This document shows positions 1 through 64,000 of a stretch of DNA of 64,000 nt, one piece after another. The DNA lies in the NCBI RefSeq assembly GCF_014982975.1, contig NZ_JADCKL010000003.1:62001-126000 (forward strand). Direction: 5' to 3'. Source of the stretch: Claveliimonas monacensis (lineage in GTDB: Bacteria > Bacillota > Clostridia > Lachnospirales > Lachnospiraceae). Position 1 is the first letter of the stretch; the number at the start of each line of letters is the position of its first letter. The position numbers and the translations under genes were made by a program. The notes below the pieces were generated by a model. It made no database searches and was not told the DNA's origin. It was given only the letters and a program-made list of their open reading frames with translations.

Positions 1-1230
1 AGGTCCCTGGCCCGGGCGCTTAAGAAGCCCTACGTCCGCATTTCTCTTGGAGGAGTCCGGGATGAGGCGGAGATCCGGGGACACAGAAAGACATACGTGG
101 GCGCTATGCCGGGGCGCATCGCGGCAGGCATCCGCAGCGCCGGTGTAAAAAATCCGCTCATGCTGCTGGATGAGATTGACAAGGTGAGCAATGACTACAA
201 GGGAGATACATTCTCCGCTCTTCTGGAGGTGCTGGACAGCGAGCAGAATTACCGCTTCCGGGACCACTATCTGGAAGTGCCGCTGGATCTCTCGGAAGTG
301 CTTTTCGTGACCACGGCCAACACTCTGCAGACTATCCCGCGGCCTCTGCTGGACCGCATGGAAGTCATTGAGGTGTCCAGCTACACAGAGAACGAGAAGC
401 TCCACATCGCCATGGAGCACCTGATTCCCAAGCAGCTTGACCGCCACGGACTGAAAGAGGACCAGCTCTCCATCAGCAGGGGAGCTGTCTGGAAGATGGC
501 CCGGAATTACACAAAAGAGGCCGGCGTGCGCCAGCTGGAGCGGGAGATCGGAAACATCTGCCGGAAGGCGGCCAAGGAAATCCTGGAGGAGAAAAAGAAG
601 AAGGTCCGGGTGACAGAGGGAAATCTGCACAAGTATCTGGGAAAAGAGAAGTATACATACCAGAAAGCCAATCTGACAGACGAGGTGGGCATTGTGCGGG
701 GACTTGCCTGGACAAGCGTGGGAGGCGACACCCTGCAGATCGAGGTCAATGTGATGCCCGGAAAAGGAGAGCTGATCCTCACCGGACAGCTTGGGGACGT
801 GATGAAAGAGTCCGCGCGCACCGGTATCAGCTATATCCGCTCTGTCGGCAGTACATACGGCATTGAGGAGGATTTCTTTGAGAAGCATGACCTCCACATC
901 CACATACCGGAGGGTGCGGTTCCCAAGGATGGTCCTTCAGCCGGCATCACCATGGCCACGGCCATGCTCTCCGCTGTCACCGGACGGAAGGTCCGGGCGG
1001 ATGTGGCTATGACAGGGGAGATCACCCTGCGGGGAAGGGTCCTGCCCATCGGAGGGCTGAAGGAGAAGCTGCTGGCTGCAGGAAGTGCAGGCATGAAGAC
1101 AGTCCTTGTCCCGAAGGAGAATGAGAAGGATGTGGAAGAGCTCTCCTCAGAGATCACAAAAGGCCTGGAGATCATCCCTGTGTCCCATATGGAACAGGTA
1201 CTTGAGGAAGCGTTTGTAAAAGAAAAGTAA
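1..1230 (+). CDS. lon: Lon protease, C-terminal part (5' end outside window)
   Basis: This is the last 409 codons of an ATP-dependent Lon protease; the frame is open from base 1, so the start lies to the left. Visible are the end of the AAA+ module (Walker B LMLLDEID near codon 53, then TTAN and [10 protein letters not shown]), the helical sensor-2 region, and the serine protease domain with the catalytic Ser in DGPSAG (codon 313) and the catalytic Lys in GGLKEKLL (about codon 354). Lon degrades misfolded and selected regulatory proteins in the cytosol. engB starts 15 bp downstream and the ytvI-like gene follows, so the three are probably cotranscribed; lon-engB is a common order in Firmicutes. 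Nothing looks damaged. Confidence 0.97.
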
Positions 1231-1245
1231 ACAGGGGTAGAGACT

Positions 1246-1848
1246 ATGATCATAAAAAATATCAATCTGGAAACCGTGTGCGGCATTACAAGCAAACTTC
1301 CGGAGAACGATAAGCCGGAGATCGCGTTTGCAGGGAAGTCCAATGTGGGGAAATCCTCCCTCATCAATGCGCTTATGAACCGGAAGTCCTTCGCCCGGAT
1401 CTCGGCCACGCCGGGAAAGACCCAGACCATCAATTTCTACAATATCAACGATGCGCTGTATCTGGTGGATCTCCCGGGATACGGCTACGCGAAAGTGTCC
1501 CAGCAGGAGAAAGAAAAATGGGGAAAGATGATCGAGAGATATCTCCACAGCTCCAAGCAGCTGCGGGCGGTCTTTCTCCTCATTGACATACGCCATGAGC
1601 CGTCAGCAAATGACAAGATGATGTACGACTGGGTGGTAAGCCAGGGTTACAATCCCATTATCATTGCGACAAAGCAGGATAAGCTCAAGAGGAGCCAGAT
1701 AGACAAGCATGTCAAGATGCTCCGGCAGGGACTGAAGCTGGTGCCGGGGACAAGAATCATCCCCTTCTCTTCTGTGACAAAGCAGGGAAGGGACGAGATA
1801 TGGGAGCTTGTGGAGACAGAGCTTCTCGACAGGGAAAAGGAAGAATAA
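1246..1848 (+). CDS. engB: Ribosome biogenesis GTPase EngB/YsxC
   Basis: A 200-residue GTPase of the TrmE-Era-EngA-EngB group needed for 50S ribosomal subunit assembly. The G motifs are clear: G1 GKSNVGKSS (residues 30-38), switch/G2 TPGKTQTIN, G3 DLPGYGYAKVS and G4 ATKQDK. The length is typical for the family. The ATG at 1246 lies 15 bp after the lon stop codon with a weak purine-rich SD (CAGGGGTAGAG), which suggests translation from the lon transcript. Identification rests on motif order and length. The protein should be cytosolic and ribosome-associated. Confidence 0.97.
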   Translation: MIIKNINLETVCGITSKLPENDKPEIAFAGKSNVGKSSLINALMNRKSFARISATPGKTQTINFYNINDALYLVDLPGYGYAKVSQQEKEKWGKMIERYLHSSKQLRAVFLLIDIRHEPSANDKMMYDWVVSQGYNPIIIATKQDKLKRSQIDKHVKMLRQGLKLVPGTRIIPFSSVTKQGRDEIWELVETELLDREKEE

Positions 1849-1869
1849 AGGGTAAGAGAGGTGGAGAAA

Positions 1870-3060
1870 ATGGGGAGAAATGAAGGGACTGCCGCAAAGG
1901 ATAACAGGCCTTATTGGAAAGTGATCGTCAGCCTGGCCTTCAGTCTGGTCGGGACAATCCTATTTATCTATGTGGGCGTGAAGGCGCTGTTCTATTTCAT
2001 GCCCTTTGTGATAGGCTGGTTCCTGTCTTTTATTGCCAGCCCGCTTGTGGTTTTTCTTGAAAAGAGGCTGAAGATCATCAAAAAGCTGGGGTCCGCCATC
2101 ATCATCATAGCCGTGCTGGCAGCCTGTATCGGGCTGATCTACCTGGCAGTCAGCAGGATATGGGGAGAGGTCAGCTCTCTGATACAGGATTTCCCGTCCA
2201 TGTACAGGGACCTGGAGAAGGGCTTTCGTCAGATCGGGGAGAGGACCTCCCAGATTTTTGCGCTTCTTCCGGGAAATGTGCAGGAGGGACTGAATACCTT
2301 TGCCGCCAATCTGGATGAGACCATGAGCGGCATTATCAGCAGCATCAGTGAGCCAACGGTGGCGGCGGCGGGGAATTTTGCCAAGCGCATCCCCTCTATC
2401 CTGATCTCCTTTATCGTCACCATCATCTCCGCCTATTTCTTCATTGCTGACAGAGAAAATATCATCCTGTGGGCCAAGAAGATTTTTCCCAAGCCTATCG
2501 TGGAGAGGATGACCATGGTGACAGACAACCTGAAGTATGCGGTGGGCGGGTATTTTAAGGCTCAGTTCAAGATCATGGCTGTCGTGTTCGCAATACTCCT
2601 GGTGGGCTTTGGGATCATGGGCGTGCATTTTTCCGTCCTGCTGGCCATTGGCATCGCTTTTTTGGATTTCCTGCCCTTCTTCGGGACAGGCACCGCTCTT
2701 CTGCCATGGGCGCTCTATGAGCTCCTGACCGGCGACTACAGGCGGGTGGTAGCTCTGGCGGTGCTGTACGCAGTGACACAGCTTGTCCGTCAGCTGATCC
2801 AGCCCAAGCTGGTGGGGGACAGCATGGGGCTCAATCCTCTGTTTACCCTGGTGCTTCTGTACGCGGGGTACCGGGCCGGAGGCATCCTGTGGATGATCCT
2901 GGCCGTGCCCATCGGTCTTCTCGTCGTCAACCTGTATAAAGCGGGGGCCTTTGACTATATACTGGATGATGTGAGGATCCTGGCGGATGGCGTGCTGAGC
3001 CTGCGCCGACCGGAGCCGGCCGGGCCTGCCGAAGAGAAAGAGTCTGAAGACGGTAAATGA
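1870..3060 (+). CDS. AI-2E/PerM-family permease, YtvI-like sporulation membrane protein
   Basis: A 396-residue polytopic membrane protein of the AI-2E/PerM family. It has an N-terminal hydrophobic pair (about residues 20-90), a soluble loop rich in charged residues (about 100-210), then four or five more hydrophobic segments with the family's GxxLGxxPxxG-like stretch seen here as FLDFLPFFGTGTALLPW. In Clostridia the closest named member is YtvI, a sporulation-associated integral membrane protein; the true substrate of most family members is unknown. A GTG at 1861 could extend the frame, but the ATG at 1870 has AGGTGG centred 6-9 bases upstream and is preferred. The C-terminal tail is hydrophilic and acidic. 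The gene is probably cotranscribed with lon and engB. Confidence 0.85.
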   Translation: MGRNEGTAAKDNRPYWKVIVSLAFSLVGTILFIYVGVKALFYFMPFVIGWFLSFIASPLVVFLEKRLKIIKKLGSAIIIIAVLAACIGLIYLAVSRIWGEVSSLIQDFPSMYRDLEKGFRQIGERTSQIFALLPGNVQEGLNTFAANLDETMSGIISSISEPTVAAAGNFAKRIPSILISFIVTIISAYFFIADRENIILWAKKIFPKPIVERMTMVTDNLKYAVGGYFKAQFKIMAVVFAILLVGFGIMGVHFSVLLAIGIAFLDFLPFFGTGTALLPWALYELLTGDYRRVVALAVLYAVTQLVRQLIQPKLVGDSMGLNPLFTLVLLYAGYRAGGILWMILAVPIGLLVVNLYKAGAFDYILDDVRILADGVLSLRRPEPAGPAEEKESEDGK

Positions 3061-3091
3061 GAATGTTTTTCGAAAAAATGTGGAAAAGATA

Positions 3092-3120
3092 TTGCAATAC
3101 ACCGTACCGGGGTATATAAT
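3092..3120 (+). promoter_or_regulatory. SigA-type promoter of copA
   Basis: TTGCAA (3092-3097) and TATAAT (3115-3120) are separated by exactly 17 bp, a near-consensus vegetative promoter in the 110-bp gap before the copper ATPase. A GTACC...GGTAT-like dyad (around 3104-3115) sits between the boxes and the CsoR-like operator follows directly. Confidence 0.75.
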
Positions 3121-3129
3121 AGCACTGAA

Positions 3130-3146
3130 ATACCAATAGGGGGTAT
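3130..3146. promoter_or_regulatory. CsoR-like copper operator
   Basis: The 17-bp dyad ATACCAATAGGGGGTAT lies 10 bp after the -10 box, over the likely transcription start. It has the A-TACC...GGGGGTAT form that I recall for CsoR operators of copZA genes in Bacillus. Copper binding to CsoR would release it and induce copA. No csoR gene is in this window, so the regulator must be encoded elsewhere; this is inference from motif shape and context. Confidence 0.6.
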
Positions 3147-3182
3147 AAAGACATCGTTCGAGGAAAGTAGGTGACCCTGGTA

Positions 3183-5834
3183 ATGAAGAAAGAAAAATAT
3201 AACGTCACCGGTATGACCTGCGCAGCCTGTCAGGCAAATGTAACCCGGTGTGTACAGAAGCTGGATGGGGTGGAGGAAGTCAATGTCAACCTCCTGTCAG
3301 GCCAGATGACAGTAGATTACGATGAGACGAAGCTGGACAGCGCCGCCATCGCCCGGGCGGTGGAGGGGATCGGCTACGGGGCGTCCTCTGCAGACGCGCC
3401 GTCTGACACAAAGAGCGGTGGTTTCAGAAGTGAGTGGGAAGATCGCCAGAGCAGAGCCCGGGAGGAGCAGCATAGCATGAAGGTGCGCCTTGTGGCCTCC
3501 ATCGTCCTGCTGATCCCGCTGATGTATGTGGCCATGGGCTCCATGATGGGCCTGCCTGTGCCGGGGATCCTGACCGGCATGGAGAACGCCATGATCTCAG
3601 CCCTGACGCAGCTCATCCTGACCGTGCCCATCCTGGTGCTGAACCGTAAATTTTACAAGGTGGGACTGAAAGCTCTGGTAAAGCAGGCCCCCAATATGGA
3701 CTCCCTGGTGGCTATCGGATCTGGTGCTTCCCTCATATACGGCCTCTTTGCCATGTACCGCATGGCCTGGGGCTTCGGACACCAGAACATGGCGGTGGTC
3801 CACGAGTATGCCCATGCTCTGTACTTTGAGTCCTCCGCTATGATCCTGACCCTTGTGACTGTGGGGAAATACCTGGAGGCAAGGTCCAGGTCAAAGACCT
3901 CTGACGCCCTCGGAAAGCTGGTGGACTTAGCTCCCAAGACAGCGGTTATCATCAAAAACAGCCAGGAAGTGACCGTGCCTGCCGAGCAGGTGGCGGCCGG
4001 AGACATTGTGGTCATCCGGCCGGGAGAAAGTATCCCGGTGGACGGCGTTGTGACAGAGGGAGCCGGCTATGTGGACCAGGCTGCCATCACCGGTGAGAGT
4101 ATCCCGGTGGAAAAGATGCCCGGGGATACGGTCATCTCTGCAACGATCAACAAGAACGGTACTTTCCGGTTCCGGGCTTCCAAGGTGGGGGAGGACACCA
4201 CCCTCTCCCAGATCATCCGCCTTGTGGACGAGGCGGGCAACTCAAAGGCGCCCATCGCCAGGCTGGCGGACAAGGTCAGCGGCATCTTTGTGCCGGTGGT
4301 CATCGGCATCGCCATCCTGACAGCCATCGTGTGGATCGTGGCAGGACAGGACTTTGAGTTCGCCCTGTCCAATGCCATTGCAGTGCTTGTCATCTCCTGC
4401 CCCTGCGCCCTGGGCCTTGCCACCCCGGTGGCTATCATGGTGGGTACCGGAAAGGCGGCGGAGTACGGCATCCTCATCAAGTCGGCGGAGAGCCTGGAAA
4501 ATCTCCACTCCATCGACACAGTTATCCTGGATAAGACCGGCACCATCACTTCCGGGCACCCGGAGGTGACAGACATAGAGGTCCTGGACCCCTCCATGAG
4601 CCCGGAGGAGTTCCTGGCCCAGGCGGCTGCCCTGGAGGCGGGGAGTGAACATCCCTTGGCCCAGGCGGTGCTGGAGAAGGCGAAGGGAGACGGTGTATCC
4701 TCAGTTCAGGCAGAGGATTTCCAGGCCCGGACGGGGCGGGGTGTGTCAGCCCGGATTTCCGGAAAGACCTGGCTGGCCGGCAACCTGGCCTTTATGGAAG
4801 AAGAAAAGGCAATGGGACCTGAGCAGGAGACGGCTTTGGTGAGAGAGAAGATGGGGCAGTATGCGTCCCAGGGGAAAACGCCGCTCCTCTTTGTGCGGGA
4901 CGGACAGGCCGCGGGCATCATCGCGGTGGCTGACACGGTCCGGGAAACAAGCCGGGCGGCCATCCGGAAATTTAAAGAGATGGGCCTTACTGTGGTCATG
5001 CTGACAGGTGACAACAAAGTGACGGCAGAGGCTATCCGAAAGGAGCTGGACATTGCGGAGGCGGTGTCCGACGTGCTTCCCACAGAGAAGGAGGCCTGCG
5101 TCCGCTCCTGGCAGGAAAAGGGGCATAAGGTGGCCATGGTGGGAGACGGCATCAACGACGCCCCGGCCCTCACAAGGGCGGATATTGGCATTGCCATCGG
5201 AGCCGGCACGGACATTGCCATTGACTCGGCAGACGTGGTGCTGATGAAGGACTCCTTACAGGATGTGGTGACAGCCATTGAACTGAGCAGAGCAGTCGTG
5301 CGGAATATTCACATGAACCTGTTCTGGGCATTTTTCTACAACATCCTCGGCATCCCGGTGGCGGCGGGAGCCCTGTTCCCGGCCTTTGGCCTGCGCCTAA
5401 GCCCTATGATCGGCTCCGCGGCCATGAGCCTCTCCTCCGTGTGCGTGGTGACCAACGCGCTGCGGCTGCGGTTCTTCAAGCCGGCCCCGGGAGACCAGGC
5501 AGACGGGCCGGAGAAAGCGGAGAAAGACGCAGAGAAAACAGACTCCATGACAGAGAACATTCCGGGAGACTCCGGTGTGGATAGAAAAGAAGAGCAAGAA
5601 GAGAAAGGAATGGTAACGATGAAAAAGACACTGGTAGTAGAAGGTATGATGTGTGAGCACTGCAAGATGCATGTGGAGAAAGCCCTGGCGGGCGTGGCAG
5701 GCGTGGACAGCGCCCAGGTGGACCTGGAGAAGAAGACAGCCACTGTCTCCATGGCAGAGGACGTGGCTGACCAGGTGCTGATGGACGCGGTGAAGGAAGC
5801 CGGATATGAGCCGGTGAGCTGCACAGCCCAGTAG
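3183..5834 (+). CDS. copA: Cu(I)-exporting P1B-type ATPase with N- and C-terminal metal-binding domains
   Basis: An 883-residue P-type ATPase that exports Cu(I) across the cytoplasmic membrane. An N-terminal heavy-metal-associated domain (GMTCAACQ, about residue 10) is followed by about eight membrane segments, the TGES actuator loop, the intramembrane metal site SCPCALG, the phosphorylation motif DKTGT, the nucleotide-binding SEHPLAQ-type HP motif, and GDGINDAP. Unusually, after a charged linker a second HMA domain (GMMCEHC) closes the protein; it resembles a free CopZ chaperone of 71 residues. An in-frame ATG at 5619 with AAAGGA 9 bases upstream could also make that domain alone. The ATG at 3183 (AGGTGA, 8-base spacing) is preferred over a GTG at 3171. 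The promoter and CsoR-like operator upstream imply copper induction. Confidence 0.96.
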   Translation: MKKEKYNVTGMTCAACQANVTRCVQKLDGVEEVNVNLLSGQMTVDYDETKLDSAAIARAVEGIGYGASSADAPSDTKSGGFRSEWEDRQSRAREEQHSMKVRLVASIVLLIPLMYVAMGSMMGLPVPGILTGMENAMISALTQLILTVPILVLNRKFYKVGLKALVKQAPNMDSLVAIGSGASLIYGLFAMYRMAWGFGHQNMAVVHEYAHALYFESSAMILTLVTVGKYLEARSRSKTSDALGKLVDLAPKTAVIIKNSQEVTVPAEQVAAGDIVVIRPGESIPVDGVVTEGAGYVDQAAITGESIPVEKMPGDTVISATINKNGTFRFRASKVGEDTTLSQIIRLVDEAGNSKAPIARLADKVSGIFVPVVIGIAILTAIVWIVAGQDFEFALSNAIAVLVISCPCALGLATPVAIMVGTGKAAEYGILIKSAESLENLHSIDTVILDKTGTITSGHPEVTDIEVLDPSMSPEEFLAQAAALEAGSEHPLAQAVLEKAKGDGVSSVQAEDFQARTGRGVSARISGKTWLAGNLAFMEEEKAMGPEQETALVREKMGQYASQGKTPLLFVRDGQAAGIIAVADTVRETSRAAIRKFKEMGLTVVMLTGDNKVTAEAIRKELDIAEAVSDVLPTEKEACVRSWQEKGHKVAMVGDGINDAPALTRADIGIAIGAGTDIAIDSADVVLMKDSLQDVVTAIELSRAVVRNIHMNLFWAFFYNILGIPVAAGALFPAFGLRLSPMIGSAAMSLSSVCVVTNALRLRFFKPAPGDQADGPEKAEKDAEKTDSMTENIPGDSGVDRKEEQEEKGMVTMKKTLVVEGMMCEHCKMHVEKALAGVAGVDSAQVDLEKKTATVSMAEDVADQVLMDAVKEAGYEPVSCTAQ
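5619..5834 (+). CDS. Possible internally initiated CopZ-like chaperone (in frame with copA 3' end)
   Basis: The last 72 codons of copA encode a complete HMA fold with GMMCEHC. ATGs at 5610 and 5619 are in frame, and AAAGGA (5604-5609) is spaced 9 bases from the ATG at 5619, as good as many true starts in this window. The preceding linker is highly charged and looks like a fused intergenic spacer. A free copper chaperone could therefore be made beside the full ATPase. This is inference; there is no stop or frameshift between the two parts, so the fusion is also certainly translated. Confidence 0.3.
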   Translation: MKKTLVVEGMMCEHCKMHVEKALAGVAGVDSAQVDLEKKTATVSMAEDVADQVLMDAVKEAGYEPVSCTAQ

Positions 5835-5854
5835 AGGAAGTATTTTATGAATTG

Positions 5855-5904
5855 CGCCTCCCTTTTGGATGTAGTAGAATGGAACTATATCCGGAAGGGA
5901 GGCG
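5855..5904. repeat. Inverted repeat masking the SD of the AAA-ATPase gene
   Basis: CGCCTCCCTT (5855-5864) is the exact reverse complement of AAGGGAGGCG (5895-5904), and the right arm contains the SD of the gene starting at 5912. In mRNA the arms would close a 30-base loop and hide the ribosome binding site. There is no T-run after it, so it is not a standard terminator. Confidence 0.6.
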
Positions 5905-5911
5905 TTTTGTC

Positions 5912-7594
5912 ATGACATGGAGCCCGCTGCCTGTCGGGGTGGATGATTTTGAAAAGCTGAGAAAAGAACAGTATTACTATATCGATAAAACTCTTTTTAT
6001 AAAGGATTTGCTGGACATGAAGGGAGAGGTCAATCTCTTTACCCGTCCGAGGCGCTTTGGGAAGACGCTGAACATGAGTATGCTGCGGTGTTTCTTTGAA
6101 AAGGATATGCCGGGGCAGGCAGAGCTGTTCCGCGGCCTTCAGATCATGGAGGCGGGGGAGCGCTACCTGGCTTTCATGGGGAGATATCCGGTCATCAGCC
6201 TTTCGCTTAAATCCATGAAGCAGCCGTCCTGTGAGCTGTCCTTTGAGATGCTGAAAAAGGAAGTGGGCAGCGAGTTTGCCAGACACTGGCGGCAGGTGGA
6301 GGAGAGCGGAAAGCTGACACAGGCTCAGAAGGAGAGATACCTTCGCATAAGGGATTTGAGAGGGGTGGAGAGCGATTATGCAGACGCCCTTAAATTCCTC
6401 TCAGAGTGTCTGCGCATTTCAGAGGGTGAGAGGACGGTCATTCTCATAGATGAGTACGACGTGCCTCTGGAAAATGCCTATTTTGCCGGATTTTACGAGA
6501 AAATGACCGGCATTATACGCTCCCTGTTCGAGTCGGCCCTGAAGACCAATGACAATCTGGCGTTTGCCGTGGTGACGGGGTGCCTGAGGATCAGCCGGGA
6601 AAGCATTTTTACCGGGCTGAATAACCTGGAGATCAATTCTATCACGACGGCCCTCTACGGGGAAAACTTTGGCTTCACACAGCCGGAGGTGGAAGCGCTC
6701 TTGTCCTTCTATGGGCTGGAGGAAAATCTGGACACCGTGCAGCAGTGGTATGACGGCTACAAGTTTGGCAATGCGGAGGTGTATAATCCGTGGAGTGTGA
6801 TCAGCTATGTCAAGTCCTGCTGCGGGGACAGACAGGCTCTCCCCAGGCCCTACTGGTCCAACACCAGTTCCAACAGCATTGTGCGCTCCCTTGTGGAGAG
6901 GGCGGACCTCTCCGTCAAGCAGGAGATAGAGGCGCTGATAGAGGGGAAGACGATCACCAAGCCCATCCATGAGGATATCACCTATGAAGACATAGACTCT
7001 ACCCAGGAAAATCTGTGGAATTTTCTCTTTTTTACCGGTTACCTGAAGAAGATCAGCGAATACCAGGAGGGGGAAAATATCTACATTGAGATGGCCATTC
7101 CCAACAGGGAGGTCCGCTATATTTACAAGACGACAGTCCTGCGGTGGTTTGAGGAAAAGACAGATAAAAAAGAGCTGACGCCCCTCTATGAGAGCATCCT
7201 GGAGGGAGATACAGACAGGATGTCCCGGATCCTGTCCGAAAATCTGATGGAGACGATCAGCTTCTACGACTACCAGGAGAGCTATTACCATGGCTTCCTT
7301 GCGGGAATGCTGAAAAATATCGGAAGCTATATTGTCCTGTCCAACCGGGAGTCGGGAAATGGAAGGCCGGACATCCTGCTGAAGTATCCAAGCGTGAGAG
7401 GGAAGGCGGTCATATTGGAAATCAAGGTGGCCGACACCTTTTCCGGGCTTGAGGAAAAATGCGACGAGGCTCTCAGGCAGATCGAGGAGCAGGAGTATGA
7501 GGAGTCACTGCGCCAGGAGGGATACCAGGATATCCTGAAATACGGAGTGGCGTTCTACAGGAAGGAATGTATGGTAAAAAGGGCAGTAGAGTAA
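5912..7594 (+). CDS. AAA-ATPase-like / PD-(D/E)XK nuclease domain protein
   Basis: A 560-residue protein of the large 'AAA-ATPase-like plus PD-(D/E)XK' family (PF09820 N-terminal, PF08011-type C-terminal), which is abundant and often multicopy in gut anaerobes. The N-terminal P-loop variant is TRPRRFGKTL (about residue 50) and Walker B is ILIDEYD (about 175). The C-terminal nuclease-like core shows GRPDILLKY followed by VILEIKV, matching D...ExK. Its cellular role is unproven; mobile or defence-related roles have been suggested for relatives. The frame is open from a TTG at 5852, but the ATG at 5912 has a strong SD (GGAAGGGAGG) 9 bases upstream, and that SD lies in the right arm of an inverted repeat. 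The gene is flanked by copA and a terminator and has no operon partner. Confidence 0.85.
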   Translation: MTWSPLPVGVDDFEKLRKEQYYYIDKTLFIKDLLDMKGEVNLFTRPRRFGKTLNMSMLRCFFEKDMPGQAELFRGLQIMEAGERYLAFMGRYPVISLSLKSMKQPSCELSFEMLKKEVGSEFARHWRQVEESGKLTQAQKERYLRIRDLRGVESDYADALKFLSECLRISEGERTVILIDEYDVPLENAYFAGFYEKMTGIIRSLFESALKTNDNLAFAVVTGCLRISRESIFTGLNNLEINSITTALYGENFGFTQPEVEALLSFYGLEENLDTVQQWYDGYKFGNAEVYNPWSVISYVKSCCGDRQALPRPYWSNTSSNSIVRSLVERADLSVKQEIEALIEGKTITKPIHEDITYEDIDSTQENLWNFLFFTGYLKKISEYQEGENIYIEMAIPNREVRYIYKTTVLRWFEEKTDKKELTPLYESILEGDTDRMSRILSENLMETISFYDYQESYYHGFLAGMLKNIGSYIVLSNRESGNGRPDILLKYPSVRGKAVILEIKVADTFSGLEEKCDEALRQIEEQEYEESLRQEGYQDILKYGVAFYRKECMVKRAVE

Positions 7595-7630
7595 GAGAAA
7601 GAACATAGCCCCGGCAGACAATAGAAAATC

Positions 7631-7671
7631 AGACGGCGCAGACCCTTCCGGAAGGAAAGGCTGCGCCGTCT
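7631..7671. terminator. Hairpin between convergent AAA-ATPase and ferritin genes
   Basis: AGACGGCGCAG (7631-7641) pairs perfectly with CTGCGCCGTCT (7661-7671), and the loop contains a further CCTTCC/GGAAGG pairing. Reading on the minus strand, the stem is followed by a T-rich run (GATTTTCTAT), so it most likely ends the ferritin transcript; on the plus strand the U-tract is poor. Confidence 0.7.
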
Positions 7672-7742
7672 GTCATTCTATACGGCTTGTCTCTCATGTA
7701 TGCAGGTGCCGCCACTGGCTTGGGTTCCCGCCGCAGGACTTA

Positions 7743-8255
7743 TTACAGTACCAGTGAGGGAGCCGCGTAGGTGCGTCCGCCCAGCTCCTGGTCCAGCATA
7801 TAGAGGCTCTTGGCATCGTCCCCGAAGAGCTCCATCTTTTTGATCAGGTCGCTTGCATTTGTCTCCTCCTCGCCCTGCTCCTTTACGAACCAGTCCAGGA
7901 ACTGCATGGTGCGGAAGTCCTTCACCTCGTAGGCAGCCTCATAGATGTTGTGGATGAGGCCGGTCACATACTGCTCGTGGGCGTATCCTGCCTTGAGAGC
8001 GTCCATTTTCTCCTTCAGCTCGGCGTCCGGCTTGTCGATGGCTTCCAGAGTGACGGGCACGTCATTGTTCTGCATATACTGGATAAAGAGCATGGCATGG
8101 TCCCTCTCCTCCTGAGCCTGCACATTGTACCAGTTGGCAAATCCGTCCAGCCCCAGCTCCTTATAGAAATTGGAAAAACTCAGGTACAGGTAGGCAGAAT
8201 AGAATTCCTTGTTTACCTGCTCGTTTAACAGCTTTGCAACTTTTTCGTTTAACAT
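7743..8255 (-). CDS. ftnA: Ferritin (non-haem iron storage)
   Basis: A 170-residue bacterial ferritin that oxidises Fe(II) and stores Fe(III) in a 24-subunit cytosolic shell. Ferroxidase-centre residues are in the expected places: Glu17 (NKEFYSAYLYL), Glu50 and His53 (QEERDHA), and the later Glu/Gln positions in YEAAYEVKDF and KEQGEEE. The frame could start further upstream, but the ATG at 8255 (MLNEKV) has AGGAG 9 bases before it and matches family N termini. It is monocistronic with a good promoter at 8319-8347 and a terminator at 7631-7671. It may buffer iron for the many Fe-S enzymes in the window; that is inference. Confidence 0.96.
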   Translation of the reverse strand: MLNEKVAKLLNEQVNKEFYSAYLYLSFSNFYKELGLDGFANWYNVQAQEERDHAMLFIQYMQNNDVPVTLEAIDKPDAELKEKMDALKAGYAHEQYVTGLIHNIYEAAYEVKDFRTMQFLDWFVKEQGEEETNASDLIKKMELFGDDAKSLYMLDQELGGRTYAAPSLVL

Positions 8256-8318
8256 GTAACGCATCTCCTTTTGTATCCGCATCTCCCGCAGGGGAAGCTG
8301 CTGTATTTTCCGCCTATA

Positions 8319-8347
8319 AGTATAGCTCTGTCAGTCGGAAAACTCAA
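8319..8347 (-). promoter_or_regulatory. Promoter of the ferritin gene
   Basis: On the minus strand, TTGAGT (8347-8342) and TATACT (8324-8319) are 17 bp apart, about 65 bp upstream of the ferritin ATG. This is a good vegetative promoter match. No convincing Fur or PerR box was recognised beside it. Confidence 0.65.
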
Positions 8348-8493
8348 GCCCGGATATGCCTGTCTCCCAGGCATATTTTTGACATGCGCGCCTCTGATAC
8401 AGAGTGAAAAAGGCGGGAAAATATGGTATGATGACATGGACAGAAAAAGGAGTACAGGTCCAAGTATAAGACAGAGAGTATAGGAGAAAAGAT

Positions 8494-9696
8494 ATGAGTT
8501 TAGCATTAGCAGTACTGAAAAAGGGAGAAGGGCGCACGCTGAAGGCGGGAGGCGCCTGGATTTTTGACAATGAGATAGACAGCGTGACAGGAGCCTTTGA
8601 GAACGGGGATGTTGTGATGGTCCATGACTTTGACGGCTATCCCATGGGACGGGGCTTTATCAATATGCACTCCAAAATACGCATCCGGATGCTGACGAGA
8701 AACCCGGACCAGGAGATCGATGAGGAGTTTTTCCGGGAACGCCTGCGGGATGCCTGGGAGTACCGGAAAAAGACGGTGGACACAGGAAGCTGCCGGATCG
8801 TCTTCGGAGAGGCGGATTTCCTTCCGGGGCTGGTGGTGGACAAGTTTTCGGACGTGCTCGTCTTCCAGTGTCTGGCTCTTGGGATGGACAGGTACAAGGA
8901 AAAGCTTCTCTTTATGCTGAAGGAGCTCCTGGCAGAGGACGGCGTTGAGGTCCGGGGCATCTACGAGAGGAGCGATGCAAAGGAGAGAGAAAAAGAGGGC
9001 ATGAGGAAGACAAAGGGCTTTCTCGGTGAACCCTTTGACACCTTTGTCCATATTGAGGAGAATGGAGTCAAATACATCGTGGACGTAAAGGACGGGCAGA
9101 AGACCGGATTTTTCCTGGATCAGAAATACAATCGGCTGGCCATCCAGAAGCTGTGCCGGGGCGCTCGGGTGCTGGACTGCTTTACCCATACAGGCTCCTT
9201 TGCCCTGAACGCGGGGGTCGCCGGGGCAAAGAGCGTCCTGGGGGTGGACGCCTCCGGCCTTGCGGTGGCCCAGGCCCGGGAGAACGCAGCCCTCAACGGG
9301 CTCTCAGACCGGGTGGAGTTCCGGGAGGCGGACGTGTTTGACCTGCTCCCCTCCCTGCTGGAGAAAGAGGAGCAGTACGATGTGGTGATCCTGGATCCGC
9401 CGGCCTTCACAAAGTCCAGGAATTCCATCAAAAATGCGGTGAAGGGCTACCGGGAGATCAACATCCGGGGCATGAAGCTGGTCCGGGACGGTGGCTTTCT
9501 GGCCACCTGCTCCTGCTCCCATTTTATGGATTTTGAACTGTTCACAAAGACCATACGGGAGGCGGCCAGAAGCGCCCACGTGCGCCTCAGGCAGGTGGAG
9601 TTCCGGACCCAGGCGCCGGACCACCCCATCCTGTGGGCGGCGGATGAGAGCTATTATCTGAAGTTCTATATTTTCCAGGTGTGTAAGGAGAGGTAA
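8494..9696 (+). CDS. rlmI: Class I SAM-dependent rRNA cytosine-C5 methyltransferase, RlmI-like
   Basis: A 400-residue enzyme, close to E. coli RlmI (396), which methylates C1962 of 23S rRNA. An N-terminal PUA-type RNA-binding region (about residues 1-80) precedes the EEHEH-like linker and a Rossmann methyltransferase domain with motif [16 protein letters not shown] (about 225-240), catalytic-site DPPAFTKS (about 305) and CSCSHFM (about 337). The Cys in the last motif fits the C5-methyltransferase mechanism. The ATG at 8494 is preceded by AGGAGAAAAG. A TATGAT at 8427-8432 may be its -10 box; the -35 region is weak. Exact target base is inferred from family membership. Confidence 0.9.
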
Positions 9697-9808
9697 GCGG
9701 CTTGAAAAGCCGGCCTTTCGAGTGCGGACAGGAACGAGTTCTCCGATGCTGATGACCCATACGTTCAATCCTTGCATATACTGGTAAAAAAAGAAAAGAG
9801 TTTTTGTC

Positions 9809-10378
9809 ATGAGATGTAAAAAAGGATGTGCACAGAAGAACTGCCCGTGCTGCCGTCCGGGCCCTCCCGGCCCACAGGGACCGGCGGGGCCGCAGGGAGA
9901 ACCCGGCCCACAGGGACCGGCAGGGCCGCAGGGAGAACCCGGTCCTCAGGGGCCGGCAGGAGGGACGGATAACCTTCTGAGCGCCTTTGCCACGCCCCCG
10001 CAGCTGGGAACTCCGGGGATGCCGCTTGTTTTTGACAGGAACGGTGCCGTCCTGGGCGATGCGGTCGTCCACGGGCAGAACAGCCCGGATATCGCCATCC
10101 GGCAGCCGGGCACCTACTATGTCTCCTTTCATGGGGCAGTCACCCCGGGGTCGGGCGCTGCCTTCCCCCTGAGCGTGAGATTGTTCCTCACTTCCCAGGG
10201 AACAGAGGTGGCCGGGGCTTCAGCCGTTCACACCTTTACCGCCCCGGGGACCACGGCCGGGATGTCATTTTCCCAGATCTTGGATGTATCTTCGGCCCCT
10301 GTGGTGCTTCAGGTGAACAGCGAAGGAGGAGGCTTCATTTACGGTGAAGTCAATATATGTGTGATAAAGCTTTATTAA
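9809..10378 (+). CDS. Collagen-like protein with BclA-type C-terminal domain
   Basis: A 189-residue protein with a short Cys-rich head ([15 protein letters not shown], six cysteines within the first 16 residues counting both clusters), about 11 Gly-X-Y triplets built from [12 protein letters not shown] units (residues 17-52), and a beta-rich C-terminal domain typical of BclA-like exosporium proteins (TNF/C1q-like jelly roll). Such proteins form trimers on spore or cell surfaces. There is no signal peptide, which agrees with spore-coat or exosporium assembly from the mother cell. The ATG at 9809 has only a weak AAAGAG-like SD. The upstream 112 bp hold no clear vegetative promoter, so a sporulation sigma factor is possible. 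Function is inferred from architecture. Confidence 0.85.
9869..9961 (+). repeat. 36-bp tandem repeat encoding collagen triplets
   Basis: Two near-identical 36-bp units (9869-9904 and 9905-9940, one base different) plus a diverged partial third unit (9941-9961) encode [12 protein letters not shown]. Such repeats vary in copy number among strains by slippage or recombination, changing stalk length. Confidence 0.9.
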
Positions 10379-10400
10379 AAGCACAGAAAGGAATTTGCTT

Positions 10401-11087
10401 ATGATACACCTGTACTATACAGAAAAAGGCCAGGGCAAACCCCTCATCCTCCTCCACGGAAACGGGGAGGACAGCAGCTATTTTGACCGCCAGATGGACT
10501 ATTTCTCGCAGACGCGGCGGGTCATCGCGGTGGACACAAGAGGACACGGCAGGTCGCCCCGGGGAACCGCGCCCTTTACCATCCGCCAGTTTGCCGAGGA
10601 CCTGCGGGGATTTATGGAGGAGATGGGAATCGATAAGGCGGACCTCCTGGGATTTTCAGACGGGGGAAATATCGCTCTCATCTTTGCCCTGCGGTATCCG
10701 GGAAAAGTGGACCGCCTCATCCTGAACGGAGCCAACCTGTGGTCAGGGGGAGTGAAGCCATCGGTCCAGATACCCATTATCCTGGGGTACTATATAGCCA
10801 ACTTTTTCGGTCATTTCAGCGGGAAGGCCAGAGCCAATGCGGAGCTGCTGCGGCTTATGGTGAAGGACCCCGATATAAAAGCGGAGGAGCTTCGGAGCAT
10901 CCAGAGTCCCACTCTTGTAATCGCGGGAGAGAGGGATATGATACGGGAGGAGCACACCAGGCTGATCGCGGCGGAGATACCGGGGGCAGAGCTGAGCATC
11001 ATCCCGGGAGACCACTTTATCGCGGCGGGCAACCCGGAGGGCTTCAACCGGGAGGTGGACCGGTTCCTGCGGGAGACATTTTCATAG
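10401..11087 (+). CDS. Alpha/beta-fold hydrolase
   Basis: A 228-residue cytosolic alpha/beta hydrolase. The oxyanion-hole motif is LLHGNGEDSSYF (about residue 18), the nucleophile elbow is GFSDGG (Ser near residue 88), and the catalytic His is in GDHF near the C terminus; an acidic residue in AGERDMI completes a plausible triad. Substrate cannot be told from sequence; related proteins are esterases, C-C hydrolases or haloperoxidase-like enzymes. The ATG at 10401 has AAAGGA 8 bases upstream and is preferred over a TTG at 10395. It follows the collagen gene by 22 bp and may share its transcript; it converges on the radical SAM gene. Confidence 0.85.
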   Translation: MIHLYYTEKGQGKPLILLHGNGEDSSYFDRQMDYFSQTRRVIAVDTRGHGRSPRGTAPFTIRQFAEDLRGFMEEMGIDKADLLGFSDGGNIALIFALRYPGKVDRLILNGANLWSGGVKPSVQIPIILGYYIANFFGHFSGKARANAELLRLMVKDPDIKAEELRSIQSPTLVIAGERDMIREEHTRLIAAEIPGAELSIIPGDHFIAAGNPEGFNREVDRFLRETFS

Positions 11088-11103
11088 GAGAGCTTGCCTG
11101 TTT

Positions 11104-12045
11104 TTACAGCCCCTCCAGGTCAAAGGGAGGGGTGTACTCTTCCCTGGCGCTGGACCGCTCCTGCATATAGCCTGCGTCCAGCCCCAGCTCCAGGGCCACC
11201 TCCAGCACCTTCCCGTACTCGTAGGAGGTGAGACGCCGGTTGATCTCCGGGTGCTCCGATGCCTTGAAAAAGGGTGTGTACTGGCTCAGGAGGCTTAGGA
11301 GAAAGCTGTCTTTCGGAAGATTTTCCGCCATCCAGCCAAGCAGGCGGGTGGACTCCTCCCTCTGGCCCGGGAGGACCATGTGCCGTATGAGAGTGCCCCG
11401 GACTAATAGCCCGTTTTTGTCAAAGACAGGCTTTCCGGTCTGCCGGATCATTTCCCCCACAGCCTTGGAGGCGTGCCGGAAGTAATCCGGTGCGCCGGAA
11501 TATTTTTTTGCCCTGTGGGAAGAAAAATATTTGAGGTCCGGCAGATATACGTCCACATATCCCTCCAGCATCCGCAGCGTCTCCATCTTCTCGTAGCCGC
11601 CGCAGTTGTAGATGATTGGAATGTGCAGCTTCGGGCGCACCCTGTCCAGGACCGGCAGGATGGAGGGAAGGAACTGGGTGGCGGTGATGAGGTCGATGTT
11701 TCCGGCACCTTTGTCCTGCAGCTCAAGAAAGATTTCTCCCAGCCGGTCCGGGGAGAGGACCTTTCCCACCTCCCCCTGGCTGATGGGATAGTTCTGGCAG
11801 TAGCAGCATTTCAGGGTGCAGCCGGAGAAGAAGACAGCGCCGCTTCCGCTTTCCCCGCTGATACAGGGCTCCTCCCAGAAGTGTAGGGCCGCGCGGGCGG
11901 CCCGGATTTCGGGGCCGCAGCCGCAGATGCCGGGATGGACATACCGATCAGCATGACACATGCGGGGACAGAGGGTGCAGTCACGGTAAAGTTCACTGAG
12001 ATCAGGGACGGAGGCCGCACCAGAGGAGGTCAGGGGACTACGCAT
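11104..12045 (-). CDS. Radical SAM protein, PflX/pyruvate-formate-lyase-activase-like
   Basis: A 313-residue radical SAM protein of the PflX type (COG1313). The cluster motif is CTLKCCYC (C-x3-C-x2-C, near residue 74), preceded by an extra Cys-rich N-terminal segment CTLCPRMCHADRY and CGCGPE that may hold a second cluster. Members resemble pyruvate-formate-lyase activating enzymes but their partner is usually unknown, and no glycyl radical enzyme gene is nearby. The start overlaps the end of the acyl-ACP thioesterase by 8 bp, so translation is coupled and the two are one transcript. The C terminus is complete. Confidence 0.85.
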   Translation of the reverse strand: MRSPLTSSGAASVPDLSELYRDCTLCPRMCHADRYVHPGICGCGPEIRAARAALHFWEEPCISGESGSGAVFFSGCTLKCCYCQNYPISQGEVGKVLSPDRLGEIFLELQDKGAGNIDLITATQFLPSILPVLDRVRPKLHIPIIYNCGGYEKMETLRMLEGYVDVYLPDLKYFSSHRAKKYSGAPDYFRHASKAVGEMIRQTGKPVFDKNGLLVRGTLIRHMVLPGQREESTRLLGWMAENLPKDSFLLSLLSQYTPFFKASEHPEINRRLTSYEYGKVLEVALELGLDAGYMQERSSAREEYTPPFDLEGL

Positions 12046-12787
12046 GGCCGCCGTCCTCCTCCCTGAAGGTGATGCTGGCCTGGACTGCCAGTGTCCCGTC
12101 CTCCTTCACGCCTGCCAGGAGAAAATCTTCTTCCCTCCTTGCGCGCCAGATGGAGATGCGCTCCTTTTCAAAGCACTGCCGCAGATAGTGTATCTCGAAG
12201 TCCGTGATCTGTTTCCCTGCATGGAAATCCAGGTCAAAGGCGTTGAGAAAGAGGGGAATATACTTCTGGTTGTTCATGTGTCCGCTCTTGTCAAGGTCTG
12301 TGTATCGGACAGTGTGGGTATAGCAGCGCTCCATGCCATCAATAGTTCTTGGGAAACGCTGGAAAGCAGGAAGATCCAGGGGTGTCCTCTCGTCGGTGTC
12401 CGTGGGATAGCTGATGGCCTCCGGCGTGCAGATCTTTCCGGCTTTAAGATCGCACAGACAGCTTTCCACCCGCCCTTTGGCCAGGAGCTCATTGCCATTG
12501 GAGACAGTGAAGGCCTGGTGGAAGCGGATCGAAGGCTTTGGATTTTCCACCCAGGAGGCCAGCTTAAGGGGAGAGTCGTAGTCTGCCCTCCTCTCGATGT
12601 GGAGCCTGTATTTTGTAAAAACCCAGCAGATGCCGTAGGTCTCCGGCAGGGTGTCGTTGCCTTTGCCAAGCGCATGCATGTAGGCGGTCACTGCGTCCTG
12701 GAAATATTCAAAATAGCCGTTTGCTCCTATGAGGCCGGTGTGGTCGGACTCACGGAACTGGGGAAAATATTCTTTTTCGTGGATCAT
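12038..12787 (-). CDS. Acyl-ACP thioesterase (hotdog fold)
   Basis: A 249-residue acyl-[acyl-carrier-protein] thioesterase of the FatA/FatB type with two hotdog repeats. The second repeat carries DLDKSGHMNNQKYI, the family's active-site signature with Asp/Asn/His. It releases free fatty acids from acyl-ACP in the cytosol. The ATG at 12787 follows CAGGAGGTTATTTCC, a strong SD. A promoter lies at 12826-12854 and the radical SAM gene overlaps its end by 8 bp. Bacterial members occur in many Firmicutes; chain-length preference is not predictable here. Confidence 0.9.
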   Translation of the reverse strand: MIHEKEYFPQFRESDHTGLIGANGYFEYFQDAVTAYMHALGKGNDTLPETYGICWVFTKYRLHIERRADYDSPLKLASWVENPKPSIRFHQAFTVSNGNELLAKGRVESCLCDLKAGKICTPEAISYPTDTDERTPLDLPAFQRFPRTIDGMERCYTHTVRYTDLDKSGHMNNQKYIPLFLNAFDLDFHAGKQITDFEIHYLRQCFEKERISIWRARREEDFLLAGVKEDGTLAVQASITFREEDGGHA

Positions 12788-12825
12788 GGAAATAACCTCC
12801 TGTCCTGAATTTGTCTTGTCTTTCT

Positions 12826-12854
12826 ATTATAGCCTTTTGCATAGAATGACAAAA
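12826..12854 (-). promoter_or_regulatory. Promoter of the thioesterase/radical SAM operon
   Basis: On the minus strand a TTTTGT box (12854-12849) lies 17 bp before a perfect TATAAT (12831-12826); TTGTCA two bases further on gives a 15-bp alternative. It is divergent from the promoter at 12890-12919, only 35 bp away. Confidence 0.6.
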
Positions 12855-12889
12855 GTATTTTTCGCAGAAAAGAGGAGCGAAGAAGTACC

Positions 12890-12919
12890 TTGCAGGGAGG
12901 GAGAGGAAAGACATATAAT
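12890..12919 (+). promoter_or_regulatory. Promoter at the head of the chalcogen (S/Se) cluster
   Basis: TTGCAG (12890-12895) and TATAAT (12914-12919) with 18-bp spacing stand 37 bp upstream of the cysteine-desulfurase-like ATG. This is the first promoter of the co-directional block running to 27.2 kb. Confidence 0.6.
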
Positions 12920-12955
12920 GAGTACATAGCTCAAACGAAAAGGAGGCAGGGGAAC

Positions 12956-14116
12956 ATGGGAGAAGAAAAGGCCAAGATCTATTTTGACAATGGGAGCACT
13001 TCCTGGCCCAAGGCGCCGGGAGTGGCGGAGGCGGTGGGGCGCCTCCTCACAGAGGGAGCCTTCAATATCAACCGGGGAAACTATGAGGGAGCTTACGAGG
13101 TGGAAGCGGCGGTGCTGGACACAAGGGAACAGCTGGCCCGGCTTTTCCATGCGGAAAACTCCCGGCGGGTCATCTTCACACCGGGGATCACCCACTCCCT
13201 GAATTATTTTATCCGGGGATTTTTAAAAAGAGGGGACCATGTGCTTGTCACCGGGATGGAGCACAATGCGGTCATGCGCCCTCTGCGGTGTATGGAGAAG
13301 GAGGGAGTTACCTGGGAGTGCATCCCCACGGACAGAGAGGGAAATGTGCGCTCCGCTGACGTGGAGGGGATGATCCGGAAGAACACAAGGGCGGTCATTG
13401 TCCTCCATGCATCGAATGTATGTGGCACCATTGTCCCGGTGGAGGAGATCGGGCGGATCTGCCGGGAGAGGGGTGTGTTCTTTGTGGTGGATACGGCCCA
13501 GAGCGCGGGAACCATCCCCCTGGATATGGAGGAGGCCTGCGTGGATTTCCTGGCTTTTACAGGTCACAAGGGGCTGCTGGGTCCCCAGGGGGTGGGAGGA
13601 TTTCTTATCTCCGACAGCCTGGATGAGCAGATGGAGCCCCTCATCGCAGGCGGCACGGGCAGCATCTCTGATAGTCTGGATATGCCCCGCACTCTGCCGG
13701 ATAAGTACGAGAGCGGTACCGTGAACCTGCCTGGTATCATTGGACTTCACGCGGCTCTCTCCTACATCGAGGAGACGGGGCTGGATGTGATCCACAAAAA
13801 GAAGATGGAGCTGACAGAGCATTTCCTCGAGGAAGTGAAGAAGATCCCCGCTGTCCGCATTGTGGGAAGACAGGGGACAGAAGGCCGGGTGGCAGTGGTC
13901 TCTCTGGACTTTGAGGGGCGGGATAATGCCCTGGCCGCCTTTGAGCTGGAACAGCAGTACGGTATTATGACGCGGGTAGGCCTTCACTGTGCGCCTATGG
14001 CCCACAGGGCTCTCGGTACATTCCCGGGGGGAACGGTCCGGTTCGCCTTCAGCGCCGCCAACACAGAGGAAGAGGTGGATCGCTGTGCTGCGGCCCTGCA
14101 CAGCATGCTGGACTGA
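12956..14116 (+). CDS. Class-V aminotransferase / cysteine desulfurase-like enzyme
   Basis: A 386-residue PLP enzyme of the cysteine desulfurase-like family (TIGR01977-type, EGL-variant), which takes sulfur from cysteine or selenium from selenocysteine as an enzyme persulfide or selenide. The PLP site shows VDTAQSAG and the Schiff-base Lys205 in FTGHKGLLGPQG; the likely chalcogen-accepting Cys345 lies in GLHCAPMAHR. The ATG at 12956 has AAGGAGG 9 bases upstream and fits the family start better than an in-frame ATG at 12890. Members of this subfamily often sit beside selenium genes, and here an Se/S-carrier-like gene follows two genes later, which supports a donor role. Whether S or Se is the substrate is not visible. 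Confidence 0.9.
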   Translation: MGEEKAKIYFDNGSTSWPKAPGVAEAVGRLLTEGAFNINRGNYEGAYEVEAAVLDTREQLARLFHAENSRRVIFTPGITHSLNYFIRGFLKRGDHVLVTGMEHNAVMRPLRCMEKEGVTWECIPTDREGNVRSADVEGMIRKNTRAVIVLHASNVCGTIVPVEEIGRICRERGVFFVVDTAQSAGTIPLDMEEACVDFLAFTGHKGLLGPQGVGGFLISDSLDEQMEPLIAGGTGSISDSLDMPRTLPDKYESGTVNLPGIIGLHAALSYIEETGLDVIHKKKMELTEHFLEEVKKIPAVRIVGRQGTEGRVAVVSLDFEGRDNALAAFELEQQYGIMTRVGLHCAPMAHRALGTFPGGTVRFAFSAANTEEEVDRCAAALHSMLD

Positions 14117-14208
14117 GGAGTCAGATGAAAGGTACACACATACTAATAGAAAAAAACTATATATAAAAAGATACATTATAAAAAACAATAGCAAACCTCG
14201 CTCTTGCG

Positions 14209-14252
14209 ATTGTCCGGAAATTGTAAACGTGTTACGGTTATAAAAGGACAAT
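14209..14252 (+). promoter_or_regulatory. Possible structured mRNA leader before the first double-cubane gene
   Basis: The 174-bp gap between the desulfurase and the next gene is AT-rich (14117-14200) and then contains nested pairing: ATTGTCC (14209-14215) with GGACAAT (14246-14252), enclosing AATTGTAA (14219-14226) with TTACGGTT (14232-14239, two G-U pairs). It stands about 40 bases before the start codon. No known riboswitch class was recognised; it may be a regulator-binding site or a processing/stability hairpin. Confidence 0.35.
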
Positions 14253-14290
14253 TCTGAAAATATCAGATACACAAGAGGAGGTTTTTTATT

Positions 14291-15565
14291 ATGGCTGATT
14301 ACAGAAAAATGTGGGAAGATCTTGGCATGGATGTTGATACGCACGACCAGCTCTGCGAAGTGCTGCCCCAGGCCTTCGGCGATGTATATCTCTCCCAGGA
14401 GAACAGGCCCGAGTCCATGGATTACTACAATTTTGTAGTGGCGGAGATCCACGGTGTGCGGCCGGCAGAGCTCATCGAGCACCAGAAAAAAGGCGGAAAA
14501 GTGTTTGGAACTTTCTGCGTGTATGTGCCGGATGAGATCGTGTTTGCGGCAGATGCCATTGCCACAGGTTTATGCGGCGGTTCCCAGTTCTGGGTGCCGG
14601 GAGGAGAGAAGGTTCTCCCCACAAATACATGCCCTCTCATCAAGGCCTCCGTAGGCGCAAGGCTTGACCGGACCTGCCCCTTCTTCCGGATTGCGGATAT
14701 GTATGTAGGAGAGACGACCTGTGACGGCAAGAAGAAAGCCTGGGAGATCCTGGCTGAGGACGTGCCGGTGCATGTCATGGATCTGCCCCAGATGAAGAGA
14801 GAGAAGGATGTCTGTTCCTGGGCGGATGAGATCCGTACCTTCAAAAAAGTGGTGGAGGACTTCACAGGAAATGAGATCACTGCGGAGAAACTGGCAGCCA
14901 GCATCCATATGATCAACAACAAGAGAAAGGCACTGGAGAGGCTTTACGCCTTCAGAAAGAACGACAAACTGCCCATCAGCGGAAAGGACGTGCTCCTTAT
15001 CTCCCAGATTGCCTTCTATGACGATCCCACAAGATTTGCGGAGATGACAAACAAGCTCTGTGATGAGCTGGAGCAGAGAGTGGCAGACGGCATCAGTGTC
15101 TTCCCGGAGGGAACAAAGAGGATCATGCTTACCGGCACACCGCTGGCCATCCCCAACTGGAAGATCCACAACCTGGTGGAGACAAGCGGCGGCGCTGTAG
15201 TCTGTGAGGAGATGTGTACGGGAACACGGTACTTTGAGCGTCTGGTGGATGAGACAAAGACGACCGTGGACGAGCAGATCGACGCCCTGGCGGAGAGATA
15301 TATGGGCATCAACTGCGCATGCTTCACACCGAACCACGGCAGGATCGACGATATCATCCGCCTGGCTAAAGAGTACAAGGTGGACGGCGTCATTGATGTG
15401 AATCTGAAATTCTGCAGCCTCTACGATGTGGAAGGCTACACAGTGGAGAGAGAACTTCAGAAAGCAGGCATCCCGGTTCTCGGCATTGAGACAGACTATG
15501 TGGACAGTGATGCGCAGCAGCTCCGCACAAGGATCAGCGCTTTTATAGAGATGCTGGGGGCATAA
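14291..15565 (+). CDS. 2-hydroxyacyl-CoA dehydratase / double-cubane cluster family protein (paralogue 1)
   Basis: A 424-residue cytosolic Fe-S protein of the HgdB/BcrC/FldB family. Candidate cluster cysteines shared with the paralogue at 16681 include Cys76 (GTFCVYVP), Cys95, Cys114 (TNTCPLIKA), Cys129 (RTCPFF), Cys144 (GETTCDGKKK), Cys305/309, Cys342/344 and Cys375. Family members are dehydratases activated by an ATP-driven reductase or, in the DCCP branch, [8Fe-9S] double-cubane proteins that reduce small molecules. A matching activase is two genes downstream, but no CoA-transferase or acyl-CoA dehydrogenase is in the cluster, so I favour a DCCP-like reductase over an amino-acid fermentation dehydratase. 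The SD is AGAGGAGG, and the downstream gene starts one base after the stop codon. Confidence 0.85.
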   Translation: MADYRKMWEDLGMDVDTHDQLCEVLPQAFGDVYLSQENRPESMDYYNFVVAEIHGVRPAELIEHQKKGGKVFGTFCVYVPDEIVFAADAIATGLCGGSQFWVPGGEKVLPTNTCPLIKASVGARLDRTCPFFRIADMYVGETTCDGKKKAWEILAEDVPVHVMDLPQMKREKDVCSWADEIRTFKKVVEDFTGNEITAEKLAASIHMINNKRKALERLYAFRKNDKLPISGKDVLLISQIAFYDDPTRFAEMTNKLCDELEQRVADGISVFPEGTKRIMLTGTPLAIPNWKIHNLVETSGGAVVCEEMCTGTRYFERLVDETKTTVDEQIDALAERYMGINCACFTPNHGRIDDIIRLAKEYKVDGVIDVNLKFCSLYDVEGYTVERELQKAGIPVLGIETDYVDSDAQQLRTRISAFIEMLGA

Positions 15566-15566
15566 A

Positions 15567-15827
15567 ATGAAAGAGATACAGCATTATGTGCTTTTCCCGA
15601 ACCATGACAATGGAATGCGGCTGTATAAAAAACTGAAAGAGCAGGGGGTGAAGGCCGTCATTGCGCCGACACCCCGGAGCGCCAGCAAATGCTGCGGGAT
15701 CTCCCTTCTTGTCAGGGAGGAGGATATAGAAAAGATCCGCTGCTGCGTGCAGGAGAACAGCATAGAGATCCTGGATATCGTGACAGTGGAAAAAGATGTA
15801 AATCCGGGGCGGGACCGGTACTGCTGA
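15567..15827 (+). CDS. DUF3343 putative Se/S carrier-like protein
   Basis: An 86-residue protein of the DUF3343 family (PF11823, named 'putative Se/S carrier protein-like'). It has a ferredoxin-like alpha/beta pattern, a vicinal Cys pair in SASKCCGISL (about residues 36-45), and a further Cys in KIRCCVQ; the last residue before the stop is also Cys. Such proteins are thought to carry persulfide or selenide between a desulfurase and acceptors. The ATG follows the upstream stop as TAAAATG, so translation is coupled. The stop is TGA, directly after Cys, and the frame stays open to a TAA at 15870-15872, one base before the activase ATG; ordinary termination is still the simplest reading. Confidence 0.8.
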   Translation: MKEIQHYVLFPNHDNGMRLYKKLKEQGVKAVIAPTPRSASKCCGISLLVREEDIEKIRCCVQENSIEILDIVTVEKDVNPGRDRYC

Positions 15828-15873
15828 CAAGAGAAACAGGCCTTTGACAGAGGTGGAAAGGATAACAGGTAAA

Positions 15874-16653
15874 ATGGATTACATAGGCATTGACATAGGC
15901 TCCACAGCAGCCAAGGTAGTGGCCAGAGGAGACCATGAGATGGAGTTTGCGCTCCCCACAGGCTGGAGCAGCAAGGAGACGGCGAACATCATAAAGGAGA
16001 GACTGGCAGGAGATGGCATTGATGTGACCGGTGATGGGGCAAAAGTAGTGGCCACAGGCTATGGAAGGATCGCCGTGGAATACGCGGACTACGTCATCAC
16101 GGAAATCACCTGCCACGCCAGGGGCGGACGGGAGATGGGAAGCGATGACTGCGCCGTTATCGACGTGGGAGGACAGGACACGAAGGTGATCCTCATCAGC
16201 CACGGCGTTGTGCAGGACTTCCTCATGAATGATAAATGCTCCGCGGGTACAGGGAAATTCCTGGAGATCATGGCAAACCGTCTGGGCGTGGATCTACATG
16301 AGCTATTTGACATGGCGGAAGGAGGAGAGACGCTCTCCATCAGTTCCCTGTGTACCGTGTTTGCCGAGTCAGAGGTGATCAACTATATCGGCGAGGGCCG
16401 CAGAAGAGAGGACATCGCCGCAGGAGTGGTGGACTCTGTGGCTGCCAAGGTGGCTCAGCTTGCCATGAGGAAAAATCTGCCGGATCAGATCATTCTGACA
16501 GGAGGTCTCTCTGATAGCAGATATTTTGCAAAGATCCTGTCAGAGAAGATCGGAAAAACAATATCCCCCACAGACAGGGGAAGATATGCAGGAGCCCTGG
16601 GGGCATCGCTGCTGGCTGAGGAGAAGACAAAGCGGGCGGCCGCAAAACTGTAG
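15874..16653 (+). CDS. Acyl-CoA dehydratase activase (BadF/HgdC-type ATPase)
   Basis: A 259-residue ASKHA-fold ATPase that injects low-potential electrons, driven by ATP hydrolysis, into its HgdB-like or double-cubane partner. The phosphate-binding loop is YIGIDIGSTAAKVV at the N terminus, and the homodimer-bridging [4Fe-4S] ligands are expected in NDKCSAGTGKFLE and SSLCTVFAESEV. A second nucleotide motif is VIDVGGQDTKV. The ATG at 15874 gives the family N terminus; a TTG at 15844 would add an atypical leader. It lies between two HgdB-like paralogues and is the only activase in the window, so it may serve both. Confidence 0.93.
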   Translation: MDYIGIDIGSTAAKVVARGDHEMEFALPTGWSSKETANIIKERLAGDGIDVTGDGAKVVATGYGRIAVEYADYVITEITCHARGGREMGSDDCAVIDVGGQDTKVILISHGVVQDFLMNDKCSAGTGKFLEIMANRLGVDLHELFDMAEGGETLSISSLCTVFAESEVINYIGEGRRREDIAAGVVDSVAAKVAQLAMRKNLPDQIILTGGLSDSRYFAKILSEKIGKTISPTDRGRYAGALGASLLAEEKTKRAAAKL

Positions 16654-16680
16654 ACAAAGAGAGAAAAGGAGAAGAAAGAC

Positions 16681-17832
16681 ATGGAATTAGTGAAAGATCT
16701 GCCAGAAGTGTTTGAGGAATTTGCAGAACAGAGGAAAAATTCTTTCCTCGGCATGAAGAAACTGAAAGAGCAGGGCATACCGGTGGTGGGCGCTTACTGC
16801 ACATACTTCCCACAGGAAATCGCTATGGCCATGGGAGCGGCCACAGTGGGACTTTGCTCCACATCGGATGAGACCATCCCGGATGCAGAGAGGGATCTGC
16901 CGAAGAACTTATGTCCCCTTATCAAGTCCAGCTACGGATTTGCAAAGACAGAGAAATGTCCCTTCTTCTATTTCTCCGACGTGGTAGTGGGAGAGACCAC
17001 CTGCGATGGAAAAAAGAAGATGTACGAGTACATGTCAGAGTTTAAAGATGTATTTGTCATGGATCTTCCCAACACCCAGAGCCCGGCGGCCCTGGAACTA
17101 TGGAAAGGCGAGATCATCCGCTTTAAGGAATATCTGGAGAAGAAGTTTGACGTGACCATCACGGAGGATGATATCCGGGAAGCCATCCACACCAACAATG
17201 AAGTCAAGTTATCCCTGAAGGGACTCTACGAGCTGATGCGCAATGACCCGGCGCCCATCACAGGACATGACCTTTTCAAGGTTCTGTACGGAAGTACTTT
17301 CAAGTTTGACAGAAAGGCCATCCCGGCCGAGGTGGACGCCCTTGTGGAGAAGATCAAAAAGGAGTATGCGGAAGGAAAAATGCTGGAGAAAAAGCCCCGC
17401 ATCCTCATTACAGGATGTCCGGTAGGCGGAGCCACAGAGAAGATCATTGACGCTGTGGAGAGCAACGGAGGCGTGGTTGTCACATTTGAAAACTGTAATG
17501 GAGCCAAATCCATCGACAAGCTGGTGGACGAGGAGGAGCCGGATGTATACGAGGCACTGGCAAGAAGATATCTGAACATCGGATGCTCTGTCATGACACC
17601 CAACCCCAACAGGCTGGAGCTCCTTGGCAGACTCATCGACGAGTACAAGGTGGACGGTGTTGTGGAGATGACGCTGCAGGCCTGCCACACATACAATGTG
17701 GAGGCGTTTGGCATCCGGAAATTTGTGAATGAGGAGAAAGGCCTTCCCTACATCAATGTGGAGACCGACTACTCCCAGGCAGATATCGGCCAGCTCAACA
17801 CAAGGATCGCTGCATTTTTAGAGATGCTGTAA
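16681..17832 (+). CDS. 2-hydroxyacyl-CoA dehydratase / double-cubane cluster family protein (paralogue 2, YjiM-like)
   Basis: A 383-residue paralogue of the protein at 14291. Cys40, 59, 78, 93, 108, 272, 302 and 335 match cysteines there; Cys246 (ITGCPVGG) is extra. The length equals that of E. coli YjiM as I recall it, and that gene also pairs with an activase (YjiL). The N-terminal domain has GAYCTYFPQEI, the middle NLCPLIKSS and GETTCDGKKKM, and the C-terminal domain MTPNPNR and LQACHTYN. The SD is AAAGGAG, 28 bp after the activase stop. It could form a heterodimer with paralogue 1 (as HgdA/HgdB do) or be an independent double-cubane homodimer. Confidence 0.85.
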   Translation: MELVKDLPEVFEEFAEQRKNSFLGMKKLKEQGIPVVGAYCTYFPQEIAMAMGAATVGLCSTSDETIPDAERDLPKNLCPLIKSSYGFAKTEKCPFFYFSDVVVGETTCDGKKKMYEYMSEFKDVFVMDLPNTQSPAALELWKGEIIRFKEYLEKKFDVTITEDDIREAIHTNNEVKLSLKGLYELMRNDPAPITGHDLFKVLYGSTFKFDRKAIPAEVDALVEKIKKEYAEGKMLEKKPRILITGCPVGGATEKIIDAVESNGGVVVTFENCNGAKSIDKLVDEEEPDVYEALARRYLNIGCSVMTPNPNRLELLGRLIDEYKVDGVVEMTLQACHTYNVEAFGIRKFVNEEKGLPYINVETDYSQADIGQLNTRIAAFLEML

Positions 17833-17879
17833 GGTTATAGACAAAATCAATAAATAGGCTTATATATCCATCTAATTTA

Positions 17880-17909
17880 TTGGACGGAGCCGGGGTGAAT
17901 GTATATAAT
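17880..17909 (+). promoter_or_regulatory. Promoter of rhodanese lipoprotein 1
   Basis: TTGGAC (17880-17885) and TATAAT (17904-17909) are 18 bp apart in the 133-bp gap after the second double-cubane gene. The rhodanese lipoprotein therefore probably has its own strong transcript besides read-through. Confidence 0.6.
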
Positions 17910-17965
17910 AGGTAAGGATATAAAAAGGTAAGGTATTGCCAGTTTATAAGGAGGTTTACAGTACT

Positions 17966-19072
17966 ATGAAAAAGAGAGCGTTAGCTGCGCTTCTTTGTGT
18001 GACCATGACAGCGGCTATGCTGGCAGGATGCGGCTCAGGATCTTCCTCTGAGGAGGAGACAACACAGGAGTCCACAGAGGAAACCACGGAAGAGAGCACA
18101 GAAGACGTGGAAGTGGAGCCGGTGGAGACAAGAACCGTGTATGTGACACCCCAGTGGGTAAACAGTGCGCTGAACGGAGAGCAGGAGGGATATGAGGATA
18201 TCCTGATCGCAGAGGTAGGCTACGGTGATGTGGCTGACTGTGTATCCTACAACGAGGGACATGTTCCGGGCGCTATCTATGTGGATAACTGCGAAGTGGA
18301 AGACGCCACAGGAAGCGAGGAAGGTGCATACAACCTTCTGGCAGCAGACGAAGTAGTTTCAAATATGCTGAACCACGGTATCACAAAGGATACAAAGGTG
18401 GTTCTCTACGGAGCTGACGTCAGCGGTACAGCAAGACAGGCATTTGCCTATCTGTGGGCAGGCGTTGAGGATGTAAAGATCATCAACGGCGGCATTGACG
18501 CATGGACAGAGGCAGGATACGATACAGAGACAGACGTAAACGAAGGTGAGGCGGCAGATGACTTCGGCGTAGAGGCTCCCGCACATCCGGAGTACCGTCT
18601 GGACATCCAGGATGCAAAAGAGAAGCTGGAGAGCGATGACAACTTCCGGCTTGTCAGCATCCGCAGCGAGGAAGAGTGGCTTGGCGAGTCCAGCGGATAC
18701 AACTACATGGACAAGGCAGGCGAGCCGGAAGGCGCAGTATGGGGCAAGGGCTCCGAGACATCTTCTGATGTAAACGGATTCCTCAATGACGATGGGACAG
18801 TGAAGGATCTGGCAGGATTCGAAGAGGTGTGGGCTGACTGTGACTTCACACTGGACAATGAGCTTTCCTTCTACTGCGGTACAGGCTGGAGAGCATGTGT
18901 TCCTTTCCTTGTTCTTTACGAGAACGGCTACGACAACATTTCTGTATATGACGGTGGATGGTATGAGTGGCTGATGCATGATGATTATCCGGTACAGGTA
19001 GGCGATCCTGCAAGTGAGGACTGCGTACACACAACAGTAGGAGAGCTTCCAACCGGTAAGGCTGCTGAATAA
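17966..19072 (+). CDS. Rhodanese-domain lipoprotein 1 (tandem domains, extracytoplasmic)
   Basis: A 368-residue lipoprotein with a lipobox ending LAGC (Cys22) after a 21-residue signal, then an acidic Thr/Ser/Glu linker and two rhodanese domains. The first (about 65-200) has Ala150 where a catalytic Cys would lie (LYGADVSG), so it is inactive or structural. The second (about 215-345) carries Cys304 in CGTGWRA, an intact six-residue active loop typical of sulfurtransferases. It would move sulfane sulfur outside the membrane, perhaps from thiosulfate or polysulfide. The ATG at 17966 (SD AAGGAGG) gives a normal signal peptide. It has its own promoter and a terminator 20 bp downstream. Resemblance to E. 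coli YnjE is in architecture only. Confidence 0.9.
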   Translation: MKKRALAALLCVTMTAAMLAGCGSGSSSEEETTQESTEETTEESTEDVEVEPVETRTVYVTPQWVNSALNGEQEGYEDILIAEVGYGDVADCVSYNEGHVPGAIYVDNCEVEDATGSEEGAYNLLAADEVVSNMLNHGITKDTKVVLYGADVSGTARQAFAYLWAGVEDVKIINGGIDAWTEAGYDTETDVNEGEAADDFGVEAPAHPEYRLDIQDAKEKLESDDNFRLVSIRSEEEWLGESSGYNYMDKAGEPEGAVWGKGSETSSDVNGFLNDDGTVKDLAGFEEVWADCDFTLDNELSFYCGTGWRACVPFLVLYENGYDNISVYDGGWYEWLMHDDYPVQVGDPASEDCVHTTVGELPTGKAAE

Positions 19073-19091
19073 GCACAAGCGAATCAATAAG

Positions 19092-19123
19092 GCGTTGCCG
19101 TTTTACCGCGGCAGCGCTTTTTA
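19092..19123 (+). terminator. Intrinsic terminator after rhodanese lipoprotein 1
   Basis: GCGTTGCCG (19092-19100) pairs with CGGCAGCGC (19109-19117, one G-U), followed by TTTTTAT. The next gene starts only 60 bp later without a clear promoter, so the site may act as a partial terminator lowering expression of the downstream cluster relative to the lipoprotein. Confidence 0.8.
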
Positions 19124-19177
19124 TAACATGGGGTGGATTGCAGAGCAGCCCTGTACAAAGACTGCACGGAGGAAATC

Positions 19178-19624
19178 ATGAAAAAAATCGGATATATTCT
19201 GGCGCTTGTTCTGGAAATCGCAGCTCTTGCCGGCGCCTATATCATACATTATTTTACAAGACGCAAGCTTGGAATGGTCAGATATCTGAATTTCAAGAAC
19301 ATGACATGGGAGAGGGACTATCCTATGGGCCCACTGAAGACAGGATGCGTGGCAGTGGTGGCTGTGCTGACGGTTCTGGTGCTTCTGTTTTTTCTGAAAA
19401 AGAGAAAGGAGACCTCCCGCCTCGTATACGCCATGAACATCTGTATGATCGTTCTGACAGCGCTGTACGCCGGATATACCCTTGGAAGTTCCACGGAGAC
19501 AATGACGGACTATTATTTTATCAGCATCCTGTTCCTGCTGGCGGCAGCGGTGCAGGTCATCAAGACAGCCATTGCCGTTCTGACGGCAAAAGGACAGACA
19601 GAGGGAGCAAAGGGTGAAAAATAA
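19178..19624 (+). CDS. Small four-helix membrane protein of unknown function
   Basis: A 148-residue protein with four predicted membrane helices (about residues 4-24, 55-72, 83-103 and 112-135) and a basic C terminus. I do not recognise a named family. The ATG at 19178 has GGAGG just upstream; an earlier in-frame ATG at 19133 would lack an SD and a signal-like start. It overlaps the next gene by 11 bp, so it belongs to the TVP38 block. A protein of similar size and helix count (43224-43652) follows the YdjY-like lipoprotein elsewhere in the window, suggesting the same kind of membrane partner, although sequence similarity is not obvious. Confidence 0.75.
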   Translation: MKKIGYILALVLEIAALAGAYIIHYFTRRKLGMVRYLNFKNMTWERDYPMGPLKTGCVAVVAVLTVLVLLFFLKKRKETSRLVYAMNICMIVLTALYAGYTLGSSTETMTDYYFISILFLLAAAVQVIKTAIAVLTAKGQTEGAKGEK

Positions 19625-20297
19625 AAAACTTTGGATCTTTATCGGTCTGGTTGCAGTGATCCTTGTTCTGAACCATATATTCGGATGGTCTTCCTACCTG
19701 GGAGATACGGACAACCTGGCCTTTCTTAAAAATATGATACAGGATAACCTGCCCGGAGCCATTGCCATCTACATGGCGGTAACCATCATAGGGAGCGTTG
19801 TCCTGGCGCTGCCGGGCGTCACCTTTGCCATACTGGCAGGGCTGATCTTCGGCCCGGTCCTTGGGACGGTGCTGTGTACAGTTTCCGCCACGGCAGGAGC
19901 GGTGCTGGCATTCCTGGCGGGAAGATTCTTCCTCAGGGACAGCATAAGGCCGGCGGCCATGAAGAATAAATATCTGAAAAAGTGGCTGTTTGATGAGTCA
20001 GGAAAAAATCAGCTTTTCGTGCTGATGATCACCAGGCTTGTCCCTCTCTTTCCCTACAATCTGCAGAATTTTGCCTATGGGGTGACGGACATCAGCTTTG
20101 TCACCTACACGGTGGGCTCCTTTGTGTTCATGATCCCCGGGACGGCCATGTATACCATCGGCACGGCGGGACTTGCGGATGCAGAAAACAGGATGCTGTA
20201 CATAGGGGTTGCCCTGGCCATAGCGGTGGTGGTTGTTTTTGCCGGGATCATTTTAAAGAAAAAGTATATACAGGAGGAGCCGGATGAATCAGAATAA
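19614..20297 (+). CDS. TVP38/TMEM64 family membrane protein 1
   Basis: A 227-residue polytopic protein with the VTT (TVP38/TMEM64/DedA-like) domain: the signature F-A-x-L-A-G-L-I-F-G-P-V-L-G is visible as FAILAGLIFGPVLG, with a second G-rich block near MITRLVPLFPYNLQNF. Eukaryotic relatives are lipid scramblases; bacterial roles are mostly unknown, though E. coli members sit in an operon with a peroxidase-like and a rhodanese gene. It starts with GTG at 19614 (GAGGGAG 5 bases upstream) inside the previous gene and its end overlaps the next by 14 bp. Tight overlaps indicate translational coupling across the block. Confidence 0.9.
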   Translation: MKNKKLWIFIGLVAVILVLNHIFGWSSYLGDTDNLAFLKNMIQDNLPGAIAIYMAVTIIGSVVLALPGVTFAILAGLIFGPVLGTVLCTVSATAGAVLAFLAGRFFLRDSIRPAAMKNKYLKKWLFDESGKNQLFVLMITRLVPLFPYNLQNFAYGVTDISFVTYTVGSFVFMIPGTAMYTIGTAGLADAENRMLYIGVALAIAVVVVFAGIILKKKYIQEEPDESE

Positions 20298-21273
20298 GAA
20301 GACAGCGGATCCATCTGCCTGCGTGCACTGCCATCTGTGTCAGAAGAACTGCGTTTTTCTTGACAGGTATGGGATAGATATAGGAGATACGGAAAAGCTT
20401 CAGAAGCTTGCTATGCACTGCTTTCTCTGTGGGAAATGTTCCCGGGTCTGTCCGAAAGGGATTGACGGGCGGGGCGTGATCCTGGAGATGAGAAGGCAGG
20501 CAGCGGCCCGAAACGGCGGGAAACCGTCGGAGAAAGGATATGGCATGCTGCTGTGGGAGAAGAAGGATTACCGCTTCCGGAACTACAGGAATGGGACCGG
20601 AAGAAGTGTGCTGTTTACCGGATGTAATTTCCCTTCCTTCTACCCGGAGACGACCAGATATCTGGCGAAACTGCTGTGGGAGAAGGCTGGTATGGGTACA
20701 GTTTTTGACTGCTGCGGGAAGCCGGTGGCGGAGCTGGGAATGAAGGATGCGGAAGAAAAGATCCTGTCTGACATGAACCGGCGGCTGGAGGAGATGGGAC
20801 CGGAAGAGCTAGTGATGCTCTGCCCTAACTGCTATCACTTCTTAAAGGGCCGTCTTGGCGTAAGGGTGACCGATATATACACGAAACTGGAGGAGCTGGG
20901 GCTTGGACAGAAAGTCCCTGGCAGACTGCAGGTCTTCCCACCCTGCCCGGACCGGAAAGACAGGGAACTGCTGGGGAAGATACGGCCTTTTCTGGAGCAG
21001 GAGCCGTGCCTGGAAGAGAATGTCCAGTGCTGCGGCCTGGGCGGATGCGGCAGTGTGAAAGAGCCGGATCTGGCAGCGTCCATGACGGAACCGATGGATA
21101 AAGGGCAGATAGTCTGTACCTACTGCGCATCCTGCAGCGGAGCATTTACGAGAAAAGGGTATAAGGCACAGCATCTGCTTGTCAGCATACTGGGACGGGA
21201 GGAGACACCGGATGTGAAGCGGTCTCTTCTCAACAGAGTAAAGTCAGCATACTGGAGGGAGAAAAGAAGATGA
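20284..21273 (+). CDS. (Fe-S)-binding protein with two 4Fe-4S motifs and CCG domains
   Basis: A 329-residue Cys-rich redox protein resembling HdrD/GlpC/LutA-type proteins. The N terminus has two ferredoxin-like motifs, CVHCHLCQKNC and CFLCGKCSRVCPKG; the C-terminal part has CCG-type cysteines in DCCGKPV, LCPNCYHFL, QCCGLGGCG and CTYCASCSG. CCG domains can bind noncubane [4Fe-4S] clusters that act on thiols or disulfides, as in heterodisulfide reductase. It has no membrane helix, but it is encoded between two TVP38 membrane proteins with overlaps at both ends (14 bp and 4 bp), suggesting a membrane-linked thiol or selenol redox complex. The ATG at 20284 has AGGAGG 6 bases upstream. Confidence 0.85.
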   Translation: MNQNKKTADPSACVHCHLCQKNCVFLDRYGIDIGDTEKLQKLAMHCFLCGKCSRVCPKGIDGRGVILEMRRQAAARNGGKPSEKGYGMLLWEKKDYRFRNYRNGTGRSVLFTGCNFPSFYPETTRYLAKLLWEKAGMGTVFDCCGKPVAELGMKDAEEKILSDMNRRLEEMGPEELVMLCPNCYHFLKGRLGVRVTDIYTKLEELGLGQKVPGRLQVFPPCPDRKDRELLGKIRPFLEQEPCLEENVQCCGLGGCGSVKEPDLAASMTEPMDKGQIVCTYCASCSGAFTRKGYKAQHLLVSILGREETPDVKRSLLNRVKSAYWREKRR

Positions 21274-21977
21274 AACAGAAAAACTGGGTAAAAAAAGTGA
21301 TCATTCTTGTGATTGTCCTCGTCTGTGCGGCAGTCTATTTCCTTGTACCGCCTGTGAAAAGCAGCATGAACCGGGTGTTCGGCATGTTTGCCAGCGGTGA
21401 TTTTGATGTGGTGAGAAATTTCGTGGCATCCTACGGGGCCTGGGCAGCGCTTGTGTCCTTCATGCTTATGATCTTTCAGTCTGTGGCAGCGCCGCTGCCG
21501 GCTTTCCTTCTCACTCTTGCAAACGCCAACCTGTTTGGATGGTGGCAGGGAGCCATTCTCTCCTGGAGTAGCGCCATGGCAGGGGCGGCTGTCTGCTTTT
21601 TCATTGCCCGGATCCTGGGAAGAGATGTGGCGGAGGGACTGACAAGCAAGGCGGGAATCGCCCAGATCGATACATTTTTTGAAAAATACGGAAGAAACAC
21701 GATTCTGATCTGCCGTCTTCTACCTTTTGTGTCATTTGATATCGTAAGCTACGCGGCAGGACTGACATCTATGTCTTTTAAGTCCTTTTTTATCGCTACA
21801 GGTATCGGACAGCTGCCGGCCACGATTGTTTATTCCTATGTGGGCGGTATGCTGACAGGGGGCGCCCAGCTCCTCATGACAGGGCTTCTCATCCTGTTCG
21901 CCTTATCAGCGCTTATCGTGATGCTGCGGAAGATTTATATGGACAGGCAGGGAAAGCAGAAAGGAGGAAACGAATAA
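21270..21977 (+). CDS. TVP38/TMEM64 family membrane protein 2
   Basis: A 235-residue VTT-domain membrane protein, paralogous to the one at 19614. It has an N-terminal helix (about 8-28), the conserved LANANLFGWWQG region (about 88-100) and RLLPFVSFDIVSYAAGL (about 150-166), equivalent to the RLVPLFPYNL block of paralogue 1. The ATG overlaps the previous stop as ATGA and its own TAA shares one base with the next ATG, so the four genes from 19614 to 22309 are a coupled unit. Two different TVP38 proteins around an Fe-S protein suggests that the pair works together. Confidence 0.9.
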   Translation: MKQKNWVKKVIILVIVLVCAAVYFLVPPVKSSMNRVFGMFASGDFDVVRNFVASYGAWAALVSFMLMIFQSVAAPLPAFLLTLANANLFGWWQGAILSWSSAMAGAAVCFFIARILGRDVAEGLTSKAGIAQIDTFFEKYGRNTILICRLLPFVSFDIVSYAAGLTSMSFKSFFIATGIGQLPATIVYSYVGGMLTGGAQLLMTGLLILFALSALIVMLRKIYMDRQGKQKGGNE

Positions 21978-22309
21978 TGGAAACTTACTACAATCCGGAA
22001 GATCTGGAAAAATTCGGGACAATAGGTGAGGAGGCGCCTGCTCTTGCAGAGAAGTTCTTTGACTACTACGGAGCTGTTTTTGCGGAGGGAGCCCTGACAG
22101 CCAGGGAGAAGTCCCTCATTGCGCTGGCGGTGGCCCATGCGGTTCAATGCCCTTACTGTATTGATTCCTATACAAACGACTGTCTGAACAAAGGCGTCAG
22201 CGAGGAGCAGATGACAGAGGCGGTGCATGTGGCTGCTGCGATCCGCGGGGGAGCCACGCTGGTACACGGTGTACAGATGAAAAATATTGTAAAAAAATTG
22301 GAGCTGTAA
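21977..22309 (+). CDS. CMD/AhpD-like redox protein, arsenosugar/selenodomain-associated peroxidase-like
   Basis: A 110-residue all-alpha carboxymuconolactone decarboxylase (CMD) family protein with the AhpD-type active site HAVQCPYCIDSY: His54, Cys58 and Cys61, plus Cys69. It matches the small peroxidase-like proteins that accompany ArsS radical SAM enzymes, and the ArsS-like gene follows after 4 bp. The CxxC could reduce a peroxide or handle an organo-chalcogen. The strong SD AGGAGG lies in the preceding gene. It is a Cys form; no in-frame TGA is present at the active site. Confidence 0.88.
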   Translation: METYYNPEDLEKFGTIGEEAPALAEKFFDYYGAVFAEGALTAREKSLIALAVAHAVQCPYCIDSYTNDCLNKGVSEEQMTEAVHVAAAIRGGATLVHGVQMKNIVKKLEL

Positions 22310-22313
22310 GCAT

Positions 22314-23297
22314 ATGAGTCAGGCGCTAGAAGATTTAAAAGAATTAAAAAACATCCCGGACTTTCAGGATCGGATCACAGGGGAAGAATATAGGTACACA
22401 GCAGATAAGATGGAAGTTATGCAGATCAATGTAGGCAGACTCTGCAATCTTGCCTGCAAACACTGCCATGTGGAGGCTGGCCCGGGTAGGACAGAGATCA
22501 TGGACCGGAAAGTCATGGAGGCCTGCCTTGCCGTGTGCAGGGAGCAGAAGATCCCCACCATTGACATTACCGGTGGAGCGCCGGAGATGAATCCGGATTT
22601 TGAATGGCTTGTGGAAGAGGCCTGCAGGACAGTAAGCCATGTGATCGTCCGCACAAATCTCGTTATTCTGGAGGAAGAAACATACAGGCATCTGCCGGAG
22701 TTTTATGCAGATCACAAAGTGGAGATTGTCTGTTCGCTTCCCTACTACCGGGCAAAGGAGATGAACAGGGTGAGAGGAGAAGGAACGTTTGAGACGGCCA
22801 TCCGGGTGATACGCAGGCTCAATGAACTGGGATACGGAAGGGAGAAGGATCTGGTGCTCAATATGGTGTACAATCCGGCAGGGGCATATTTTCCGCCCGT
22901 CCAGGACGCCATGGAAAAAGAGTATAAGGTAAAGCTGTGGGAAGACTACGGCATTGTGTTTAACAGCCTTTTTACGATCACAAATAACCCCATGGGACGT
23001 TTCGAGGCGTTTTTAAAGCGCAGCGGAAATCTGGAGAGCTATATGAAGAAGCTTTCAGATGCATTTAACGAAGCCACTCTTCCAGGGCTTATGTGCCGGC
23101 ATCAGCTTTCAGTAGGCTATGATGGACAGGTCTATGACTGTGACTTTAACCAGGCGGCGGAGCTGCCGGTTCTGACAGGGGAGACCATCTTTGACATGGT
23201 GGGAAAATCCTGTAGAAAAAGGAAAATCTGCCTTGCAAATCATTGCTACGGATGCACGGCAGGACAGGGCTCAAGCTGTGGGGGAGCCACAGAATAG
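22314..23297 (+). CDS. Radical SAM protein, ArsS-like (rSAM/selenodomain family)
   Basis: A 327-residue radical SAM enzyme. The SAM cluster cysteines are Cys44, Cys48 and Cys51 (CNLACKHCH), with the GGAPE motif at TGGAPEMN. The C-terminal DUF3641-type region has MCRHQLSVGYDGQVYDCDFNQ split by its own cysteines, and ends with CYGCTAGQGSSCGG, a signature I recognise from ArsS/TIGR04167. In arsenosugar producers ArsS forms the As-C bond to a deoxyadenosyl-derived group. Here there is no arsM in the window, so the substrate may differ (selenium or sulfur). Some family members are selenoproteins; this one ends with TAG and uses Cys. It is 4 bp after the CMD gene. Confidence 0.88.
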   Translation: MSQALEDLKELKNIPDFQDRITGEEYRYTADKMEVMQINVGRLCNLACKHCHVEAGPGRTEIMDRKVMEACLAVCREQKIPTIDITGGAPEMNPDFEWLVEEACRTVSHVIVRTNLVILEEETYRHLPEFYADHKVEIVCSLPYYRAKEMNRVRGEGTFETAIRVIRRLNELGYGREKDLVLNMVYNPAGAYFPPVQDAMEKEYKVKLWEDYGIVFNSLFTITNNPMGRFEAFLKRSGNLESYMKKLSDAFNEATLPGLMCRHQLSVGYDGQVYDCDFNQAAELPVLTGETIFDMVGKSCRKRKICLANHCYGCTAGQGSSCGGATE

Positions 23298-23316
23298 AGC
23301 GGGAAAGGAGAAGCGA

Positions 23317-23745
23317 ATGACAAACGAAGAGATCAAAAATCTTTTTATGCAGGGAATCGACTGTTCCCAGGTGGTGACAGGAACATTTGCAGACAGGATG
23401 CAGCTCACACAAGAGCAGGCGAGAAAAGTGTCCTCCTGTTTCGGAGGCGGCATGATGTGCGGGGAGACCTGCGGAGCCGTGACGGGCGCACTGATGGTGA
23501 TCGGTATGGTCTACGGACACAGCCGGGAGAATGATCAGGAGCAGAAAAATGCCATGGCGGCAAAGACTGCGGAATTCAAACAGCTTTTCGCGCAGAAGTA
23601 TCCATCCTGCATGTGCCGGGAACTTCTGGGACACGATATTTCAAAGCCAGGAGAGATGGATAAAGTTCTGGAAAAAGGGCTGATGTTCGACTTCTGCCCC
23701 GGAGTAGTGGAAGATACGATTGAGATACTGGAGAAGATTTTATAA
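23317..23745 (+). CDS. C_GCAxxG_C_C family redox protein
   Basis: A 142-residue protein with the C_GCAxxG_C_C pattern: Cys16 (GIDCSQ), Cys41 (SSCFGGGM), Cys48 and Cys52 (MCGETCGAVTGALM), plus later cysteines CMC and FC. The family is small, redox active and of unknown function; it often neighbours metal- and chalcogen-handling genes. The ATG at 23317 (SD AAAGGAG) is 19 bp after the radical SAM stop and is preferred over upstream in-frame codons that overlap that gene. The next gene starts 2 bp after its stop, so it belongs to the same transcript. Confidence 0.85.
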   Translation: MTNEEIKNLFMQGIDCSQVVTGTFADRMQLTQEQARKVSSCFGGGMMCGETCGAVTGALMVIGMVYGHSRENDQEQKNAMAAKTAEFKQLFAQKYPSCMCRELLGHDISKPGEMDKVLEKGLMFDFCPGVVEDTIEILEKIL

Positions 23746-23747
23746 TC

Positions 23748-25079
23748 ATGAAAAGAGCAGTGATTATATTTACAAGAGTGCCGGTTCCCGGACAGACCAA
23801 GACCCGGATGATGCCTCATTTCTCCCCGGAGCAGTGTGCCCGGCTGCATACCTGTTTTTTGAAGGATATTGCCGGACAGTGCCGGGGCTGCGGGGCGGAT
23901 ATTTTCGTCTGCTATACGCCGGAAGCTGGAAAAAGAAAGCTGGAAAAAATCATAGGGAAGGCGGCAGGATGGTTTCCGCAGACTGACGGCGGCCTGGGAG
24001 AGCGGATGTATACAGCTCTGGCAGACGTGCTTGGCAGAGGATACGGTTCCTGCCTTCTTGTGGGAACGGATGTGCCTGAGCTGCGCAGGGAAAGCTTGGA
24101 AAAAGCTTTTGAAGTTTTGGAAAAGAATGATGTGGTGTTTGGCAGGACTGAGGACGGAGGCTACTACCTTGTGGGGATGAAACATCCTTTAAAGGAGGCC
24201 TTTTCTCTGAATGCGTACGGCCACGGAAAAGTGCTGGAGGAGACACTGGCGGAACTGGAAGAAAAAGGCTTTGCAGTGGGTTTTACAGACATGCTGTCTG
24301 ACATGGACACCCCGGAGGACCTACGGGGATACAGAAGAAGGATGACCCAGGACAGAAGGCTGAAGGAAAGCTTTACAGGTCGTTACCTGGCCCGCATCAG
24401 CCGGATCTCCATCATCATTCCTGTTTACAACGAGAGCTGTACCATCGAAAAGATGCAGAGACAGCTTCTTCCCTTGAAGGACAGGTGCGAGATCCTTTTC
24501 GTGGACGGGGGAAGCACGGACGATACGCTGGCGAAGATTTCGCCTGCCTTCCGGGTCATCCGCTCCCGGAAAGGGCGTGCCTGGCAGATGAATGAAGGGG
24601 CTGCCCGCAGCAGCGGAGACATTCTTTTTTTCCTGCACTGCGACAGCGAGCTTCCGGCTCATCCCCTGGAGAGGATACGCAGAGTGATGCGTGATCACAG
24701 GGCGGGCTGTTTCGGGATTGCCTTTCACTCAAAGAATTTCTTCATGTTCACCTGCCGGGTGATCTCCAATCACAGGATCCGGGACCGGAAAGTCATGTTC
24801 GGGGATCAGGGGATCTTTCTGGATCGGGAGCTGTTCTTTGAGGCAGGCATGTTTCCGGAGATCCCTCTGATGGAGGATTACCAGTTATCCCTGACTCTGA
24901 AGGAGATGGATGTGAAGCTGGGTATGGCAGACAGGCGAATCTATACATCGGACCGCAGGTTTCCGCCGGGGACGATCCCGAAACTTAAGGTGATGTGGAA
25001 GATGAACCGTCTCCGGAAGATGTACCGGGACGGGATGGATATAGAGAAGATCGCGCAGATGTACCGGGATGTGAGATGA
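23748..25079 (+). CDS. Fused TIGR04282-TIGR04283 glycosyltransferase
   Basis: A 443-residue fusion of two transferases that are usually separate genes. Residues 1-200 are a DUF2064/TIGR04282 nucleotidyl-/glycosyltransferase-like domain (IFTRVPVPGQTKTRM at the N terminus, VGTDVPEL, DGGYYLVG). Residues 219-443 are a GT-A family-2 glycosyltransferase of the TIGR04283 type (ISIIIPVYNE, FVDGGSTDDT, FLHCDSELP as the DxD-like site, GDQGIF and the acceptor-site EDYQLS). Both families are named for rSAM/selenodomain or arsenosugar clusters, and they follow the ArsS-like gene here as expected. The fusion is seamless, with no stop codon between halves. It likely builds the sugar part of the cluster's product in the cytosol. 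Confidence 0.9.
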   Translation: MKRAVIIFTRVPVPGQTKTRMMPHFSPEQCARLHTCFLKDIAGQCRGCGADIFVCYTPEAGKRKLEKIIGKAAGWFPQTDGGLGERMYTALADVLGRGYGSCLLVGTDVPELRRESLEKAFEVLEKNDVVFGRTEDGGYYLVGMKHPLKEAFSLNAYGHGKVLEETLAELEEKGFAVGFTDMLSDMDTPEDLRGYRRRMTQDRRLKESFTGRYLARISRISIIIPVYNESCTIEKMQRQLLPLKDRCEILFVDGGSTDDTLAKISPAFRVIRSRKGRAWQMNEGAARSSGDILFFLHCDSELPAHPLERIRRVMRDHRAGCFGIAFHSKNFFMFTCRVISNHRIRDRKVMFGDQGIFLDRELFFEAGMFPEIPLMEDYQLSLTLKEMDVKLGMADRRIYTSDRRFPPGTIPKLKVMWKMNRLRKMYRDGMDIEKIAQMYRDVR

Positions 25080-25127
25080 CAACCGGAGCAGATAAGGAAG
25101 AGTGCGGCACAAAGGAGACAAAAGGAT

Positions 25128-26156
25128 ATGACAGACAGGAATAAGGATCTGGATATGACAGAGGGGCTGAGGGTCTATGTTGAGACGGAAGGTTACAGAA
25201 GAGCCCTTGGACTTCCGGCAGAAGTGCAGGAAGAATACACGCTTCTGGCGCAGGGTGAGTACAACAGAAATTACGTGTTCACCCACCCGGTGACAGGGGA
25301 GAGACTTGTTCTCAGGATTAATTTCGGCAGTCAGATGCATCTGGAACATCAGATTGAATACGAGTACAACGCGCTGAAAATACTGGAAATATCCGGTAGA
25401 ACACCCCGGCCTCTCTATGTGGATGACAGCCGCGCCTACATGCCCAATGGCATCATGGTCATGGAGTATCTGCCGGGTCATGCCCTGGATTATGGGACAG
25501 AGCTTTTCCGGGCGGCCGCCTGTCTGGCGGATATTCACAGCGTGCCTCTTTCGGCAGCCCACCATCTGATCACGCCGGAAAACCCGGTGCGTGCCATCCT
25601 GGAAGAGTGTGAGCAGATGGTCCGCACCTATATGGACAGCCCGCTTGGGGAGCTGGATAAGAAAGCCATGATACGCAGACTTCTGGATCTTGTGTGGCGG
25701 GAAGCGGACAGCCTGTCCCCGGCCTCATACCAGTGCTGCATTAATACGGAACTGAATTCCACCAACTTCCTGATAAACGGGGACGGCGGGAAGGATTATC
25801 TTATAGACTGGGAAAAACCTCTCTGCGGTGAACCGGCCCAGGATTTGGGACATTTCCTTGCGCCCACCACCACGTTCTGGAAGACGGATGTCATACTGGA
25901 CGAGACGCAGATGCGGGCTTTTATACAGAAGTATACAGAGGCTGTGGATGGAAGATTTGACGTGGACGAATTGTGGGAGAGAGTAAGCGTCTACATGACC
26001 GTCACCTGCCTGCGGGGCATTACCTGGTGCGCCATGGCCTGGGTGGAGTACCAGCAGCCGGGACGGGAGCTGGTAAACGAGTCCACCTGGCGGAAGCTGG
26101 AGGCCTATCTGGAGGAGGGATTTCTGGAAAAGATCCGAAAATTTATAGAAAGGTAG
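25128..26156 (+). CDS. APH/choline-kinase-like phosphotransferase with altered catalytic loop
   Basis: A 342-residue kinase-fold protein of the aminoglycoside phosphotransferase/choline kinase group. The N-lobe has LAQGEYNRNYVFT (glycine-loop-like) and the ATP-binding Lys is replaced or shifted (LVLRINFG). The catalytic loop normally reads HGDxxxxN but is NTELNSTN here (Asn206-Thr207-Glu208 ... Asn213); the metal-binding Asp227 in YLIDWEKP is intact. Glu208 may act in place of Asp, or the enzyme may do different chemistry. Its place 48 bp after the fused glycosyltransferase suggests phosphorylation of a sugar or sugar-chalcogen intermediate. The SD is AAAAGG. Confidence 0.8.
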   Translation: MTDRNKDLDMTEGLRVYVETEGYRRALGLPAEVQEEYTLLAQGEYNRNYVFTHPVTGERLVLRINFGSQMHLEHQIEYEYNALKILEISGRTPRPLYVDDSRAYMPNGIMVMEYLPGHALDYGTELFRAAACLADIHSVPLSAAHHLITPENPVRAILEECEQMVRTYMDSPLGELDKKAMIRRLLDLVWREADSLSPASYQCCINTELNSTNFLINGDGGKDYLIDWEKPLCGEPAQDLGHFLAPTTTFWKTDVILDETQMRAFIQKYTEAVDGRFDVDELWERVSVYMTVTCLRGITWCAMAWVEYQQPGRELVNESTWRKLEAYLEEGFLEKIRKFIER

Positions 26157-26174
26157 CAGTGGACGGCAGGGAAA

Positions 26175-26197
26175 ATTTATAGAATGTTTCTATAAAT
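26175..26197. promoter_or_regulatory. Operator-like palindrome before rhodanese lipoprotein 2
   Basis: A 10-bp inverted repeat (26175-26184 and 26188-26197) around a 3-base centre, ATTTATAGAA-TGT-TTCTATAAAT, lies 38 bp upstream of the -35 box. The 14-bp sequence GAAAATTTATAGAA also occurs at 26137-26150, giving a direct half-site copy. It is too AT-rich for a terminator and looks like a binding site for a dimeric regulator. Confidence 0.45.
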
Positions 26198-26234
26198 ATA
26201 TGTCATAAATCTATATACAATTCTGACAATTCGC

Positions 26235-26263
26235 TTGAATAGACAGAAAAGAGATTTTATAAT
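26235..26263 (+). promoter_or_regulatory. Promoter of rhodanese lipoprotein 2
   Basis: TTGAAT (26235-26240) and TATAAT (26258-26263) have 17-bp spacing, a strong vegetative promoter in the 144-bp gap before the gene. Confidence 0.7.
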
Positions 26264-26300
26264 TGTAATACACCATACGACAAGGAGGATAAAAGGTTTT

Positions 26301-27170
26301 ATGAAAAGAAGAGTAGCAGCCGTTCTGATGGCAGCAGCCATGGCGGCGACAATGATGACAGCATGTGGTTCAGGCGAGACAGAAGACACAAGTGCAGAGA
26401 CAACGGAAAGCACGGACTCCTCTTCAGACAGCAGTGAGAGTACAGATGGAGAATATCAGTATGTATCCGCAGCGGACGCTGTAGCGGCAGCGAAAGCCGG
26501 AGATACACATGTGCTGGATGTCCGTGAGTGGGCCAATTATGTAAGCGGAAGAGTGGTAAACTCTGAGTGGTGTCCGATCTTCCCTCTGGAGGATGACTCT
26601 CTTGTAGAGACTATGACAACATATGCAGAGGAGAACCTGGATGATGATAAAGATATCTATCTCATCTGCAACAGCGGACAGAAAGGTGCTCAGAAAGCCA
26701 CAGGCGTTCTTCAGGATGCAGGTATCGATGCTTCCCGTATCTATACAGTAGAAGGCGGCGCAAAGGCACTGGCTGAGGAGGACGGCGCCCTCACTACAAA
26801 CCGTACAGAGGAGAATATCGAGTGGCAGTATGTATCCGGCGCTGAGGCTGTGGAGGCCGTAGGCAATGAGGATATCCAGATTCTGGATGTGCGTGACGAC
26901 GATACATATGCACAGGGACACCTGGAGGGATCTCTTCAGTGTAACCTGAAGGATGTGGAGAGCACAGATGCCCAGACAGCACTCTATGAGATGGCTACAT
27001 CTGACATGGATCCGGAGAAACCGGTATACCTTCTGTGCTACAGCGGAAACAACTGTGCAAAGACAGGTATCTCTGTTCTTAAGGACGCAGGTTTTGATGT
27101 GTCTGAGCTGTACATTATCGAAAACGGAGCAAAAGATGCTGACGTGGCAGCAGCTTTTGTGACAGAATAA
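26301..27170 (+). CDS. Rhodanese-domain lipoprotein 2 (two intact active sites)
   Basis: A 289-residue lipoprotein: signal peptide with lipobox MTAC (Cys22), Ser/Thr/Asp-rich linker, and two single-domain-type rhodanese modules (about 50-165 and 175-289). Both have a catalytic Cys: Cys123 in CNSGQKG and Cys246 in CYSGNNC, each with the preceding hydrophobic strand (YLI, YLL). It would bind and transfer sulfane sulfur (or selenium) on the outer face of the membrane. It differs from lipoprotein 1, which is the longer thiosulfate-sulfurtransferase type with one active site. It has its own promoter, a nearby palindrome and a terminator, and ends the co-directional block. Confidence 0.9.
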   Translation: MKRRVAAVLMAAAMAATMMTACGSGETEDTSAETTESTDSSSDSSESTDGEYQYVSAADAVAAAKAGDTHVLDVREWANYVSGRVVNSEWCPIFPLEDDSLVETMTTYAEENLDDDKDIYLICNSGQKGAQKATGVLQDAGIDASRIYTVEGGAKALAEEDGALTTNRTEENIEWQYVSGAEAVEAVGNEDIQILDVRDDDTYAQGHLEGSLQCNLKDVESTDAQTALYEMATSDMDPEKPVYLLCYSGNNCAKTGISVLKDAGFDVSELYIIENGAKDADVAAAFVTE

Positions 27171-27183
27171 CAGTATGAAAGTT

Positions 27184-27221
27184 AAGGGACTGCATCGTAT
27201 CTGAGTAGTCCCTTTTATTTT
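27184..27221. terminator. Terminator after rhodanese lipoprotein 2
   Basis: AAGGGACT (27184-27191) pairs with AGTCCCTT (27207-27214), followed by TTATTTT. It closes the S/Se block on the plus strand; the convergent araC-like gene ends at the same place. Confidence 0.75.
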
Positions 27222-28054
27222 CCCTTCCGCACCGCCGACGGTGTCGTGCCGTAGAGCTCTTTGAAAGTGCGGTTAAAAAGTTTCTGATTTGTAAATCCAT
27301 TTCTCTCCATGATGTAAGAAACAGGATCCTCCGTGTTTACCAGATCATGGTATATATGCGTTACCCGGACTTCATTCAGATACCGGAGGAAGGACATGCC
27401 GATATTCTTTTTGAAAAAACGGCAGAAGGCCTCCTTTCCAAGGCCTGCCAGATCGGCGGCATCCTGGAGCGAGACAGGCTCCTGGTAATGTTCTTCCACA
27501 TAGGAGATGATATCCCGCAGACGGTTGGCCGTGAGACGGTCGCTTTTTTTGTCCGGGGGCAGCACGCTGGTGGAAAAGTCCCGTATAAGGCGGGCCAGCA
27601 CCTGCAGGGTAAGGCCCTCCGCCTCCAGATAGAAAGCAGTGGCATCCTGGATGTAGAGCCGGGTCATATTTTCAAGGAGCTGGCAGATCTCCAGGTAGGC
27701 GGGGAACTTCTCAACGCTGATCAGATCCGGCCTGCACAGGATGTGATGGTCTTCAATGTCCGGCATACAGTCCTGGAAATGCTTCCGGGCAATGTGGATG
27801 CACAGGAACATGGAAGTCTGGTCATAGCAGAAGGTACTGTGCACCTGCATGGACTCCACTGCCATAAGCTGCTTTTTTGGGAGAGAGTACTTTGTGCCTT
27901 CCACAGTGATCTCGGAGAGTCCGTTCAAAGGATACAGGATCTCCAGCTCCTCGTGCCAGTGGAGCGGCCGGTAGCCGCCGGGGGTTGTGTAGAAAGCCAC
28001 GTTTATCCCTGAATTACCTATATTCTGAAATGTCTCATAATAGGGCTGCGCCAT
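27215..28054 (-). CDS. AraC-family transcriptional regulator
   Basis: A 279-residue regulator with an N-terminal cupin-like sensor domain (HWHEELEILYPLNG, about residues 30-45) and a C-terminal pair of helix-turn-helix motifs (DAADLAGLGKEAFCRFFKK and YIMERNGFTNQKLFNRTFKELYG). Such proteins usually respond to sugars or other small ligands. The ATG at 28054 has AAAGGAGG 9 bases upstream and is preferred over in-frame starts further up. A promoter with TTGATT (28114-28109) and TATTCT (28091-28086), 17 bp apart, precedes it. It is divergent from a small peptide gene at 28228, a likely target. Confidence 0.92.
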   Translation of the reverse strand: MAQPYYETFQNIGNSGINVAFYTTPGGYRPLHWHEELEILYPLNGLSEITVEGTKYSLPKKQLMAVESMQVHSTFCYDQTSMFLCIHIARKHFQDCMPDIEDHHILCRPDLISVEKFPAYLEICQLLENMTRLYIQDATAFYLEAEGLTLQVLARLIRDFSTSVLPPDKKSDRLTANRLRDIISYVEEHYQEPVSLQDAADLAGLGKEAFCRFFKKNIGMSFLRYLNEVRVTHIYHDLVNTEDPVSYIMERNGFTNQKLFNRTFKELYGTTPSAVRKGK

Positions 28055-28085
28055 CTGTATCATCCTCCTTTTTCTGTTGCAGAAT

Positions 28086-28114
28086 AGAATAGCAGAAAAA
28101 ACAGAATAAATCAA
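28086..28114 (-). promoter_or_regulatory. Promoter of the araC-like gene
   Basis: Minus-strand TTGATT (28114-28109) and TATTCT (28091-28086) with 17-bp spacing, 32 bp before the ATG. Confidence 0.5.
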
Positions 28115-28227
28115 TATCGACTTAAAATATGTCAAAAAGATATCTGTTTCTTACCGGAAAAGAGCAGTATGATAATACACGTAAAGAGGAAACAACATCA
28201 ATAACAGTTGAAAGGAGTGTATGACTT

Positions 28228-28398
28228 ATGAAAACAACTGCATTGAATGGAAATATGGTAATAACAGATAATGGAGGTATGACAATCATGGAGAGAATTA
28301 AGAGATATTTTGCAGAGAACGCAGCAACAATCACAGGAGGCTTCCTTATGATGAACGGAGGCAACTTAAACGTGGCATACAGAATGCTGGGAAGATAA
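28228..28398 (+). CDS. Small 56-residue peptide, unknown function
   Basis: An ATG at 28228 (AAAGGAG 10 bases upstream) opens 56 codons ending at TAA 28396-28398, followed by a strong terminator at 28429-28478. The peptide begins MKTTALNGN, has NAATITGG in the middle and ends in a basic NVAYRMLGR. A second in-frame ATG at 28288 also has an SD (GGAGG at 28273-28277), so a 36-residue form is possible. No signal peptide or membrane helix is clear. TATGAT at 28168-28173 may be a -10 box. The unit of gene plus terminator, divergent from an AraC regulator, argues that it is real. It could be a regulated microprotein or peptide precursor; no modification enzyme is adjacent. Confidence 0.6.
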   Translation: MKTTALNGNMVITDNGGMTIMERIKRYFAENAATITGGFLMMNGGNLNVAYRMLGR

Positions 28399-28428
28399 TT
28401 TATAAATCACTTTACTTTCGTGGCAGGA

Positions 28429-28478
28429 GACAGCGGATGAGGTTCCGGATATACGGGACGGCATCCGCTGTCTTTTTT
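28429..28478 (+). terminator. Strong intrinsic terminator after the small peptide gene
   Basis: GACAGCGGATG (28429-28439) pairs perfectly with CATCCGCTGTC (28462-28472), followed by six T. It also separates the unit from the convergent glgB gene. Confidence 0.88.
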
Positions 28479-28498
28479 GGAAATGGCCTGTGCTATAA

Positions 28499-30286
28499 TC
28501 ACTTCACTGTAAAATACAGGGCCGAATAGGGGGACATATCAATCTGAAAGAGCTGATACTCCCCTTTGATCTTTGCTCTTTTTTCTCTGGAAGCGCCGCC
28601 GTACATTTCCAGATCACTGGAAAACACAGGGATCAGCGCCTCTGCGCCTGGGACCTTCAGCACAAAATCATCCACCTTTTTGTCGGAGAAGTTAAAGACG
28701 GCCACAAGGCGCTCTTTGCGGCTGCGGCGCTCAAAGGCATAGATACATTTCTCCTCCTGGTGACAGTCCAGCCACTGGAAGCCGCCTTCCTCATAGTCCT
28801 GCTCCCAGAGTGAGGAATGTTCCAGGTAAAAGTGGTTCAGATCCGCCATGAAGTGAAAGAAGCCGTCGTGGGCCGGATAGGAGAGGAGGCACCAGTCCTG
28901 CTCTCTTTTTTCATCCCACTCCCTTAGCTGACCGATTTCATTTCCCATGAAGTTCAGCTTTTTCCCGGGATGGGCGTACATGTACATATAGAAAGCCCGC
29001 GCCTGGGGGAACTTTCCATCGTAATCCCCGTACATTTTCTGCATGATGGTGGCTTTTCCGTGGACTACCTCATCGTGAGAGAGAGGCAGGAGATACCGCT
29101 CCTGGTAATAATAGGCCATGGAGAAGGTGAGTTTGTGGTATTCTGCTGTGCGGTAAGAGGGGGCTGTGCGGAAATAGTTCAGCGTGTCATTCATCCAGCC
29201 CATGTCCCACTTGTAGTCAAAACCAAGGCCGCCCTCTTCGGCGGGCCGTGTGATATCCGGGAAGGAGGTGGAGTCCTCCGCCGCCAGAATGACATCGGGG
29301 TATCTTTTTTTCAGCCCCTGGTTCATATTTCGCAGGAAGTCCACCGCATTTCCGTTGACGCCCCGGGCCGGATCTCCCTGCCAGTAGATGGCCCGGCTGA
29401 TGGCATCCATGCGCAGGCCGTCTATATGGAACTCAGAAAGCCAGTAGTCTGCCGCGGACTGGAGAAAACTTCGCACCTCGCCCCGGGAGTGCATGAAATT
29501 GCAGCTTCCCCACTCGCTGTATCCCACGGCAGAGTGAGGGTACTCGTAGAGGGCCGTGCCGTCATAGTGTGCAAGCGCATAGTCGTCTACCGCGAAATGG
29601 ATCGGGACAAAGTCCAGGATCACCCCTATGCCGCTGCGGTGGCAGGCATTGATAAAAGATTTGAACTGATCCATGGTGCCGTACCGGGAGGTGGGGGAAA
29701 AAAAGCCGGTTCCCTGGTAGCCCCAGGAGTCGTCGCAGGGATACTCGGCCAGGGGCATGATCTCCAGATAGTTGTACCCGGCTTCCTTAAGATGGGGGAT
29801 CAGCAGGTCTGCCAGCTCATCGTAGGTGTACCAGGCGTCCGGTTCATCGGAAGGTTTCCGGAAAGAGCCGAAGTGGATTTCGTAGATGTTCAGCGGCTTG
29901 TCCCGGCAGTCGGAACGCTTTTTCATCCAAGCCTGGTCCTGGAAATGAAAGCTGTCCCTGCTGCGTATGATGGAGGCGGTGGCAGGGCGCAGTTCCATGC
30001 CGTACCCGTAAGGATCGCAGTGGTCTATGCAGCGGCCGTCCCCGCCGTAGATCCGGTACTTGTACATCATACCCGGGAGGGTGTCCTTTACATGGACTTC
30101 CCAGAAATTTCCGTCGTGGACTTTCTCCATGGGGAGTTCCTGCCAGCCGCTAAATTCCCCGATGAGACTGACTCTGGAAGCGGAAGGGGCAAAGGTGCGG
30201 AACGTGGTTCCGTCATCCTGCACATGGGCGCCCAGGTATTCGTGCGCATCAAAAATTTTCCCTGTATAAAATCCGTAAAAATCCAT
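28499..30286 (-). CDS. glgB: 1,4-alpha-glucan branching enzyme
   Basis: A 595-residue GH13 branching enzyme that introduces alpha-1,6 branches into glycogen. The N-terminal CBM48 domain (about 20-110) is followed by the catalytic barrel with DFVPIHFAVDD (region I), GLRMDAIS (nucleophile Asp, region II), LAAEDSTSFP (acid/base Glu, region III) and LPLSHDEVVHGK (region IV). Family members run about 600-750, so this is at the short end, lacking the extra N-terminal module. The ATG at 30286 has GGAGG 8 bases upstream; the longer upstream reading frame has no SD and crosses the divergent promoter region. No other glycogen gene is adjacent, which is unusual but not rare in Clostridia. Confidence 0.95.
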   Translation of the reverse strand: MDFYGFYTGKIFDAHEYLGAHVQDDGTTFRTFAPSASRVSLIGEFSGWQELPMEKVHDGNFWEVHVKDTLPGMMYKYRIYGGDGRCIDHCDPYGYGMELRPATASIIRSRDSFHFQDQAWMKKRSDCRDKPLNIYEIHFGSFRKPSDEPDAWYTYDELADLLIPHLKEAGYNYLEIMPLAEYPCDDSWGYQGTGFFSPTSRYGTMDQFKSFINACHRSGIGVILDFVPIHFAVDDYALAHYDGTALYEYPHSAVGYSEWGSCNFMHSRGEVRSFLQSAADYWLSEFHIDGLRMDAISRAIYWQGDPARGVNGNAVDFLRNMNQGLKKRYPDVILAAEDSTSFPDITRPAEEGGLGFDYKWDMGWMNDTLNYFRTAPSYRTAEYHKLTFSMAYYYQERYLLPLSHDEVVHGKATIMQKMYGDYDGKFPQARAFYMYMYAHPGKKLNFMGNEIGQLREWDEKREQDWCLLSYPAHDGFFHFMADLNHFYLEHSSLWEQDYEEGGFQWLDCHQEEKCIYAFERRSRKERLVAVFNFSDKKVDDFVLKVPGAEALIPVFSSDLEMYGGASREKRAKIKGEYQLFQIDMSPYSALYFTVK

Positions 30287-30305
30287 AACTGACCTCCGTA
30301 AATAA

Positions 30306-30334
30306 TAGACACGAGTTGTTTTATATCTTATAAT
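30306..30334 (+). promoter_or_regulatory. Promoter of the TetR-like gene
   Basis: TAGACA (30306-30311) and TATAAT (30329-30334) are separated by 17 bp in the intergenic space between glgB and the tetR-like gene. Confidence 0.55.
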
Positions 30335-30359
30335 TATCACAGCGCAGCCAGGGAGTCCA

Positions 30360-30383
30360 CCGACGATATTCGCGATTCGTCGG
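30360..30383. promoter_or_regulatory. Candidate TetR operator
   Basis: CCGACGA (30360-30366) is the reverse complement of TCGTCGG (30377-30383), with a 10-bp spacer. It lies in the predicted transcribed leader of the TetR-like gene, about 58 bp before its ATG and 74 bp from the glgB start, as expected for autoregulation and possible control of glgB. Confidence 0.4.
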
Positions 30384-30440
30384 AAAAACAACTCTTTGGC
30401 GAAATGGTTGCTTAAAAGGGAAAATCCGGGAGGGCGGAAG

Positions 30441-30974
30441 ATGGATTTAAGAACAGAAAAAACAGAGAAAGCGATCCGCAACGCATTTATGGAACTGCGG
30501 GCGCAGAAACCGTTGGAGAAGATTACAGTGAAAGAGCTGTGCGCCCTGGCCTGTATCAACAAGTCCACATTTTACGCCCACTACAGCGATATCTATGCGC
30601 TCTCGGAGACACTGGAGCAGGAGACGGTGCTCTCCATTGTAAACAGCATCCCGGATCTTAAGGGACACTCTGCGGAAAATCCGGATGTGTTCACGCGGGC
30701 CCTCTGCCTTGCCTTCCTGTCCAATATCTCCCTCATAAAGGTGCTGTTTGCGGGAAAGGAGCAGAACCACCTGGGAGTGCAGATGGAGAGGGAGCTTAAA
30801 AAGGTGATTTACCGGAAATATCCGGAGTACCAGAAAGATCCGGAAAAAGATATTCTTCTTTCCTACTGCATCCAGGGGGCGTATCACGCCTACTTAAACA
30901 ATATGTCCGTGGATACACAGACATTTGTCCAGGTGGTAGAGCGGATCGTGAAGTGTCTGAAGCCGCTGTTCTGA
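30441..30974 (+). CDS. TetR/AcrR-family regulator
   Basis: A 177-residue protein with an N-terminal TetR-type HTH: ITVKELCALACINKSTFYAHYSD (split here as ITVKELCALA and CINKSTFYAHY) around residues 25-50, and a helical C-terminal domain (TetR_C-like) ending RIVKCLKPLF. The ATG at 30441 with GGGAGGG upstream is preferred over an ATG at 30396. It is divergent from glgB and convergent with the VanZ-RDD gene. A dyad at 30360-30383 may be its operator. Ligand and targets are unknown. Confidence 0.9.
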   Translation: MDLRTEKTEKAIRNAFMELRAQKPLEKITVKELCALACINKSTFYAHYSDIYALSETLEQETVLSIVNSIPDLKGHSAENPDVFTRALCLAFLSNISLIKVLFAGKEQNHLGVQMERELKKVIYRKYPEYQKDPEKDILLSYCIQGAYHAYLNNMSVDTQTFVQVVERIVKCLKPLF

Positions 30975-30998
30975 CAGATATTTTTTAGGGAACTGATA

Positions 30999-32108
30999 TT
31001 AAGAGGAAATTTCCTCAGAGCGACAGGGCTGGTCCGCCAGGGACGAAATATTTCTTGTGCCGGACAGCCGTTCATAGAACAGATCCCGGTGCCGGACAGC
31101 GCGGATTCCTGTGTATGCAAGGAAGAAGAACCAGACTGTGTAACACAGAAAGGCCGGCAGAGGCGGAAGCAGGGAGAAGATCCGGGGCAGTGCAAAGAGA
31201 AAGAGGAGCAGACTGCCGCACCGCAGCGGGTACTGGTACCAGTGGGGCCTGCTGCCTGTTGCTGTGGCGCCGATGCGGATGCGCAGGATCCATTTTCCTG
31301 CGGTGCGCCCGCCTGTAAGCGCGGGAACAAAGGAGTAGTATAAAAAGGCAGGAATAAGCCAGAGGCTGCCTGGCATCTGGCGGCCGTCGGGAAGGGCAGC
31401 CCGAAGCGCTGCATCTGCCAGAAAGATAAGGAACAGATCGAAACAAAGAGCCAGTACGCGCCGGGGCAGGGACACCTCCATTCCCCGGCGTATGCTGGCT
31501 TTATCCATGTTTTCGCGGGATGGCAGAAGCCGCATGAAGGCCGGGGCGCACAGGTACCCGGCAATACCGCCGAGGGTATTGATCAGCAGGTCATCCACAT
31601 CGAAAAGCCGGTATCCCCTGGGATAGAGAAAGTACAGCCCTGTGAGCTGGGTCAGCTCAAAGAACAGAGACAGAAGGAAGGAGAAAAGAAAGGTCCTTCT
31701 GAAACCGCACCGGAAATAATACCGCAGATAGATGCCAAAAGGGATGATCATGATGAAGTTGAAAAACACCTGGAAAAACGCCTTGTTTTTGATGAGGGTT
31801 ATCCAGGTGGAGACATCCCGGAGGCGGAAATCAGACTCCTGGAAAATGTCCCGGATAAACATAAAAGGAACAGACTGTATCCTGGGACCTGTCATGCGGG
31901 CCACTTCATCGATGGAAGGCAGGGGCAGGATGACAAGAAAGTAGACACACAGCAGGTACAGGATAAAAGAGTACACGATCAGAATACGGAAGCTCAGGAC
32001 AGAGCCGTATTTCCGGTAGTTGTAAATGATATAGGGGAAGGTAAATAAAAAGGCGATAAAGGGGAATGCGATTACCGCCGTCAGTATGGTCTGTACGTAG
32101 GAGCTCAT
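30999..32108 (-). CDS. VanZ-RDD fusion membrane protein
   Basis: A 369-residue polytopic membrane protein. The N-terminal half (about 1-190) is a VanZ-like domain with five helices and the conserved NFIMIIPFGIYLRYYF and FFELTQLTG...DVDDLLINTLGG features; the C-terminal half (about 215-340) is an RDD domain (RRVLALCFDLFLIF and GRTAGKWILRIRI). VanZ gives low-level teicoplanin resistance in enterococci, while most VanZ-RDD proteins have no known role. The ATG at 32108 has AGGAGGG upstream. It appears monocistronic. Confidence 0.9.
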   Translation of the reverse strand: MSSYVQTILTAVIAFPFIAFLFTFPYIIYNYRKYGSVLSFRILIVYSFILYLLCVYFLVILPLPSIDEVARMTGPRIQSVPFMFIRDIFQESDFRLRDVSTWITLIKNKAFFQVFFNFIMIIPFGIYLRYYFRCGFRRTFLFSFLLSLFFELTQLTGLYFLYPRGYRLFDVDDLLINTLGGIAGYLCAPAFMRLLPSRENMDKASIRRGMEVSLPRRVLALCFDLFLIFLADAALRAALPDGRQMPGSLWLIPAFLYYSFVPALTGGRTAGKWILRIRIGATATGSRPHWYQYPLRCGSLLLFLFALPRIFSLLPPLPAFLCYTVWFFFLAYTGIRAVRHRDLFYERLSGTRNISSLADQPCRSEEISS

Positions 32109-32225
32109 AAAGCAGCCCTCCTTAAAATGGATTTCCTTTATGAGCCGTATTGTAGCACAGATTGTCGAAAAATCTGTGAAAATGACAGAAATGTAAGGTA
32201 AATGTAATGTGAGAGCAGGGCTTGT

Positions 32226-32274
32226 AAAAAAGTATTATCTGTATTATGATTAGTAATACAGATAATACTTTTTT
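32226..32274. promoter_or_regulatory. Perfect 21-bp inverted repeat, likely GntR operator overlapping promoter
   Basis: Bases 32226-32246 are the exact reverse complement of 32254-32274, with a 7-base centre TGATTAG. TTGTAA (32223-32228) and TATGAT (32245-32250) give a promoter with 16-bp spacing lying inside the palindrome. It is 48 bp upstream of a YtrA-type GntR gene, so autorepression is the obvious reading. The outer A6/T6 runs also make it a potential bidirectional terminator. Confidence 0.65.
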
Positions 32275-32321
32275 GCCGCAATGCAAAAGCAGAGATATCC
32301 CAGGGAGAGGAGACGGATTTT

Positions 32322-32711
32322 ATGATCATTTCTCTTGATATGAGCAGTGATACGCCCATATACGTGCAGCTCCGAAACCAGATCGTCACAGGGATAGGCA
32401 GAGGAGAGCTGCGGGCCGGGGAGACGCTGCCTTCGGTCCGGCAGATGGCCAGGGACGCAGGGGTCAACACTATGACGGTCAACAAGACCTACCAGATCCT
32501 GAAGGCGGAGGGCTTTATCGAGATTGACAGGCGTAAGGGAGCCACGGTCCTGCCGGCCGGGCAGGCGGAAGGCAGGTTCCGGGAAAAGCTGGAGGCAGAG
32601 CTGGAGCTTTTGTCGGCGGAGGCCTGCCTGAAGGGAATGGAAAAGGATGAGTTCCTGGGTATATGCGAGGCTATGTTTGCCAGCATGCACCCGGCGGAAA
32701 GTGAGGGGTAA
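32322..32711 (+). CDS. GntR-family regulator, YtrA subfamily
   Basis: A 129-residue repressor with the GntR winged helix at residues 10-70 (PIYVQLRNQIVTGI, LPSVRQMARDAGVNTMTVNK and YQILKAEGFI) and only a short helical tail, which defines the YtrA group. These regulators normally control adjacent membrane protein or ABC genes, and the DUF5808 membrane gene follows after 3 bp. The operator is probably the perfect palindrome at 32226-32274. The SD is GAGGAGA. Confidence 0.93.
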   Translation: MIISLDMSSDTPIYVQLRNQIVTGIGRGELRAGETLPSVRQMARDAGVNTMTVNKTYQILKAEGFIEIDRRKGATVLPAGQAEGRFREKLEAELELLSAEACLKGMEKDEFLGICEAMFASMHPAESEG

Positions 32712-32714
32712 GGG

Positions 32715-34148
32715 ATGAACATTGCCATGTTTTTTATTTTTCTGGTCTGTAATCTGATCATTGTCCCTCTCTGCCAGTATTCCTACGGAAACCTGTGGGA
32801 GTACCGGGAGGGGATGGTGCTGGGGGTCCACATTCCGGCCACCTGTATCCAACATCCCCGGGTGCGGGAGCTCTGTGAAAAGCACAGGAAAAGCTGGACC
32901 TTATTCCACCGGATCAATCTGGCGGCCAGCTTTCTCATATGCTTTGTCTGCTTTCTGGATTACATGGCCTTTCTCATCGTGTGGATGGTCTGGCTGCTGG
33001 AGTATGTGTGCGGTCTTGAGTATCTTATTATCATTCCACACAGGCGGATGTACCGGCTGAAGCTGGAGAACGGATGGATGGACGAGAGGAGCAGGAAGAT
33101 CGTGCGCGTCGACACGGCCGTTTCGGCGGCTTCTTCGAGGCTGGCCCTCGACTGGAAATGGCATCTGCCCATCCTTGTCCTGACTGCGGCTACAGTGTAT
33201 TTCGTGGACGCGGCGGAGAGGAAATTCCAGGTGGCCGCCCCGGAGGCCTGGCCCTTCTGGCTGCTCTACGGGACCGGCGTGGGGCTCTGCCTTCTTTTCC
33301 TGGCCATGCATGTGGGAGTGGAGCGCCGCCCCAACCGGGTGTACAGCGAGGACAGCCAGATCAATCTGGCGGCCAACCAGCTGACGAAGCGGTCCTGGAC
33401 CGAGGGGCTCGTATATGCCTCCTGGGTAAACGGCGTCTCCTGGATCTTCATGGCCATCGCCTATTACCGGTACGGCCCGGACCTTCCGGGAGCTGTGTAT
33501 GCCATTTACACAGGTCTTATATTCCTGGCGGCAGCCGCCCTTCTCCTTCCCCTGGGGATGTCCGTGGGGAAACGGCGGGAGGTGCTGGAGGCGGACACCT
33601 CCGCCTGCTACATTGACGACGACGAGTACTGGAAGAAGGGCTGGTACAACAATCCGGGCGACCGGCATCTCCTCGTCCAGGACAGGTTCAACAGCATGAA
33701 CATGTCCATGAACTACGGGCGGCCGGCGGCCAAGGTGATCACGGGAGTCCTGGCGGCCGTCATCCTGGGCGGAATGGTCTGGACTGCGGTGCTCCTGTCA
33801 GATTTTGTCAACGTGGAGGTGGTATTCACACAGGAAGGAGACACCTTTACCTTTGAGGCGGCGGGGTACGACTGCTCCTTTGGCAGAGATGAGATACAGT
33901 CTGTGGAGCTCCTGGACAGTATGCCTGAGGAGCATTTTACAAGGACGAACGGAGGCAGCACAGAGGAGTACCAGGTGGGACACTTCCGGGGAAAGGAGAC
34001 AGGGAGATGCATGATGTTCCTGTACACAGGCTGCGAGCCCATACTGGAGATACGGCTTGACGACATGACCGTGTTCGTTAACAGCCGTCAGGAGGAGACC
34101 ACCCTCTCCTGGTACGGAGAGCTGGCCGGACAGGAGGCCGGTGAATAG
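32715..34148 (+). CDS. DUF5808/DUF1648-type multispanning membrane protein
   Basis: A 477-residue membrane protein with about seven helices, a cytoplasmic DUF5808 block with the motif DDDEYWKKGWYNNPGDRHLLV (positions about 293-313, quoted in part: YWKKGWYNNP), and a C-terminal extracytoplasmic beta-rich region. Such proteins are regularly paired with YtrA-type GntR regulators in Clostridia and Bacilli; function is not established, but envelope-stress or antimicrobial-response roles are plausible. It is translationally linked to the GntR gene and ends before a large hairpin at 34177-34225. Confidence 0.85.
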   Translation: MNIAMFFIFLVCNLIIVPLCQYSYGNLWEYREGMVLGVHIPATCIQHPRVRELCEKHRKSWTLFHRINLAASFLICFVCFLDYMAFLIVWMVWLLEYVCGLEYLIIIPHRRMYRLKLENGWMDERSRKIVRVDTAVSAASSRLALDWKWHLPILVLTAATVYFVDAAERKFQVAAPEAWPFWLLYGTGVGLCLLFLAMHVGVERRPNRVYSEDSQINLAANQLTKRSWTEGLVYASWVNGVSWIFMAIAYYRYGPDLPGAVYAIYTGLIFLAAAALLLPLGMSVGKRREVLEADTSACYIDDDEYWKKGWYNNPGDRHLLVQDRFNSMNMSMNYGRPAAKVITGVLAAVILGGMVWTAVLLSDFVNVEVVFTQEGDTFTFEAAGYDCSFGRDEIQSVELLDSMPEEHFTRTNGGSTEEYQVGHFRGKETGRCMMFLYTGCEPILEIRLDDMTVFVNSRQEETTLSWYGELAGQEAGE

Positions 34149-34176
34149 AAGATAAAAAGACCGAAGGGCTGAAAAA

Positions 34177-34225
34177 CAGGGAAGAGCGGGAGGCTCCACT
34201 GTGCGTGGACTCCCGCTCTTCCCTG
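34177..34225. terminator. Large hairpin after the GntR-DUF5808 operon
   Basis: CAGGGAAGAGCGGGAG (34177-34192) pairs perfectly with CTCCCGCTCTTCCCTG (34210-34225), and the loop holds a further TCCAC/GTGGA stem. There is no T-run on the plus strand; on the minus strand it is followed by TTTTTC. It probably blocks or processes transcripts between two regulator units, but orientation is uncertain. Confidence 0.55.
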
Positions 34226-34231
34226 CGTATA

Positions 34232-34260
34232 TTGCCAGATTTTCCCCGGCGGGGTATGAT
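34232..34260 (+). promoter_or_regulatory. Promoter of the XRE-membrane gene
   Basis: TTGCCA (34232-34237) and TATGAT (34255-34260) with 17-bp spacing lie 31 bp before the ATG at 34292. Confidence 0.65.
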
Positions 34261-34291
34261 AAGAACGAAAACAGTGAAGGGAGAGGACGGC

Positions 34292-35452
34292 ATGGATCAC
34301 GAAAAGACAGGAAGATACATTGCAGCCAGCAGAAAAAAGAAGATGATGACACAGAAAGACCTGGCGGACAGGCTGGGTGTGACAAACAAAGCTGTCTCCA
34401 AGTGGGAGACCGGCCAGGGGATGCCGGATATCAGCGTTCTGCTGGAGCTTGCCCGCGTACTGGACGTGCCGGTGGAGGCGATCCTGGAGGGCGGCCCGGC
34501 AGAAACGGAAACTGTGCAGCCGGCTCTGCAGGAGTACACAACGGCCTCCGGTGTCATGGAACACCCGGAGAAAAAGGAGCGGTCCCGGTATGTGCTGGAA
34601 GGAGTCGGGGGCATTCTGCTTGTGCTGGGTATCCTGTGCCTGGGTGTGCAGATCTGGTACATCCTTAACAGAGACGGGTATCAGATCGAGTATATGGCCA
34701 GGTGGATGTTCTTTGCCGTAAACGGGGCGGCCCTTTTGTTTCTGATGGCAGGCGGCCTCTGTATGAAAAAGCTGCGCCCCTTTTTCTTAAAACCGGCGGT
34801 GGTGCTGGGAGCTGTGCTCCTCTTCGCAGGCAATGGGGCAGCCGGCCTTTTGACCGATGATGGACAAAGAGAGATCCTCAGCTTTTCTCTCGGCTTTCCT
34901 TCAGACTGCATGGTTTTAAAAATACAGGAGGATAATGGCTCTGCCAGGCTTTACAGGCAGGCCGCGGGACCTTTTGTCCGCCAGGCGGAAACTTTTCCCT
35001 TTACCGTTGCCGGGGAAGTAAAGACCCAGTGGCTGGAAAAAGACGTGTGCGCCGTGACGTATGAGTCGGAAGAGGACGGAGGAGTACACCAGTATGTTGC
35101 CACTTACGGAGACCGCAGCGACGGGACTGCCTACTACTATGTGTCCAATGCCATCGCAGGCACATGGGTGGGGGAAGGCGGCTACATGCTGGATGTGCGC
35201 AACGGACAGATGGAACTGGAGACGCCCCGGGGAGTGGAAATCTACGAATATGATGCATACATGCAGTATGGAACGCTTTCCCTGGTTTTCCCCAAAAACG
35301 GCCCTGAGTGGACCCTTGTGCTGAATGCGGACTGCATCCTGGAGGGCGGGGAGAACACGGTGGAGGATGGCGGCACACTGACTCTGTGCAGGGTCAGCAT
35401 GAAGAAGACCACCCCTGTCGTGCTGGAGCGGATCATGGATGGAGATATATAG
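34292..35452 (+). CDS. XRE-type HTH protein with membrane and extracytoplasmic domains
   Basis: A 386-residue one-component membrane regulator. Residues 5-65 form an XRE HTH (MTQKDLADRLGVTNKAVSKWE, shown in part as LADRLGVTNKAVSKWETG). Three hydrophobic segments follow (about 107-130, 145-165, 170-190), and a C-terminal domain of about 190 residues, probably outside the cell, is beta-rich. This layout would let an external signal control DNA binding at the membrane. The ATG at 34292 (SD GGGAGAGGA) is preferred over an upstream in-frame ATG at 34205 that lies inside the hairpin. The next gene, a membrane-anchored BNR-like protein, follows after 42 bp. Confidence 0.85.
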   Translation: MDHEKTGRYIAASRKKKMMTQKDLADRLGVTNKAVSKWETGQGMPDISVLLELARVLDVPVEAILEGGPAETETVQPALQEYTTASGVMEHPEKKERSRYVLEGVGGILLVLGILCLGVQIWYILNRDGYQIEYMARWMFFAVNGAALLFLMAGGLCMKKLRPFFLKPAVVLGAVLLFAGNGAAGLLTDDGQREILSFSLGFPSDCMVLKIQEDNGSARLYRQAAGPFVRQAETFPFTVAGEVKTQWLEKDVCAVTYESEEDGGVHQYVATYGDRSDGTAYYYVSNAIAGTWVGEGGYMLDVRNGQMELETPRGVEIYEYDAYMQYGTLSLVFPKNGPEWTLVLNADCILEGGENTVEDGGTLTLCRVSMKKTTPVVLERIMDGDI

Positions 35453-35494
35453 GCGAGGCTATGGACAGACGATAACAGAAAGGGGAGAACAGAC

Positions 35495-36931
35495 ATGAAA
35501 AAGAGGGTCATCATTGCAATGGCCGCGGCTATCCTTGTGATGGCAGCGCTGGCGGCATTTATATTCAGCAGGTGGACGGATAAGGAGAACACGCTGGAAC
35601 AGGCGGGGCTTGCCGCCATTCTGGATAAGGTAAAAGAAACGGAAGAGTTTCCAGAGCATGGGGATATCGCCTATCTGGGAGCTTCCATTACAGAAAAGGG
35701 AGAGGTGACAGACTTTACGCTGACGGTGACAGGCTTCGATGACCAGGATCAGTATATCTCCCATGTGGGTTATACCTACGACAGTGAGGCGCAGGAGCTT
35801 TCCTGCAGGGAGTACCAGGAAACAGCCCTTCCCACATACTACGATCCCAATGCGGATTTCACATACATAGATGAGCAGATCCGCAGGATCCCCTTTGAAG
35901 CACAGATCCGCCTTCTTGATTTCGACCGTTTCCAGGTGGAATTTCAGCCGGACATCCAGCTTGAAGCGGGGACACCGGTTCTAGATGGAAGCGGCGGGCA
36001 GGATTTCCCGGTGCTGACATGGGAAGAGTACCAGCAGGGGCAGGGCGGTGTCAGCGACGGCTCCTCTGCCCTGGTCATCTCCCTTACGGATGGAACTGGG
36101 GTCACTGGCAAAAGGTTGGAATATTACTGTGAGGCGGCAGATACGTCCGCCCTGTCCGGACACCCGGAGACCGTGATGCAGATGGATTATCGGATCAATA
36201 ACGGGGACCTCCTTCTGACCGGTGATGCGGGAGAAAGCTGGGTCTCCACAGGGCTTTCCAGCCAGCAGGTAAGCGAGACCACGGACACCTACCAGAGGGG
36301 CGGCAGTCTTTTTGAGGACAGTTACTTTGCAGATGGAAACGGCGTCTACGCTGTGTTTTACGGGGAGATGCCCACTCTTCGCCTGTCCCGGGACAAAGGG
36401 GCCACCTGGCAGGACATTCCGTTTACAGACTATATGCCAAGACTCTGCACAAGAAGGATCGTCCGTTTCCTGGACAGTGAAAACGGGTACGCTGGTCTTG
36501 GCACAGACTGGACCATGGGGAGTGGCGGGGCTACTTACGTGTACTGGACCCATGACGGGGGAGAGACGTGGACATCTTCCACAGAGCTGTACGAGGAGGC
36601 AATGATGCTGGACGGACTGGCTTTTTCGGACACATCACATGGCGTGGCCAGCCTCCAGACAGTGAACGGCGACGAACAGTATCCGGCTCTCAGAGTGACC
36701 ACCGATGGAGGCGCTTCCTTTACAGAGCTGGTCCTCCCCTGGGAGAGCCTTCCTTCCAGTGTATCCTTTCTGGACAAAGTGGACTCTCTGACAGCAGAGG
36801 GCGGCGTGTTTACACTGACCCTGGGGCAGGGGACGGCCGGCAATACAAAGGCCGTCTTTACAAGCACGGATCTGACCCAGGGGTGGACCTTTAAGGATAG
36901 TTTCCAGGGAACCATCCACACGGAAGGGTAG
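35495..36931 (+). CDS. Membrane-anchored BNR/sialidase-like repeat protein, unknown function
   Basis: A 478-residue protein with one N-terminal membrane anchor (residues 5-25; no lipobox Cys) and a large extracytoplasmic part. The second half has Asp-box/BNR-like repeats: SRDKGATWQDI, THDGGETWTSS, TTDGGASFTEL and STDLTQGWTF, typical of beta-propeller proteins (sialidase, Vps10, photosystem assembly factors). The catalytic arginines of sialidases are not evident, so a binding or scaffold role is more likely. It is cotranscribed with the XRE membrane protein and may be its sensor partner. The SD is AAAGGGGAG. Confidence 0.75.
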   Translation: MKKRVIIAMAAAILVMAALAAFIFSRWTDKENTLEQAGLAAILDKVKETEEFPEHGDIAYLGASITEKGEVTDFTLTVTGFDDQDQYISHVGYTYDSEAQELSCREYQETALPTYYDPNADFTYIDEQIRRIPFEAQIRLLDFDRFQVEFQPDIQLEAGTPVLDGSGGQDFPVLTWEEYQQGQGGVSDGSSALVISLTDGTGVTGKRLEYYCEAADTSALSGHPETVMQMDYRINNGDLLLTGDAGESWVSTGLSSQQVSETTDTYQRGGSLFEDSYFADGNGVYAVFYGEMPTLRLSRDKGATWQDIPFTDYMPRLCTRRIVRFLDSENGYAGLGTDWTMGSGGATYVYWTHDGGETWTSSTELYEEAMMLDGLAFSDTSHGVASLQTVNGDEQYPALRVTTDGGASFTELVLPWESLPSSVSFLDKVDSLTAEGGVFTLTLGQGTAGNTKAVFTSTDLTQGWTFKDSFQGTIHTEG

Positions 36932-36950
36932 CAATACCCTTCTTTTTTTT
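36923..36950 (+). terminator. Intrinsic terminator overlapping the stop of the BNR-like gene
   Basis: GAAGGGTA (36923-36930) pairs with TACCCTTC (36935-36942), followed by eight T. The TAG stop codon is inside the left arm. Confidence 0.88.
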
Positions 36951-37050
36951 CGCACCCTTATAAATTCCTTAGGTTTCTCTTTTATACTTTCAGATACAGG
37001 GCGGGATGTCTCTGGCACCGTCGGTATACTATATAAAGGAGAGAAAAAGA

Positions 37051-37770
37051 ATGAAATCTATTGTTTTAGAAACGAAAGCATTGACAAAGACATTCCGGGG
37101 AAATGACGAAAAGGCACTGGATCGGGTGTCCCTGCGCATTCCCGGCGGATGCGTCTACGGGCTGCTGGGGCCAAACGGGGCCGGAAAGTCCACCCTGCTG
37201 AAGATCATCACAGGAATGGTGCAGCCTGATGAAGGACAGGTGCTCTTTAAGGGGCAGCCGTGGAGCAGACAGGCGCTGGCAAAGACAGGCGTTCTCATAG
37301 AAATCCCTCCTCTCTACGGGAACTTAAGCGCCAGGGAAAATCTTCTGGTACGCACCACCGCTCTTGGACTTCCCGAAAGCCGGATCAGCCAGGTGCTTGA
37401 GACTGTGGAGCTGACAGACACGGGAAAGAAGAAAGCCGGGAAATTTTCCCTGGGAATGAAACAGCGTCTTGGCATTGCGGCTGCCCTTTTGTCAGAACCG
37501 GAACTCCTTATACTGGATGAGCCCACCAACGGACTGGATCCCTTCGGCATACAGAAGCTCCGTTCCATGCTGCGGGAGTTTGCATCTGGCGGCATGACAG
37601 TGCTGGTCTCCAGCCATATCCTGGGTGAGGTGGAGCAGATGGCAGATCATATCGGGATCCTGTCGGGAGGCGTCCTGGGCTACCAGGGCGGGATGCCGCA
37701 GAAGGGACATCTGGAGGAACTCTTCACAAAAGTGGTGGAGAAAAACAGGAAAGGAGAGTGGCAGGCATGA
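37051..37770 (+). CDS. ABC transporter ATPase, peptide-resistance type (CprA/MutF-like)
   Basis: A 239-residue ATP-binding subunit: Walker A GPNGAGKST (about 39-47), signature FSLGMKQRLG (about 130), Walker B LLILDEPTNGLDP and H-loop SSHIL. It resembles the BcrA/MutF/CprA group that protects cells from bacitracin or lantibiotics. The ATG at 37051 has AAAGGAG about 10 bases upstream. It overlaps the first permease by 4 bp (ATGA). The order ATPase-permease-permease-regulator-kinase matches C. difficile cprABC-cprRK and lantibiotic immunity loci. A -10-like TATACT (36983-36988) may start transcription. Confidence 0.92.
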   Translation: MKSIVLETKALTKTFRGNDEKALDRVSLRIPGGCVYGLLGPNGAGKSTLLKIITGMVQPDEGQVLFKGQPWSRQALAKTGVLIEIPPLYGNLSARENLLVRTTALGLPESRISQVLETVELTDTGKKKAGKFSLGMKQRLGIAAALLSEPELLILDEPTNGLDPFGIQKLRSMLREFASGGMTVLVSSHILGEVEQMADHIGILSGGVLGYQGGMPQKGHLEELFTKVVEKNRKGEWQA

Positions 37771-38555
37771 GTCAGGAAAAGACGTGTATGGGAAGACTGC
37801 TGCGGGCGGAAAAGATGAAGTACCGCCGCAGCGGAACGGACATGCTGTGGTATCTGCTGCCTGTCCTTACGCTGGCAGTGGCTTTTGTGCTGAGCACGAC
37901 TTACGGCACGGTCAGCGCCTACAACTGGTGGTATGTGGGTATGTATCCGGCCATGACAGGGCTGCTGTGCTGTCTGGCGGCAGGAAAAGACGGGAAAATG
38001 GAGGACAGGGCCATCCTGTCCCTGCCTGTGCCTCTGGCGCGCCTCTGGGACGCCAAGGTGCTGACCTGTATCCTGTGGATGGTAAAAGCCAACATCCTGC
38101 TGGCGCTGGCTGTCTGGATCACGGGAAATCTTATTTTTCCACATCTGGGGATGTCCCAGACGCTGCAGGTATCCCTGCCCCAGGCCGGAGCTGCTGTCCT
38201 TGTCATGGTTGTGGCCGGAAGCTGGCAGGTGCCGCTTTGCCTGTCCCTGGGGCGGCGCCTGGGTATGCTGCCGGCTCTGCTGATCCAGATGGGACTTACA
38301 CTTACAGGCATTCTGGCCGCTGTGACGCCCTTCTGGATGGTGGATCCCTATGCCATCCTTCCTAGGATGATGTGTGTGGTCATCGGGGTGCTGCCCAACA
38401 ATATGCCGGCCAGGCCGGGCAATCCTACTTTCTCTGCGGAGCTGCTGGATCCGGCCAGCCTGGCTCCGGGGCTGGCGATCAGCCTGGCGCTGCTTGTGCT
38501 TCTGTGGTGCCTGTCCAGGCGGTGGTATGAAAGAAAGGGGGCTGCGAGAGTATGA
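37767..38555 (+). CDS. ABC permease, MutE/EpiE/CprB-like
   Basis: A 262-residue integral membrane permease with about six helices, beginning LLRAEKMKYRRSGTD, the conserved cytoplasmic N terminus of lantibiotic-immunity permeases. The ATG at 37767 overlaps the ATPase stop as ATGA and has AAGGAG at 10-base spacing; a GTG at 37758 is too close to that SD. It would pair with the next permease to form the membrane part of the exporter. Confidence 0.88.
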   Translation: MSQEKTCMGRLLRAEKMKYRRSGTDMLWYLLPVLTLAVAFVLSTTYGTVSAYNWWYVGMYPAMTGLLCCLAAGKDGKMEDRAILSLPVPLARLWDAKVLTCILWMVKANILLALAVWITGNLIFPHLGMSQTLQVSLPQAGAAVLVMVVAGSWQVPLCLSLGRRLGMLPALLIQMGLTLTGILAAVTPFWMVDPYAILPRMMCVVIGVLPNNMPARPGNPTFSAELLDPASLAPGLAISLALLVLLWCLSRRWYERKGAARV

Positions 38556-39298
38556 AAGGATTTGCAAGACTTCTGGCGGCGGAGATGAGAAAGTATGCCC
38601 ATACGTCTGTTCTGAAGATCCATCTCGTTCTCCCTCTTGTGGGGATGGCAGTGTTTCTTCTATACTACAGCTTCTCTGGCTGGAGCAGTGCCGGAAAGGT
38701 GCAGGCCTATCTGGAGGTGGTGGCATGTATCTGGCCTTTCCTCACAGGACTTGTCTGCGGGATGGCGGCGGAAATGGAGGCGGAGGCGGGATATCAGATC
38801 CTCCTTCTCCTGCCGCCGGGCAGATGCCGGGGGATCACGGCCAAGTGGCTGGGCCTTCTGATCCTGGGGCTGGGAGCTGTCCTCCTGGCCATACTGGGAT
38901 TTGGCATCCTGTATCGCCTTCTCCTCCCGGGCGGCGATGTGTTCTCTCTGGATCTGTATGTGCGGGAAGCCCTGGTGATCTGGCTTGGGCAGATACCGGT
39001 GTATCTGATCCACCTTTTCCTTTCCATCCGGCTGGGGAAGGCTGCATCCATAAGCGCCGGCGCGGGCGGGATGATCCTTGCCTGCCTCATGCTCACCGGC
39101 ATGGGAGAGGGGATCTGGATGTACCTTCCCTGGGCTTTCAGTGGCAGGTGGTGTGATTATGTGTTAGTATATCACATGGGTGTCATGGACTCCGCGGCAG
39201 TGGCGGAGCAGGCTTTCTGGCCCTTTTGTGTATGCGGGGGACTGTCCCTTCTGATCTTCGGGACAGTACTTCTCTGGTACAGGAAAAAAGATTTTTAA
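38552..39298 (+). CDS. ABC permease, MutG/EpiG/CprC-like
   Basis: A 248-residue permease, about six helices, paralogous in layout to the upstream gene (FARLLAAEMRKYAHTS at the N terminus, then hydrophobic segments). It overlaps the previous stop by 4 bp and precedes the response regulator by 24 bp. No lantibiotic structural or modification gene is nearby, so the module is likely for resistance to foreign or host peptides, not self-immunity. Confidence 0.88.
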   Translation: MKGFARLLAAEMRKYAHTSVLKIHLVLPLVGMAVFLLYYSFSGWSSAGKVQAYLEVVACIWPFLTGLVCGMAAEMEAEAGYQILLLLPPGRCRGITAKWLGLLILGLGAVLLAILGFGILYRLLLPGGDVFSLDLYVREALVIWLGQIPVYLIHLFLSIRLGKAASISAGAGGMILACLMLTGMGEGIWMYLPWAFSGRWCDYVLVYHMGVMDSAAVAEQAFWPFCVCGGLSLLIFGTVLLWYRKKDF

Positions 39299-39322
39299 GA
39301 CTTTCGGGAGTGAAAAAATAAA

Positions 39323-39988
39323 ATGACAGGAAATATATTGGCGGTAGATGACGAGGAAGGGATCCTGCGGATCATAAAGAGAGCGCTGGAAAAGGACGGC
39401 TGCCAGGTGGATACAGTCAGCGATCCCCTCCTGCTTAAGAACAGGTTTCTGGGGAAATATGATCTGATCCTTCTGGATGTGATGATGCCGGGGGTGGACG
39501 GTTTTTCCCTCTGCAGGCGGATCCGAGGGGAGGTGGACTGTCCCATTCTCTTTCTCACGGCCCGGACCGGGGAGGAAGATATCATGACAGGTCTGGGCCT
39601 GGGAGGGGACGATTATATCAGAAAGCCTTTTGGTATCGGGGAACTGCGGTCCAGGGTGCAGGCCCACATCCGCCGGGAGAGGCGCAGGAAGACCCATGCG
39701 GTCCTGGCAGGTGAGATGCGTTTCTATCTGGGAGAGAAACGGGCGGTATACAGGGAGACGGAGCTGCCTTTTACAAAGAGTGAATATGAAATCTGCGAGT
39801 ATCTGGCCCTTCACCGGGGCCAGGTGTTCTCACGGGAGCAGATCTATGAGCATGTCTTTGGCTATGATGGCGAGAGCGACAGCTCCGCCATTACGGAGCA
39901 TATAAAAAACATCCGGGCAAAATGCCGGGCGGCCGGCTGCGAGCCTGTGGAGACAGTGTGGGGGACAGGGTACAGATGGAAAAGCTGA
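39323..39988 (+). CDS. OmpR-family response regulator (CprR/SpaR-like)
   Basis: A 221-residue regulator with a receiver domain (AVDDEEG acidic pair; phospho-acceptor Asp in LILLDVMMPG near residue 52; Lys in YIRKPF) and an OmpR-type winged helix (LPFTKSEYEICEYLALHRGQVFSREQI in parts, ending VETVWGTGYRW). It should control the upstream ABC genes. The kinase gene overlaps its end by 13 bp. Confidence 0.93.
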   Translation: MTGNILAVDDEEGILRIIKRALEKDGCQVDTVSDPLLLKNRFLGKYDLILLDVMMPGVDGFSLCRRIRGEVDCPILFLTARTGEEDIMTGLGLGGDDYIRKPFGIGELRSRVQAHIRRERRRKTHAVLAGEMRFYLGEKRAVYRETELPFTKSEYEICEYLALHRGQVFSREQIYEHVFGYDGESDSSAITEHIKNIRAKCRAAGCEPVETVWGTGYRWKS

Positions 39989-41421
39989 GGAAACTGACAA
40001 AGCGGAAAAATCCGGGACAAAAAAGATTGCATGCTATTTTTTCCAGGTTCCTTCTTCTATACGCCCTGCTGGCAGTGGGAGCAGGCGTCATCATCTTTTT
40101 TTCCTACTTTGTCCTGGTGAGCCTGGGCATGATCCGGATCCCTTCCTATGAACAGACCCGGATCATGCAGGCTGCGGATGCCATCCGGACAGGGGGACAG
40201 GTGGAAGAGAAGCTGTTTCCGGATACATGTGTCTACGGGGTGTACGGGGAGGACGGCACCTGGCTGTACGGAAATATCCCGGCAGAGCAGCGAAAAGAAG
40301 TGTGGAGGCAGGCAGGTACACAGGAGACGACCAGTCTGTATGGAAGTTTCTGGCAGAGAATTGAAAAGGAAAACGGCAGCACAGCCATGATCCGGTATCA
40401 GGTGATGGCAAAATTTGTCTCCCCTGCCCTGCGGGAGATTTTCCCCAATGCAGAGCTTGTGTTTCTGGGGGCTTTCGTGCTGATCATAGTTATATTGACG
40501 GTCTGTATGCCCCGCCGCTTTGGAAGATATGTGGACCGGCGGCTTAAGGTCCTGTCGGAGACTGCCGCCAGAGTGGAGAGGGAGGATCTGGCCTTTGAGA
40601 GGGAACATTCTGACATAAAGGAGATAGACGAAGTCCTGGCTTCCCTCCATAAGATGAAGGAAGCCCTCCAGAAGTCCCTCAGGGAGCAGTGGGAGCTGGA
40701 ACAAAAAAAAGAACAGCAGGTCCGGGCCCTGGCTCACGACATCCGGACGCCTCTTACCATTATACGGGGAAATGCAGAACTTCTTGCCGAGACGGAGGAT
40801 CTCCGCGAGATCCGTGAATGGGACGGAGAGATCCTGGATAATATAAAAGATATAGAGGGATATCTTGTGATCCTCCAGGAGACCATGAAAGGAGAGATAA
40901 GCCTGGAGGATGGCTGCGGACAGGCATATTTTCCGGCCCGCCCCTGGCTGGAGGAGATAAAGGAAAAGGCCGCGGCTCTGGGGAGGGCAGGAAAAGCAGA
41001 AATTCTCTGTCGCCTGGAACTGCCGGAGGCGTCTTCCTGCTTTCTGGAAGGAAACCGGACCAATGTAAGCCGTGCAGTTCTGAACGTCATTTCTAACGGA
41101 GTGGACTATACGCCTGCAGATGGGAAGGTGGAGATCCATGCCTCCATTGTCCGGCCGGGGGATGACGGCAGGGAGTGGCTTCGCATTACGGTGACAGACC
41201 AGGGGCCGGGATTTTCCGGGGAGGATCTGAAAAGGGGAACAGAGCGGTTCTACCAGGGGGATGGCAGCCGGGGGCACCGTCATTACGGCATGGGACTTTA
41301 CATTGCCCGGACTTTCACAGAGGAGGCAGGCGGAAGGCTGACGCTCTCCAATGCAGAGACAGGAGGGGCGCAGGTGCGGATCGATCTGCCCCTTTATCAG
41401 GGAGCTTTCTTAAAAGATTGA
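39976..41421 (+). CDS. Sensor histidine kinase (CprK-like)
   Basis: A 481-residue kinase with two membrane helices (about 25-50 and 160-180) enclosing a 110-residue extracytoplasmic sensor, a HAMP-like linker, the phospho-acceptor His in LAHDIRTPLTII (about residue 255), and HATPase motifs NVISNGVDYTP (N box), DQGPGFSGEDL (G1) and GHRHYGMGLYIA (G2). Sensing of cationic peptides is inferred from context. The ATG at 39976 overlaps the regulator; a GTG/ATG further up is not needed. Confidence 0.92.
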   Translation: MEKLRKLTKRKNPGQKRLHAIFSRFLLLYALLAVGAGVIIFFSYFVLVSLGMIRIPSYEQTRIMQAADAIRTGGQVEEKLFPDTCVYGVYGEDGTWLYGNIPAEQRKEVWRQAGTQETTSLYGSFWQRIEKENGSTAMIRYQVMAKFVSPALREIFPNAELVFLGAFVLIIVILTVCMPRRFGRYVDRRLKVLSETAARVEREDLAFEREHSDIKEIDEVLASLHKMKEALQKSLREQWELEQKKEQQVRALAHDIRTPLTIIRGNAELLAETEDLREIREWDGEILDNIKDIEGYLVILQETMKGEISLEDGCGQAYFPARPWLEEIKEKAAALGRAGKAEILCRLELPEASSCFLEGNRTNVSRAVLNVISNGVDYTPADGKVEIHASIVRPGDDGREWLRITVTDQGPGFSGEDLKRGTERFYQGDGSRGHRHYGMGLYIARTFTEEAGGRLTLSNAETGGAQVRIDLPLYQGAFLKD

Positions 41422-41462
41422 AAAGAATGTGACCAGGTTACAGAAAAAAATCCGCAATGGTG

Positions 41463-41468
41463 TATAAT
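41463..41468 (+). promoter_or_regulatory. -10 box of the thioredoxin gene
   Basis: A perfect TATAAT preceded directly by TG lies 85 bp before the thioredoxin ATG. The -35 region is weak (TTACAG at 41438-41443, 19-bp spacing). Confidence 0.45.
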
Positions 41469-41552
41469 AGAGACAGAAAACGAAAAAAGCAATCCCAAAA
41501 AGATCCTCCGGCAGACCGGACGGAATCAGTGGAAAGAAAGGAAGGAATAAAT

Positions 41553-41864
41553 ATGGCAGCATTACATTTCACAAAGGACAATTTTGAAAAAGAGGTATTA
41601 CAGTCAGATGTACCGGTACTGGTGGATTTCTGGGCTACCTGGTGCGGACCGTGCCAGATGGTTCTGCCCATCATCGAGGAACTCTCCGAGGAGCTTACCG
41701 GCGTGAAGATCGGGAAAGTCAATGTGGATGAGGAGATGGAGCTGGCAAAGCAGTACAGGGTAATGTCCATCCCTACACTCATCGTGTTCAAGGACGGAAA
41801 GAAAGTAAACATGGCAGTCGGTGCCCAGGGCAAGGAAGAGATCAAAGCTCTGCTTGGCCTGTAG
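41553..41864 (+). CDS. trxA: Thioredoxin
   Basis: A 103-residue thioredoxin with the active site WATWCGPCQM (Cys31/Cys34 region), the cis-Pro loop SIPTLIVF and the usual length. It reduces cytosolic disulfides. The ATG at 41553 has GAAGGAA 8 bases upstream; the in-frame upstream extension is charged and atypical. It is monocistronic, with a strong terminator after it, and lies next to the Cys-motif lipoprotein operon. Confidence 0.97.
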   Translation: MAALHFTKDNFEKEVLQSDVPVLVDFWATWCGPCQMVLPIIEELSEELTGVKIGKVNVDEEMELAKQYRVMSIPTLIVFKDGKKVNMAVGAQGKEEIKALLGL

Positions 41865-41898
41865 ATATAAAAAACCTCTCACAGATTATGTTAAAAAG

Positions 41899-41925
41899 GC
41901 AGGGACATTTTGTCCCTGCTTTTTT
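41899..41925 (+). terminator. Intrinsic terminator after thioredoxin
   Basis: GCAGGGACA (41899-41907), TTT loop, TGTCCCTGC (41911-41919), then six T: a textbook terminator. Confidence 0.93.
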
Positions 41926-42006
41926 GCACAGAAATCTGTCCGGCCTGGTACCGGGAATGGTTTATGGAAAAAAACAATAAGTACAAAGAAATATAAAAAA
42001 TTCCGA

Positions 42007-42060
42007 TTGGCTTTTCGAAGACATAGAGAGTAAGATAAAACAGAATAAAAAGCTATGTCT
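42007..42060 (+). promoter_or_regulatory. Promoter and dyad before the YdjY-like lipoprotein
   Basis: TTGGCT (42007-42012) and TAAGAT (42031-42036), 18-bp spacing, form a moderate promoter. AGACATAG (42019-42026) and CTATGTCT (42053-42060) are perfect inverted copies flanking the -10 box and could be regulator half-sites. Confidence 0.45.
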
Positions 42061-42081
42061 GAACAAAGGAGGAGAGTTTTT

Positions 42082-43224
42082 ATGAAAAAGACAGCATTAT
42101 TCCTTGCACTGCTTCTGACCATGGGAATGGCAGGATGCGGCGCGCAGGAAGAGGAGACCGGCAGCGACAACGCCGGGGAGACAGCCCAGGAGACACAGGA
42201 GGAAACAGAAGCCCTTACAGTGGATGCTGAGTCGAAAACCATCACAGTGCAGGCTACAGCAACGGGAAATACTGAGTCTTCCATCCACCTGCTTGTGAAT
42301 GACTCCGGAAGCAACGCCGAGAGCGCTTTCTTTACCACAGAGGCATCTACAATGGACTTCTATGATGCGATCGTGGAGCTGGGCGGTATTCCGGGAAATA
42401 ATATACCAGTAGATGCCGAGAGCGGGACAATCCTTGGAAGCGGCCTGGATGTGTCCATCCAGGTAGACGGGACAGACTACGACACATATGACCTGATCAC
42501 AGCCTCTGAGGAGAGGGAGATGGACATGCGTTTTGGCGGCAATGTGGCCCTCAATCAGGAGTACGCTACAGGGTGTCTGCTCTGTATGGAGAGCTGCTCA
42601 GTAGGTATCGCCAGCGATGCGGCTTACCAGTATAATGAGCCCATCGAGTTCACACCTTCAGATAATATGCCGGAGGAAGGAACGGAGGTAACTTTTACGA
42701 TCACAGTGGATGACACAGCCATGGTAGTGAACGAGGAGGCAAAGACTATTTCCATGAATATTCTGTCCACAGGATATGACGAGTCTACGATCCATGCCAT
42801 CGTAAACGAGGAAGGATCCAACGCGGACAAGACTTTATTTACTACCACAGCAGCCACAAAGGATTTCTATGATGCGCTGAAACAGCTTGGAGCACAGGAC
42901 GGAAACAATATTGCACTGGATGATCCGGATGGCATTATAGAAGGAACGGATCTGGATGTAAATGTAGAAATCGGTACAGAGACCTGCTCTTTTGCAGATC
43001 TGTTTACAGCCTCCGAGGAGAGAGAGATGGCTATGCGCTTCGGCGGAAACCTGGAGGTGAACCAGGAGTATGCTACAGGCTGCATTATGTGTCTGGAGAG
43101 CTGCCCGGCCGGTATCACAAGCAACGCAGCTTACCAGTACCAGGAGGAGATCACATTCGGACCTTCTGACAAAATGCCTGCCAAGGGAACGCATATCATC
43201 GCCACATTTACGGTTGCAGAATAA
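42082..43224 (+). CDS. Lipoprotein with duplicated Cys-motif domain (YdjY-like)
   Basis: A 380-residue lipoprotein: lipobox MAGC (Cys19), an acidic linker to residue 43, then two copies of a ~165-residue domain (44-209 and 213-380). Each copy begins with VxxExKTIxxxxxxTG, contains NxxGSNAxxxxFTT and ASEEREMxMRFGGN, and ends with a Cys cluster, TGCLLCMESCSVGI (165/168/172) and TGCIMCLESCPAGI (334/337/341). The C-x2-C-x3-C set could bind a metal or Fe-S centre or be thiol-redox active outside the membrane. I relate it to E. coli YdjY, recalled as a Cys-motif protein between two TVP38 genes; that link needs checking. The SD is AAGGAGGAGAG. A small membrane protein gene overlaps its stop by one base. 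Confidence 0.75.
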   Translation: MKKTALFLALLLTMGMAGCGAQEEETGSDNAGETAQETQEETEALTVDAESKTITVQATATGNTESSIHLLVNDSGSNAESAFFTTEASTMDFYDAIVELGGIPGNNIPVDAESGTILGSGLDVSIQVDGTDYDTYDLITASEEREMDMRFGGNVALNQEYATGCLLCMESCSVGIASDAAYQYNEPIEFTPSDNMPEEGTEVTFTITVDDTAMVVNEEAKTISMNILSTGYDESTIHAIVNEEGSNADKTLFTTTAATKDFYDALKQLGAQDGNNIALDDPDGIIEGTDLDVNVEIGTETCSFADLFTASEEREMAMRFGGNLEVNQEYATGCIMCLESCPAGITSNAAYQYQEEITFGPSDKMPAKGTHIIATFTVAE

Positions 43225-43652
43225 TGGCACGGATCATTGGAGCTGTCTATAACGGACTGATCTGGGCCAGTGTGATCACGCTGCTCTGTGTCAATTCCGT
43301 TGTAATATGTATGCGGATCAACATGGGGACGCTGTTTCTTATATCATTTGTGGGAACAGCTGCCCTGCTGTGGATCATTTCATTTCTTAAAAAATGGAAG
43401 ATCGGCGCTCTTTTCAGCATTCTCAACCTGGCAGTCTGCGGGCTGGCCATTACTGCGGCCTTTCGGCTGATCTACAACAAGGATCTTATGACAAGGCCGG
43501 CTTTTATCCTGCAGCTTGCCCTTCACAGACAGGCACCTCCGCAGGAGCTGGTCAATGGAGTGATCCTGGCAGTGCTGGCAGGGGGATATCTGGTGGTACT
43601 GGCAGCAGACCTTGTGGAAAAAAGAAAAGGGACCAGTAAAAAAGACAGATAA
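43224..43652 (+). CDS. Small four-helix membrane protein paired with the YdjY-like lipoprotein
   Basis: A 142-residue protein with four predicted helices (about 5-27, 32-53, 60-82 and 107-130) and a basic cytoplasmic tail (VEKRKGTSKKDR). Its ATG shares one base with the lipoprotein stop (TAATG), so translation is coupled and the two likely form a membrane complex. I do not recognise the family. Size and topology recall the protein at 19178-19624 in the S/Se block. It is followed by a strong terminator. Confidence 0.78.
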   Translation: MARIIGAVYNGLIWASVITLLCVNSVVICMRINMGTLFLISFVGTAALLWIISFLKKWKIGALFSILNLAVCGLAITAAFRLIYNKDLMTRPAFILQLALHRQAPPQELVNGVILAVLAGGYLVVLAADLVEKRKGTSKKDR

Positions 43653-43663
43653 AAACAACAGTA

Positions 43664-43720
43664 AAAAGCTGTTCTGCCAAAAGAGGATGAAAGATCCTCC
43701 CCGGCAGAGCGGCTTTTCTT
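43664..43720 (+). terminator. Terminator after the YdjY-like operon
   Basis: A 15-bp stem (43664-43678 with 43703-43717, two G-U pairs) encloses an inner GAGGAT/ATCCTC hairpin (43683-43699) and ends in a T-rich tail TTTTCTTT. Confidence 0.8.
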
Positions 43721-43803
43721 TACATGTTTTCCTGTCCGTGGTATCCTGTTTTACAGGAGTGATCCTGAAGGAATTTTACAGACAGCGCAGGAGGAATGCA
43801 GGG

Positions 43804-44715
43804 ATGATAGAGAAAACAGCGATCATAGGAATGGGGGCGCTGGGCCTTCTCTACGCGGATCAGATCGCATCCGCAAAAGGACCGGAGAGTGTCTCCTTTG
43901 TCATGGACCGGGAGAGATACGAAAAATATGAGGGCACAGTGTTTGTCTGCAACGGGCAGGAGAAGACGTTTCGGATGGAGTGCTGCCAGGATGTTTCACC
44001 GGCAGATCTTGTCATTGTGGCAGTCAAGTACAATGGACTTGCAGGCGCTCTGGACACCATGAAAAACTGTGTGGGAAAGGACACGGTGATCCTCTCTGTG
44101 ATGAACGGCATCAGCAGCGAGAAGATCATTGGAGAAAGGTACGGACATGACCGCCTCATCGACACAGTGGCGCAGGGCATGGATGCCATGAAGTTTGGAA
44201 ATAAGCTGACCTATACAAAGAAGGGTGAACTGCGCATCGGGGCGGAGGACGCCTGCCAGCAGGAAAATCTGGCTCGTGTGGCAGCTTATTTTGATGAGAT
44301 ACAGATGCCATATACGCTGGAGGAGGATATCCTGCACCGTCTGTGGGGAAAATTCATGCTGAACGTGGGCGTGAACCAGACCTGTATGGCCTATGAGACC
44401 AACTATGGGGGCGCTCTTAGAGAGGGAAGCGAGGCAAATGAGACCATGCTGGCTGCCATGAGAGAGGTGATCGCCCTTGCAAACGCGGAGGGGATCCATC
44501 TGACTGAGACAGACCTTGACGAGTACATAGCCATTCTTCGCACGCTCTCTCCGGAGGGAATGCCCTCCATGCGCCAGGACGGTGTCTCCAGGCGTCCCTC
44601 GGAGGTGGAGATGTTTGCAGGGACTGTGATCCCCATGGCTGCCAGGCACGGGATACCTGTGCCTGCCAATACATTTTTATATGATAAGATCAAAAAAATA
44701 GAAGCGTCCTATTGA
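43804..44715 (+). CDS. Ketopantoate reductase family oxidoreductase (PanE/ApbA-like)
   Basis: A 303-residue NADP-dependent dehydrogenase with the Rossmann motif IIGMGALGLLYAD at the N terminus, VAVKYNGL and MNGISSE in the nucleotide domain, and the C-terminal helical domain with LHRLWGKFMLNVGVNQ (family catalytic Lys) and GTPSMRQD-like EGMPSMRQDGVSRRPSEVEMF. It may reduce 2-dehydropantoate in CoA biosynthesis, although no panB/panC is adjacent and paralogues act on other 2-keto acids. The ATG at 43804 has GGAGG 9 bases upstream. proC follows 30 bp later, probably on the same transcript. Confidence 0.9.
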   Translation: MIEKTAIIGMGALGLLYADQIASAKGPESVSFVMDRERYEKYEGTVFVCNGQEKTFRMECCQDVSPADLVIVAVKYNGLAGALDTMKNCVGKDTVILSVMNGISSEKIIGERYGHDRLIDTVAQGMDAMKFGNKLTYTKKGELRIGAEDACQQENLARVAAYFDEIQMPYTLEEDILHRLWGKFMLNVGVNQTCMAYETNYGGALREGSEANETMLAAMREVIALANAEGIHLTETDLDEYIAILRTLSPEGMPSMRQDGVSRRPSEVEMFAGTVIPMAARHGIPVPANTFLYDKIKKIEASY

Positions 44716-44745
44716 GGGAAAAGCTATATGTACAGGAGGTCTGAC

Positions 44746-45546
44746 ATGACAGGAGAAGAGGTAAAGATCGGATTTATTGGATTTGGAAATATGGGCCAGG
44801 CCATTGCGGACGGGTTTTTGTATACCCATACATTGAAGCCGTCCCAGATGTGTGCCTGCGCGGTGAACTATGAAAAATTGAAAAAGAACACAGAAAAACG
44901 AGGCATGAAAGCCTGCCGGGACAGCAAAGAGACGGTAGAGCAGTCAGATATTGTAGTAGTGGCAGTGAAGCCCTGGATGACAGGAGCTGTGCTGGCTCCC
45001 CTGAAGGATCTCCTTGCAGGGAAGATCCTCTGGTCTGTGGCAGCAGGAGTGATGTTTGACGACTATGAGGCAATGCTGGCGCCGGGCACCCACCATATCA
45101 GCGCTATCCCCAGCACGCCGGCAGCCGTGGGGGAAGGCATCTACACATGTGAGAAAAAGCATTCTCTCACAGAGGAGGAATATGCCCTTTTCCATTCTCT
45201 TTTATCGGCCATCGGAATTGTGGCGGAGGTGGAGACGCAGAAAGTCAATATCGCCAACACCATAAGCGGATGCGGCCCTGCCTTTGCCAGCATGTTTATC
45301 GAAGCGCTGGGAGATGCAGGAGTTATGTACGGGCTTACCAGGCCCCAGGCCTATGAGCTGGCTGCAGGCATGATCGCAGGGACCGGGAAACTGATGCTCC
45401 ATCAGGGCAAACATCCGGGTCAGATGAAGGACGATGTGTGCTCCCCGGGCGGCACCACTATCCGGGGTGTGGCAGCTCTTGAGAAGGCGGGCTTCCGCAC
45501 AGCGATCATCCAGGCTGTGGAGGCCGCTATGAAGACTTATGAATAG
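44746..45546 (+). CDS. proC: Pyrroline-5-carboxylate reductase
   Basis: A 266-residue NAD(P)H-dependent enzyme making proline from pyrroline-5-carboxylate. The Rossmann motif is IGFIGFGNMGQAIADGF, the middle VVVAVKPW, and the C-terminal dimer domain has the signature NTISGCGPAFASMFIEALGDAG and SPGGTTIRGVAALE (quoted in parts here as GCGPAFA and SPGGTTIRG). The ATG at 44746 has AGGAGG 7 bases upstream and is preferred over the ATG at 44728. Complete and typical in length. Confidence 0.96.
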   Translation: MTGEEVKIGFIGFGNMGQAIADGFLYTHTLKPSQMCACAVNYEKLKKNTEKRGMKACRDSKETVEQSDIVVVAVKPWMTGAVLAPLKDLLAGKILWSVAAGVMFDDYEAMLAPGTHHISAIPSTPAAVGEGIYTCEKKHSLTEEEYALFHSLLSAIGIVAEVETQKVNIANTISGCGPAFASMFIEALGDAGVMYGLTRPQAYELAAGMIAGTGKLMLHQGKHPGQMKDDVCSPGGTTIRGVAALEKAGFRTAIIQAVEAAMKTYE

Positions 45547-45583
45547 AAGAGGATAGGAAGATTTCCCGGAAGCAAAATGCCTG

Positions 45584-46270
45584 TTATGGCTGCGTATCTG
45601 CCAGTTTTCGGAGCGCTTTTTTGTCGAGAAGAGTGACGCTTCCCCTTGAGAGAGCCACATAGCCCTCCTGAGAGAAATATTTCAGCATCCGGGTCACCAC
45701 CTCGCGGGCGCTCCCCATCAGTTTCGCGATCTGCTCATGGGTGAGGGTGAGCCTGTCCGTGCCAAGGGAGGCGGACTCATCCAGGAGGAAGATGGCGAGC
45801 CTTCTGTCAAAACTCATGAACAGGATCTGCTGCATGGCCCACATGACATCGGAGAACCGTTCGGCGGCCGCTCTGTTGGCAAAGGCTTCCACATAGATGT
45901 TGTCGTGCATCAGCAGGGAGATGACAGAGGAGCTGACCTGGAGCACCTGGCTGTCCTCCACTGCGTCAATATACACGTCAAAAGTGATGGAGGAGAGAAC
46001 GCAGGAGGCGGACAGGATGCACAGTTCGCCGGGATAGATCCGGTAAAGCGTGATCTCTTTGCCGTCCTCGGACATGATGTAGACCCGGAGAGAGCCGCTC
46101 TTTACAAGGAGCAGCCCCAGGCATTTGTAGTCGGCCCGGTGGATGGATGATCCTTTTTTATAGGAGACAGCTGCCGTATTCTGCAGGAGCAGATTTTTCT
46201 CTGCAGAAGAAAGATGGGGGAAAAACGAGAGGGCACTTTCAAGGAATGCCTGGTCCGTCTGATTTGACAT
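45584..46270 (-). CDS. Crp/Fnr-family transcriptional regulator
   Basis: A 228-residue regulator with an N-terminal cyclic-nucleotide-binding-fold domain (about 20-140: KGSSIHRADYKCLGLLLVKSG read in parts; EDGKEITLYRIYPGE) and a C-terminal HTH (THEQIAKLMGSAREVVTRMLKYF region, about 180-205). The N-terminal FNR-type Cys cluster is absent, although a few cysteines (CLGLL, CILSASC) occur in the sensor. The ATG at 46270 has AGGAGGT about 10 bases upstream. It converges on proC and is divergent from the adenylyltransferase-like gene, a possible target. Effector unknown. Confidence 0.92.
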   Translation of the reverse strand: MSNQTDQAFLESALSFFPHLSSAEKNLLLQNTAAVSYKKGSSIHRADYKCLGLLLVKSGSLRVYIMSEDGKEITLYRIYPGELCILSASCVLSSITFDVYIDAVEDSQVLQVSSSVISLLMHDNIYVEAFANRAAAERFSDVMWAMQQILFMSFDRRLAIFLLDESASLGTDRLTLTHEQIAKLMGSAREVVTRMLKYFSQEGYVALSRGSVTLLDKKALRKLADTQP

Positions 46271-46386
46271 ATCAATGATACCTCCTGTGATCAATGCTGG
46301 TATCATTTTAGTACATCTGCAGAGAAAGAACAAGTTTACAGTCACTGACTTTGTGTTTGCATTATATTTTACGAAAGAGGTTTGTT

Positions 46387-46959
46387 ATGGTTGAAAAAGG
46401 AGTTGTAAACGCGAGATTCCAGATCCCGCATTTGAAGCATATTGAGTATATCCTGGCCGCGAAGATGCGCTGCCAGAAACTGTATATCGGGATCACCAAC
46501 CCGGACCCTTCCTGTGTCCGGGAGTCGGTCAACGATGAGGTGCGGTCCACACCGGCAGCCAATCCCCTGACCTATCTGGAGCGCTATGAGATGCTTAAGG
46601 GAGTCATGGAAGAGTTTAACGTGCCTTTGTCTGCCTACGAGATCGTACCCTTCCCCATTCACCGGCCGGAGTTTATCACCCAGTATACGCCTGTGGACGG
46701 GGTCTACTACCTGGGGATCTGCGATGGCTGGGATGAGGAGAAGCTGAAGATCCTGAAGGGGCTCGACCTGAAGACGGAAGTGCTGTGGCGCCGCAGCAAG
46801 GAGGAGTGCGGCGTTACCGGCACCTGGATCCGGAGCTGTATCGCCACGGGCCAGGAGTGGGAGCATCTGGTCCCCAAGTATGTGTACCAGTACATAACAG
46901 AACACGGCATCGAAGAGAGGATCCGCCGGTTGTATAATTTGGGACGTAATACTTTTTAA
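46387..46959 (+). CDS. Nucleotidyltransferase of the NMN adenylyltransferase type, atypical active site
   Basis: A 190-residue HxGH-superfamily nucleotidyltransferase. The N terminus reads VNARFQIPHLKHIEYI, matching GxFxPxHxGH but with HLKH in place of HxGH, and the C-terminal GVTGTWIR matches the ISxTxxR nucleotide-binding motif. Relatives (NadM/NadR-like) make NAD or a related dinucleotide; the substituted Gly means that activity or substrate may differ. The ATG at 46387 has AAAGAGG upstream. The last seven codons and the stop lie inside a large perfect palindrome that serves as terminator. Confidence 0.75.
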   Translation: MVEKGVVNARFQIPHLKHIEYILAAKMRCQKLYIGITNPDPSCVRESVNDEVRSTPAANPLTYLERYEMLKGVMEEFNVPLSAYEIVPFPIHRPEFITQYTPVDGVYYLGICDGWDEEKLKILKGLDLKTEVLWRRSKEECGVTGTWIRSCIATGQEWEHLVPKYVYQYITEHGIEERIRRLYNLGRNTF

Positions 46960-46987
46960 AAGTATTACGTCCCAAATTGCGTTTTTT
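46936..46987 (+). terminator. Perfect 21-bp palindrome terminator overlapping a stop codon
   Basis: Bases 46936-46956 are the exact reverse complement of 46958-46978 around a single central T, followed by GCGTTTTTT. The coding end NLGRNTF-stop of the upstream gene lies in the left arm. It should terminate efficiently on the plus strand. Confidence 0.85.
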
Positions 46988-47053
46988 CGTTAGGTGATAA
47001 AATGATTTTTTGTGAGAAATTCTTAAAAAATCATAAAGAATTACTATTGTATG

Positions 47054-47082
47054 TTGACTTCATATAGGCATATCTCTAAAAT
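47054..47082 (+). promoter_or_regulatory. Promoter of the MarR-ABC operon
   Basis: TTGACT (47054-47059) and TAAAAT (47077-47082) are 17 bp apart, 39 bp before the MarR start. Confidence 0.75.
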
Positions 47083-47085
47083 AAC

Positions 47086-47101
47086 CGTTAGACAACTAAC
47101 G
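47086..47101. promoter_or_regulatory. MarR-type operator
   Basis: CGTTAGACAACTAACG is a perfect 6-bp inverted repeat with a 4-base centre, 4 bp after the -10 box at the expected transcription start. A single half-site CGTTAG also occurs near 46987-46992. Position implies autorepression of the MarR-ABC operon. Confidence 0.65.
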
Positions 47102-47120
47102 AAAAGTGAGGTGTTAAATT

Positions 47121-47612
47121 TTGGATGGAAAAAGCATGCCTCTTCAGATGCTTTTGATGAGGAGTGCGCACTTGTTGAAATACCAGACGATTTCTCTTGT
47201 TGAACGATTTGACATGAATCTGGGGCAGGCTGCGATCCTGTTCATCCTGAGCCGGTACGGCAATCTGACCCAGCGCCAGCTGTCCGGCAGGGCCGGCATT
47301 ACGCCGCCCTCCATGACAGTGGCCCTTCGGAAGATGGAGGAGAAGGGGCTGGTCAAGAAGGAGCCGGACCCGGATGATCAGAGAAAGACGCGGATCCACC
47401 TGACAGACACAGGCAGAAGCCGCATAGAAGACCTGAAGCAGCTGTTCCGCAAGACGGAGGCAGTCATGCTCCAGGACTTCCGGGAGGAGGAGAAACTCCT
47501 CCTCAGACGGTTCCTTATGCAGATCGAAGACAATATCATGGACTCGAAAGAAATGAAGGACATAGACTTAAGCGAGATCATGTGCCGGCTGCATCCGGAA
47601 AAACATTTTTAA
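47121..47612 (+). CDS. MarR-family transcriptional regulator
   Basis: A 163-residue winged-helix repressor: dimerisation helices at both ends, HTH with LTQRQLSGRAGITPPSMTVALRKM (in part LSGRAGITPPSMTVALRK, about 55-75) and the wing KKEPDPDDQRKTRIHLT. The best start is TTG at 47121, which has GAGGTG 7 bases upstream; ATG at 47136 lacks an SD. It is the first gene of an operon with two ABC exporter genes, the usual arrangement for ligand-induced multidrug export. Confidence 0.93.
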   Translation: MDGKSMPLQMLLMRSAHLLKYQTISLVERFDMNLGQAAILFILSRYGNLTQRQLSGRAGITPPSMTVALRKMEEKGLVKKEPDPDDQRKTRIHLTDTGRSRIEDLKQLFRKTEAVMLQDFREEEKLLLRRFLMQIEDNIMDSKEMKDIDLSEIMCRLHPEKHF

Positions 47613-47642
47613 CCCAGAGCAAAGAAGGAGTGACAAGTATTT

Positions 47643-49874
47643 ATGGGAAAACTGTTAAAATTTCTGAAACCACATGCAGGCGCAGTGCTGGCAATCCTGT
47701 GTGTGCTGATGGTGCAGGCCTGGTGTGACCTGTCCCTGCCGACTTACACGTCGGATATTGTAAATGTAGGTATCCAGCAGGGCGGTGTGGATGAGAGCGT
47801 GCCGGAACAGATCTCCGGTGACGAGCTTGAAAAACTGCTCCTTTTTATCCCATCGGAGGATCAGGATACAGTACAGAACGCTTACAGCGAGGTCGCGGAT
47901 GGCAGCTATGACTACGACGGGACTGTCTATGAATTGAAGGAGAGTGTCATGGACAGTGATGAGGATATGGAGGAGCTGTCAGGGATCATGGGAAAACCGA
48001 TGCTCCTGGCAGCCGGCTTTGAGAGCGGCAGCGACACCACGGCAGCCCTGGAGGAAACCATGCGGCAGCAGATGCCGCAGATGCCGGGTGTTTCAGACAT
48101 GACTGTGTTTGATATGCTGGGAATGATGGACGACAGTGCAAGGGACCAGGTGATCGCCCAGATGGATGAGGGCATGGACAGCATGCCCGACACCATGGTG
48201 GAGCAGGCGGCCACTCTGTACATCCAGTCTGCCTATGAAGAGCTGGGCATGGATATGGACGCCATGCAGACGAATTATATCCTTGTCACAGGAGGAAAAA
48301 TGCTGGCGCTGGCAGCCCTCGGTATGCTGGCCAGCATCACGGTAGGCCTTATGGCATCCCGCGTGGCGGCCAGTGTGGGCCGGGAAGCCAGAGGAAAAGT
48401 ATTCCAGAAAGTGGTGGGATTTTCCAATGGGGAATTCGATAAATTTTCCACAGCCTCCCTCATTACCAGGAGTACCAACGATATCCAGCAGATCCAGATG
48501 CTGACAGTTATGATCCTCAGGATGGTGCTGTACGCCCCCATCATGGCAGTGGGAGGAATTTGGAAAGTGCTGCATACAAATGTGTCCATGACCTGGATCA
48601 TTGCTCTTGGAGTGGCGCTGATCCTCATGGTAGTGATCGTGCTCTTCCTTGTCGTTATGCCGAAATTCAAGATCGTTCAGAAAATGGTGGACCGTCTGAA
48701 CCTTGTGTCCAGAGAGATCCTGACAGGCCTGCAGGTTATCCGGGCTTTCGGCACCGAGAAATACGAGGAGGAACGGTTTGACAAGGCCAACAAGGACCTG
48801 ACCAGGCTGAACTTGTTTGTCAACCGGGCCATGACCTTTATGATGCCTGTCATGATGCTTGTGATGAACGGTATCTCCGTGCTGATCGTCTGGACAGGTG
48901 CCCACAGCGTCAATGATGGTGCCATGCAGGTTGGAGACATGATGGCCTTTATCCAGTACACGATGCAGATCATCATGGCCTTCCTTATGATCTGTATGAT
49001 CTCTGTCATGCTGCCAAGAGCGGCTGTCTCTGCAGAGCGTGTAGATGAAGTGCTGCGCAGCTCCACAGCGATCAATGACCCGGAACAGCCGGAGAAGCTG
49101 GAAGACTGCAGAGGCGAGATCTGCTTTGATCACGTTTCCTTCCGGTACCCGGGAGCAGAGGAGGATGTGCTCCAGGATCTGAACTTTACCGCAAAGCCGG
49201 GTCAGACCACAGCGATCATAGGAAGCACAGGAAGCGGAAAATCCACCCTGGTGAACCTGATCCCCAGGTTCTATGACGTGACGGAGGGCAAGATCACCCT
49301 GGACGGCCATGACATCCGCAGTCTTACCCAGCATGACCTCCGAGCCCAGCTCGGCTACGTGCCCCAGAAGGGCGTGCTGTTCTCCGGCGATATAGCCTCC
49401 AACATCCTCTACGGCAATCCGGAAGGATCCAGGGAGGAAATGGAAGAGGCGGCTCAGATCGCCCAGGCTACAGAATTTATTGACAATAAGAAAAAGAGAT
49501 ATGAAAGTCCCATCTCCCAGGGCGGATCCAATGTGTCCGGCGGACAGAAGCAGAGGCTTTCCATTGCGAGAGCCATCGCAAAACATCCCAGAGTCTTCAT
49601 TTTTGACGACAGCTTTTCCGCGCTGGATTACAAGACTGACGCGGCAGTCCGGTCTGCTCTTTCCAGCAGAACAAAAGATGCGGCGGTCATTATCGTAGCG
49701 CAGAGGATCAGCACCATCCTCCATGCGGAGCAGATCATTGTCCTGGATGACGGAAAGATCGCGGGCATAGGAACACACAGGGAGCTTCTGAAAAACTGTG
49801 AGGCGTACTACCAGATCGCGTCCTCCCAGCTTTCGGAGGAAGAACTGGAACGAGACATGAAGGAGGCGGTCTAA
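47643..49874 (+). CDS. ABC exporter half-transporter A, with large extracytoplasmic insert and degenerate ATP site
   Basis: A 743-residue fused membrane-ATPase protein. After helix 1 (about 12-32) there is an acidic insert of about 180 residues before helix 2 (about 220), then the remaining helices and an ATPase domain: Walker A GSTGSGKST, signature VSGGQKQRL, and Walker B VFIFDDSFSALD, in which the catalytic Glu is Asp. With the SQGQ signature of its partner this makes one degenerate nucleotide site, the hallmark of heterodimeric exporters. The partner gene starts one base after its stop codon. The insert is predicted outside the cell and has no recognised domain. Confidence 0.92.
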   Translation: MGKLLKFLKPHAGAVLAILCVLMVQAWCDLSLPTYTSDIVNVGIQQGGVDESVPEQISGDELEKLLLFIPSEDQDTVQNAYSEVADGSYDYDGTVYELKESVMDSDEDMEELSGIMGKPMLLAAGFESGSDTTAALEETMRQQMPQMPGVSDMTVFDMLGMMDDSARDQVIAQMDEGMDSMPDTMVEQAATLYIQSAYEELGMDMDAMQTNYILVTGGKMLALAALGMLASITVGLMASRVAASVGREARGKVFQKVVGFSNGEFDKFSTASLITRSTNDIQQIQMLTVMILRMVLYAPIMAVGGIWKVLHTNVSMTWIIALGVALILMVVIVLFLVVMPKFKIVQKMVDRLNLVSREILTGLQVIRAFGTEKYEEERFDKANKDLTRLNLFVNRAMTFMMPVMMLVMNGISVLIVWTGAHSVNDGAMQVGDMMAFIQYTMQIIMAFLMICMISVMLPRAAVSAERVDEVLRSSTAINDPEQPEKLEDCRGEICFDHVSFRYPGAEEDVLQDLNFTAKPGQTTAIIGSTGSGKSTLVNLIPRFYDVTEGKITLDGHDIRSLTQHDLRAQLGYVPQKGVLFSGDIASNILYGNPEGSREEMEEAAQIAQATEFIDNKKKRYESPISQGGSNVSGGQKQRLSIARAIAKHPRVFIFDDSFSALDYKTDAAVRSALSSRTKDAAVIIVAQRISTILHAEQIIVLDDGKIAGIGTHRELLKNCEAYYQIASSQLSEEELERDMKEAV

Positions 49875-49875
49875 T

Positions 49876-51717
49876 ATGGCAGAGACAAGACAGACAAAAA
49901 GACACGGACATATGGGCGGCGGAAGACACATGATGCCGGGAGAGAAGGCAAAAGACTTTAAAGGCACTATGAAGAAGCTGATGGCGTATATGGGAAGCTA
50001 CAAGATCGCAATCCTCTTTGTCATGCTCTTTGCGGTGGGAGGAACAGCCTTCAACATTATCGGACCAAAGATCCTGGGAAATGCCACTACAGAGATCTTC
50101 AACGGCCTTGTGAGCCGCGTGTCCGGCGGAGACGGCATTGACTTTGGAAAGGTGGGACGGATCCTTTTAAGCGCGCTGTCTCTCTATGTAGTCAGCGCAG
50201 CGCTCTCCTTCATACAGGGGTACATTATGACAGGGATCTCCCAGAAAATGACGTACCGGCTGCGGAAAGAAATTTCTGAGAAGATAAACCGCATGCCTGT
50301 GAAATATTTTGACACAATGACCCACGGCGAGATCCTCTCCCGCATCACCAATGATGTGGACACACTGGGACAGAGCCTGAACCAGAGCGCCACCCAGGTG
50401 ATCACCTCTGTGACCACCATCATAGGCGTCCTTGTGATGATGCTCAGCATCAGCCCTCTGATGACGGTCATTGCCCTTTTGATCCTTCCTCTGTCCATGT
50501 GCCTGATCTCTGTGATCGTGAAGCATTCACAGCGGTACTTCAAAGATCAGCAGGAGTATCTGGGCCATATCAACGGCCAGGTGGAGGAAGTGTACAGCGG
50601 ACACAATATTGTCAAGGCATTTAATAAAGAAGAGGACATCATCAAGACATTCAATGATACAAATGCAGTCCTCTACCAGTCTGCCTGGAAATCCCAGTTT
50701 TTCTCCGGCATGATGATGCCCATCATGCAGTTCGTGGGCAACCTGGGGTATGTGGCAGTGTCCATCCTGGGCGGATATCTGGTGATCAGAAATGCTATCC
50801 AGGTAGGAGATATCCAGTCCTTTATCCAGTATGTGCGCCAGTTTACACAGCCCATCCAGCAGGTGGCTCAGGTGGCCAACATGCTCCAGTCCACAGCGGC
50901 AGCCTCAGAGCGAGTCTTTGAGTTCCTGGATGAAGAGGAAGAAGAGCAGACCGTGGCGGATCCAGTGCCCACAGACAATCTGGAGGGGCGGGTGGAATTT
51001 GAGCATGTACACTTTGGCTACAACCCGGATCACATTATCATCAATGACTTCAACGCAAAGGTAGAGCCGGGACAGAAGATCGCCATCGTGGGACCCACTG
51101 GTGCCGGGAAGACAACTATGGTGAAGCTGCTTATGCGCTTCTATGATGTGAACAGCGGATCCATCAAGATAGACGGACACGACCTCCGGGAGTTCAACCG
51201 GGCGGATCTTCGCAGTATGTTTGGCATGGTGCTCCAGGATACCTGGCTTTTCAACGGCTCCATCGAGGAGAATATCCGTTACGGCAAACTGGACGCTACC
51301 CACGAGGAGGTGGTGGAGGCGGCGAAAGCAGCCTATGTGCACCGTTTTGTGCAGACACTTCCGGGAGGTTATGACATGGTGCTCAACGAGGAGGCGAGCA
51401 ATGTGTCCCAGGGACAGAAGCAGCTCCTCACCATTGCCAGAGCCATCCTGGCTGATCCGAAGATCCTCATCCTGGATGAGGCCACGAGTTCGGTGGATAC
51501 CAGGACAGAAGTGCGGATCCAGAAAGCCATGGACAATCTCATGCAGGGAAGAACCAGCTTTATCATAGCTCACAGACTGTCTACGATCCGGGACGCTGAC
51601 CTGATCCTTGTTATGAAAGACGGGGATATTATTGAGCAGGGAAGTCATGAAGAACTCCTTGCCAAGAACGGTTTCTATGCGGAGCTGTACAATTCACAGT
51701 TTGAAAAAAGTGCCTAA
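49876..51717 (+). CDS. ABC exporter half-transporter B
   Basis: A 613-residue half-transporter with six helices and an ATPase domain: Walker A GPTGAGKTT, signature VSQGQKQLL (SQGQ instead of SGGQ), Walker B ILILDEATSSVD with the catalytic Glu intact. It completes a heterodimer with the upstream protein: its own Walker motifs plus the partner's SGGQ form the active site, and its SQGQ faces the partner's degenerate Walker B. Drug or peptide export is inferred from MarR linkage. Confidence 0.94.
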   Translation: MAETRQTKRHGHMGGGRHMMPGEKAKDFKGTMKKLMAYMGSYKIAILFVMLFAVGGTAFNIIGPKILGNATTEIFNGLVSRVSGGDGIDFGKVGRILLSALSLYVVSAALSFIQGYIMTGISQKMTYRLRKEISEKINRMPVKYFDTMTHGEILSRITNDVDTLGQSLNQSATQVITSVTTIIGVLVMMLSISPLMTVIALLILPLSMCLISVIVKHSQRYFKDQQEYLGHINGQVEEVYSGHNIVKAFNKEEDIIKTFNDTNAVLYQSAWKSQFFSGMMMPIMQFVGNLGYVAVSILGGYLVIRNAIQVGDIQSFIQYVRQFTQPIQQVAQVANMLQSTAAASERVFEFLDEEEEEQTVADPVPTDNLEGRVEFEHVHFGYNPDHIIINDFNAKVEPGQKIAIVGPTGAGKTTMVKLLMRFYDVNSGSIKIDGHDLREFNRADLRSMFGMVLQDTWLFNGSIEENIRYGKLDATHEEVVEAAKAAYVHRFVQTLPGGYDMVLNEEASNVSQGQKQLLTIARAILADPKILILDEATSSVDTRTEVRIQKAMDNLMQGRTSFIIAHRLSTIRDADLILVMKDGDIIEQGSHEELLAKNGFYAELYNSQFEKSA

Positions 51718-51755
51718 TCGACACAAAATGACGCATTTCGCGGAACCTACTTGTG

Positions 51756-51790
51756 CGACATAAAGCCTTATGTTAATATTTCTTATGTCG
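51756..51790. repeat. Inverted repeat downstream of the ABC exporter operon
   Basis: CGACATAA (51756-51763) and TTATGTCG (51783-51790) are perfect inverted copies with a 19-bp AT-rich spacer, in the 127-bp gap before the terminator. No gene starts here on the plus strand; role unknown. Confidence 0.4.
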
Positions 51791-51844
51791 ACACCACGTC
51801 TAAACGCATCTGCAGATGTCACATCTGGAAAAGAACTGAAAAAA

Positions 51845-51896
51845 GGACACAGCCGGCGCTGCCATATCCTGGCAGAAGCCGGCTGTGTCCTTTTTT
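51845..51896. terminator. Bidirectional terminator between ABC exporter and lrgB
   Basis: GGACACAGCCGGC (51845-51857) pairs with GCCGGCTGTGTCC (51878-51890), with an inner CTGCCA/TGGCAG stem; T6 follows on the plus strand and AAAA precedes, giving a T-run on the minus strand for lrgB. Confidence 0.92.
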
Positions 51897-51913
51897 AATA
51901 TCAAAGAAGATTC

Positions 51914-52591
51914 TCATATAAAAAGTGAGAAAATGACGGTGATGATGCCGCAGATTCCGATGGCAAGTCCGCTCATGGCTCCTTCCGTCTCCCCTATCTC
52001 CAGAGCCTTTGATGTACCCACTGCGTGGCTGCAGGCCCCGATGGCAAGCCCTGCTTCCAGGGGATCCTTCACCCGGAAGAGACGGACAAAGAAGGGTGCC
52101 AGTATGCTTCCCAGTGTGCCGGTGATGAGAACGGCCACCACTGTAACAGGGACCACGCCGGAGAACCGCTCTGTGATGCTGACGGCAATGGGGGTGGTAA
52201 CTGACTTGGACAGCAGTGACAGCGTGATCTTCTCGTCCAGGTGGAAGAGTGTGCACATCAGGTAAATGCTTCCCATGGAAGCCAGGGAGCCGCAGGTGCA
52301 GCCTACCAGGATAGGGAGCCAGTGCTTCTTCAGCAGCTTGATCCTTGTGTAAATGGACACAGCCAGGCAGGCTGTGGCCGGCGCCAGAAACATGTTGATG
52401 ATCTGCCCGCCCTCATTGTAGGCCTCATAGGGTATGTCAAAGAGAAGGAGAACACCGATGATCAACACAATGGCTACAAGCAGCGGGCTGCAGGCAGTCA
52501 GCTTTGTCTTCTTCTGCAATTTTTCTCCGGCCCAGAAGGCCAGGATGCTTAAGGAAATGCCAAAAAACGGGGAGGAAAATATTTCTTTCAT
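51914..52591 (-). CDS. lrgB: LrgB/CidB-family membrane protein
   Basis: A 225-residue polytopic membrane protein of the LrgB family, with the conserved LSLLSKSVTTPIAVSI and GACSHAVGTSKALEIGETEGAMSGL blocks (quoted in parts). LrgAB proteins modulate murein hydrolase activity and, in several bacteria, export pyruvate or other small acids. Its ATG overlaps the lrgA stop by 4 bp. Confidence 0.93.
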   Translation of the reverse strand: MKEIFSSPFFGISLSILAFWAGEKLQKKTKLTACSPLLVAIVLIIGVLLLFDIPYEAYNEGGQIINMFLAPATACLAVSIYTRIKLLKKHWLPILVGCTCGSLASMGSIYLMCTLFHLDEKITLSLLSKSVTTPIAVSITERFSGVVPVTVVAVLITGTLGSILAPFFVRLFRVKDPLEAGLAIGACSHAVGTSKALEIGETEGAMSGLAIGICGIITVIFSLFI

Positions 52592-52950
52592 GATCCTTTC
52601 CTCCTGTTCATCAGCCGCATGGTCAGCCGGATGCTCCAGGCTGTCACAGCGAACGTGATAAAGGTGGACGCCACGCAGATGACAAGGATGGGCAGCAGGC
52701 TGCTCTTTAACAGATCCAGATAGTTGATGATACTGACTCCGGCAGGCACAAAGAAAAAGGCCATGTTGGACAGGAGAAAATCTGATTTTTCCTGTATATG
52801 CTCAATCTTTAAGATACCAAAGAGCAGACAGACAAAAAGGAGGATCATTCCGATGATGCTGGCAGGAAAAGAAAAAGGAAGAGCCGCCTCAATGACCAGG
52901 CCCAGCCAGCAGATCAGAAAAATGATCCCCACCTGTTTGATAATTTTCAT
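52588..52950 (-). CDS. lrgA: LrgA/CidA-family holin-like protein
   Basis: A 120-residue protein with four helices and the family motif PASIIGMILLFVCL near residue 28; FFVPAGVSIINYLDLL is also typical. The ATG at 52950 has AGAAGGGA upstream; the longer open frame to 53232 crosses the divergent sbcD region and is not expected to be used. A TATAAT on the minus strand (52989-52984) may be the -10 box, with a poor -35. It is the first gene of lrgAB. Confidence 0.92.
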   Translation of the reverse strand: MKIIKQVGIIFLICWLGLVIEAALPFSFPASIIGMILLFVCLLFGILKIEHIQEKSDFLLSNMAFFFVPAGVSIINYLDLLKSSLLPILVICVASTFITFAVTAWSIRLTMRLMNRRKGS

Positions 52951-53079
52951 AGAATCCCTTCTTTCGTAGTTGATCAGTTTTTCATTATACAGGAAAGCTG
53001 CGCAGGCCGCAAGGGCGGAGAAAAGAGATATTTTGTGGCAGATATTTTTGCGGATCTTTTGGGCATGACGGGCAGAATA

Positions 53080-53088
53080 TGGTACAAT
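53080..53088 (+). promoter_or_regulatory. Extended -10 promoter of sbcDC
   Basis: TGGTACAAT is an extended -10 element, with TGGGCA (53060-53065) as a partial -35 at 17-bp spacing, about 57 bp before the sbcD ATG. Confidence 0.5.
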
Positions 53089-53144
53089 AACCACATCGCG
53101 GCCCTTACAGATGGCCGCCAAGACAGGAAGGAGGAACGTACAGT

Positions 53145-54305
53145 ATGCGTTTTTTTCATATATCCGATCTTCATATCGGGAAACACCTGCATTATTATGA
53201 TCTGAAAGAAGACCAGAGATACATCCTCTCACGGATCGCTGACGCGGCGGAAGAACAGAGGCCGGATGCCATTGTCATTGCCGGGGACATCTATGACCGG
53301 TCTGTTCCCTCCGCTGAGGCAGTCTCCCTCTTTGACTGGTTCCTCACCAGACTGGCGGACATCCGGCCAGCCATCCCGGTGCTGGCCATTGCCGGGAACC
53401 ATGACTCGGCGGAACGCCTGGACTATGCCAGTGCCATCCTTGGAAGGCAGCACATCCACGTGGCCGGCATGCCTCCTGCCAGGGAGGAAGAACGGATGAA
53501 AAAGGTGACGCTGCAGGATGTCTACGGAGAAGTGTGCTTCTACCTTCTCCCCTTCGTAAAGCCCGGTTATGTGCGCCCTGCCTTTCCCCAGGGCCAGGCG
53601 CCGGAGGACTACGACGGGGCGGTCCGGGGACTTGTGGAGAGGGAGCAGATCGACACTTCGGTGAGAAATGTCATTGTCACCCACCAGTTCTATATAGCGG
53701 CAGGGGTTCCTCCTCTGGCTGCCGGGTCGGAGAGTGTCCGTGTGGGAGGATTGGACAATGTGGATATCTCGGCTCTGGCGGACTTTGACTACTGCGCCCT
53801 GGGGCATATCCACAGAAGGCAGCAGGTGGGGGAAGGGCCTGCTTGGTACTGCGGGACGCCTCTGAAATACTCTGTGTCTGAGAGTAGAGATCAGAAGACG
53901 CTGACCATAGTGGAGCTGAAAGAGAAGGGCACGCCCCCTGTGCGCACAGAGATCCCACTCGAGCCCCTGCATGAGGTGCGGGAGATTAAGGGGACGCTTG
54001 AGGAGGTCCTTGCCGGCGCCGGGGAGGAGATCCGTCAGGACTATGTGAGCGTCACGCTGACAGATGAGAAGGCTCTCTATGAGCCGGCAGACCAGCTGGA
54101 GCGCATTTTTCCAAGGCTGCTCCAGGTGCGCCTGGAAAGTCTCCGGGCCCGGCTGAATGGGGAGGAAGGGACACAGGAGCCGGATTTAGACCTTGCGGAT
54201 CCTCTGGAAGTGTTTGGACAGTTCTTTGAGGAGATGCAGGGCCGCCCTATGGACAGGGAGGAAGAATCGATTATGAGAGAGATGTTTAAGGAGGGGATAG
54301 AATGA
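53145..54305 (+). CDS. sbcD: Exonuclease subunit SbcD (Mre11-like)
   Basis: A 386-residue metallophosphoesterase nuclease: HISDLHIGK, GDIYDRS, GNHDSAERL, VTHQF and GHIHRRQ supply the two-metal site. With SbcC it opens hairpins and processes double-strand breaks. SD GGAAGGAGG, and sbcC overlaps its stop by 4 bp. Confidence 0.96.
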   Translation: MRFFHISDLHIGKHLHYYDLKEDQRYILSRIADAAEEQRPDAIVIAGDIYDRSVPSAEAVSLFDWFLTRLADIRPAIPVLAIAGNHDSAERLDYASAILGRQHIHVAGMPPAREEERMKKVTLQDVYGEVCFYLLPFVKPGYVRPAFPQGQAPEDYDGAVRGLVEREQIDTSVRNVIVTHQFYIAAGVPPLAAGSESVRVGGLDNVDISALADFDYCALGHIHRRQQVGEGPAWYCGTPLKYSVSESRDQKTLTIVELKEKGTPPVRTEIPLEPLHEVREIKGTLEEVLAGAGEEIRQDYVSVTLTDEKALYEPADQLERIFPRLLQVRLESLRARLNGEEGTQEPDLDLADPLEVFGQFFEEMQGRPMDREEESIMREMFKEGIE

Positions 54306-57169
54306 TTCCACGGCGGCTGGTTATGTCAGCCTTCGGCTCCTATGCGGGGAGAGAAGAGATTGACTTTTCACAGGCAGGGCCAGGTATCTTTCTTGTGACC
54401 GGGGACACGGGAGCCGGGAAGACCACCATTTTTGATGCCATCACCTACGCGCTCTACGACCAGGCAAGCGGAGGGCGAAGGGATGGACGGATGATGCGCA
54501 GCCAGTATGCGGCGGAGGACACCCCCACTTTTGTGGAATTTTCCTTTCAGTACAAGGGGCAGGACTATAGGATCATGCGGAGTCCGGAATACGAGAGGGC
54601 AAGCAAAAGAAGGGGGAAAGATGGAGAGAGAAAACGGACTCTGGAGCGGTCAGCGGTCACCCTTTTTCTGCCTGACGGCACGGAATATCCGGGGAAAAAG
54701 GCGGAGACCAACCGGAAGATTGTGGAGATCATCGGCCTGGACGCGGGACAGTTCACCCAGACAGTTATGATCGCCCAGGGAGAGTTCCTGAAACTTCTGT
54801 CTGCCCGCTCCGATGAGAGGAAGGAGATCTTCTCCAGGATCTTTCAGACAGATCTTTACGCCCGGATGCAGCAAAGGCTCCGTGAGGAGGCCGGCGCTCT
54901 CGGGGGACAGATGAAGGATATGGAGAGGCAGGAGGATCAGGAGATGGCCCGCCTCTTCTGCCCGGAAGAAGAGAGCCTGCTTGGCAGGCTGGAGAGCGCG
55001 GCCCTGCCGGAGGAGAGACTTGAGGCGGTCCGGCTGATCCTGCAATACGGGAAATCCCGGGAGGAGGCTGCCAAGAGGCAGATCGGTGAACTTGACAAGG
55101 AGCTGGAGAAGGTGAACCGGGACCTGGCGGTGGCTCAGGAGCTGAACAGACGGTTTGACTATCTGGAGGAAGCAAGAAAAGGGCGCGCCGCTCTTTTGGA
55201 AAATGCCTCTGCCGTGGAGGAGCGGCAGCGTCGGCTGGAGCGCAGCCGGGAGGCCCGCCTGGTCTGCGAGACTTTCAAAAAGAGGGAAGAGGCAGGCCGG
55301 CAGAAAGCACTGCTGGAAAAAGGGATCCGGGAGACGGCGGAGAAGATCCGCCAGGCAGGCCAGCAGAAAAAAGAGCTGGTAAAGAGCCAGGAGACAGCCC
55401 TTTTGGAAGAGCAGCGCTGCCGGAAGGAGTACCAGGTCCTGATCGGGCAGATCACTCAGGTGACAGACCAGGCGGCCCGGCTTGCCGGAAGCCGCGCTGC
55501 ACTCCAGAAGTGGGAGAGCCAGGAAGAAGCGGCAAAAGACAGAAAGAAGAGTCTGGAGGAGCTGAGAAAAAGGCTGCCGCTCCTTCGGAAGGAGGAGACA
55601 AAAAGGGATATCTGCGCACAGGCTTTTGAGAAGAGCAGGAGGGACTACCAGCAGGCTGCCGACGCCTACCTGGCCTGCAACGACGCCTTCCTTCAGGCCC
55701 AGGCAGGTATTCTGGCAAAGGACCTGCGGGAGGGAGTTGCCTGCCCTGTGTGCGGCTCTTTCAACCATCCTGCCCCCGCTCCTCTGCCGGACCGTGCACC
55801 GGACCAGGCGGAGGTGAAGGCGGCCAGGAAGCGAAGGGACGAGGCGGAAAAGGAGAAAGACAGAAGACAGCAGCAGCTTCTGGAGGCGGGACAGCACTGC
55901 GCCGCCTGCCTGCAGGGGCTCCTCACAGAAGGGAAAAATGTGGTGGGGGAGGCGTTTTCATTTGAGGGAGAGGGGCCGGAGCCCATCCTGGACAGAGAAG
56001 AAACCATAAGAGAGAGGGAGCTGCAGGAATGCCGGAGGAAAAAGGAGGAGTCCAGGGAGCAGGTCAGACAGTGGGAGGAGCTGGAAAAGAAGAGGCAGTC
56101 CCTCACTGAAGAGCAGGCCGCCTGCTACGCCCGGCAGGAGGAGCAGCAAAAGAAAGCGGCCCTTGCCGGTGACAGGCTGCGCCTGCTGGAACAGACGGTC
56201 AGCCAGGCGGAAGGAGAAAAGAAAGCCCGGCAGGCGCAGAAGGAACAGGCGGAAGCACAGGAGGAAGCGCTTGCCCTGGAAGCGCAGAAGGCTCTGGCAG
56301 TCTCTTCCTTTGAGACGGAAGACCAGTGCCGGGGCAGTCTTCTTACGGAGGAAGAAAAGGAAGAGCTGGAGAAAAGTCAGGAGGCGTACCGGCAGAAATG
56401 CATAGAGGCCGATGCCCGGGTCAAGACCCTGGAAGAACAGCTGGAGGGGAAACAGCCTGTGGAGACCCAGGGACTGACAGAGCAAAAAGCTGGCCTGGAT
56501 GAGAGAAGGCAGGCCGCAGAGCAGGAGCAGAGAAGATGGTACAGCAAAAATGAGAACAACAAGGATGTGCGGGAGCATCTGAAAAAAATCTACGAAAAGA
56601 ACAGAAAGCTCAAAGAGCGCTGCGCAAGGCTGCGCCTCCTGGACCAGACCGCAGGGGGCTCCCTCCCCGGACGGCCCAAGATCGATTTCGAATCGTATGT
56701 ACAGCGCCGCTATTTCCAGCAGATCATTACCTTTGCCAACCGGAGGCTGGAAGCCATGACAGGCGGGAACTTTATCCTGCGGTGCCGCTCCATGGAGCAG
56801 CTTGGCAACCGTGGCAGCGTGGGGCTGGATCTGGACGTGTACAGTTTGGACACAGGGAAGATCCGGGATGTGCGCACCCTCTCCGGAGGGGAGTCGTTTA
56901 TGGCCGCGCTGGCCATGGCGCTTGGCATGGCGGACGTCATATCACGCAGCGCCGGGGGCATCCAGATGAAGGCCATGTTCGTGGACGAGGGCTTTGGCTC
57001 TCTGGATGATTATTCCAGGGAGCAGGCTATAGGCGTGCTCAGTGAGCTGGCAGGCTCAGACCGGATGATCGGCATTATCTCCCACGTGACAGAGCTGAAA
57101 GAGAGTATTGACAGGCAGCTTGTAGTCACCAAGACAAAAAAGGGCAGTCATGTGCGCTGGAAGCACTAA
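54302..57169 (+). CDS. sbcC: Exonuclease subunit SbcC (Rad50-like)
   Basis: A 955-residue SMC-like ATPase: N-terminal Walker A VTGDTGAGKTT (about 34-44), long Glu/Lys/Gln-rich coiled coils (about 190-450 and 520-790) joined by the zinc hook CPVCG at residue 480, then signature LSGGESFMAAL, Walker B KAMFVDEGFGSLD and the D-loop. It tethers DNA ends and drives SbcD. Size is near the usual ~1000-1050. Glu- and Arg-rich coiled-coil codons explain many long opposite-strand shadow frames. Confidence 0.96.
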   Translation: MIPRRLVMSAFGSYAGREEIDFSQAGPGIFLVTGDTGAGKTTIFDAITYALYDQASGGRRDGRMMRSQYAAEDTPTFVEFSFQYKGQDYRIMRSPEYERASKRRGKDGERKRTLERSAVTLFLPDGTEYPGKKAETNRKIVEIIGLDAGQFTQTVMIAQGEFLKLLSARSDERKEIFSRIFQTDLYARMQQRLREEAGALGGQMKDMERQEDQEMARLFCPEEESLLGRLESAALPEERLEAVRLILQYGKSREEAAKRQIGELDKELEKVNRDLAVAQELNRRFDYLEEARKGRAALLENASAVEERQRRLERSREARLVCETFKKREEAGRQKALLEKGIRETAEKIRQAGQQKKELVKSQETALLEEQRCRKEYQVLIGQITQVTDQAARLAGSRAALQKWESQEEAAKDRKKSLEELRKRLPLLRKEETKRDICAQAFEKSRRDYQQAADAYLACNDAFLQAQAGILAKDLREGVACPVCGSFNHPAPAPLPDRAPDQAEVKAARKRRDEAEKEKDRRQQQLLEAGQHCAACLQGLLTEGKNVVGEAFSFEGEGPEPILDREETIRERELQECRRKKEESREQVRQWEELEKKRQSLTEEQAACYARQEEQQKKAALAGDRLRLLEQTVSQAEGEKKARQAQKEQAEAQEEALALEAQKALAVSSFETEDQCRGSLLTEEEKEELEKSQEAYRQKCIEADARVKTLEEQLEGKQPVETQGLTEQKAGLDERRQAAEQEQRRWYSKNENNKDVREHLKKIYEKNRKLKERCARLRLLDQTAGGSLPGRPKIDFESYVQRRYFQQIITFANRRLEAMTGGNFILRCRSMEQLGNRGSVGLDLDVYSLDTGKIRDVRTLSGGESFMAALAMALGMADVISRSAGGIQMKAMFVDEGFGSLDDYSREQAIGVLSELAGSDRMIGIISHVTELKESIDRQLVVTKTKKGSHVRWKH

Positions 57170-57175
57170 AATCTT

Positions 57176-57204
57176 TTGCTTATCCTCTCTGTGTGAAGTA
57201 TAAT
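57176..57204 (+). promoter_or_regulatory. Promoter of the cytidylate-kinase-like gene
   Basis: TTGCTT (57176-57181) and TATAAT (57199-57204), 17-bp spacing, 33 bp before the ATG at 57238. Confidence 0.65.
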
Positions 57205-57237
57205 AAAGACAGAAGATAAAGAAAGGAGCTGATCCAT

Positions 57238-57861
57238 ATGACAGATCATACCATCATAACCATTGGACGTCAGTTTGGAAGCGGCGGCCACGAGATCGGA
57301 AACAAGCTTGCCCAGCGGCTGGACATTCCTCTCTACGATAAAAATCTGATCCATATGGCGGCCCAGGAGATCGGCATCAGCAACGAGGCTGCGGAAAATA
57401 TCAACGAGACATCTCTTGGAAAATTCCTGTCCTCCTATGTGACGAGTCTGGGAGACTACACCGCTTTTATGAGCGGGGAGAGTGTAGAACCTCTCAGTGA
57501 CCAGATGTACCGGGTGCAGACAGAGCTTGTCAAGAAGCTGGCGGCCCGCAGTTCCTGTGTGATCGTGGGGAGATGTGCGGACTACATTCTGGGAGATTAC
57601 AGCAACTGCATTCACGTGTTTATCCATGCCTTCAAGGAGGATCGGGTCCGCCGGATTTCCCGGATCTATAAGCTGAACGAAAAGCAGGCCTGGGATAAGA
57701 TCAAACGAACGGACCGGGAGAGAAGGATGTACTATGAGACCCACGCCGGAAGGCCCTGGGGAAGCATTGAGTCCCACCAGATCCTCTTTAACGCCAGCCT
57801 TCTGGGAGTGGATGGGATCGTGGATGCGCTGGAGGCGATCTATCGGTCCAGGCAGAAGTAA
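57238..57861 (+). CDS. Cytidylate kinase-like family protein
   Basis: A 207-residue P-loop protein (PF13189-type) with ITIGRQFGSGGHEIGNKLA at the N terminus. The loop has GSGGxxIG instead of GxxxxGK[ST], which is normal for this family, and VGRCADYIL and RRISRIYKL follow. The family resembles cytidylate kinase but its substrate is not established; it is common in Lachnospiraceae. SD AAAGGAG. The ArsC/Spx-like gene follows after 31 bp. Confidence 0.87.
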   Translation: MTDHTIITIGRQFGSGGHEIGNKLAQRLDIPLYDKNLIHMAAQEIGISNEAAENINETSLGKFLSSYVTSLGDYTAFMSGESVEPLSDQMYRVQTELVKKLAARSSCVIVGRCADYILGDYSNCIHVFIHAFKEDRVRRISRIYKLNEKQAWDKIKRTDRERRMYYETHAGRPWGSIESHQILFNASLLGVDGIVDALEAIYRSRQK

Positions 57862-57892
57862 CACATAAAACGACAAAAGGAGACAGAACATC

Positions 57893-58234
57893 ATGCTTTT
57901 TATTGAATATCCAAAATGCAGCACCTGCAAGCGGGCAAAGAAATATCTGGAGGACAGAGGGATCGCGTTCCAGGACCGGCACATTGTGGAGGAAAATCCC
58001 ACGGAGGAGGAACTGACAAAGTGGATCGGGATGAGTGGCCTGCCAGTGAAAAAATTTTTCAACACAAGCGGCATGAAGTACAAGGAGCTGGGACTTAAGG
58101 ATCGGCTTCCGGATATGAGCCAGGAGGAACAGATCCGTCTTCTGGCCAGTGACGGCATGCTGGTAAAGCGGCCCCTTCTCATAGACGGGGACCGGATCCT
58201 TGTGGGATTTAAGGAAAAAGACTGGACATTTTAG
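57893..58234 (+). CDS. ArsC/Spx-family thioredoxin-fold protein
   Basis: A 113-residue protein of the arsenate reductase (ArsC)/Spx/YffB family with YPKCSTCKRAKKYL at the N terminus (CxxC form) and the RPLLIDGD loop near the C terminus. ArsC reductases use one N-terminal Cys and three Arg; Spx proteins use CxxC and bind RNA polymerase. The Arg in KRPLL and the length fit the general family, but no arsenic genes adjoin it, so an arsenate role should not be assumed. It shares a likely transcript with the preceding kinase-like gene. Confidence 0.85.
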   Translation: MLFIEYPKCSTCKRAKKYLEDRGIAFQDRHIVEENPTEEELTKWIGMSGLPVKKFFNTSGMKYKELGLKDRLPDMSQEEQIRLLASDGMLVKRPLLIDGDRILVGFKEKDWTF

Positions 58235-58247
58235 GAGAGGATATCCC

Positions 58248-58937
58248 ATGAAAAGTATACTGCTTGTGGAGGACGACAAAAGCCTGAACCAGGGCATTGC
58301 ACTGAAACTGAAAAAAGAAGGATACCGCGTTTCTTCTGCCTTCTCCCTGGGGGAGGCAGAAGAACTTTTTGACTCTGCGGCATGGGACCTTATCATCTGC
58401 GACGTGGGCCTGCCGGACGGCAGCGGCCTGGATTTCTGCCGGACGGTGCGCCAGGTCAGCGATGTGTTCATTCTGTTCCTGACAGCCCTGGACTCGGAGA
58501 TCGACATGGTGACAGCCTACGACCTGGGGGCGGACGACTATATGACAAAGCCCTTCAGCCTCATGGTACTTGTCTCCAAGGTCCACGCTTTCATGCGGCG
58601 GGCAAAAGAGGCTCCTGCGGTCAGGATCCTCTCCGGTGACATCCTCTTTTCCCTCCGGGAGATGAAGGCTTTTCGGCAGAGACAGGAGGGGGGACCGGAG
58701 CCTATCCCTCTGAGCAAAAAAGAGCTGCAGCTTCTCCTGTGCCTGATGGAAAACGCCTGCCAGATCCTTACCAGGGAACAGATTCTGGAGCAGGTGTGGG
58801 GCATGGAGGGCCAGTTTGTGGATGACAACACAGTACCTGTCAATATCAGCCGCCTCAAAGGAAAGATCGGAGGCAGCTACATTCAGAATGTAAGGGGGAT
58901 TGGCTATATATGGACAGAAGAAAGCTTCAGAGAGTAG
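58248..58937 (+). CDS. OmpR-family response regulator
   Basis: A 229-residue regulator with receiver-domain motifs LLVEDDKSL, IICDVGLPDGSG (phospho-Asp near residue 51) and YMTKPFS, and an OmpR winged helix (PLSKKELQLLLCL, QILTREQILEQVWG, YIQNVRGIGYIW). The ATG at 58248 (SD GGAGAGG) is preferred over upstream in-frame codons inside the ArsC-like gene. The kinase gene overlaps its end by 28 bp. Confidence 0.94.
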   Translation: MKSILLVEDDKSLNQGIALKLKKEGYRVSSAFSLGEAEELFDSAAWDLIICDVGLPDGSGLDFCRTVRQVSDVFILFLTALDSEIDMVTAYDLGADDYMTKPFSLMVLVSKVHAFMRRAKEAPAVRILSGDILFSLREMKAFRQRQEGGPEPIPLSKKELQLLLCLMENACQILTREQILEQVWGMEGQFVDDNTVPVNISRLKGKIGGSYIQNVRGIGYIWTEESFRE

Positions 58938-60070
58938 CCCTGCTTGCAGGGCTGCTCTTTCTTATACTGCTGGCTATTGGCACGCTTCTTCACGCGGCGG
59001 GGGAAGCGGTGAAGGAGGAGGATCAGCAGAAGCTGGGGGCTCTTGTCAGGGAGCACCCGGAGTACGAGGACAGCTATGCCCGGATCATGGGCGGGGATGC
59101 CCCGAATGAGACGGCAGATCTGGGGGAACAGATCATGGAGAAATACGGCTATAACGCCCGGGACGGCGGAGCCTACAGGGCAGTCCGCCAGTATCTTTTC
59201 CTTGCCGGAGGCATTCTGGCAGGTGGGGTGGCGGCTGCTTCCCTGGCGGTGCTGCTGGCCCTGCGGGCCCAGAAGAAGGCGGAGGAAGAAAGGGAGCGTC
59301 TGGGGGAGAGCATAGAGGAGCTGAGACTCAGGGAGGAGGGCGCAAGGGAGCGACTTGTCCGGGAAGAACAGGAGACAAAATCCCTGGTGACAGATATTTC
59401 CCACCAGCTCAAGACACCTATTGCTGCCCTGCGGATGAGCCTGGAGATCAAAGAGACTACAGAGCTGACAGAGGAGGAGAAAAAGGAATGGTCCGGCAGA
59501 GAGCTGGAGGAGGTGGGAAAACTGGAAGAGCTTCTGAACAGTTTTACCCAGCTTTCCAAGCTGGAGGCGGATATGATACAGATCCGTCCCCGGATGGAGG
59601 AGATCAGAGGGACGCTGGCCGGAGCGGTGGGGGCTGTCTATATGAAGGCCTTTCGCCGGGGAATAGACCTGTCTCTGGAAGAATCTGAGGACCGCAGGAT
59701 CCCCCATGATCCAAAATGGACGCGGGAGGCTTTTGCCAATATTCTGGACAATGCGGTGAAATACTCCCCGGAGAACACCTCTGTCACAGTGCGGGTTTCC
59801 TGGCTGGCCTCCGCTGTGATGATCGAATTTGAAGACCAGGGCATAGGCGTGCCCCAGGAGGAGGCCCACCGGATCTTTCAGAGATTTTACAGAGGAAATG
59901 CCCGGCAGGTCCAGGAGGGGGAAGGAGCCGGTGTGGGGCTCTATCTGGCCCGACGCATCCTGGAGGCCCAGGGAGGCACCATCTGTGTAAAGCGGGGCAG
60001 GAGGGGAGGCAGCGATTTTATCGTGACGCTTCCTTACAATTCTGTTATGCATTCTGTAAGCGTCCTGTAA
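58910..60070 (+). CDS. Sensor histidine kinase
   Basis: A 386-residue kinase with two helices (about 8-28 and 98-120) flanking an external loop of about 70 residues, the phospho-acceptor His in DISHQLKTPIAAL (about 167), and HATPase motifs NILDNAVKYSP, EDQGIGVPQEEA and GAGVGLYLARRI. The loop is larger than in true BceS intramembrane kinases, so sensing may be direct. It controls, by position, the ABC transporter that follows after 51 bp. Confidence 0.93.
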   Translation: MDRRKLQRVALLAGLLFLILLAIGTLLHAAGEAVKEEDQQKLGALVREHPEYEDSYARIMGGDAPNETADLGEQIMEKYGYNARDGGAYRAVRQYLFLAGGILAGGVAAASLAVLLALRAQKKAEEERERLGESIEELRLREEGARERLVREEQETKSLVTDISHQLKTPIAALRMSLEIKETTELTEEEKKEWSGRELEEVGKLEELLNSFTQLSKLEADMIQIRPRMEEIRGTLAGAVGAVYMKAFRRGIDLSLEESEDRRIPHDPKWTREAFANILDNAVKYSPENTSVTVRVSWLASAVMIEFEDQGIGVPQEEAHRIFQRFYRGNARQVQEGEGAGVGLYLARRILEAQGGTICVKRGRRGGSDFIVTLPYNSVMHSVSVL

Positions 60071-60121
60071 ACCGGGCATACTATACTGATACCAGAGTCG
60101 AGAAAAGGAGGCTGAACAGAT

Positions 60122-60793
60122 ATGAAACCAATATTAGAGACCATCGACCTGGTAAAGTATTACGGGTCCGGCAGCAGCGTGGTCAAAGCCATTGATCACA
60201 CGGACCTTGCTATCTGGCGGGGCGAGTTTACCGCCATCGTGGGCAGGAGCGGTTCCGGAAAGAGTACTCTGCTCCACATGCTGGGAGGACTGGACCGGCC
60301 GGACAGCGGGAAAGTCCTCATAGAGGGAAAAGACATATTTAAACTGAAGGAAGAGCGGCTGGCCGTGTTCCGCAGGAGGAAAATAGGGTTTGTCTTCCAG
60401 AGCTACAATCTGGTCCCATCCCTGAATGTGTGGGAGAACATCGTCCTCCCCATCGGTCTGGACGGCCGGAAGGTGGACCGGGAGTTTGTCATGGGCATCA
60501 TCCGGCGGATCGGCATGGAGGACAAGCTCCACGCCCTGCCCTCCACCCTGTCTGGAGGACAGCAGCAGCGGGCGGCCATCGCCAGGGCTCTGGCGGCGCG
60601 GCCGGCCATTATCCTGGCCGACGAGCCCACAGGCAATCTGGACTCCAAAAACGAGCTGGACGTGATCAGCCTTTTAAAGAGCTGCGTCAGCGAGTACGGG
60701 CAGACCCTTGTGATGATCACCCACGATGAGACCATCGCCCAGATGGCGGACCGGATGATCCTCATCGAGGACGGCAAGGTGGTGAGCGCATGA
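60122..60793 (+). CDS. ABC transporter ATPase (LolD/MacB/BceA-like)
   Basis: A 223-residue ATPase: Walker [10 protein letters not shown] (about 41-49), Q-loop [12 protein letters not shown], signature [15 protein letters not shown] and Walker [16 protein letters not shown]. It pairs with the FtsX-type permease whose ATG overlaps its stop (ATGA). Such modules typically confer antimicrobial-peptide resistance or envelope sensing. SD AAAGGAGG. Confidence 0.95.
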
Positions 60794-63282
60794 AGACAGT
60801 GACAAAGACAGCCCTTGCCAATCTGAAGCTGAATCGGGGGAGAAACCTTATCAGCGGTTTTGCCATTTTACTGACAACTCTTCTTATTTTTTTTACGATC
60901 ACCATAGGGATGGCTGCCGGATCTGTGGAGCTGGCTGCCGTCAATGTCTACTATCCCACCTACCACGCCATGTTCCGGGGCGTGACGGAGGAGAATGTAC
61001 AGAGGCTGGAAAGCCAGAATGAGATCGAGACCATGGGACTGAGGGAGGATTTTGCCTACGGCGTTGACGATGACGCAGACATTGGGTTTTATGCCATGGA
61101 CGAGGAGGGGATTCGTCTCAGCAAGATCGAGCTGGAGGAGGGACATTTCCCCAGGGAGGGGAAGGAGATTGCCCTCTCCAGGGGGCTGCTTGCGGAGTAC
61201 GGCCTGGAGGCCGGCATCGGAGACCAGGTGACTTTGCCCTTTCAGCTGGTGGAGGATGGAGGTCTGGGGTGGCAGCAGGAGGACACCTTCCGGATCACCG
61301 GTTTCCTTGAGACGGACACAGACCCGGAGAACAAAGCCTACGGTGTCATCTGCTCCCTGGACTATATGCGCACATCCGTCCCTGCGGAGGACAGGGCGTA
61401 CCGTGTCCTGCTCAGGCTGAAGGACACCCAAGAGAAGGGGGATGGGATCGAGACTGTGGACGCCCTGGAGGAGAGGGCCTGCGAGATGGGAGAGGACTTT
61501 GGCGTTGACCGGGACAATGTAGTTGTCAACACCACCTATCTTCTTGCCAACTATACGGACCCGGGCCTTTACACCGGGATCGGGGCCATCATCCTGGTGG
61601 TGGTCGTGGCCGGCGTCCTCTGTATCTACAGCATCTACTATGTGTCCATGGTGCCCAAGATACAGGAGTACGGGCGGTTCAGGGCCATGGGAGCTACCAG
61701 GAGGCAGGTGCGGCAGGTCGTGTTCCGGGAAGGGCTGGCAGTGGCCTTTGCAGCCCTTCCCGCCGGTCTTCTTCTTGGCAGTATCCTGGCCAGGCCGGTG
61801 CTGCTCACTATCTATAAAATGGCGGACAATGTCGAGACCGCCTACACGGAGCCGGGCATGCACCAGCTCTGCGTCGAGCTGCTGGAAAAGGGACAGGTCC
61901 CCATCCTTCGCTGGTGGATTTACCTGCTGACCATCCTGGCGGTCCTTGCCACCGTCTGGCTGTCCCTCGTAAAGCCCATGCGCCTGGCAGCCAGGGTTTC
62001 CCCTGTGGAGGCCATGCGCTATCAGGGCGGCAGCAGCCGGAAAAAGGACAGGAGGGGATATGAGAGCCTGAATATCTCCAGGCTCACAAGAACCAACCTG
62101 GGGAGAAACAAGAGGCGGACCGTTCTCACAGTCCTCACCCTGGGCTCCATCGGCATTCTTTTTATGGCTGTGGCTACAGTCCTCTCCTGCGCATCGCCGA
62201 AGGAGATTGCCCGGCAGGAGTTTGAGGGGGATTACCAGATCTACGTGGACAGCTGGGAGGGGGACAAGATGAACCCGGACCGGGCCTGGGCAAGCATTAT
62301 GCAGGACAATCCTCTTTCTTCTGCTTTTATAGAGGAGGTGCGCTCTGTCCCGGGCGTGGAGGGGGTGAAGGTCCGCTCCTGGCTGCAGGGCAGCCTCTCG
62401 GATCTGGACCCGGAGAGGCAGATCACAACGGCCAATCTGGAGGGCTATGAGGACTCTTATAAAGAAGTCATTCTGTCCGGCATTACAGAGGGGACAGCAG
62501 ATTGGGATGAGCTGAAAAAGGGGGAGAAGATCATCATGAACCAGCGCCTTCAGCACTGGTTCCCGGATCTGACGGCAGGCAGTCAGGTGAAGCTCCTTCT
62601 TGAGACAGAGCAGGGACCGGTGGAGAGAACCTTTGAGATCGCTGCGGTGGGAGCATATCCATCGGGGATCTGCGGAGGTAACTTCCTTCTGCCTGCAGAG
62701 TCTCTTGTCCGGTTCACTTCGGCCAACCTGAGCCAGACTTTGGTCATCACGGTGGACAAAGAACAGAAAGAAGAGGCTTTCCAGGCGTTGGATGCTATGG
62801 CACAGATCAGCCCCTACCTGGCCACAGACACCTACGACACCCATCTTCAGACATGGGAGAGCGGCATGGGCATCATCGCCCTCCTCGGATATGCCTTCCT
62901 CATCGTCCTGGGAGCTATCGGTATCATGAACCTTGTGAACACCATGATCAACAGCATCTACACAAGGAAGAAGGAGCTGGGCATGATGCAGGCCATCGGT
63001 CTGTCAGAAAGGCAGCTCCTGGGCATGATGCAGATGGAGGGCCTGTTCTACACGGCGGGGACCCTGGCGGTGGCGCTGGGTATCGGCAGCCTTGCGGGCT
63101 ACGGCGTTTTCCGGTACATGAAGGCGGAAAATATCATGAATGTGACCAGCTATCATTACCCGGCTCTTCCGGCTGTGCTCCTGGCTCTGGTTGTGGCGCT
63201 CACCCAGGTACTCCTCACCGGTGCTGTCTCCCGCAGCTTCCGGAAGATGAGCCTGATCGACCGCATACGGTACTCGGAATAA
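60790..63282 (+). CDS. FtsX-type ABC permease with two FtsX domains
   Basis: An 830-residue permease, larger than typical BceB (about 640). An N-terminal helix (about 20-42) precedes an extracytoplasmic domain (about 45-255); the first FtsX domain (YGRFRAMGATRRQVRQVVF, about 297-315) is followed by further helices, a second external domain (about 475-680), and the second FtsX domain (YTRKKELGMMQAIGLSERQ). The C terminus SFRKMSLIDRIRYSE is the usual end. It is a transmembrane mechanotransmission-type exporter with its upstream ATPase. Substrate unknown. Confidence 0.92.
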   Translation: MKTVTKTALANLKLNRGRNLISGFAILLTTLLIFFTITIGMAAGSVELAAVNVYYPTYHAMFRGVTEENVQRLESQNEIETMGLREDFAYGVDDDADIGFYAMDEEGIRLSKIELEEGHFPREGKEIALSRGLLAEYGLEAGIGDQVTLPFQLVEDGGLGWQQEDTFRITGFLETDTDPENKAYGVICSLDYMRTSVPAEDRAYRVLLRLKDTQEKGDGIETVDALEERACEMGEDFGVDRDNVVVNTTYLLANYTDPGLYTGIGAIILVVVVAGVLCIYSIYYVSMVPKIQEYGRFRAMGATRRQVRQVVFREGLAVAFAALPAGLLLGSILARPVLLTIYKMADNVETAYTEPGMHQLCVELLEKGQVPILRWWIYLLTILAVLATVWLSLVKPMRLAARVSPVEAMRYQGGSSRKKDRRGYESLNISRLTRTNLGRNKRRTVLTVLTLGSIGILFMAVATVLSCASPKEIARQEFEGDYQIYVDSWEGDKMNPDRAWASIMQDNPLSSAFIEEVRSVPGVEGVKVRSWLQGSLSDLDPERQITTANLEGYEDSYKEVILSGITEGTADWDELKKGEKIIMNQRLQHWFPDLTAGSQVKLLLETEQGPVERTFEIAAVGAYPSGICGGNFLLPAESLVRFTSANLSQTLVITVDKEQKEEAFQALDAMAQISPYLATDTYDTHLQTWESGMGIIALLGYAFLIVLGAIGIMNLVNTMINSIYTRKKELGMMQAIGLSERQLLGMMQMEGLFYTAGTLAVALGIGSLAGYGVFRYMKAENIMNVTSYHYPALPAVLLALVVALTQVLLTGAVSRSFRKMSLIDRIRYSE

Positions 63283-63316
63283 AAGAAGAGAGAAGAGGGA
63301 GCTTTTGGGCTGCGGC

Positions 63317-63345
63317 TGGACTTTGCCGGCCTGTTTTGATAAAAT
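63317..63345 (+). promoter_or_regulatory. Candidate promoter of the CoA-transferase gene
   Basis: TGGACT (63317-63322) and TAAAAT (63340-63345) have 17-bp spacing and an extended TGA before the -10, 60 bp upstream of the ATG at 63406. Confidence 0.45.
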
Positions 63346-63405
63346 GGACTGCATATGCAGGACCCGAGAGAATCCTGCGGGCCTGCTGTAAGGAGGATGG
63401 TAGTT

Positions 63406-64000
63406 ATGTATGAAGTGATGAGTGCTGACGAGGCGATCCGCCTGATCCGGGATGGAGACTGTATATGCGTCAATTCGTTTGTGGGGATAGAGAACCCGGT
63501 AGAGCTCCACGAGGCGCTGTACAGAAGATACCAGAGGATGCAGTCTCCCAGCCATCTGACGATGATCTCCAGCGCAGGCTTTGGCGTCTGGGACGAAAAC
63601 AGGAATGCGGAGGGGTACATACGGGAGGGCGCGGTGGACCGCCTGATCTGCGGACATTTCGGAGCTATGTTAAGCACAAAGAAGCTGGTGCTTGAGGACC
63701 GCTTTGAGGCATATAACCTGCCCCTTGGATGTATCTCCCACGCCATCCGCGCGCAGGCGGGAGGACTGCCGGGGGCGCTCTCCAAGGTGGGGCTTGATAT
63801 TTTTGTAGACCCGAGAAAGGAAGGACCTGGTATCAACCGGCTCTCGATCGACGACTCTCTTGTGAAATACGTGGAGGTGGACGGGGAGGAGTTCCTCTAC
63901 TACAAGCTGCCGAAGATCACGGTGGCTCTCATAAAGGGTACTGCCGCGGACAGGAAGGGAAATATTTCCTTTGACGATATGTTCATGTCCGGCGACGCCC
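63406..64000 (+). CDS. Acyl-CoA:acetate/3-ketoacid CoA-transferase family protein, N-terminal part
   Basis: The frame is open from ATG 63406 (SD AAGGAGG) to the window end, giving 198 codons. The sequence starts YEVMSADEAIRLIRDGDCICVNSFVG, quoted in part as DEAIRLIRDGDCICV, and continues with GLPLGC-like NLPLGCISHAIRAQAGGLPG and SKVGLDIFVDPRKEGPGIN, features of propionate/acetate CoA-transferases (family I, COG4670) that move CoA between carboxylates. The catalytic Glu would be in the missing part. Its left neighbours are the FtsX exporter genes, with no operon link. Being open at the edge, it has no in-window stop codon. Confidence 0.87.
   Translation, partial: MYEVMSADEAIRLIRDGDCICVNSFVGIENPVELHEALYRRYQRMQSPSHLTMISSAGFGVWDENRNAEGYIREGAVDRLICGHFGAMLSTKKLVLEDRFEAYNLPLGCISHAIRAQAGGLPGALSKVGLDIFVDPRKEGPGINRLSIDDSLVKYVEVDGEEFLYYKLPKITVALIKGTAADRKGNISFDDMFMSGDA

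Follow-up and report, generated by a model that had tools for sequence, protein, structure and literature searches.

In the present study, the window (the whole 64,000-nucleotide stretch of DNA that was analyzed) was found to carry 16 plus-strand genes, g1-g16, which fill positions 12956-27170 as two units with a joint at 17.83/17.97 kb. An earlier reading of the letters without database searches (hereafter, the sequence-only reading) had counted 14 genes, many of which overlapped by 1-14 bp, and had split them at 19.1-19.2 kb. Overlaps of 1, 4, 11, and 14 bp do occur at four of the 15 junctions, while the remaining gaps are 1-174 bp, and the boundary is placed between the end of g5 (17832) and the start of g6 (17966), an interval that holds an operator and a promoter-like site.

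In the upstream unit, module A (g1-g5), hmmscan recovered the desulfurase-like gene, the Se/S-carrier-like protein, and the two double-cubane proteins with one activase that the sequence-only reading had named. The g1 product (12956..14116, +) is a PLP enzyme resembling cysteine desulfurases and Sec lyases (TIGR01977), with a catalytic-loop Cys in VGLHCA; its assignment as the selenocysteine lyase SclA (NF040779) was rejected because 384 bits falls below the cut-off of 525. The small DUF3343/Se_S_carrier protein is encoded by g3 (15567..15827, +; PF11823, 75 bits). The double-cubane-cluster reductases g2 (14291..15565, +) and g5 (16681..17832, +) scored 513 and 540 bits with NF040772 (cut-off 350), and together with the ATP-dependent activase g4 (15844..16653, +; BcrAD/BadFG, TIGR00241, 219 bits) they qualify as double-cubane anaerobic reductases. 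Alignment of g2 with the solved double-cubane-cluster protein 6ENO/7YYL was full-length (495 bits to 6eno), which leaves its physiological substrate unset; the window has two paralogues per single activase. Regarding module A, the claim that the cluster is undescribed fails: Table 1 of PMC5322559 contains a selenium-linked set from Slackia heliotrinireducens, comprising a Sec lyase, DUF3343, an activase, a 2-hydroxyglutaryl dehydratase subunit, YedF, and SelD, and module A is the same family set. The part of that paper dealing with the Slackia set describes no operator and makes no mention of TVP38, and in the window module A adjoins an ArsS operon.

Module B (g6-g16) begins and ends with the two rhodanese lipoproteins of the sequence-only reading, each of which has two rhodanese domains by hmmscan and a lipoprotein signal peptide assigned by eye. 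g6 (17966..19072, +) is YnjE-like, with a CGTGWR loop and 38% identity over 292 aa to Escherichia coli YnjE, and g16 (26301..27170, +) has a Cys in both loops. The small membrane protein g7 (19178..19624, +) matched no family above the cut-off. The two TVP38 proteins said to flank a CCG Fe-S protein were also recovered by hmmscan, namely, the YdjX-like g8 (19614..20297, +; VTT family, PF09335, 32% identical to YdjX) and the YdjZ-like g10 (21270..21977, +; VTT family, 55% identical to E. coli YdjZ over 229 aa), which enclose the CCG-domain Fe-S oxidoreductase g9 (20284..21273, +) with its 4Fe-4S motifs. The same searches confirmed the CMD/AhpD-like protein g11 (21977..22309, +; TIGR04169, 203 bits, cut-off 120), the ArsS-type radical SAM enzyme g12 (22314..23297, +; TIGR04167, 443 bits, cut-off 300), the C_GCAxxG_C_C redox protein g13 (23317..23745, +), the fused TIGR04282 and TIGR04283 transferase g14 (23748..25079, +; 199 and 224 bits, cut-offs 134 and 182), and the APH/choline-kinase-like phosphotransferase g15 (25128..26156, +; PF01636, 69 bits). 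As a member of the ArsS family, g12 has its CxxxCxxC motif as CNLACKHC and a DUF3641 C terminus (PF12345, 181 bits) that carries GQGSSCGG, where some relatives have Sec.

In contrast to the SAO and Tso selenoprotein operons, which according to a review encode several Sec proteins per operon, the 16 genes contain no plausible in-frame Sec, and a hidden selenoprotein in the cluster was rejected. The g14 stop codon is TGA and is in frame with g15; the corresponding codon is TAA or TAG in L050, L056, L070, and L073. An Rfam scan of 8000-32000 at the gathering score returned no match, and a known RNA element was thus rejected.

The palindrome ATAGA-N5-TCTAT is positioned approximately 110-140 bp 5' of g2, g6, and g16, with a weaker version ahead of a satellite operon at 42 kb. 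Scores were obtained by scanning the 64-kb window with a matrix of 36 sites from sel-type operons of other genomes, and the training sites were chosen via the same core pattern. The four window sites took ranks 1-4: ATAGAATGTTTCTAT upstream of g16 (26179..26193; 32.6), ATAGAAAAAAACTAT upstream of g2 (14146..14160; 20.3), ATAGACAAAATCAAT upstream of g6 at the start of module B (17837..17851; 19.4), and the satellite site (41964..41978; 11.6). The top score over 60 simulated 64-kb sequences was 13.9, and the satellite score is inside the range of simulated maxima. The motif was initially spotted 5' of g6 in an alignment with relatives, and g6 and these relatives accordingly count as discovery and not as a test. 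Promoter-like sites were found for module B (TGGACG-17-TATAAT, 17881..17909, +), with a similar stretch 5' of g6 in relatives, and for g16 (TTGAAT-17-TATAAT, 26235..26263, +).

Besides the window, most of the 21 sel loci of the family carry this palindrome ahead of yedF-selD-selA-selB-lysR, desulfurase-yedE, and proline-reductase genes. A core site was located at most 250 bp 5' of yedF in 16 of the 18 sel loci with a placeable start, and the corresponding counts were 9 of 17 for desulfurase-yedE and 10 of 12 for the proline racemase gene; the prdC gene matched TIGR04481 with 628 bits. Across 33 loci, 34 of the 42 sites scoring at least 11 fell within the 3.7% of sequence directly 5' of module genes (32 of 40 once L072, a near copy of L050, was left out), and such sites were also present in loci with module A genes and without module B (L061-L067). 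The operator accompanied 16 of the 22 non-redundant Lachnospiraceae ArsS loci and was absent from the other six and from two of nine double-cubane loci. High matrix scores also occurred in some unrelated AT-rich loci (L137, 20; L105, 17). Allowing one mismatch, the short pattern showed no genome-wide enrichment over a reversed control (48/40 vs 44/55) and was rejected as a regulon finder; the matrix took its place and was applied solely to retrieved stretches. A literature search found no description of this operator, although subscription papers may hold one.

In the window's genome, the sel locus encodes, beside selB, the selenium-metabolism LysR regulator (NF040786, 422 bits, cut-off 250), which we infer to be the protein that binds the shared operator. 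Because this operator is shared with the sel operons, it is very probable that both modules are controlled by the selenium LysR and belong to its regulon, also where they lie far apart. The chalcogen link of the sequence-only reading was supported for selenium by the operator and by co-occurrence with Sec-type SelD: a SelD gene with an in-frame TGA was present in 11 of 12 ArsS genomes versus 28 of 287 others. Within genomes with Sec-type SelD, no further tie to LysR was noted for ArsS (10/11 vs 26/28, p=1.0) or the double-cubane genes (30/31 vs 6/8, p=0.10). While the parts are known, the regulon and context are apparently new, and a defined operator turns a vague family cluster into a testable selenium regulon, with the two VTT proteins, two rhodanese lipoproteins, double-cubane reductases, and ArsS as new candidates.

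The view of one cluster as one pathway was not supported, and a single 14-gene pathway cluster was rejected because the two operons are seldom adjacent. The sequence-only reading would have been refuted by halves that are never together elsewhere, which is not the case, as they are adjacent in L070, L073, and L074; they adjoin in 4 of the 22 non-redundant ArsS loci of Lachnospiraceae, a set that includes short loci. Among the 12 ArsS genomes of the family sample, adjacency was seen only in the window's own genome, and draft contig breaks could mask it in others. In eight other ArsS genomes, the double-cubane genes sat on a separate contig or at a distance of 92 kb or more (approximately 350 kb in G296, a genome of the same genus); in G165, G244, and G287, none was detected at E 1e-80. 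The association between ArsS and double-cubane genes was rejected as direct evidence for a joint pathway because it vanishes within Sec-type SelD genomes (8/11 vs 23/28, p=0.66).

Considering the regulon together with the gene content, we lean towards two adjacent selenium-regulon operons of a gut bacterium of the Lachnospiraceae, putatively LysR-controlled, that perform selenium work. A change in selenium status would be the trigger. Together with Fe-S proteins of the YdjY and CCG types, the lipoprotein rhodaneses g6 and g16 and the VTT proteins g8 and g10 may capture, transport, and reduce a selenium (or sulfur) species at the envelope, the module A desulfurase and DUF3343 protein may mobilize and carry this species, and the ATP-activated double-cubane reductases may supply electrons of very low potential. 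Part of the species would be converted by ArsS, the fused transferase, and the kinase to an adenosyl- or sugar-linked organoselenium compound. That the job is selenium capture and assimilation into such a compound is plausible, at slightly below even chances, and an action of ArsS itself on selenium is unlikely; the sugar-linked sulfur or selenium metabolite of the sequence-only reading is regarded as a hypothesis.

Proline reductase is a selenoenzyme, and because it also belongs to the regulon, membership is no proof of selenium as the substrate. Module B may instead have entered the regulon solely through Sec/Cys forms of its redox enzymes, which would perform sulfur or general redox chemistry. 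The operator shared with proline-reductase genes is consistent with this explanation, as are the ArsS proteins with Sec in the GxGSS[C/U]GG tail (L056, L084, L085, and Gordonibacter) and the selenoprotein members of the TIGR04167, C_GCAxxG, CMD-like, and rhodanese families listed in a portion of PMC13188914. However, both modules carry the operator although the window genes lack a plausible in-frame Sec and, across the searched loci, the aligned genes of module A showed no internal TGA, and we consider this explanation somewhat unlikely. It is highly improbable that the palindrome is the site of another LysR-type regulator, of sulfur or cysteine, whose general sulfur regulon also takes in the sel genes. 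LysR-type sites look alike (the T-N11-A rule), the genome has a further perfect palindrome of a related kind whose arms read AAACTAT, and the sel loci of G244 and G117 lack a core site even though LysR is encoded elsewhere in these genomes; nevertheless, the sites track the sel, yedE, and proline-reductase operons, and the two sel loci without LysR beside selD (L196 and L201) have no core site, but neither does L205, which has a diverged LysR.

Regarding arsenic, ArsS is biochemically an arsenic enzyme according to a section of PMC12159101 citing Cheng (2021), and TIGR04167, TIGR04169, TIGR04282, and TIGR04283 of the NCBI 'arsenosugar biosynthesis' set all exceed their cut-offs in module B. 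An arsenosugar-type pathway acting on external methylated arsenic, such as host-made dimethylarsenic, would explain why ArsM is missing; ArsM is near ArsS in 18 of the 64 non-Lachnospiraceae loci, and an ArsM-like gene lies beside CMD and ArsS in the same-family genome G005. Unlike the NCBI set, the module B genome has no recognizable ArsM (best NF008823 match 62 bits against a strict cut-off of 263, which only 3 of 31 ArsS genomes pass), and module B adds the double-rhodanese lipoproteins, CCG protein, kinase, and selenium operator. In the 64 other loci, many of which are interrelated, the g6 rhodanese profile was found once and the CCG protein and kinase not at all. ArsM was near ArsS in only one of the 22 non-redundant Lachnospiraceae loci, L051, in which neither the operator nor the Ydj/rhodanese parts are present, whereas the operator occurs at 16 of them. 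An arsenosugar pathway is accordingly very doubtful here, and the 'arsenosugar biosynthesis' database label may be wrong for gut Lachnospiraceae.

The proposed selenium operons are also linked to uncharacterized E. coli genes that are easy to study. Relatives of YdjX, YdjZ, and YnjE, encoded in E. coli by ydjXYZ-ynjABCD and ynjE approximately 6-14 kb from selD, are found in module B, whereas the YdjY relative is in the satellite operon. The E. coli operon also has the AhpD-like ynjA, to which g11 showed no match by BLAST or profile, and genes for ArsS, the transferase, the CCG protein, or the kinase are absent from the ydj/ynj region. E. coli yjiML is presumably a double-cubane/activase pair. 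The ydjXYZ-ynjABCD operon is controlled by FNR and, in the part of PMC3688515 listing directly FNR-activated operons, appears together with ynjE and yjiML; since all are FNR-activated, the two sets of parts are induced jointly in E. coli, along with many other anaerobic operons. A quite unlikely extension is that, in gut Lachnospiraceae that decode Sec, a branch of the ArsS radical SAM family has switched from arsenic to selenium: fed by the rhodanese/VTT/double-cubane capture system, ArsS would place 5'-deoxyadenosyl onto reduced selenium, the transferase and kinase would finish a selenosugar, and E. coli ydjXYZ-ynjABCDE and yjiML would be a reduced form of the same system. In the satellite operon, the lipoprotein with a YdjY domain (42082..43224, +; NF040466, 183 bits) matched E. 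coli YdjY and genes in the ArsS loci L052, L055, L060, and L085 by BLAST. The adjacent small membrane protein (43224..43652, +), for which no family match was found, is 28-32% identical to one in the ArsS loci L052, L055, and L060.

By hmmscan of the window, the run comprises 16 plus-strand genes (12956-27170), and the family list in the sequence-only reading, which had proposed a chalcogen metabolism cluster, agrees with these assignments. The intergenic gaps from g1 to g16 are 174, 1, 16, 27, 133, 105, -11, -14, -4, -1, 4, 19, 2, 48, and 144 bp, and the cluster divides naturally at the 133-bp gap (17833-17965) between module A (g1-g5, with the desulfurase and double-cubane reductases), which is already known as a gene set, and module B (g6-g16, with the ArsS protein g12). 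No plausible in-frame selenocysteine was found in any of the 16 genes, and no Rfam family reached the gathering score in window 8000-32000. The fused transferase gene g14 stops with TGA and the kinase gene g15 follows in the same frame 48 bp on (window 25077-25128); this TGA was ruled out as a selenocysteine codon because relatives have TAA or TAG at that place. An AraC-family regulator gene (27218-28045, minus strand) lies directly after the cluster, and an AraC-type gene likewise follows module B in L070 according to BLAST grouping.

The comparison of the ArsS protein with named genomes yielded 93 relatives, the best 80 of which were analyzed as loci, their content being read by tblastn with the 16 cluster proteins. 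The whole run was present in L070 (Lachnoclostridium sp. An118), L073 (Eubacterium sp. ER2), and L074 (Mordavella massiliensis). Loci with module B but no adjoining module A included L050, L072 (Claveliimonas bilis), L075, and L076, and module A genes occurred without module B in L061, L063, L064, L067, and L068. The same-genus genome G296 has ArsS at 1.889 Mb and its double-cubane genes at 2.236 Mb. The 28 Lachnospiraceae ArsS loci were reduced to 22 non-redundant ones by leaving out L078, L079, L080, and L082 (same genomes twice) and the near copies L071 (of L073, 99.9% identical) and L072 (of L050, 99.4%). Module adjacency can only be partly judged in L059 and L077, both short contigs, and in L060, which stops near ArsS.

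The alignment of ten sequences upstream of g6, including that of the window, revealed a palindrome (ATAGA-N5-TCTAT) and a promoter (TTGGAC, TATAAT), clearest among close relatives. The core ATAG-N7-CTAT was next seen upstream of g2 and g16, and also upstream of YedE (L052 and L081) and stand-alone double-cubane genes. The complete selenium locus of the same genome as the window (L158, C12:316000-335000, minus strand) carries yedF-selD-selA-selB-lysR, then desulfurase-yedE, and then D-proline-reductase genes (LysR, NF040786, 422 bits; YedE, TIGR04112, 466 bits; YedF, TIGR03527, 214 bits; PrdA, TIGR04480, 994 bits; PrdC, TIGR04481, 628 bits), with sites scoring 33.1 before yedF and 28.0 before the proline racemase gene, and weaker ones before the desulfurase gene (13.2) and prdC (13.5). 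Core sites were present in 18 of 21 sel loci (this one and 20 fetched), within 250 bp upstream of yedF in 16/18, desulfurase in 9/17, proline racemase in 10/12, and selD in 3/21. Among the loci with no core site, L196 and L201 have no LysR gene beside selD, though each genome has one elsewhere, and the LysR of L205 is only 41% identical.

A 35-bp symmetrised matrix trained on 36 sites from other genomes placed its top four hits in the window at 26179 (32.6), 14146 (20.3), 17837 (19.4), and 41964 (11.6), the fifth scoring 5.0. The maximum averaged 6.1 over sixty Markov-simulated 64-kb sequences and reached 13.9 at most; thus, the fourth site by itself could be due to chance. It nevertheless precedes genes for a YdjY-domain lipoprotein (NF040466, 183 bits) and a small membrane protein, both of which have relatives within the ArsS loci L052, L055, and L060. 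This satellite operon (41964-43652) comes directly after a gene (41457-41864) judged by eye to be thioredoxin-like. Across 33 loci (24 ArsS loci, including two near copies, and nine double-cubane loci), 34 of the 42 sites scoring at least 11 fell upstream of module genes, a portion making up 3.7% of the sequence (binomial p 2e-41, uncorrected for relatedness and for g6 sites having led to the motif), or 32 of 40 without L072. With exact cores below 11 counted, a site was present in 16/22 non-redundant ArsS loci and 7/9 double-cubane loci; none was found in the ArsS loci L051, L055, L056, L058, L059, and L085 or the double-cubane loci L068 and L069. The short pattern with one mismatch allowed showed no genome-wide enrichment, and a few AT-rich foreign loci scored as high as 20 with the matrix.

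ArsS was above the cut-off in 12/299 family genomes and a double-cubane reductase exceeded 350 bits in 42/299. With phylogeny ignored, SelD was present in 11/12 ArsS genomes vs 86/287 others (p=2e-5), SelD with an in-frame TGA in 11/12 vs 28/287 (p=5e-10), SelD in 40/42 double-cubane genomes vs 57/257, and double-cubane genes in 9/12 ArsS genomes vs 33/287, and the link between ArsS and double-cubane genes was gone within genomes with Sec-type SelD (8/11 vs 23/28, p=0.66). This pattern suggests a common cause for their co-occurrence. tRNA-Sec exceeded its cut-off in 32 of the 35 genomes examined, including that of the window. The selenium LysR was found in 10/12 ArsS genomes vs 45/287 others and in 35/42 double-cubane genomes vs 20/257; within genomes with Sec-type SelD, it was not significantly tied to ArsS (p=1.0) or double-cubane genes (p=0.10).

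Regarding a role in arsenic metabolism, the NCBI models for ArsS, CMD, and both transferases are named as arsenosugar proteins. The best ArsM score in the genome of the window (99.8% complete) was 62 bits against a cut-off of 263; the scoring is strict, since just 3/31 ArsS genomes tested passed, and absence from other genomes is, therefore, weaker evidence. With a profile built from four ArsM seeds, ArsM was near ArsS in 1/22 non-redundant Lachnospiraceae loci (L051, one of the seeds) vs 18/64 other loci. L051 (G005, approximately 9400-12000), from the same family, has an ArsM-like gene, CMD, ArsS, and C_GCAxxG set, with no rhodanese, VTT, CCG, or transferase match and no selenium operator, and is likely a true arsenic version. 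The ArsS tail GxGSS[C/U]GG has Sec in L056, L084, L085, L087-L089, and L147 and Cys in the window, and TIGR04167 is listed as a selenoprotein family in a 2026 review (PMC13188914). Outside Lachnospiraceae, L133 (Atopococcus tabaci MAG) combines ArsS with a YnjE-like rhodanese and a VTT protein.

The operator lies approximately 70 bp before the inferred transcription start at the g6 and desulfurase-yedE promoters, the usual position for LysR-type activation; it is much closer to the gene before yedF and proline racemase, and, thus, the sign of control may differ there. The Methanococcus LysR HrsM has been described as repressing Cys isogenes at adequate selenium, and selenium starvation as increasing yedE mRNA (PMC11097638). 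Based on operator placement and this behavior, expression of the module A and B operons would be expected to follow selenium status and, most likely, to increase in limitation. Their predicted membership of a selenium regulon is well supported, whereas the steps from membership to chemistry are ones we infer, and the function is a reasoned guess. The literature searched did not yield the operator, the placement of module B in its regulon, or a selenium link of ArsS without ArsM.

A partial parallel exists in Escherichia coli: g10 is 55% identical to YdjZ, g8 32% to YdjX, and g6 38% to YnjE. There was also a match between the satellite lipoprotein and YdjY, but none between g11 and YnjA. The ydj/ynj genes are at 1833401-1840774 and selD starts at 1846965. 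We take yjiML to be a double-cubane/activase pair, based in part on PMC9068703, a table of which gives YjiL as an activator of hydroxyglutaryl-CoA dehydratase. The table of directly FNR-activated operons in PMC3688515 includes ydjXYZ-ynjABCD, ynjE, and yjiML, along with many unrelated anaerobic operons.

The genome of the window has five distinct perfect 16-base operator matches: before yedF, g16, a PrdA-like gene (TIGR04480 positions 1-132 only, 146 bits), and tdh-kbl (tdh checked in G299; same site in G301), the fifth having no evident link. A perfect operator-like palindrome also lies upstream of threonine dehydrogenase and kbl genes in three genomes, at L163, L216, and L218, and may link threonine-to-glycine conversion with selenium-dependent glycine use. 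Another perfect palindrome with ATAGTTT / AAACTAT-like arms (G000:C10:18895, G299:C5:103702, and G300:C1:3445) resembles the MET box known for another LysR-type regulator.
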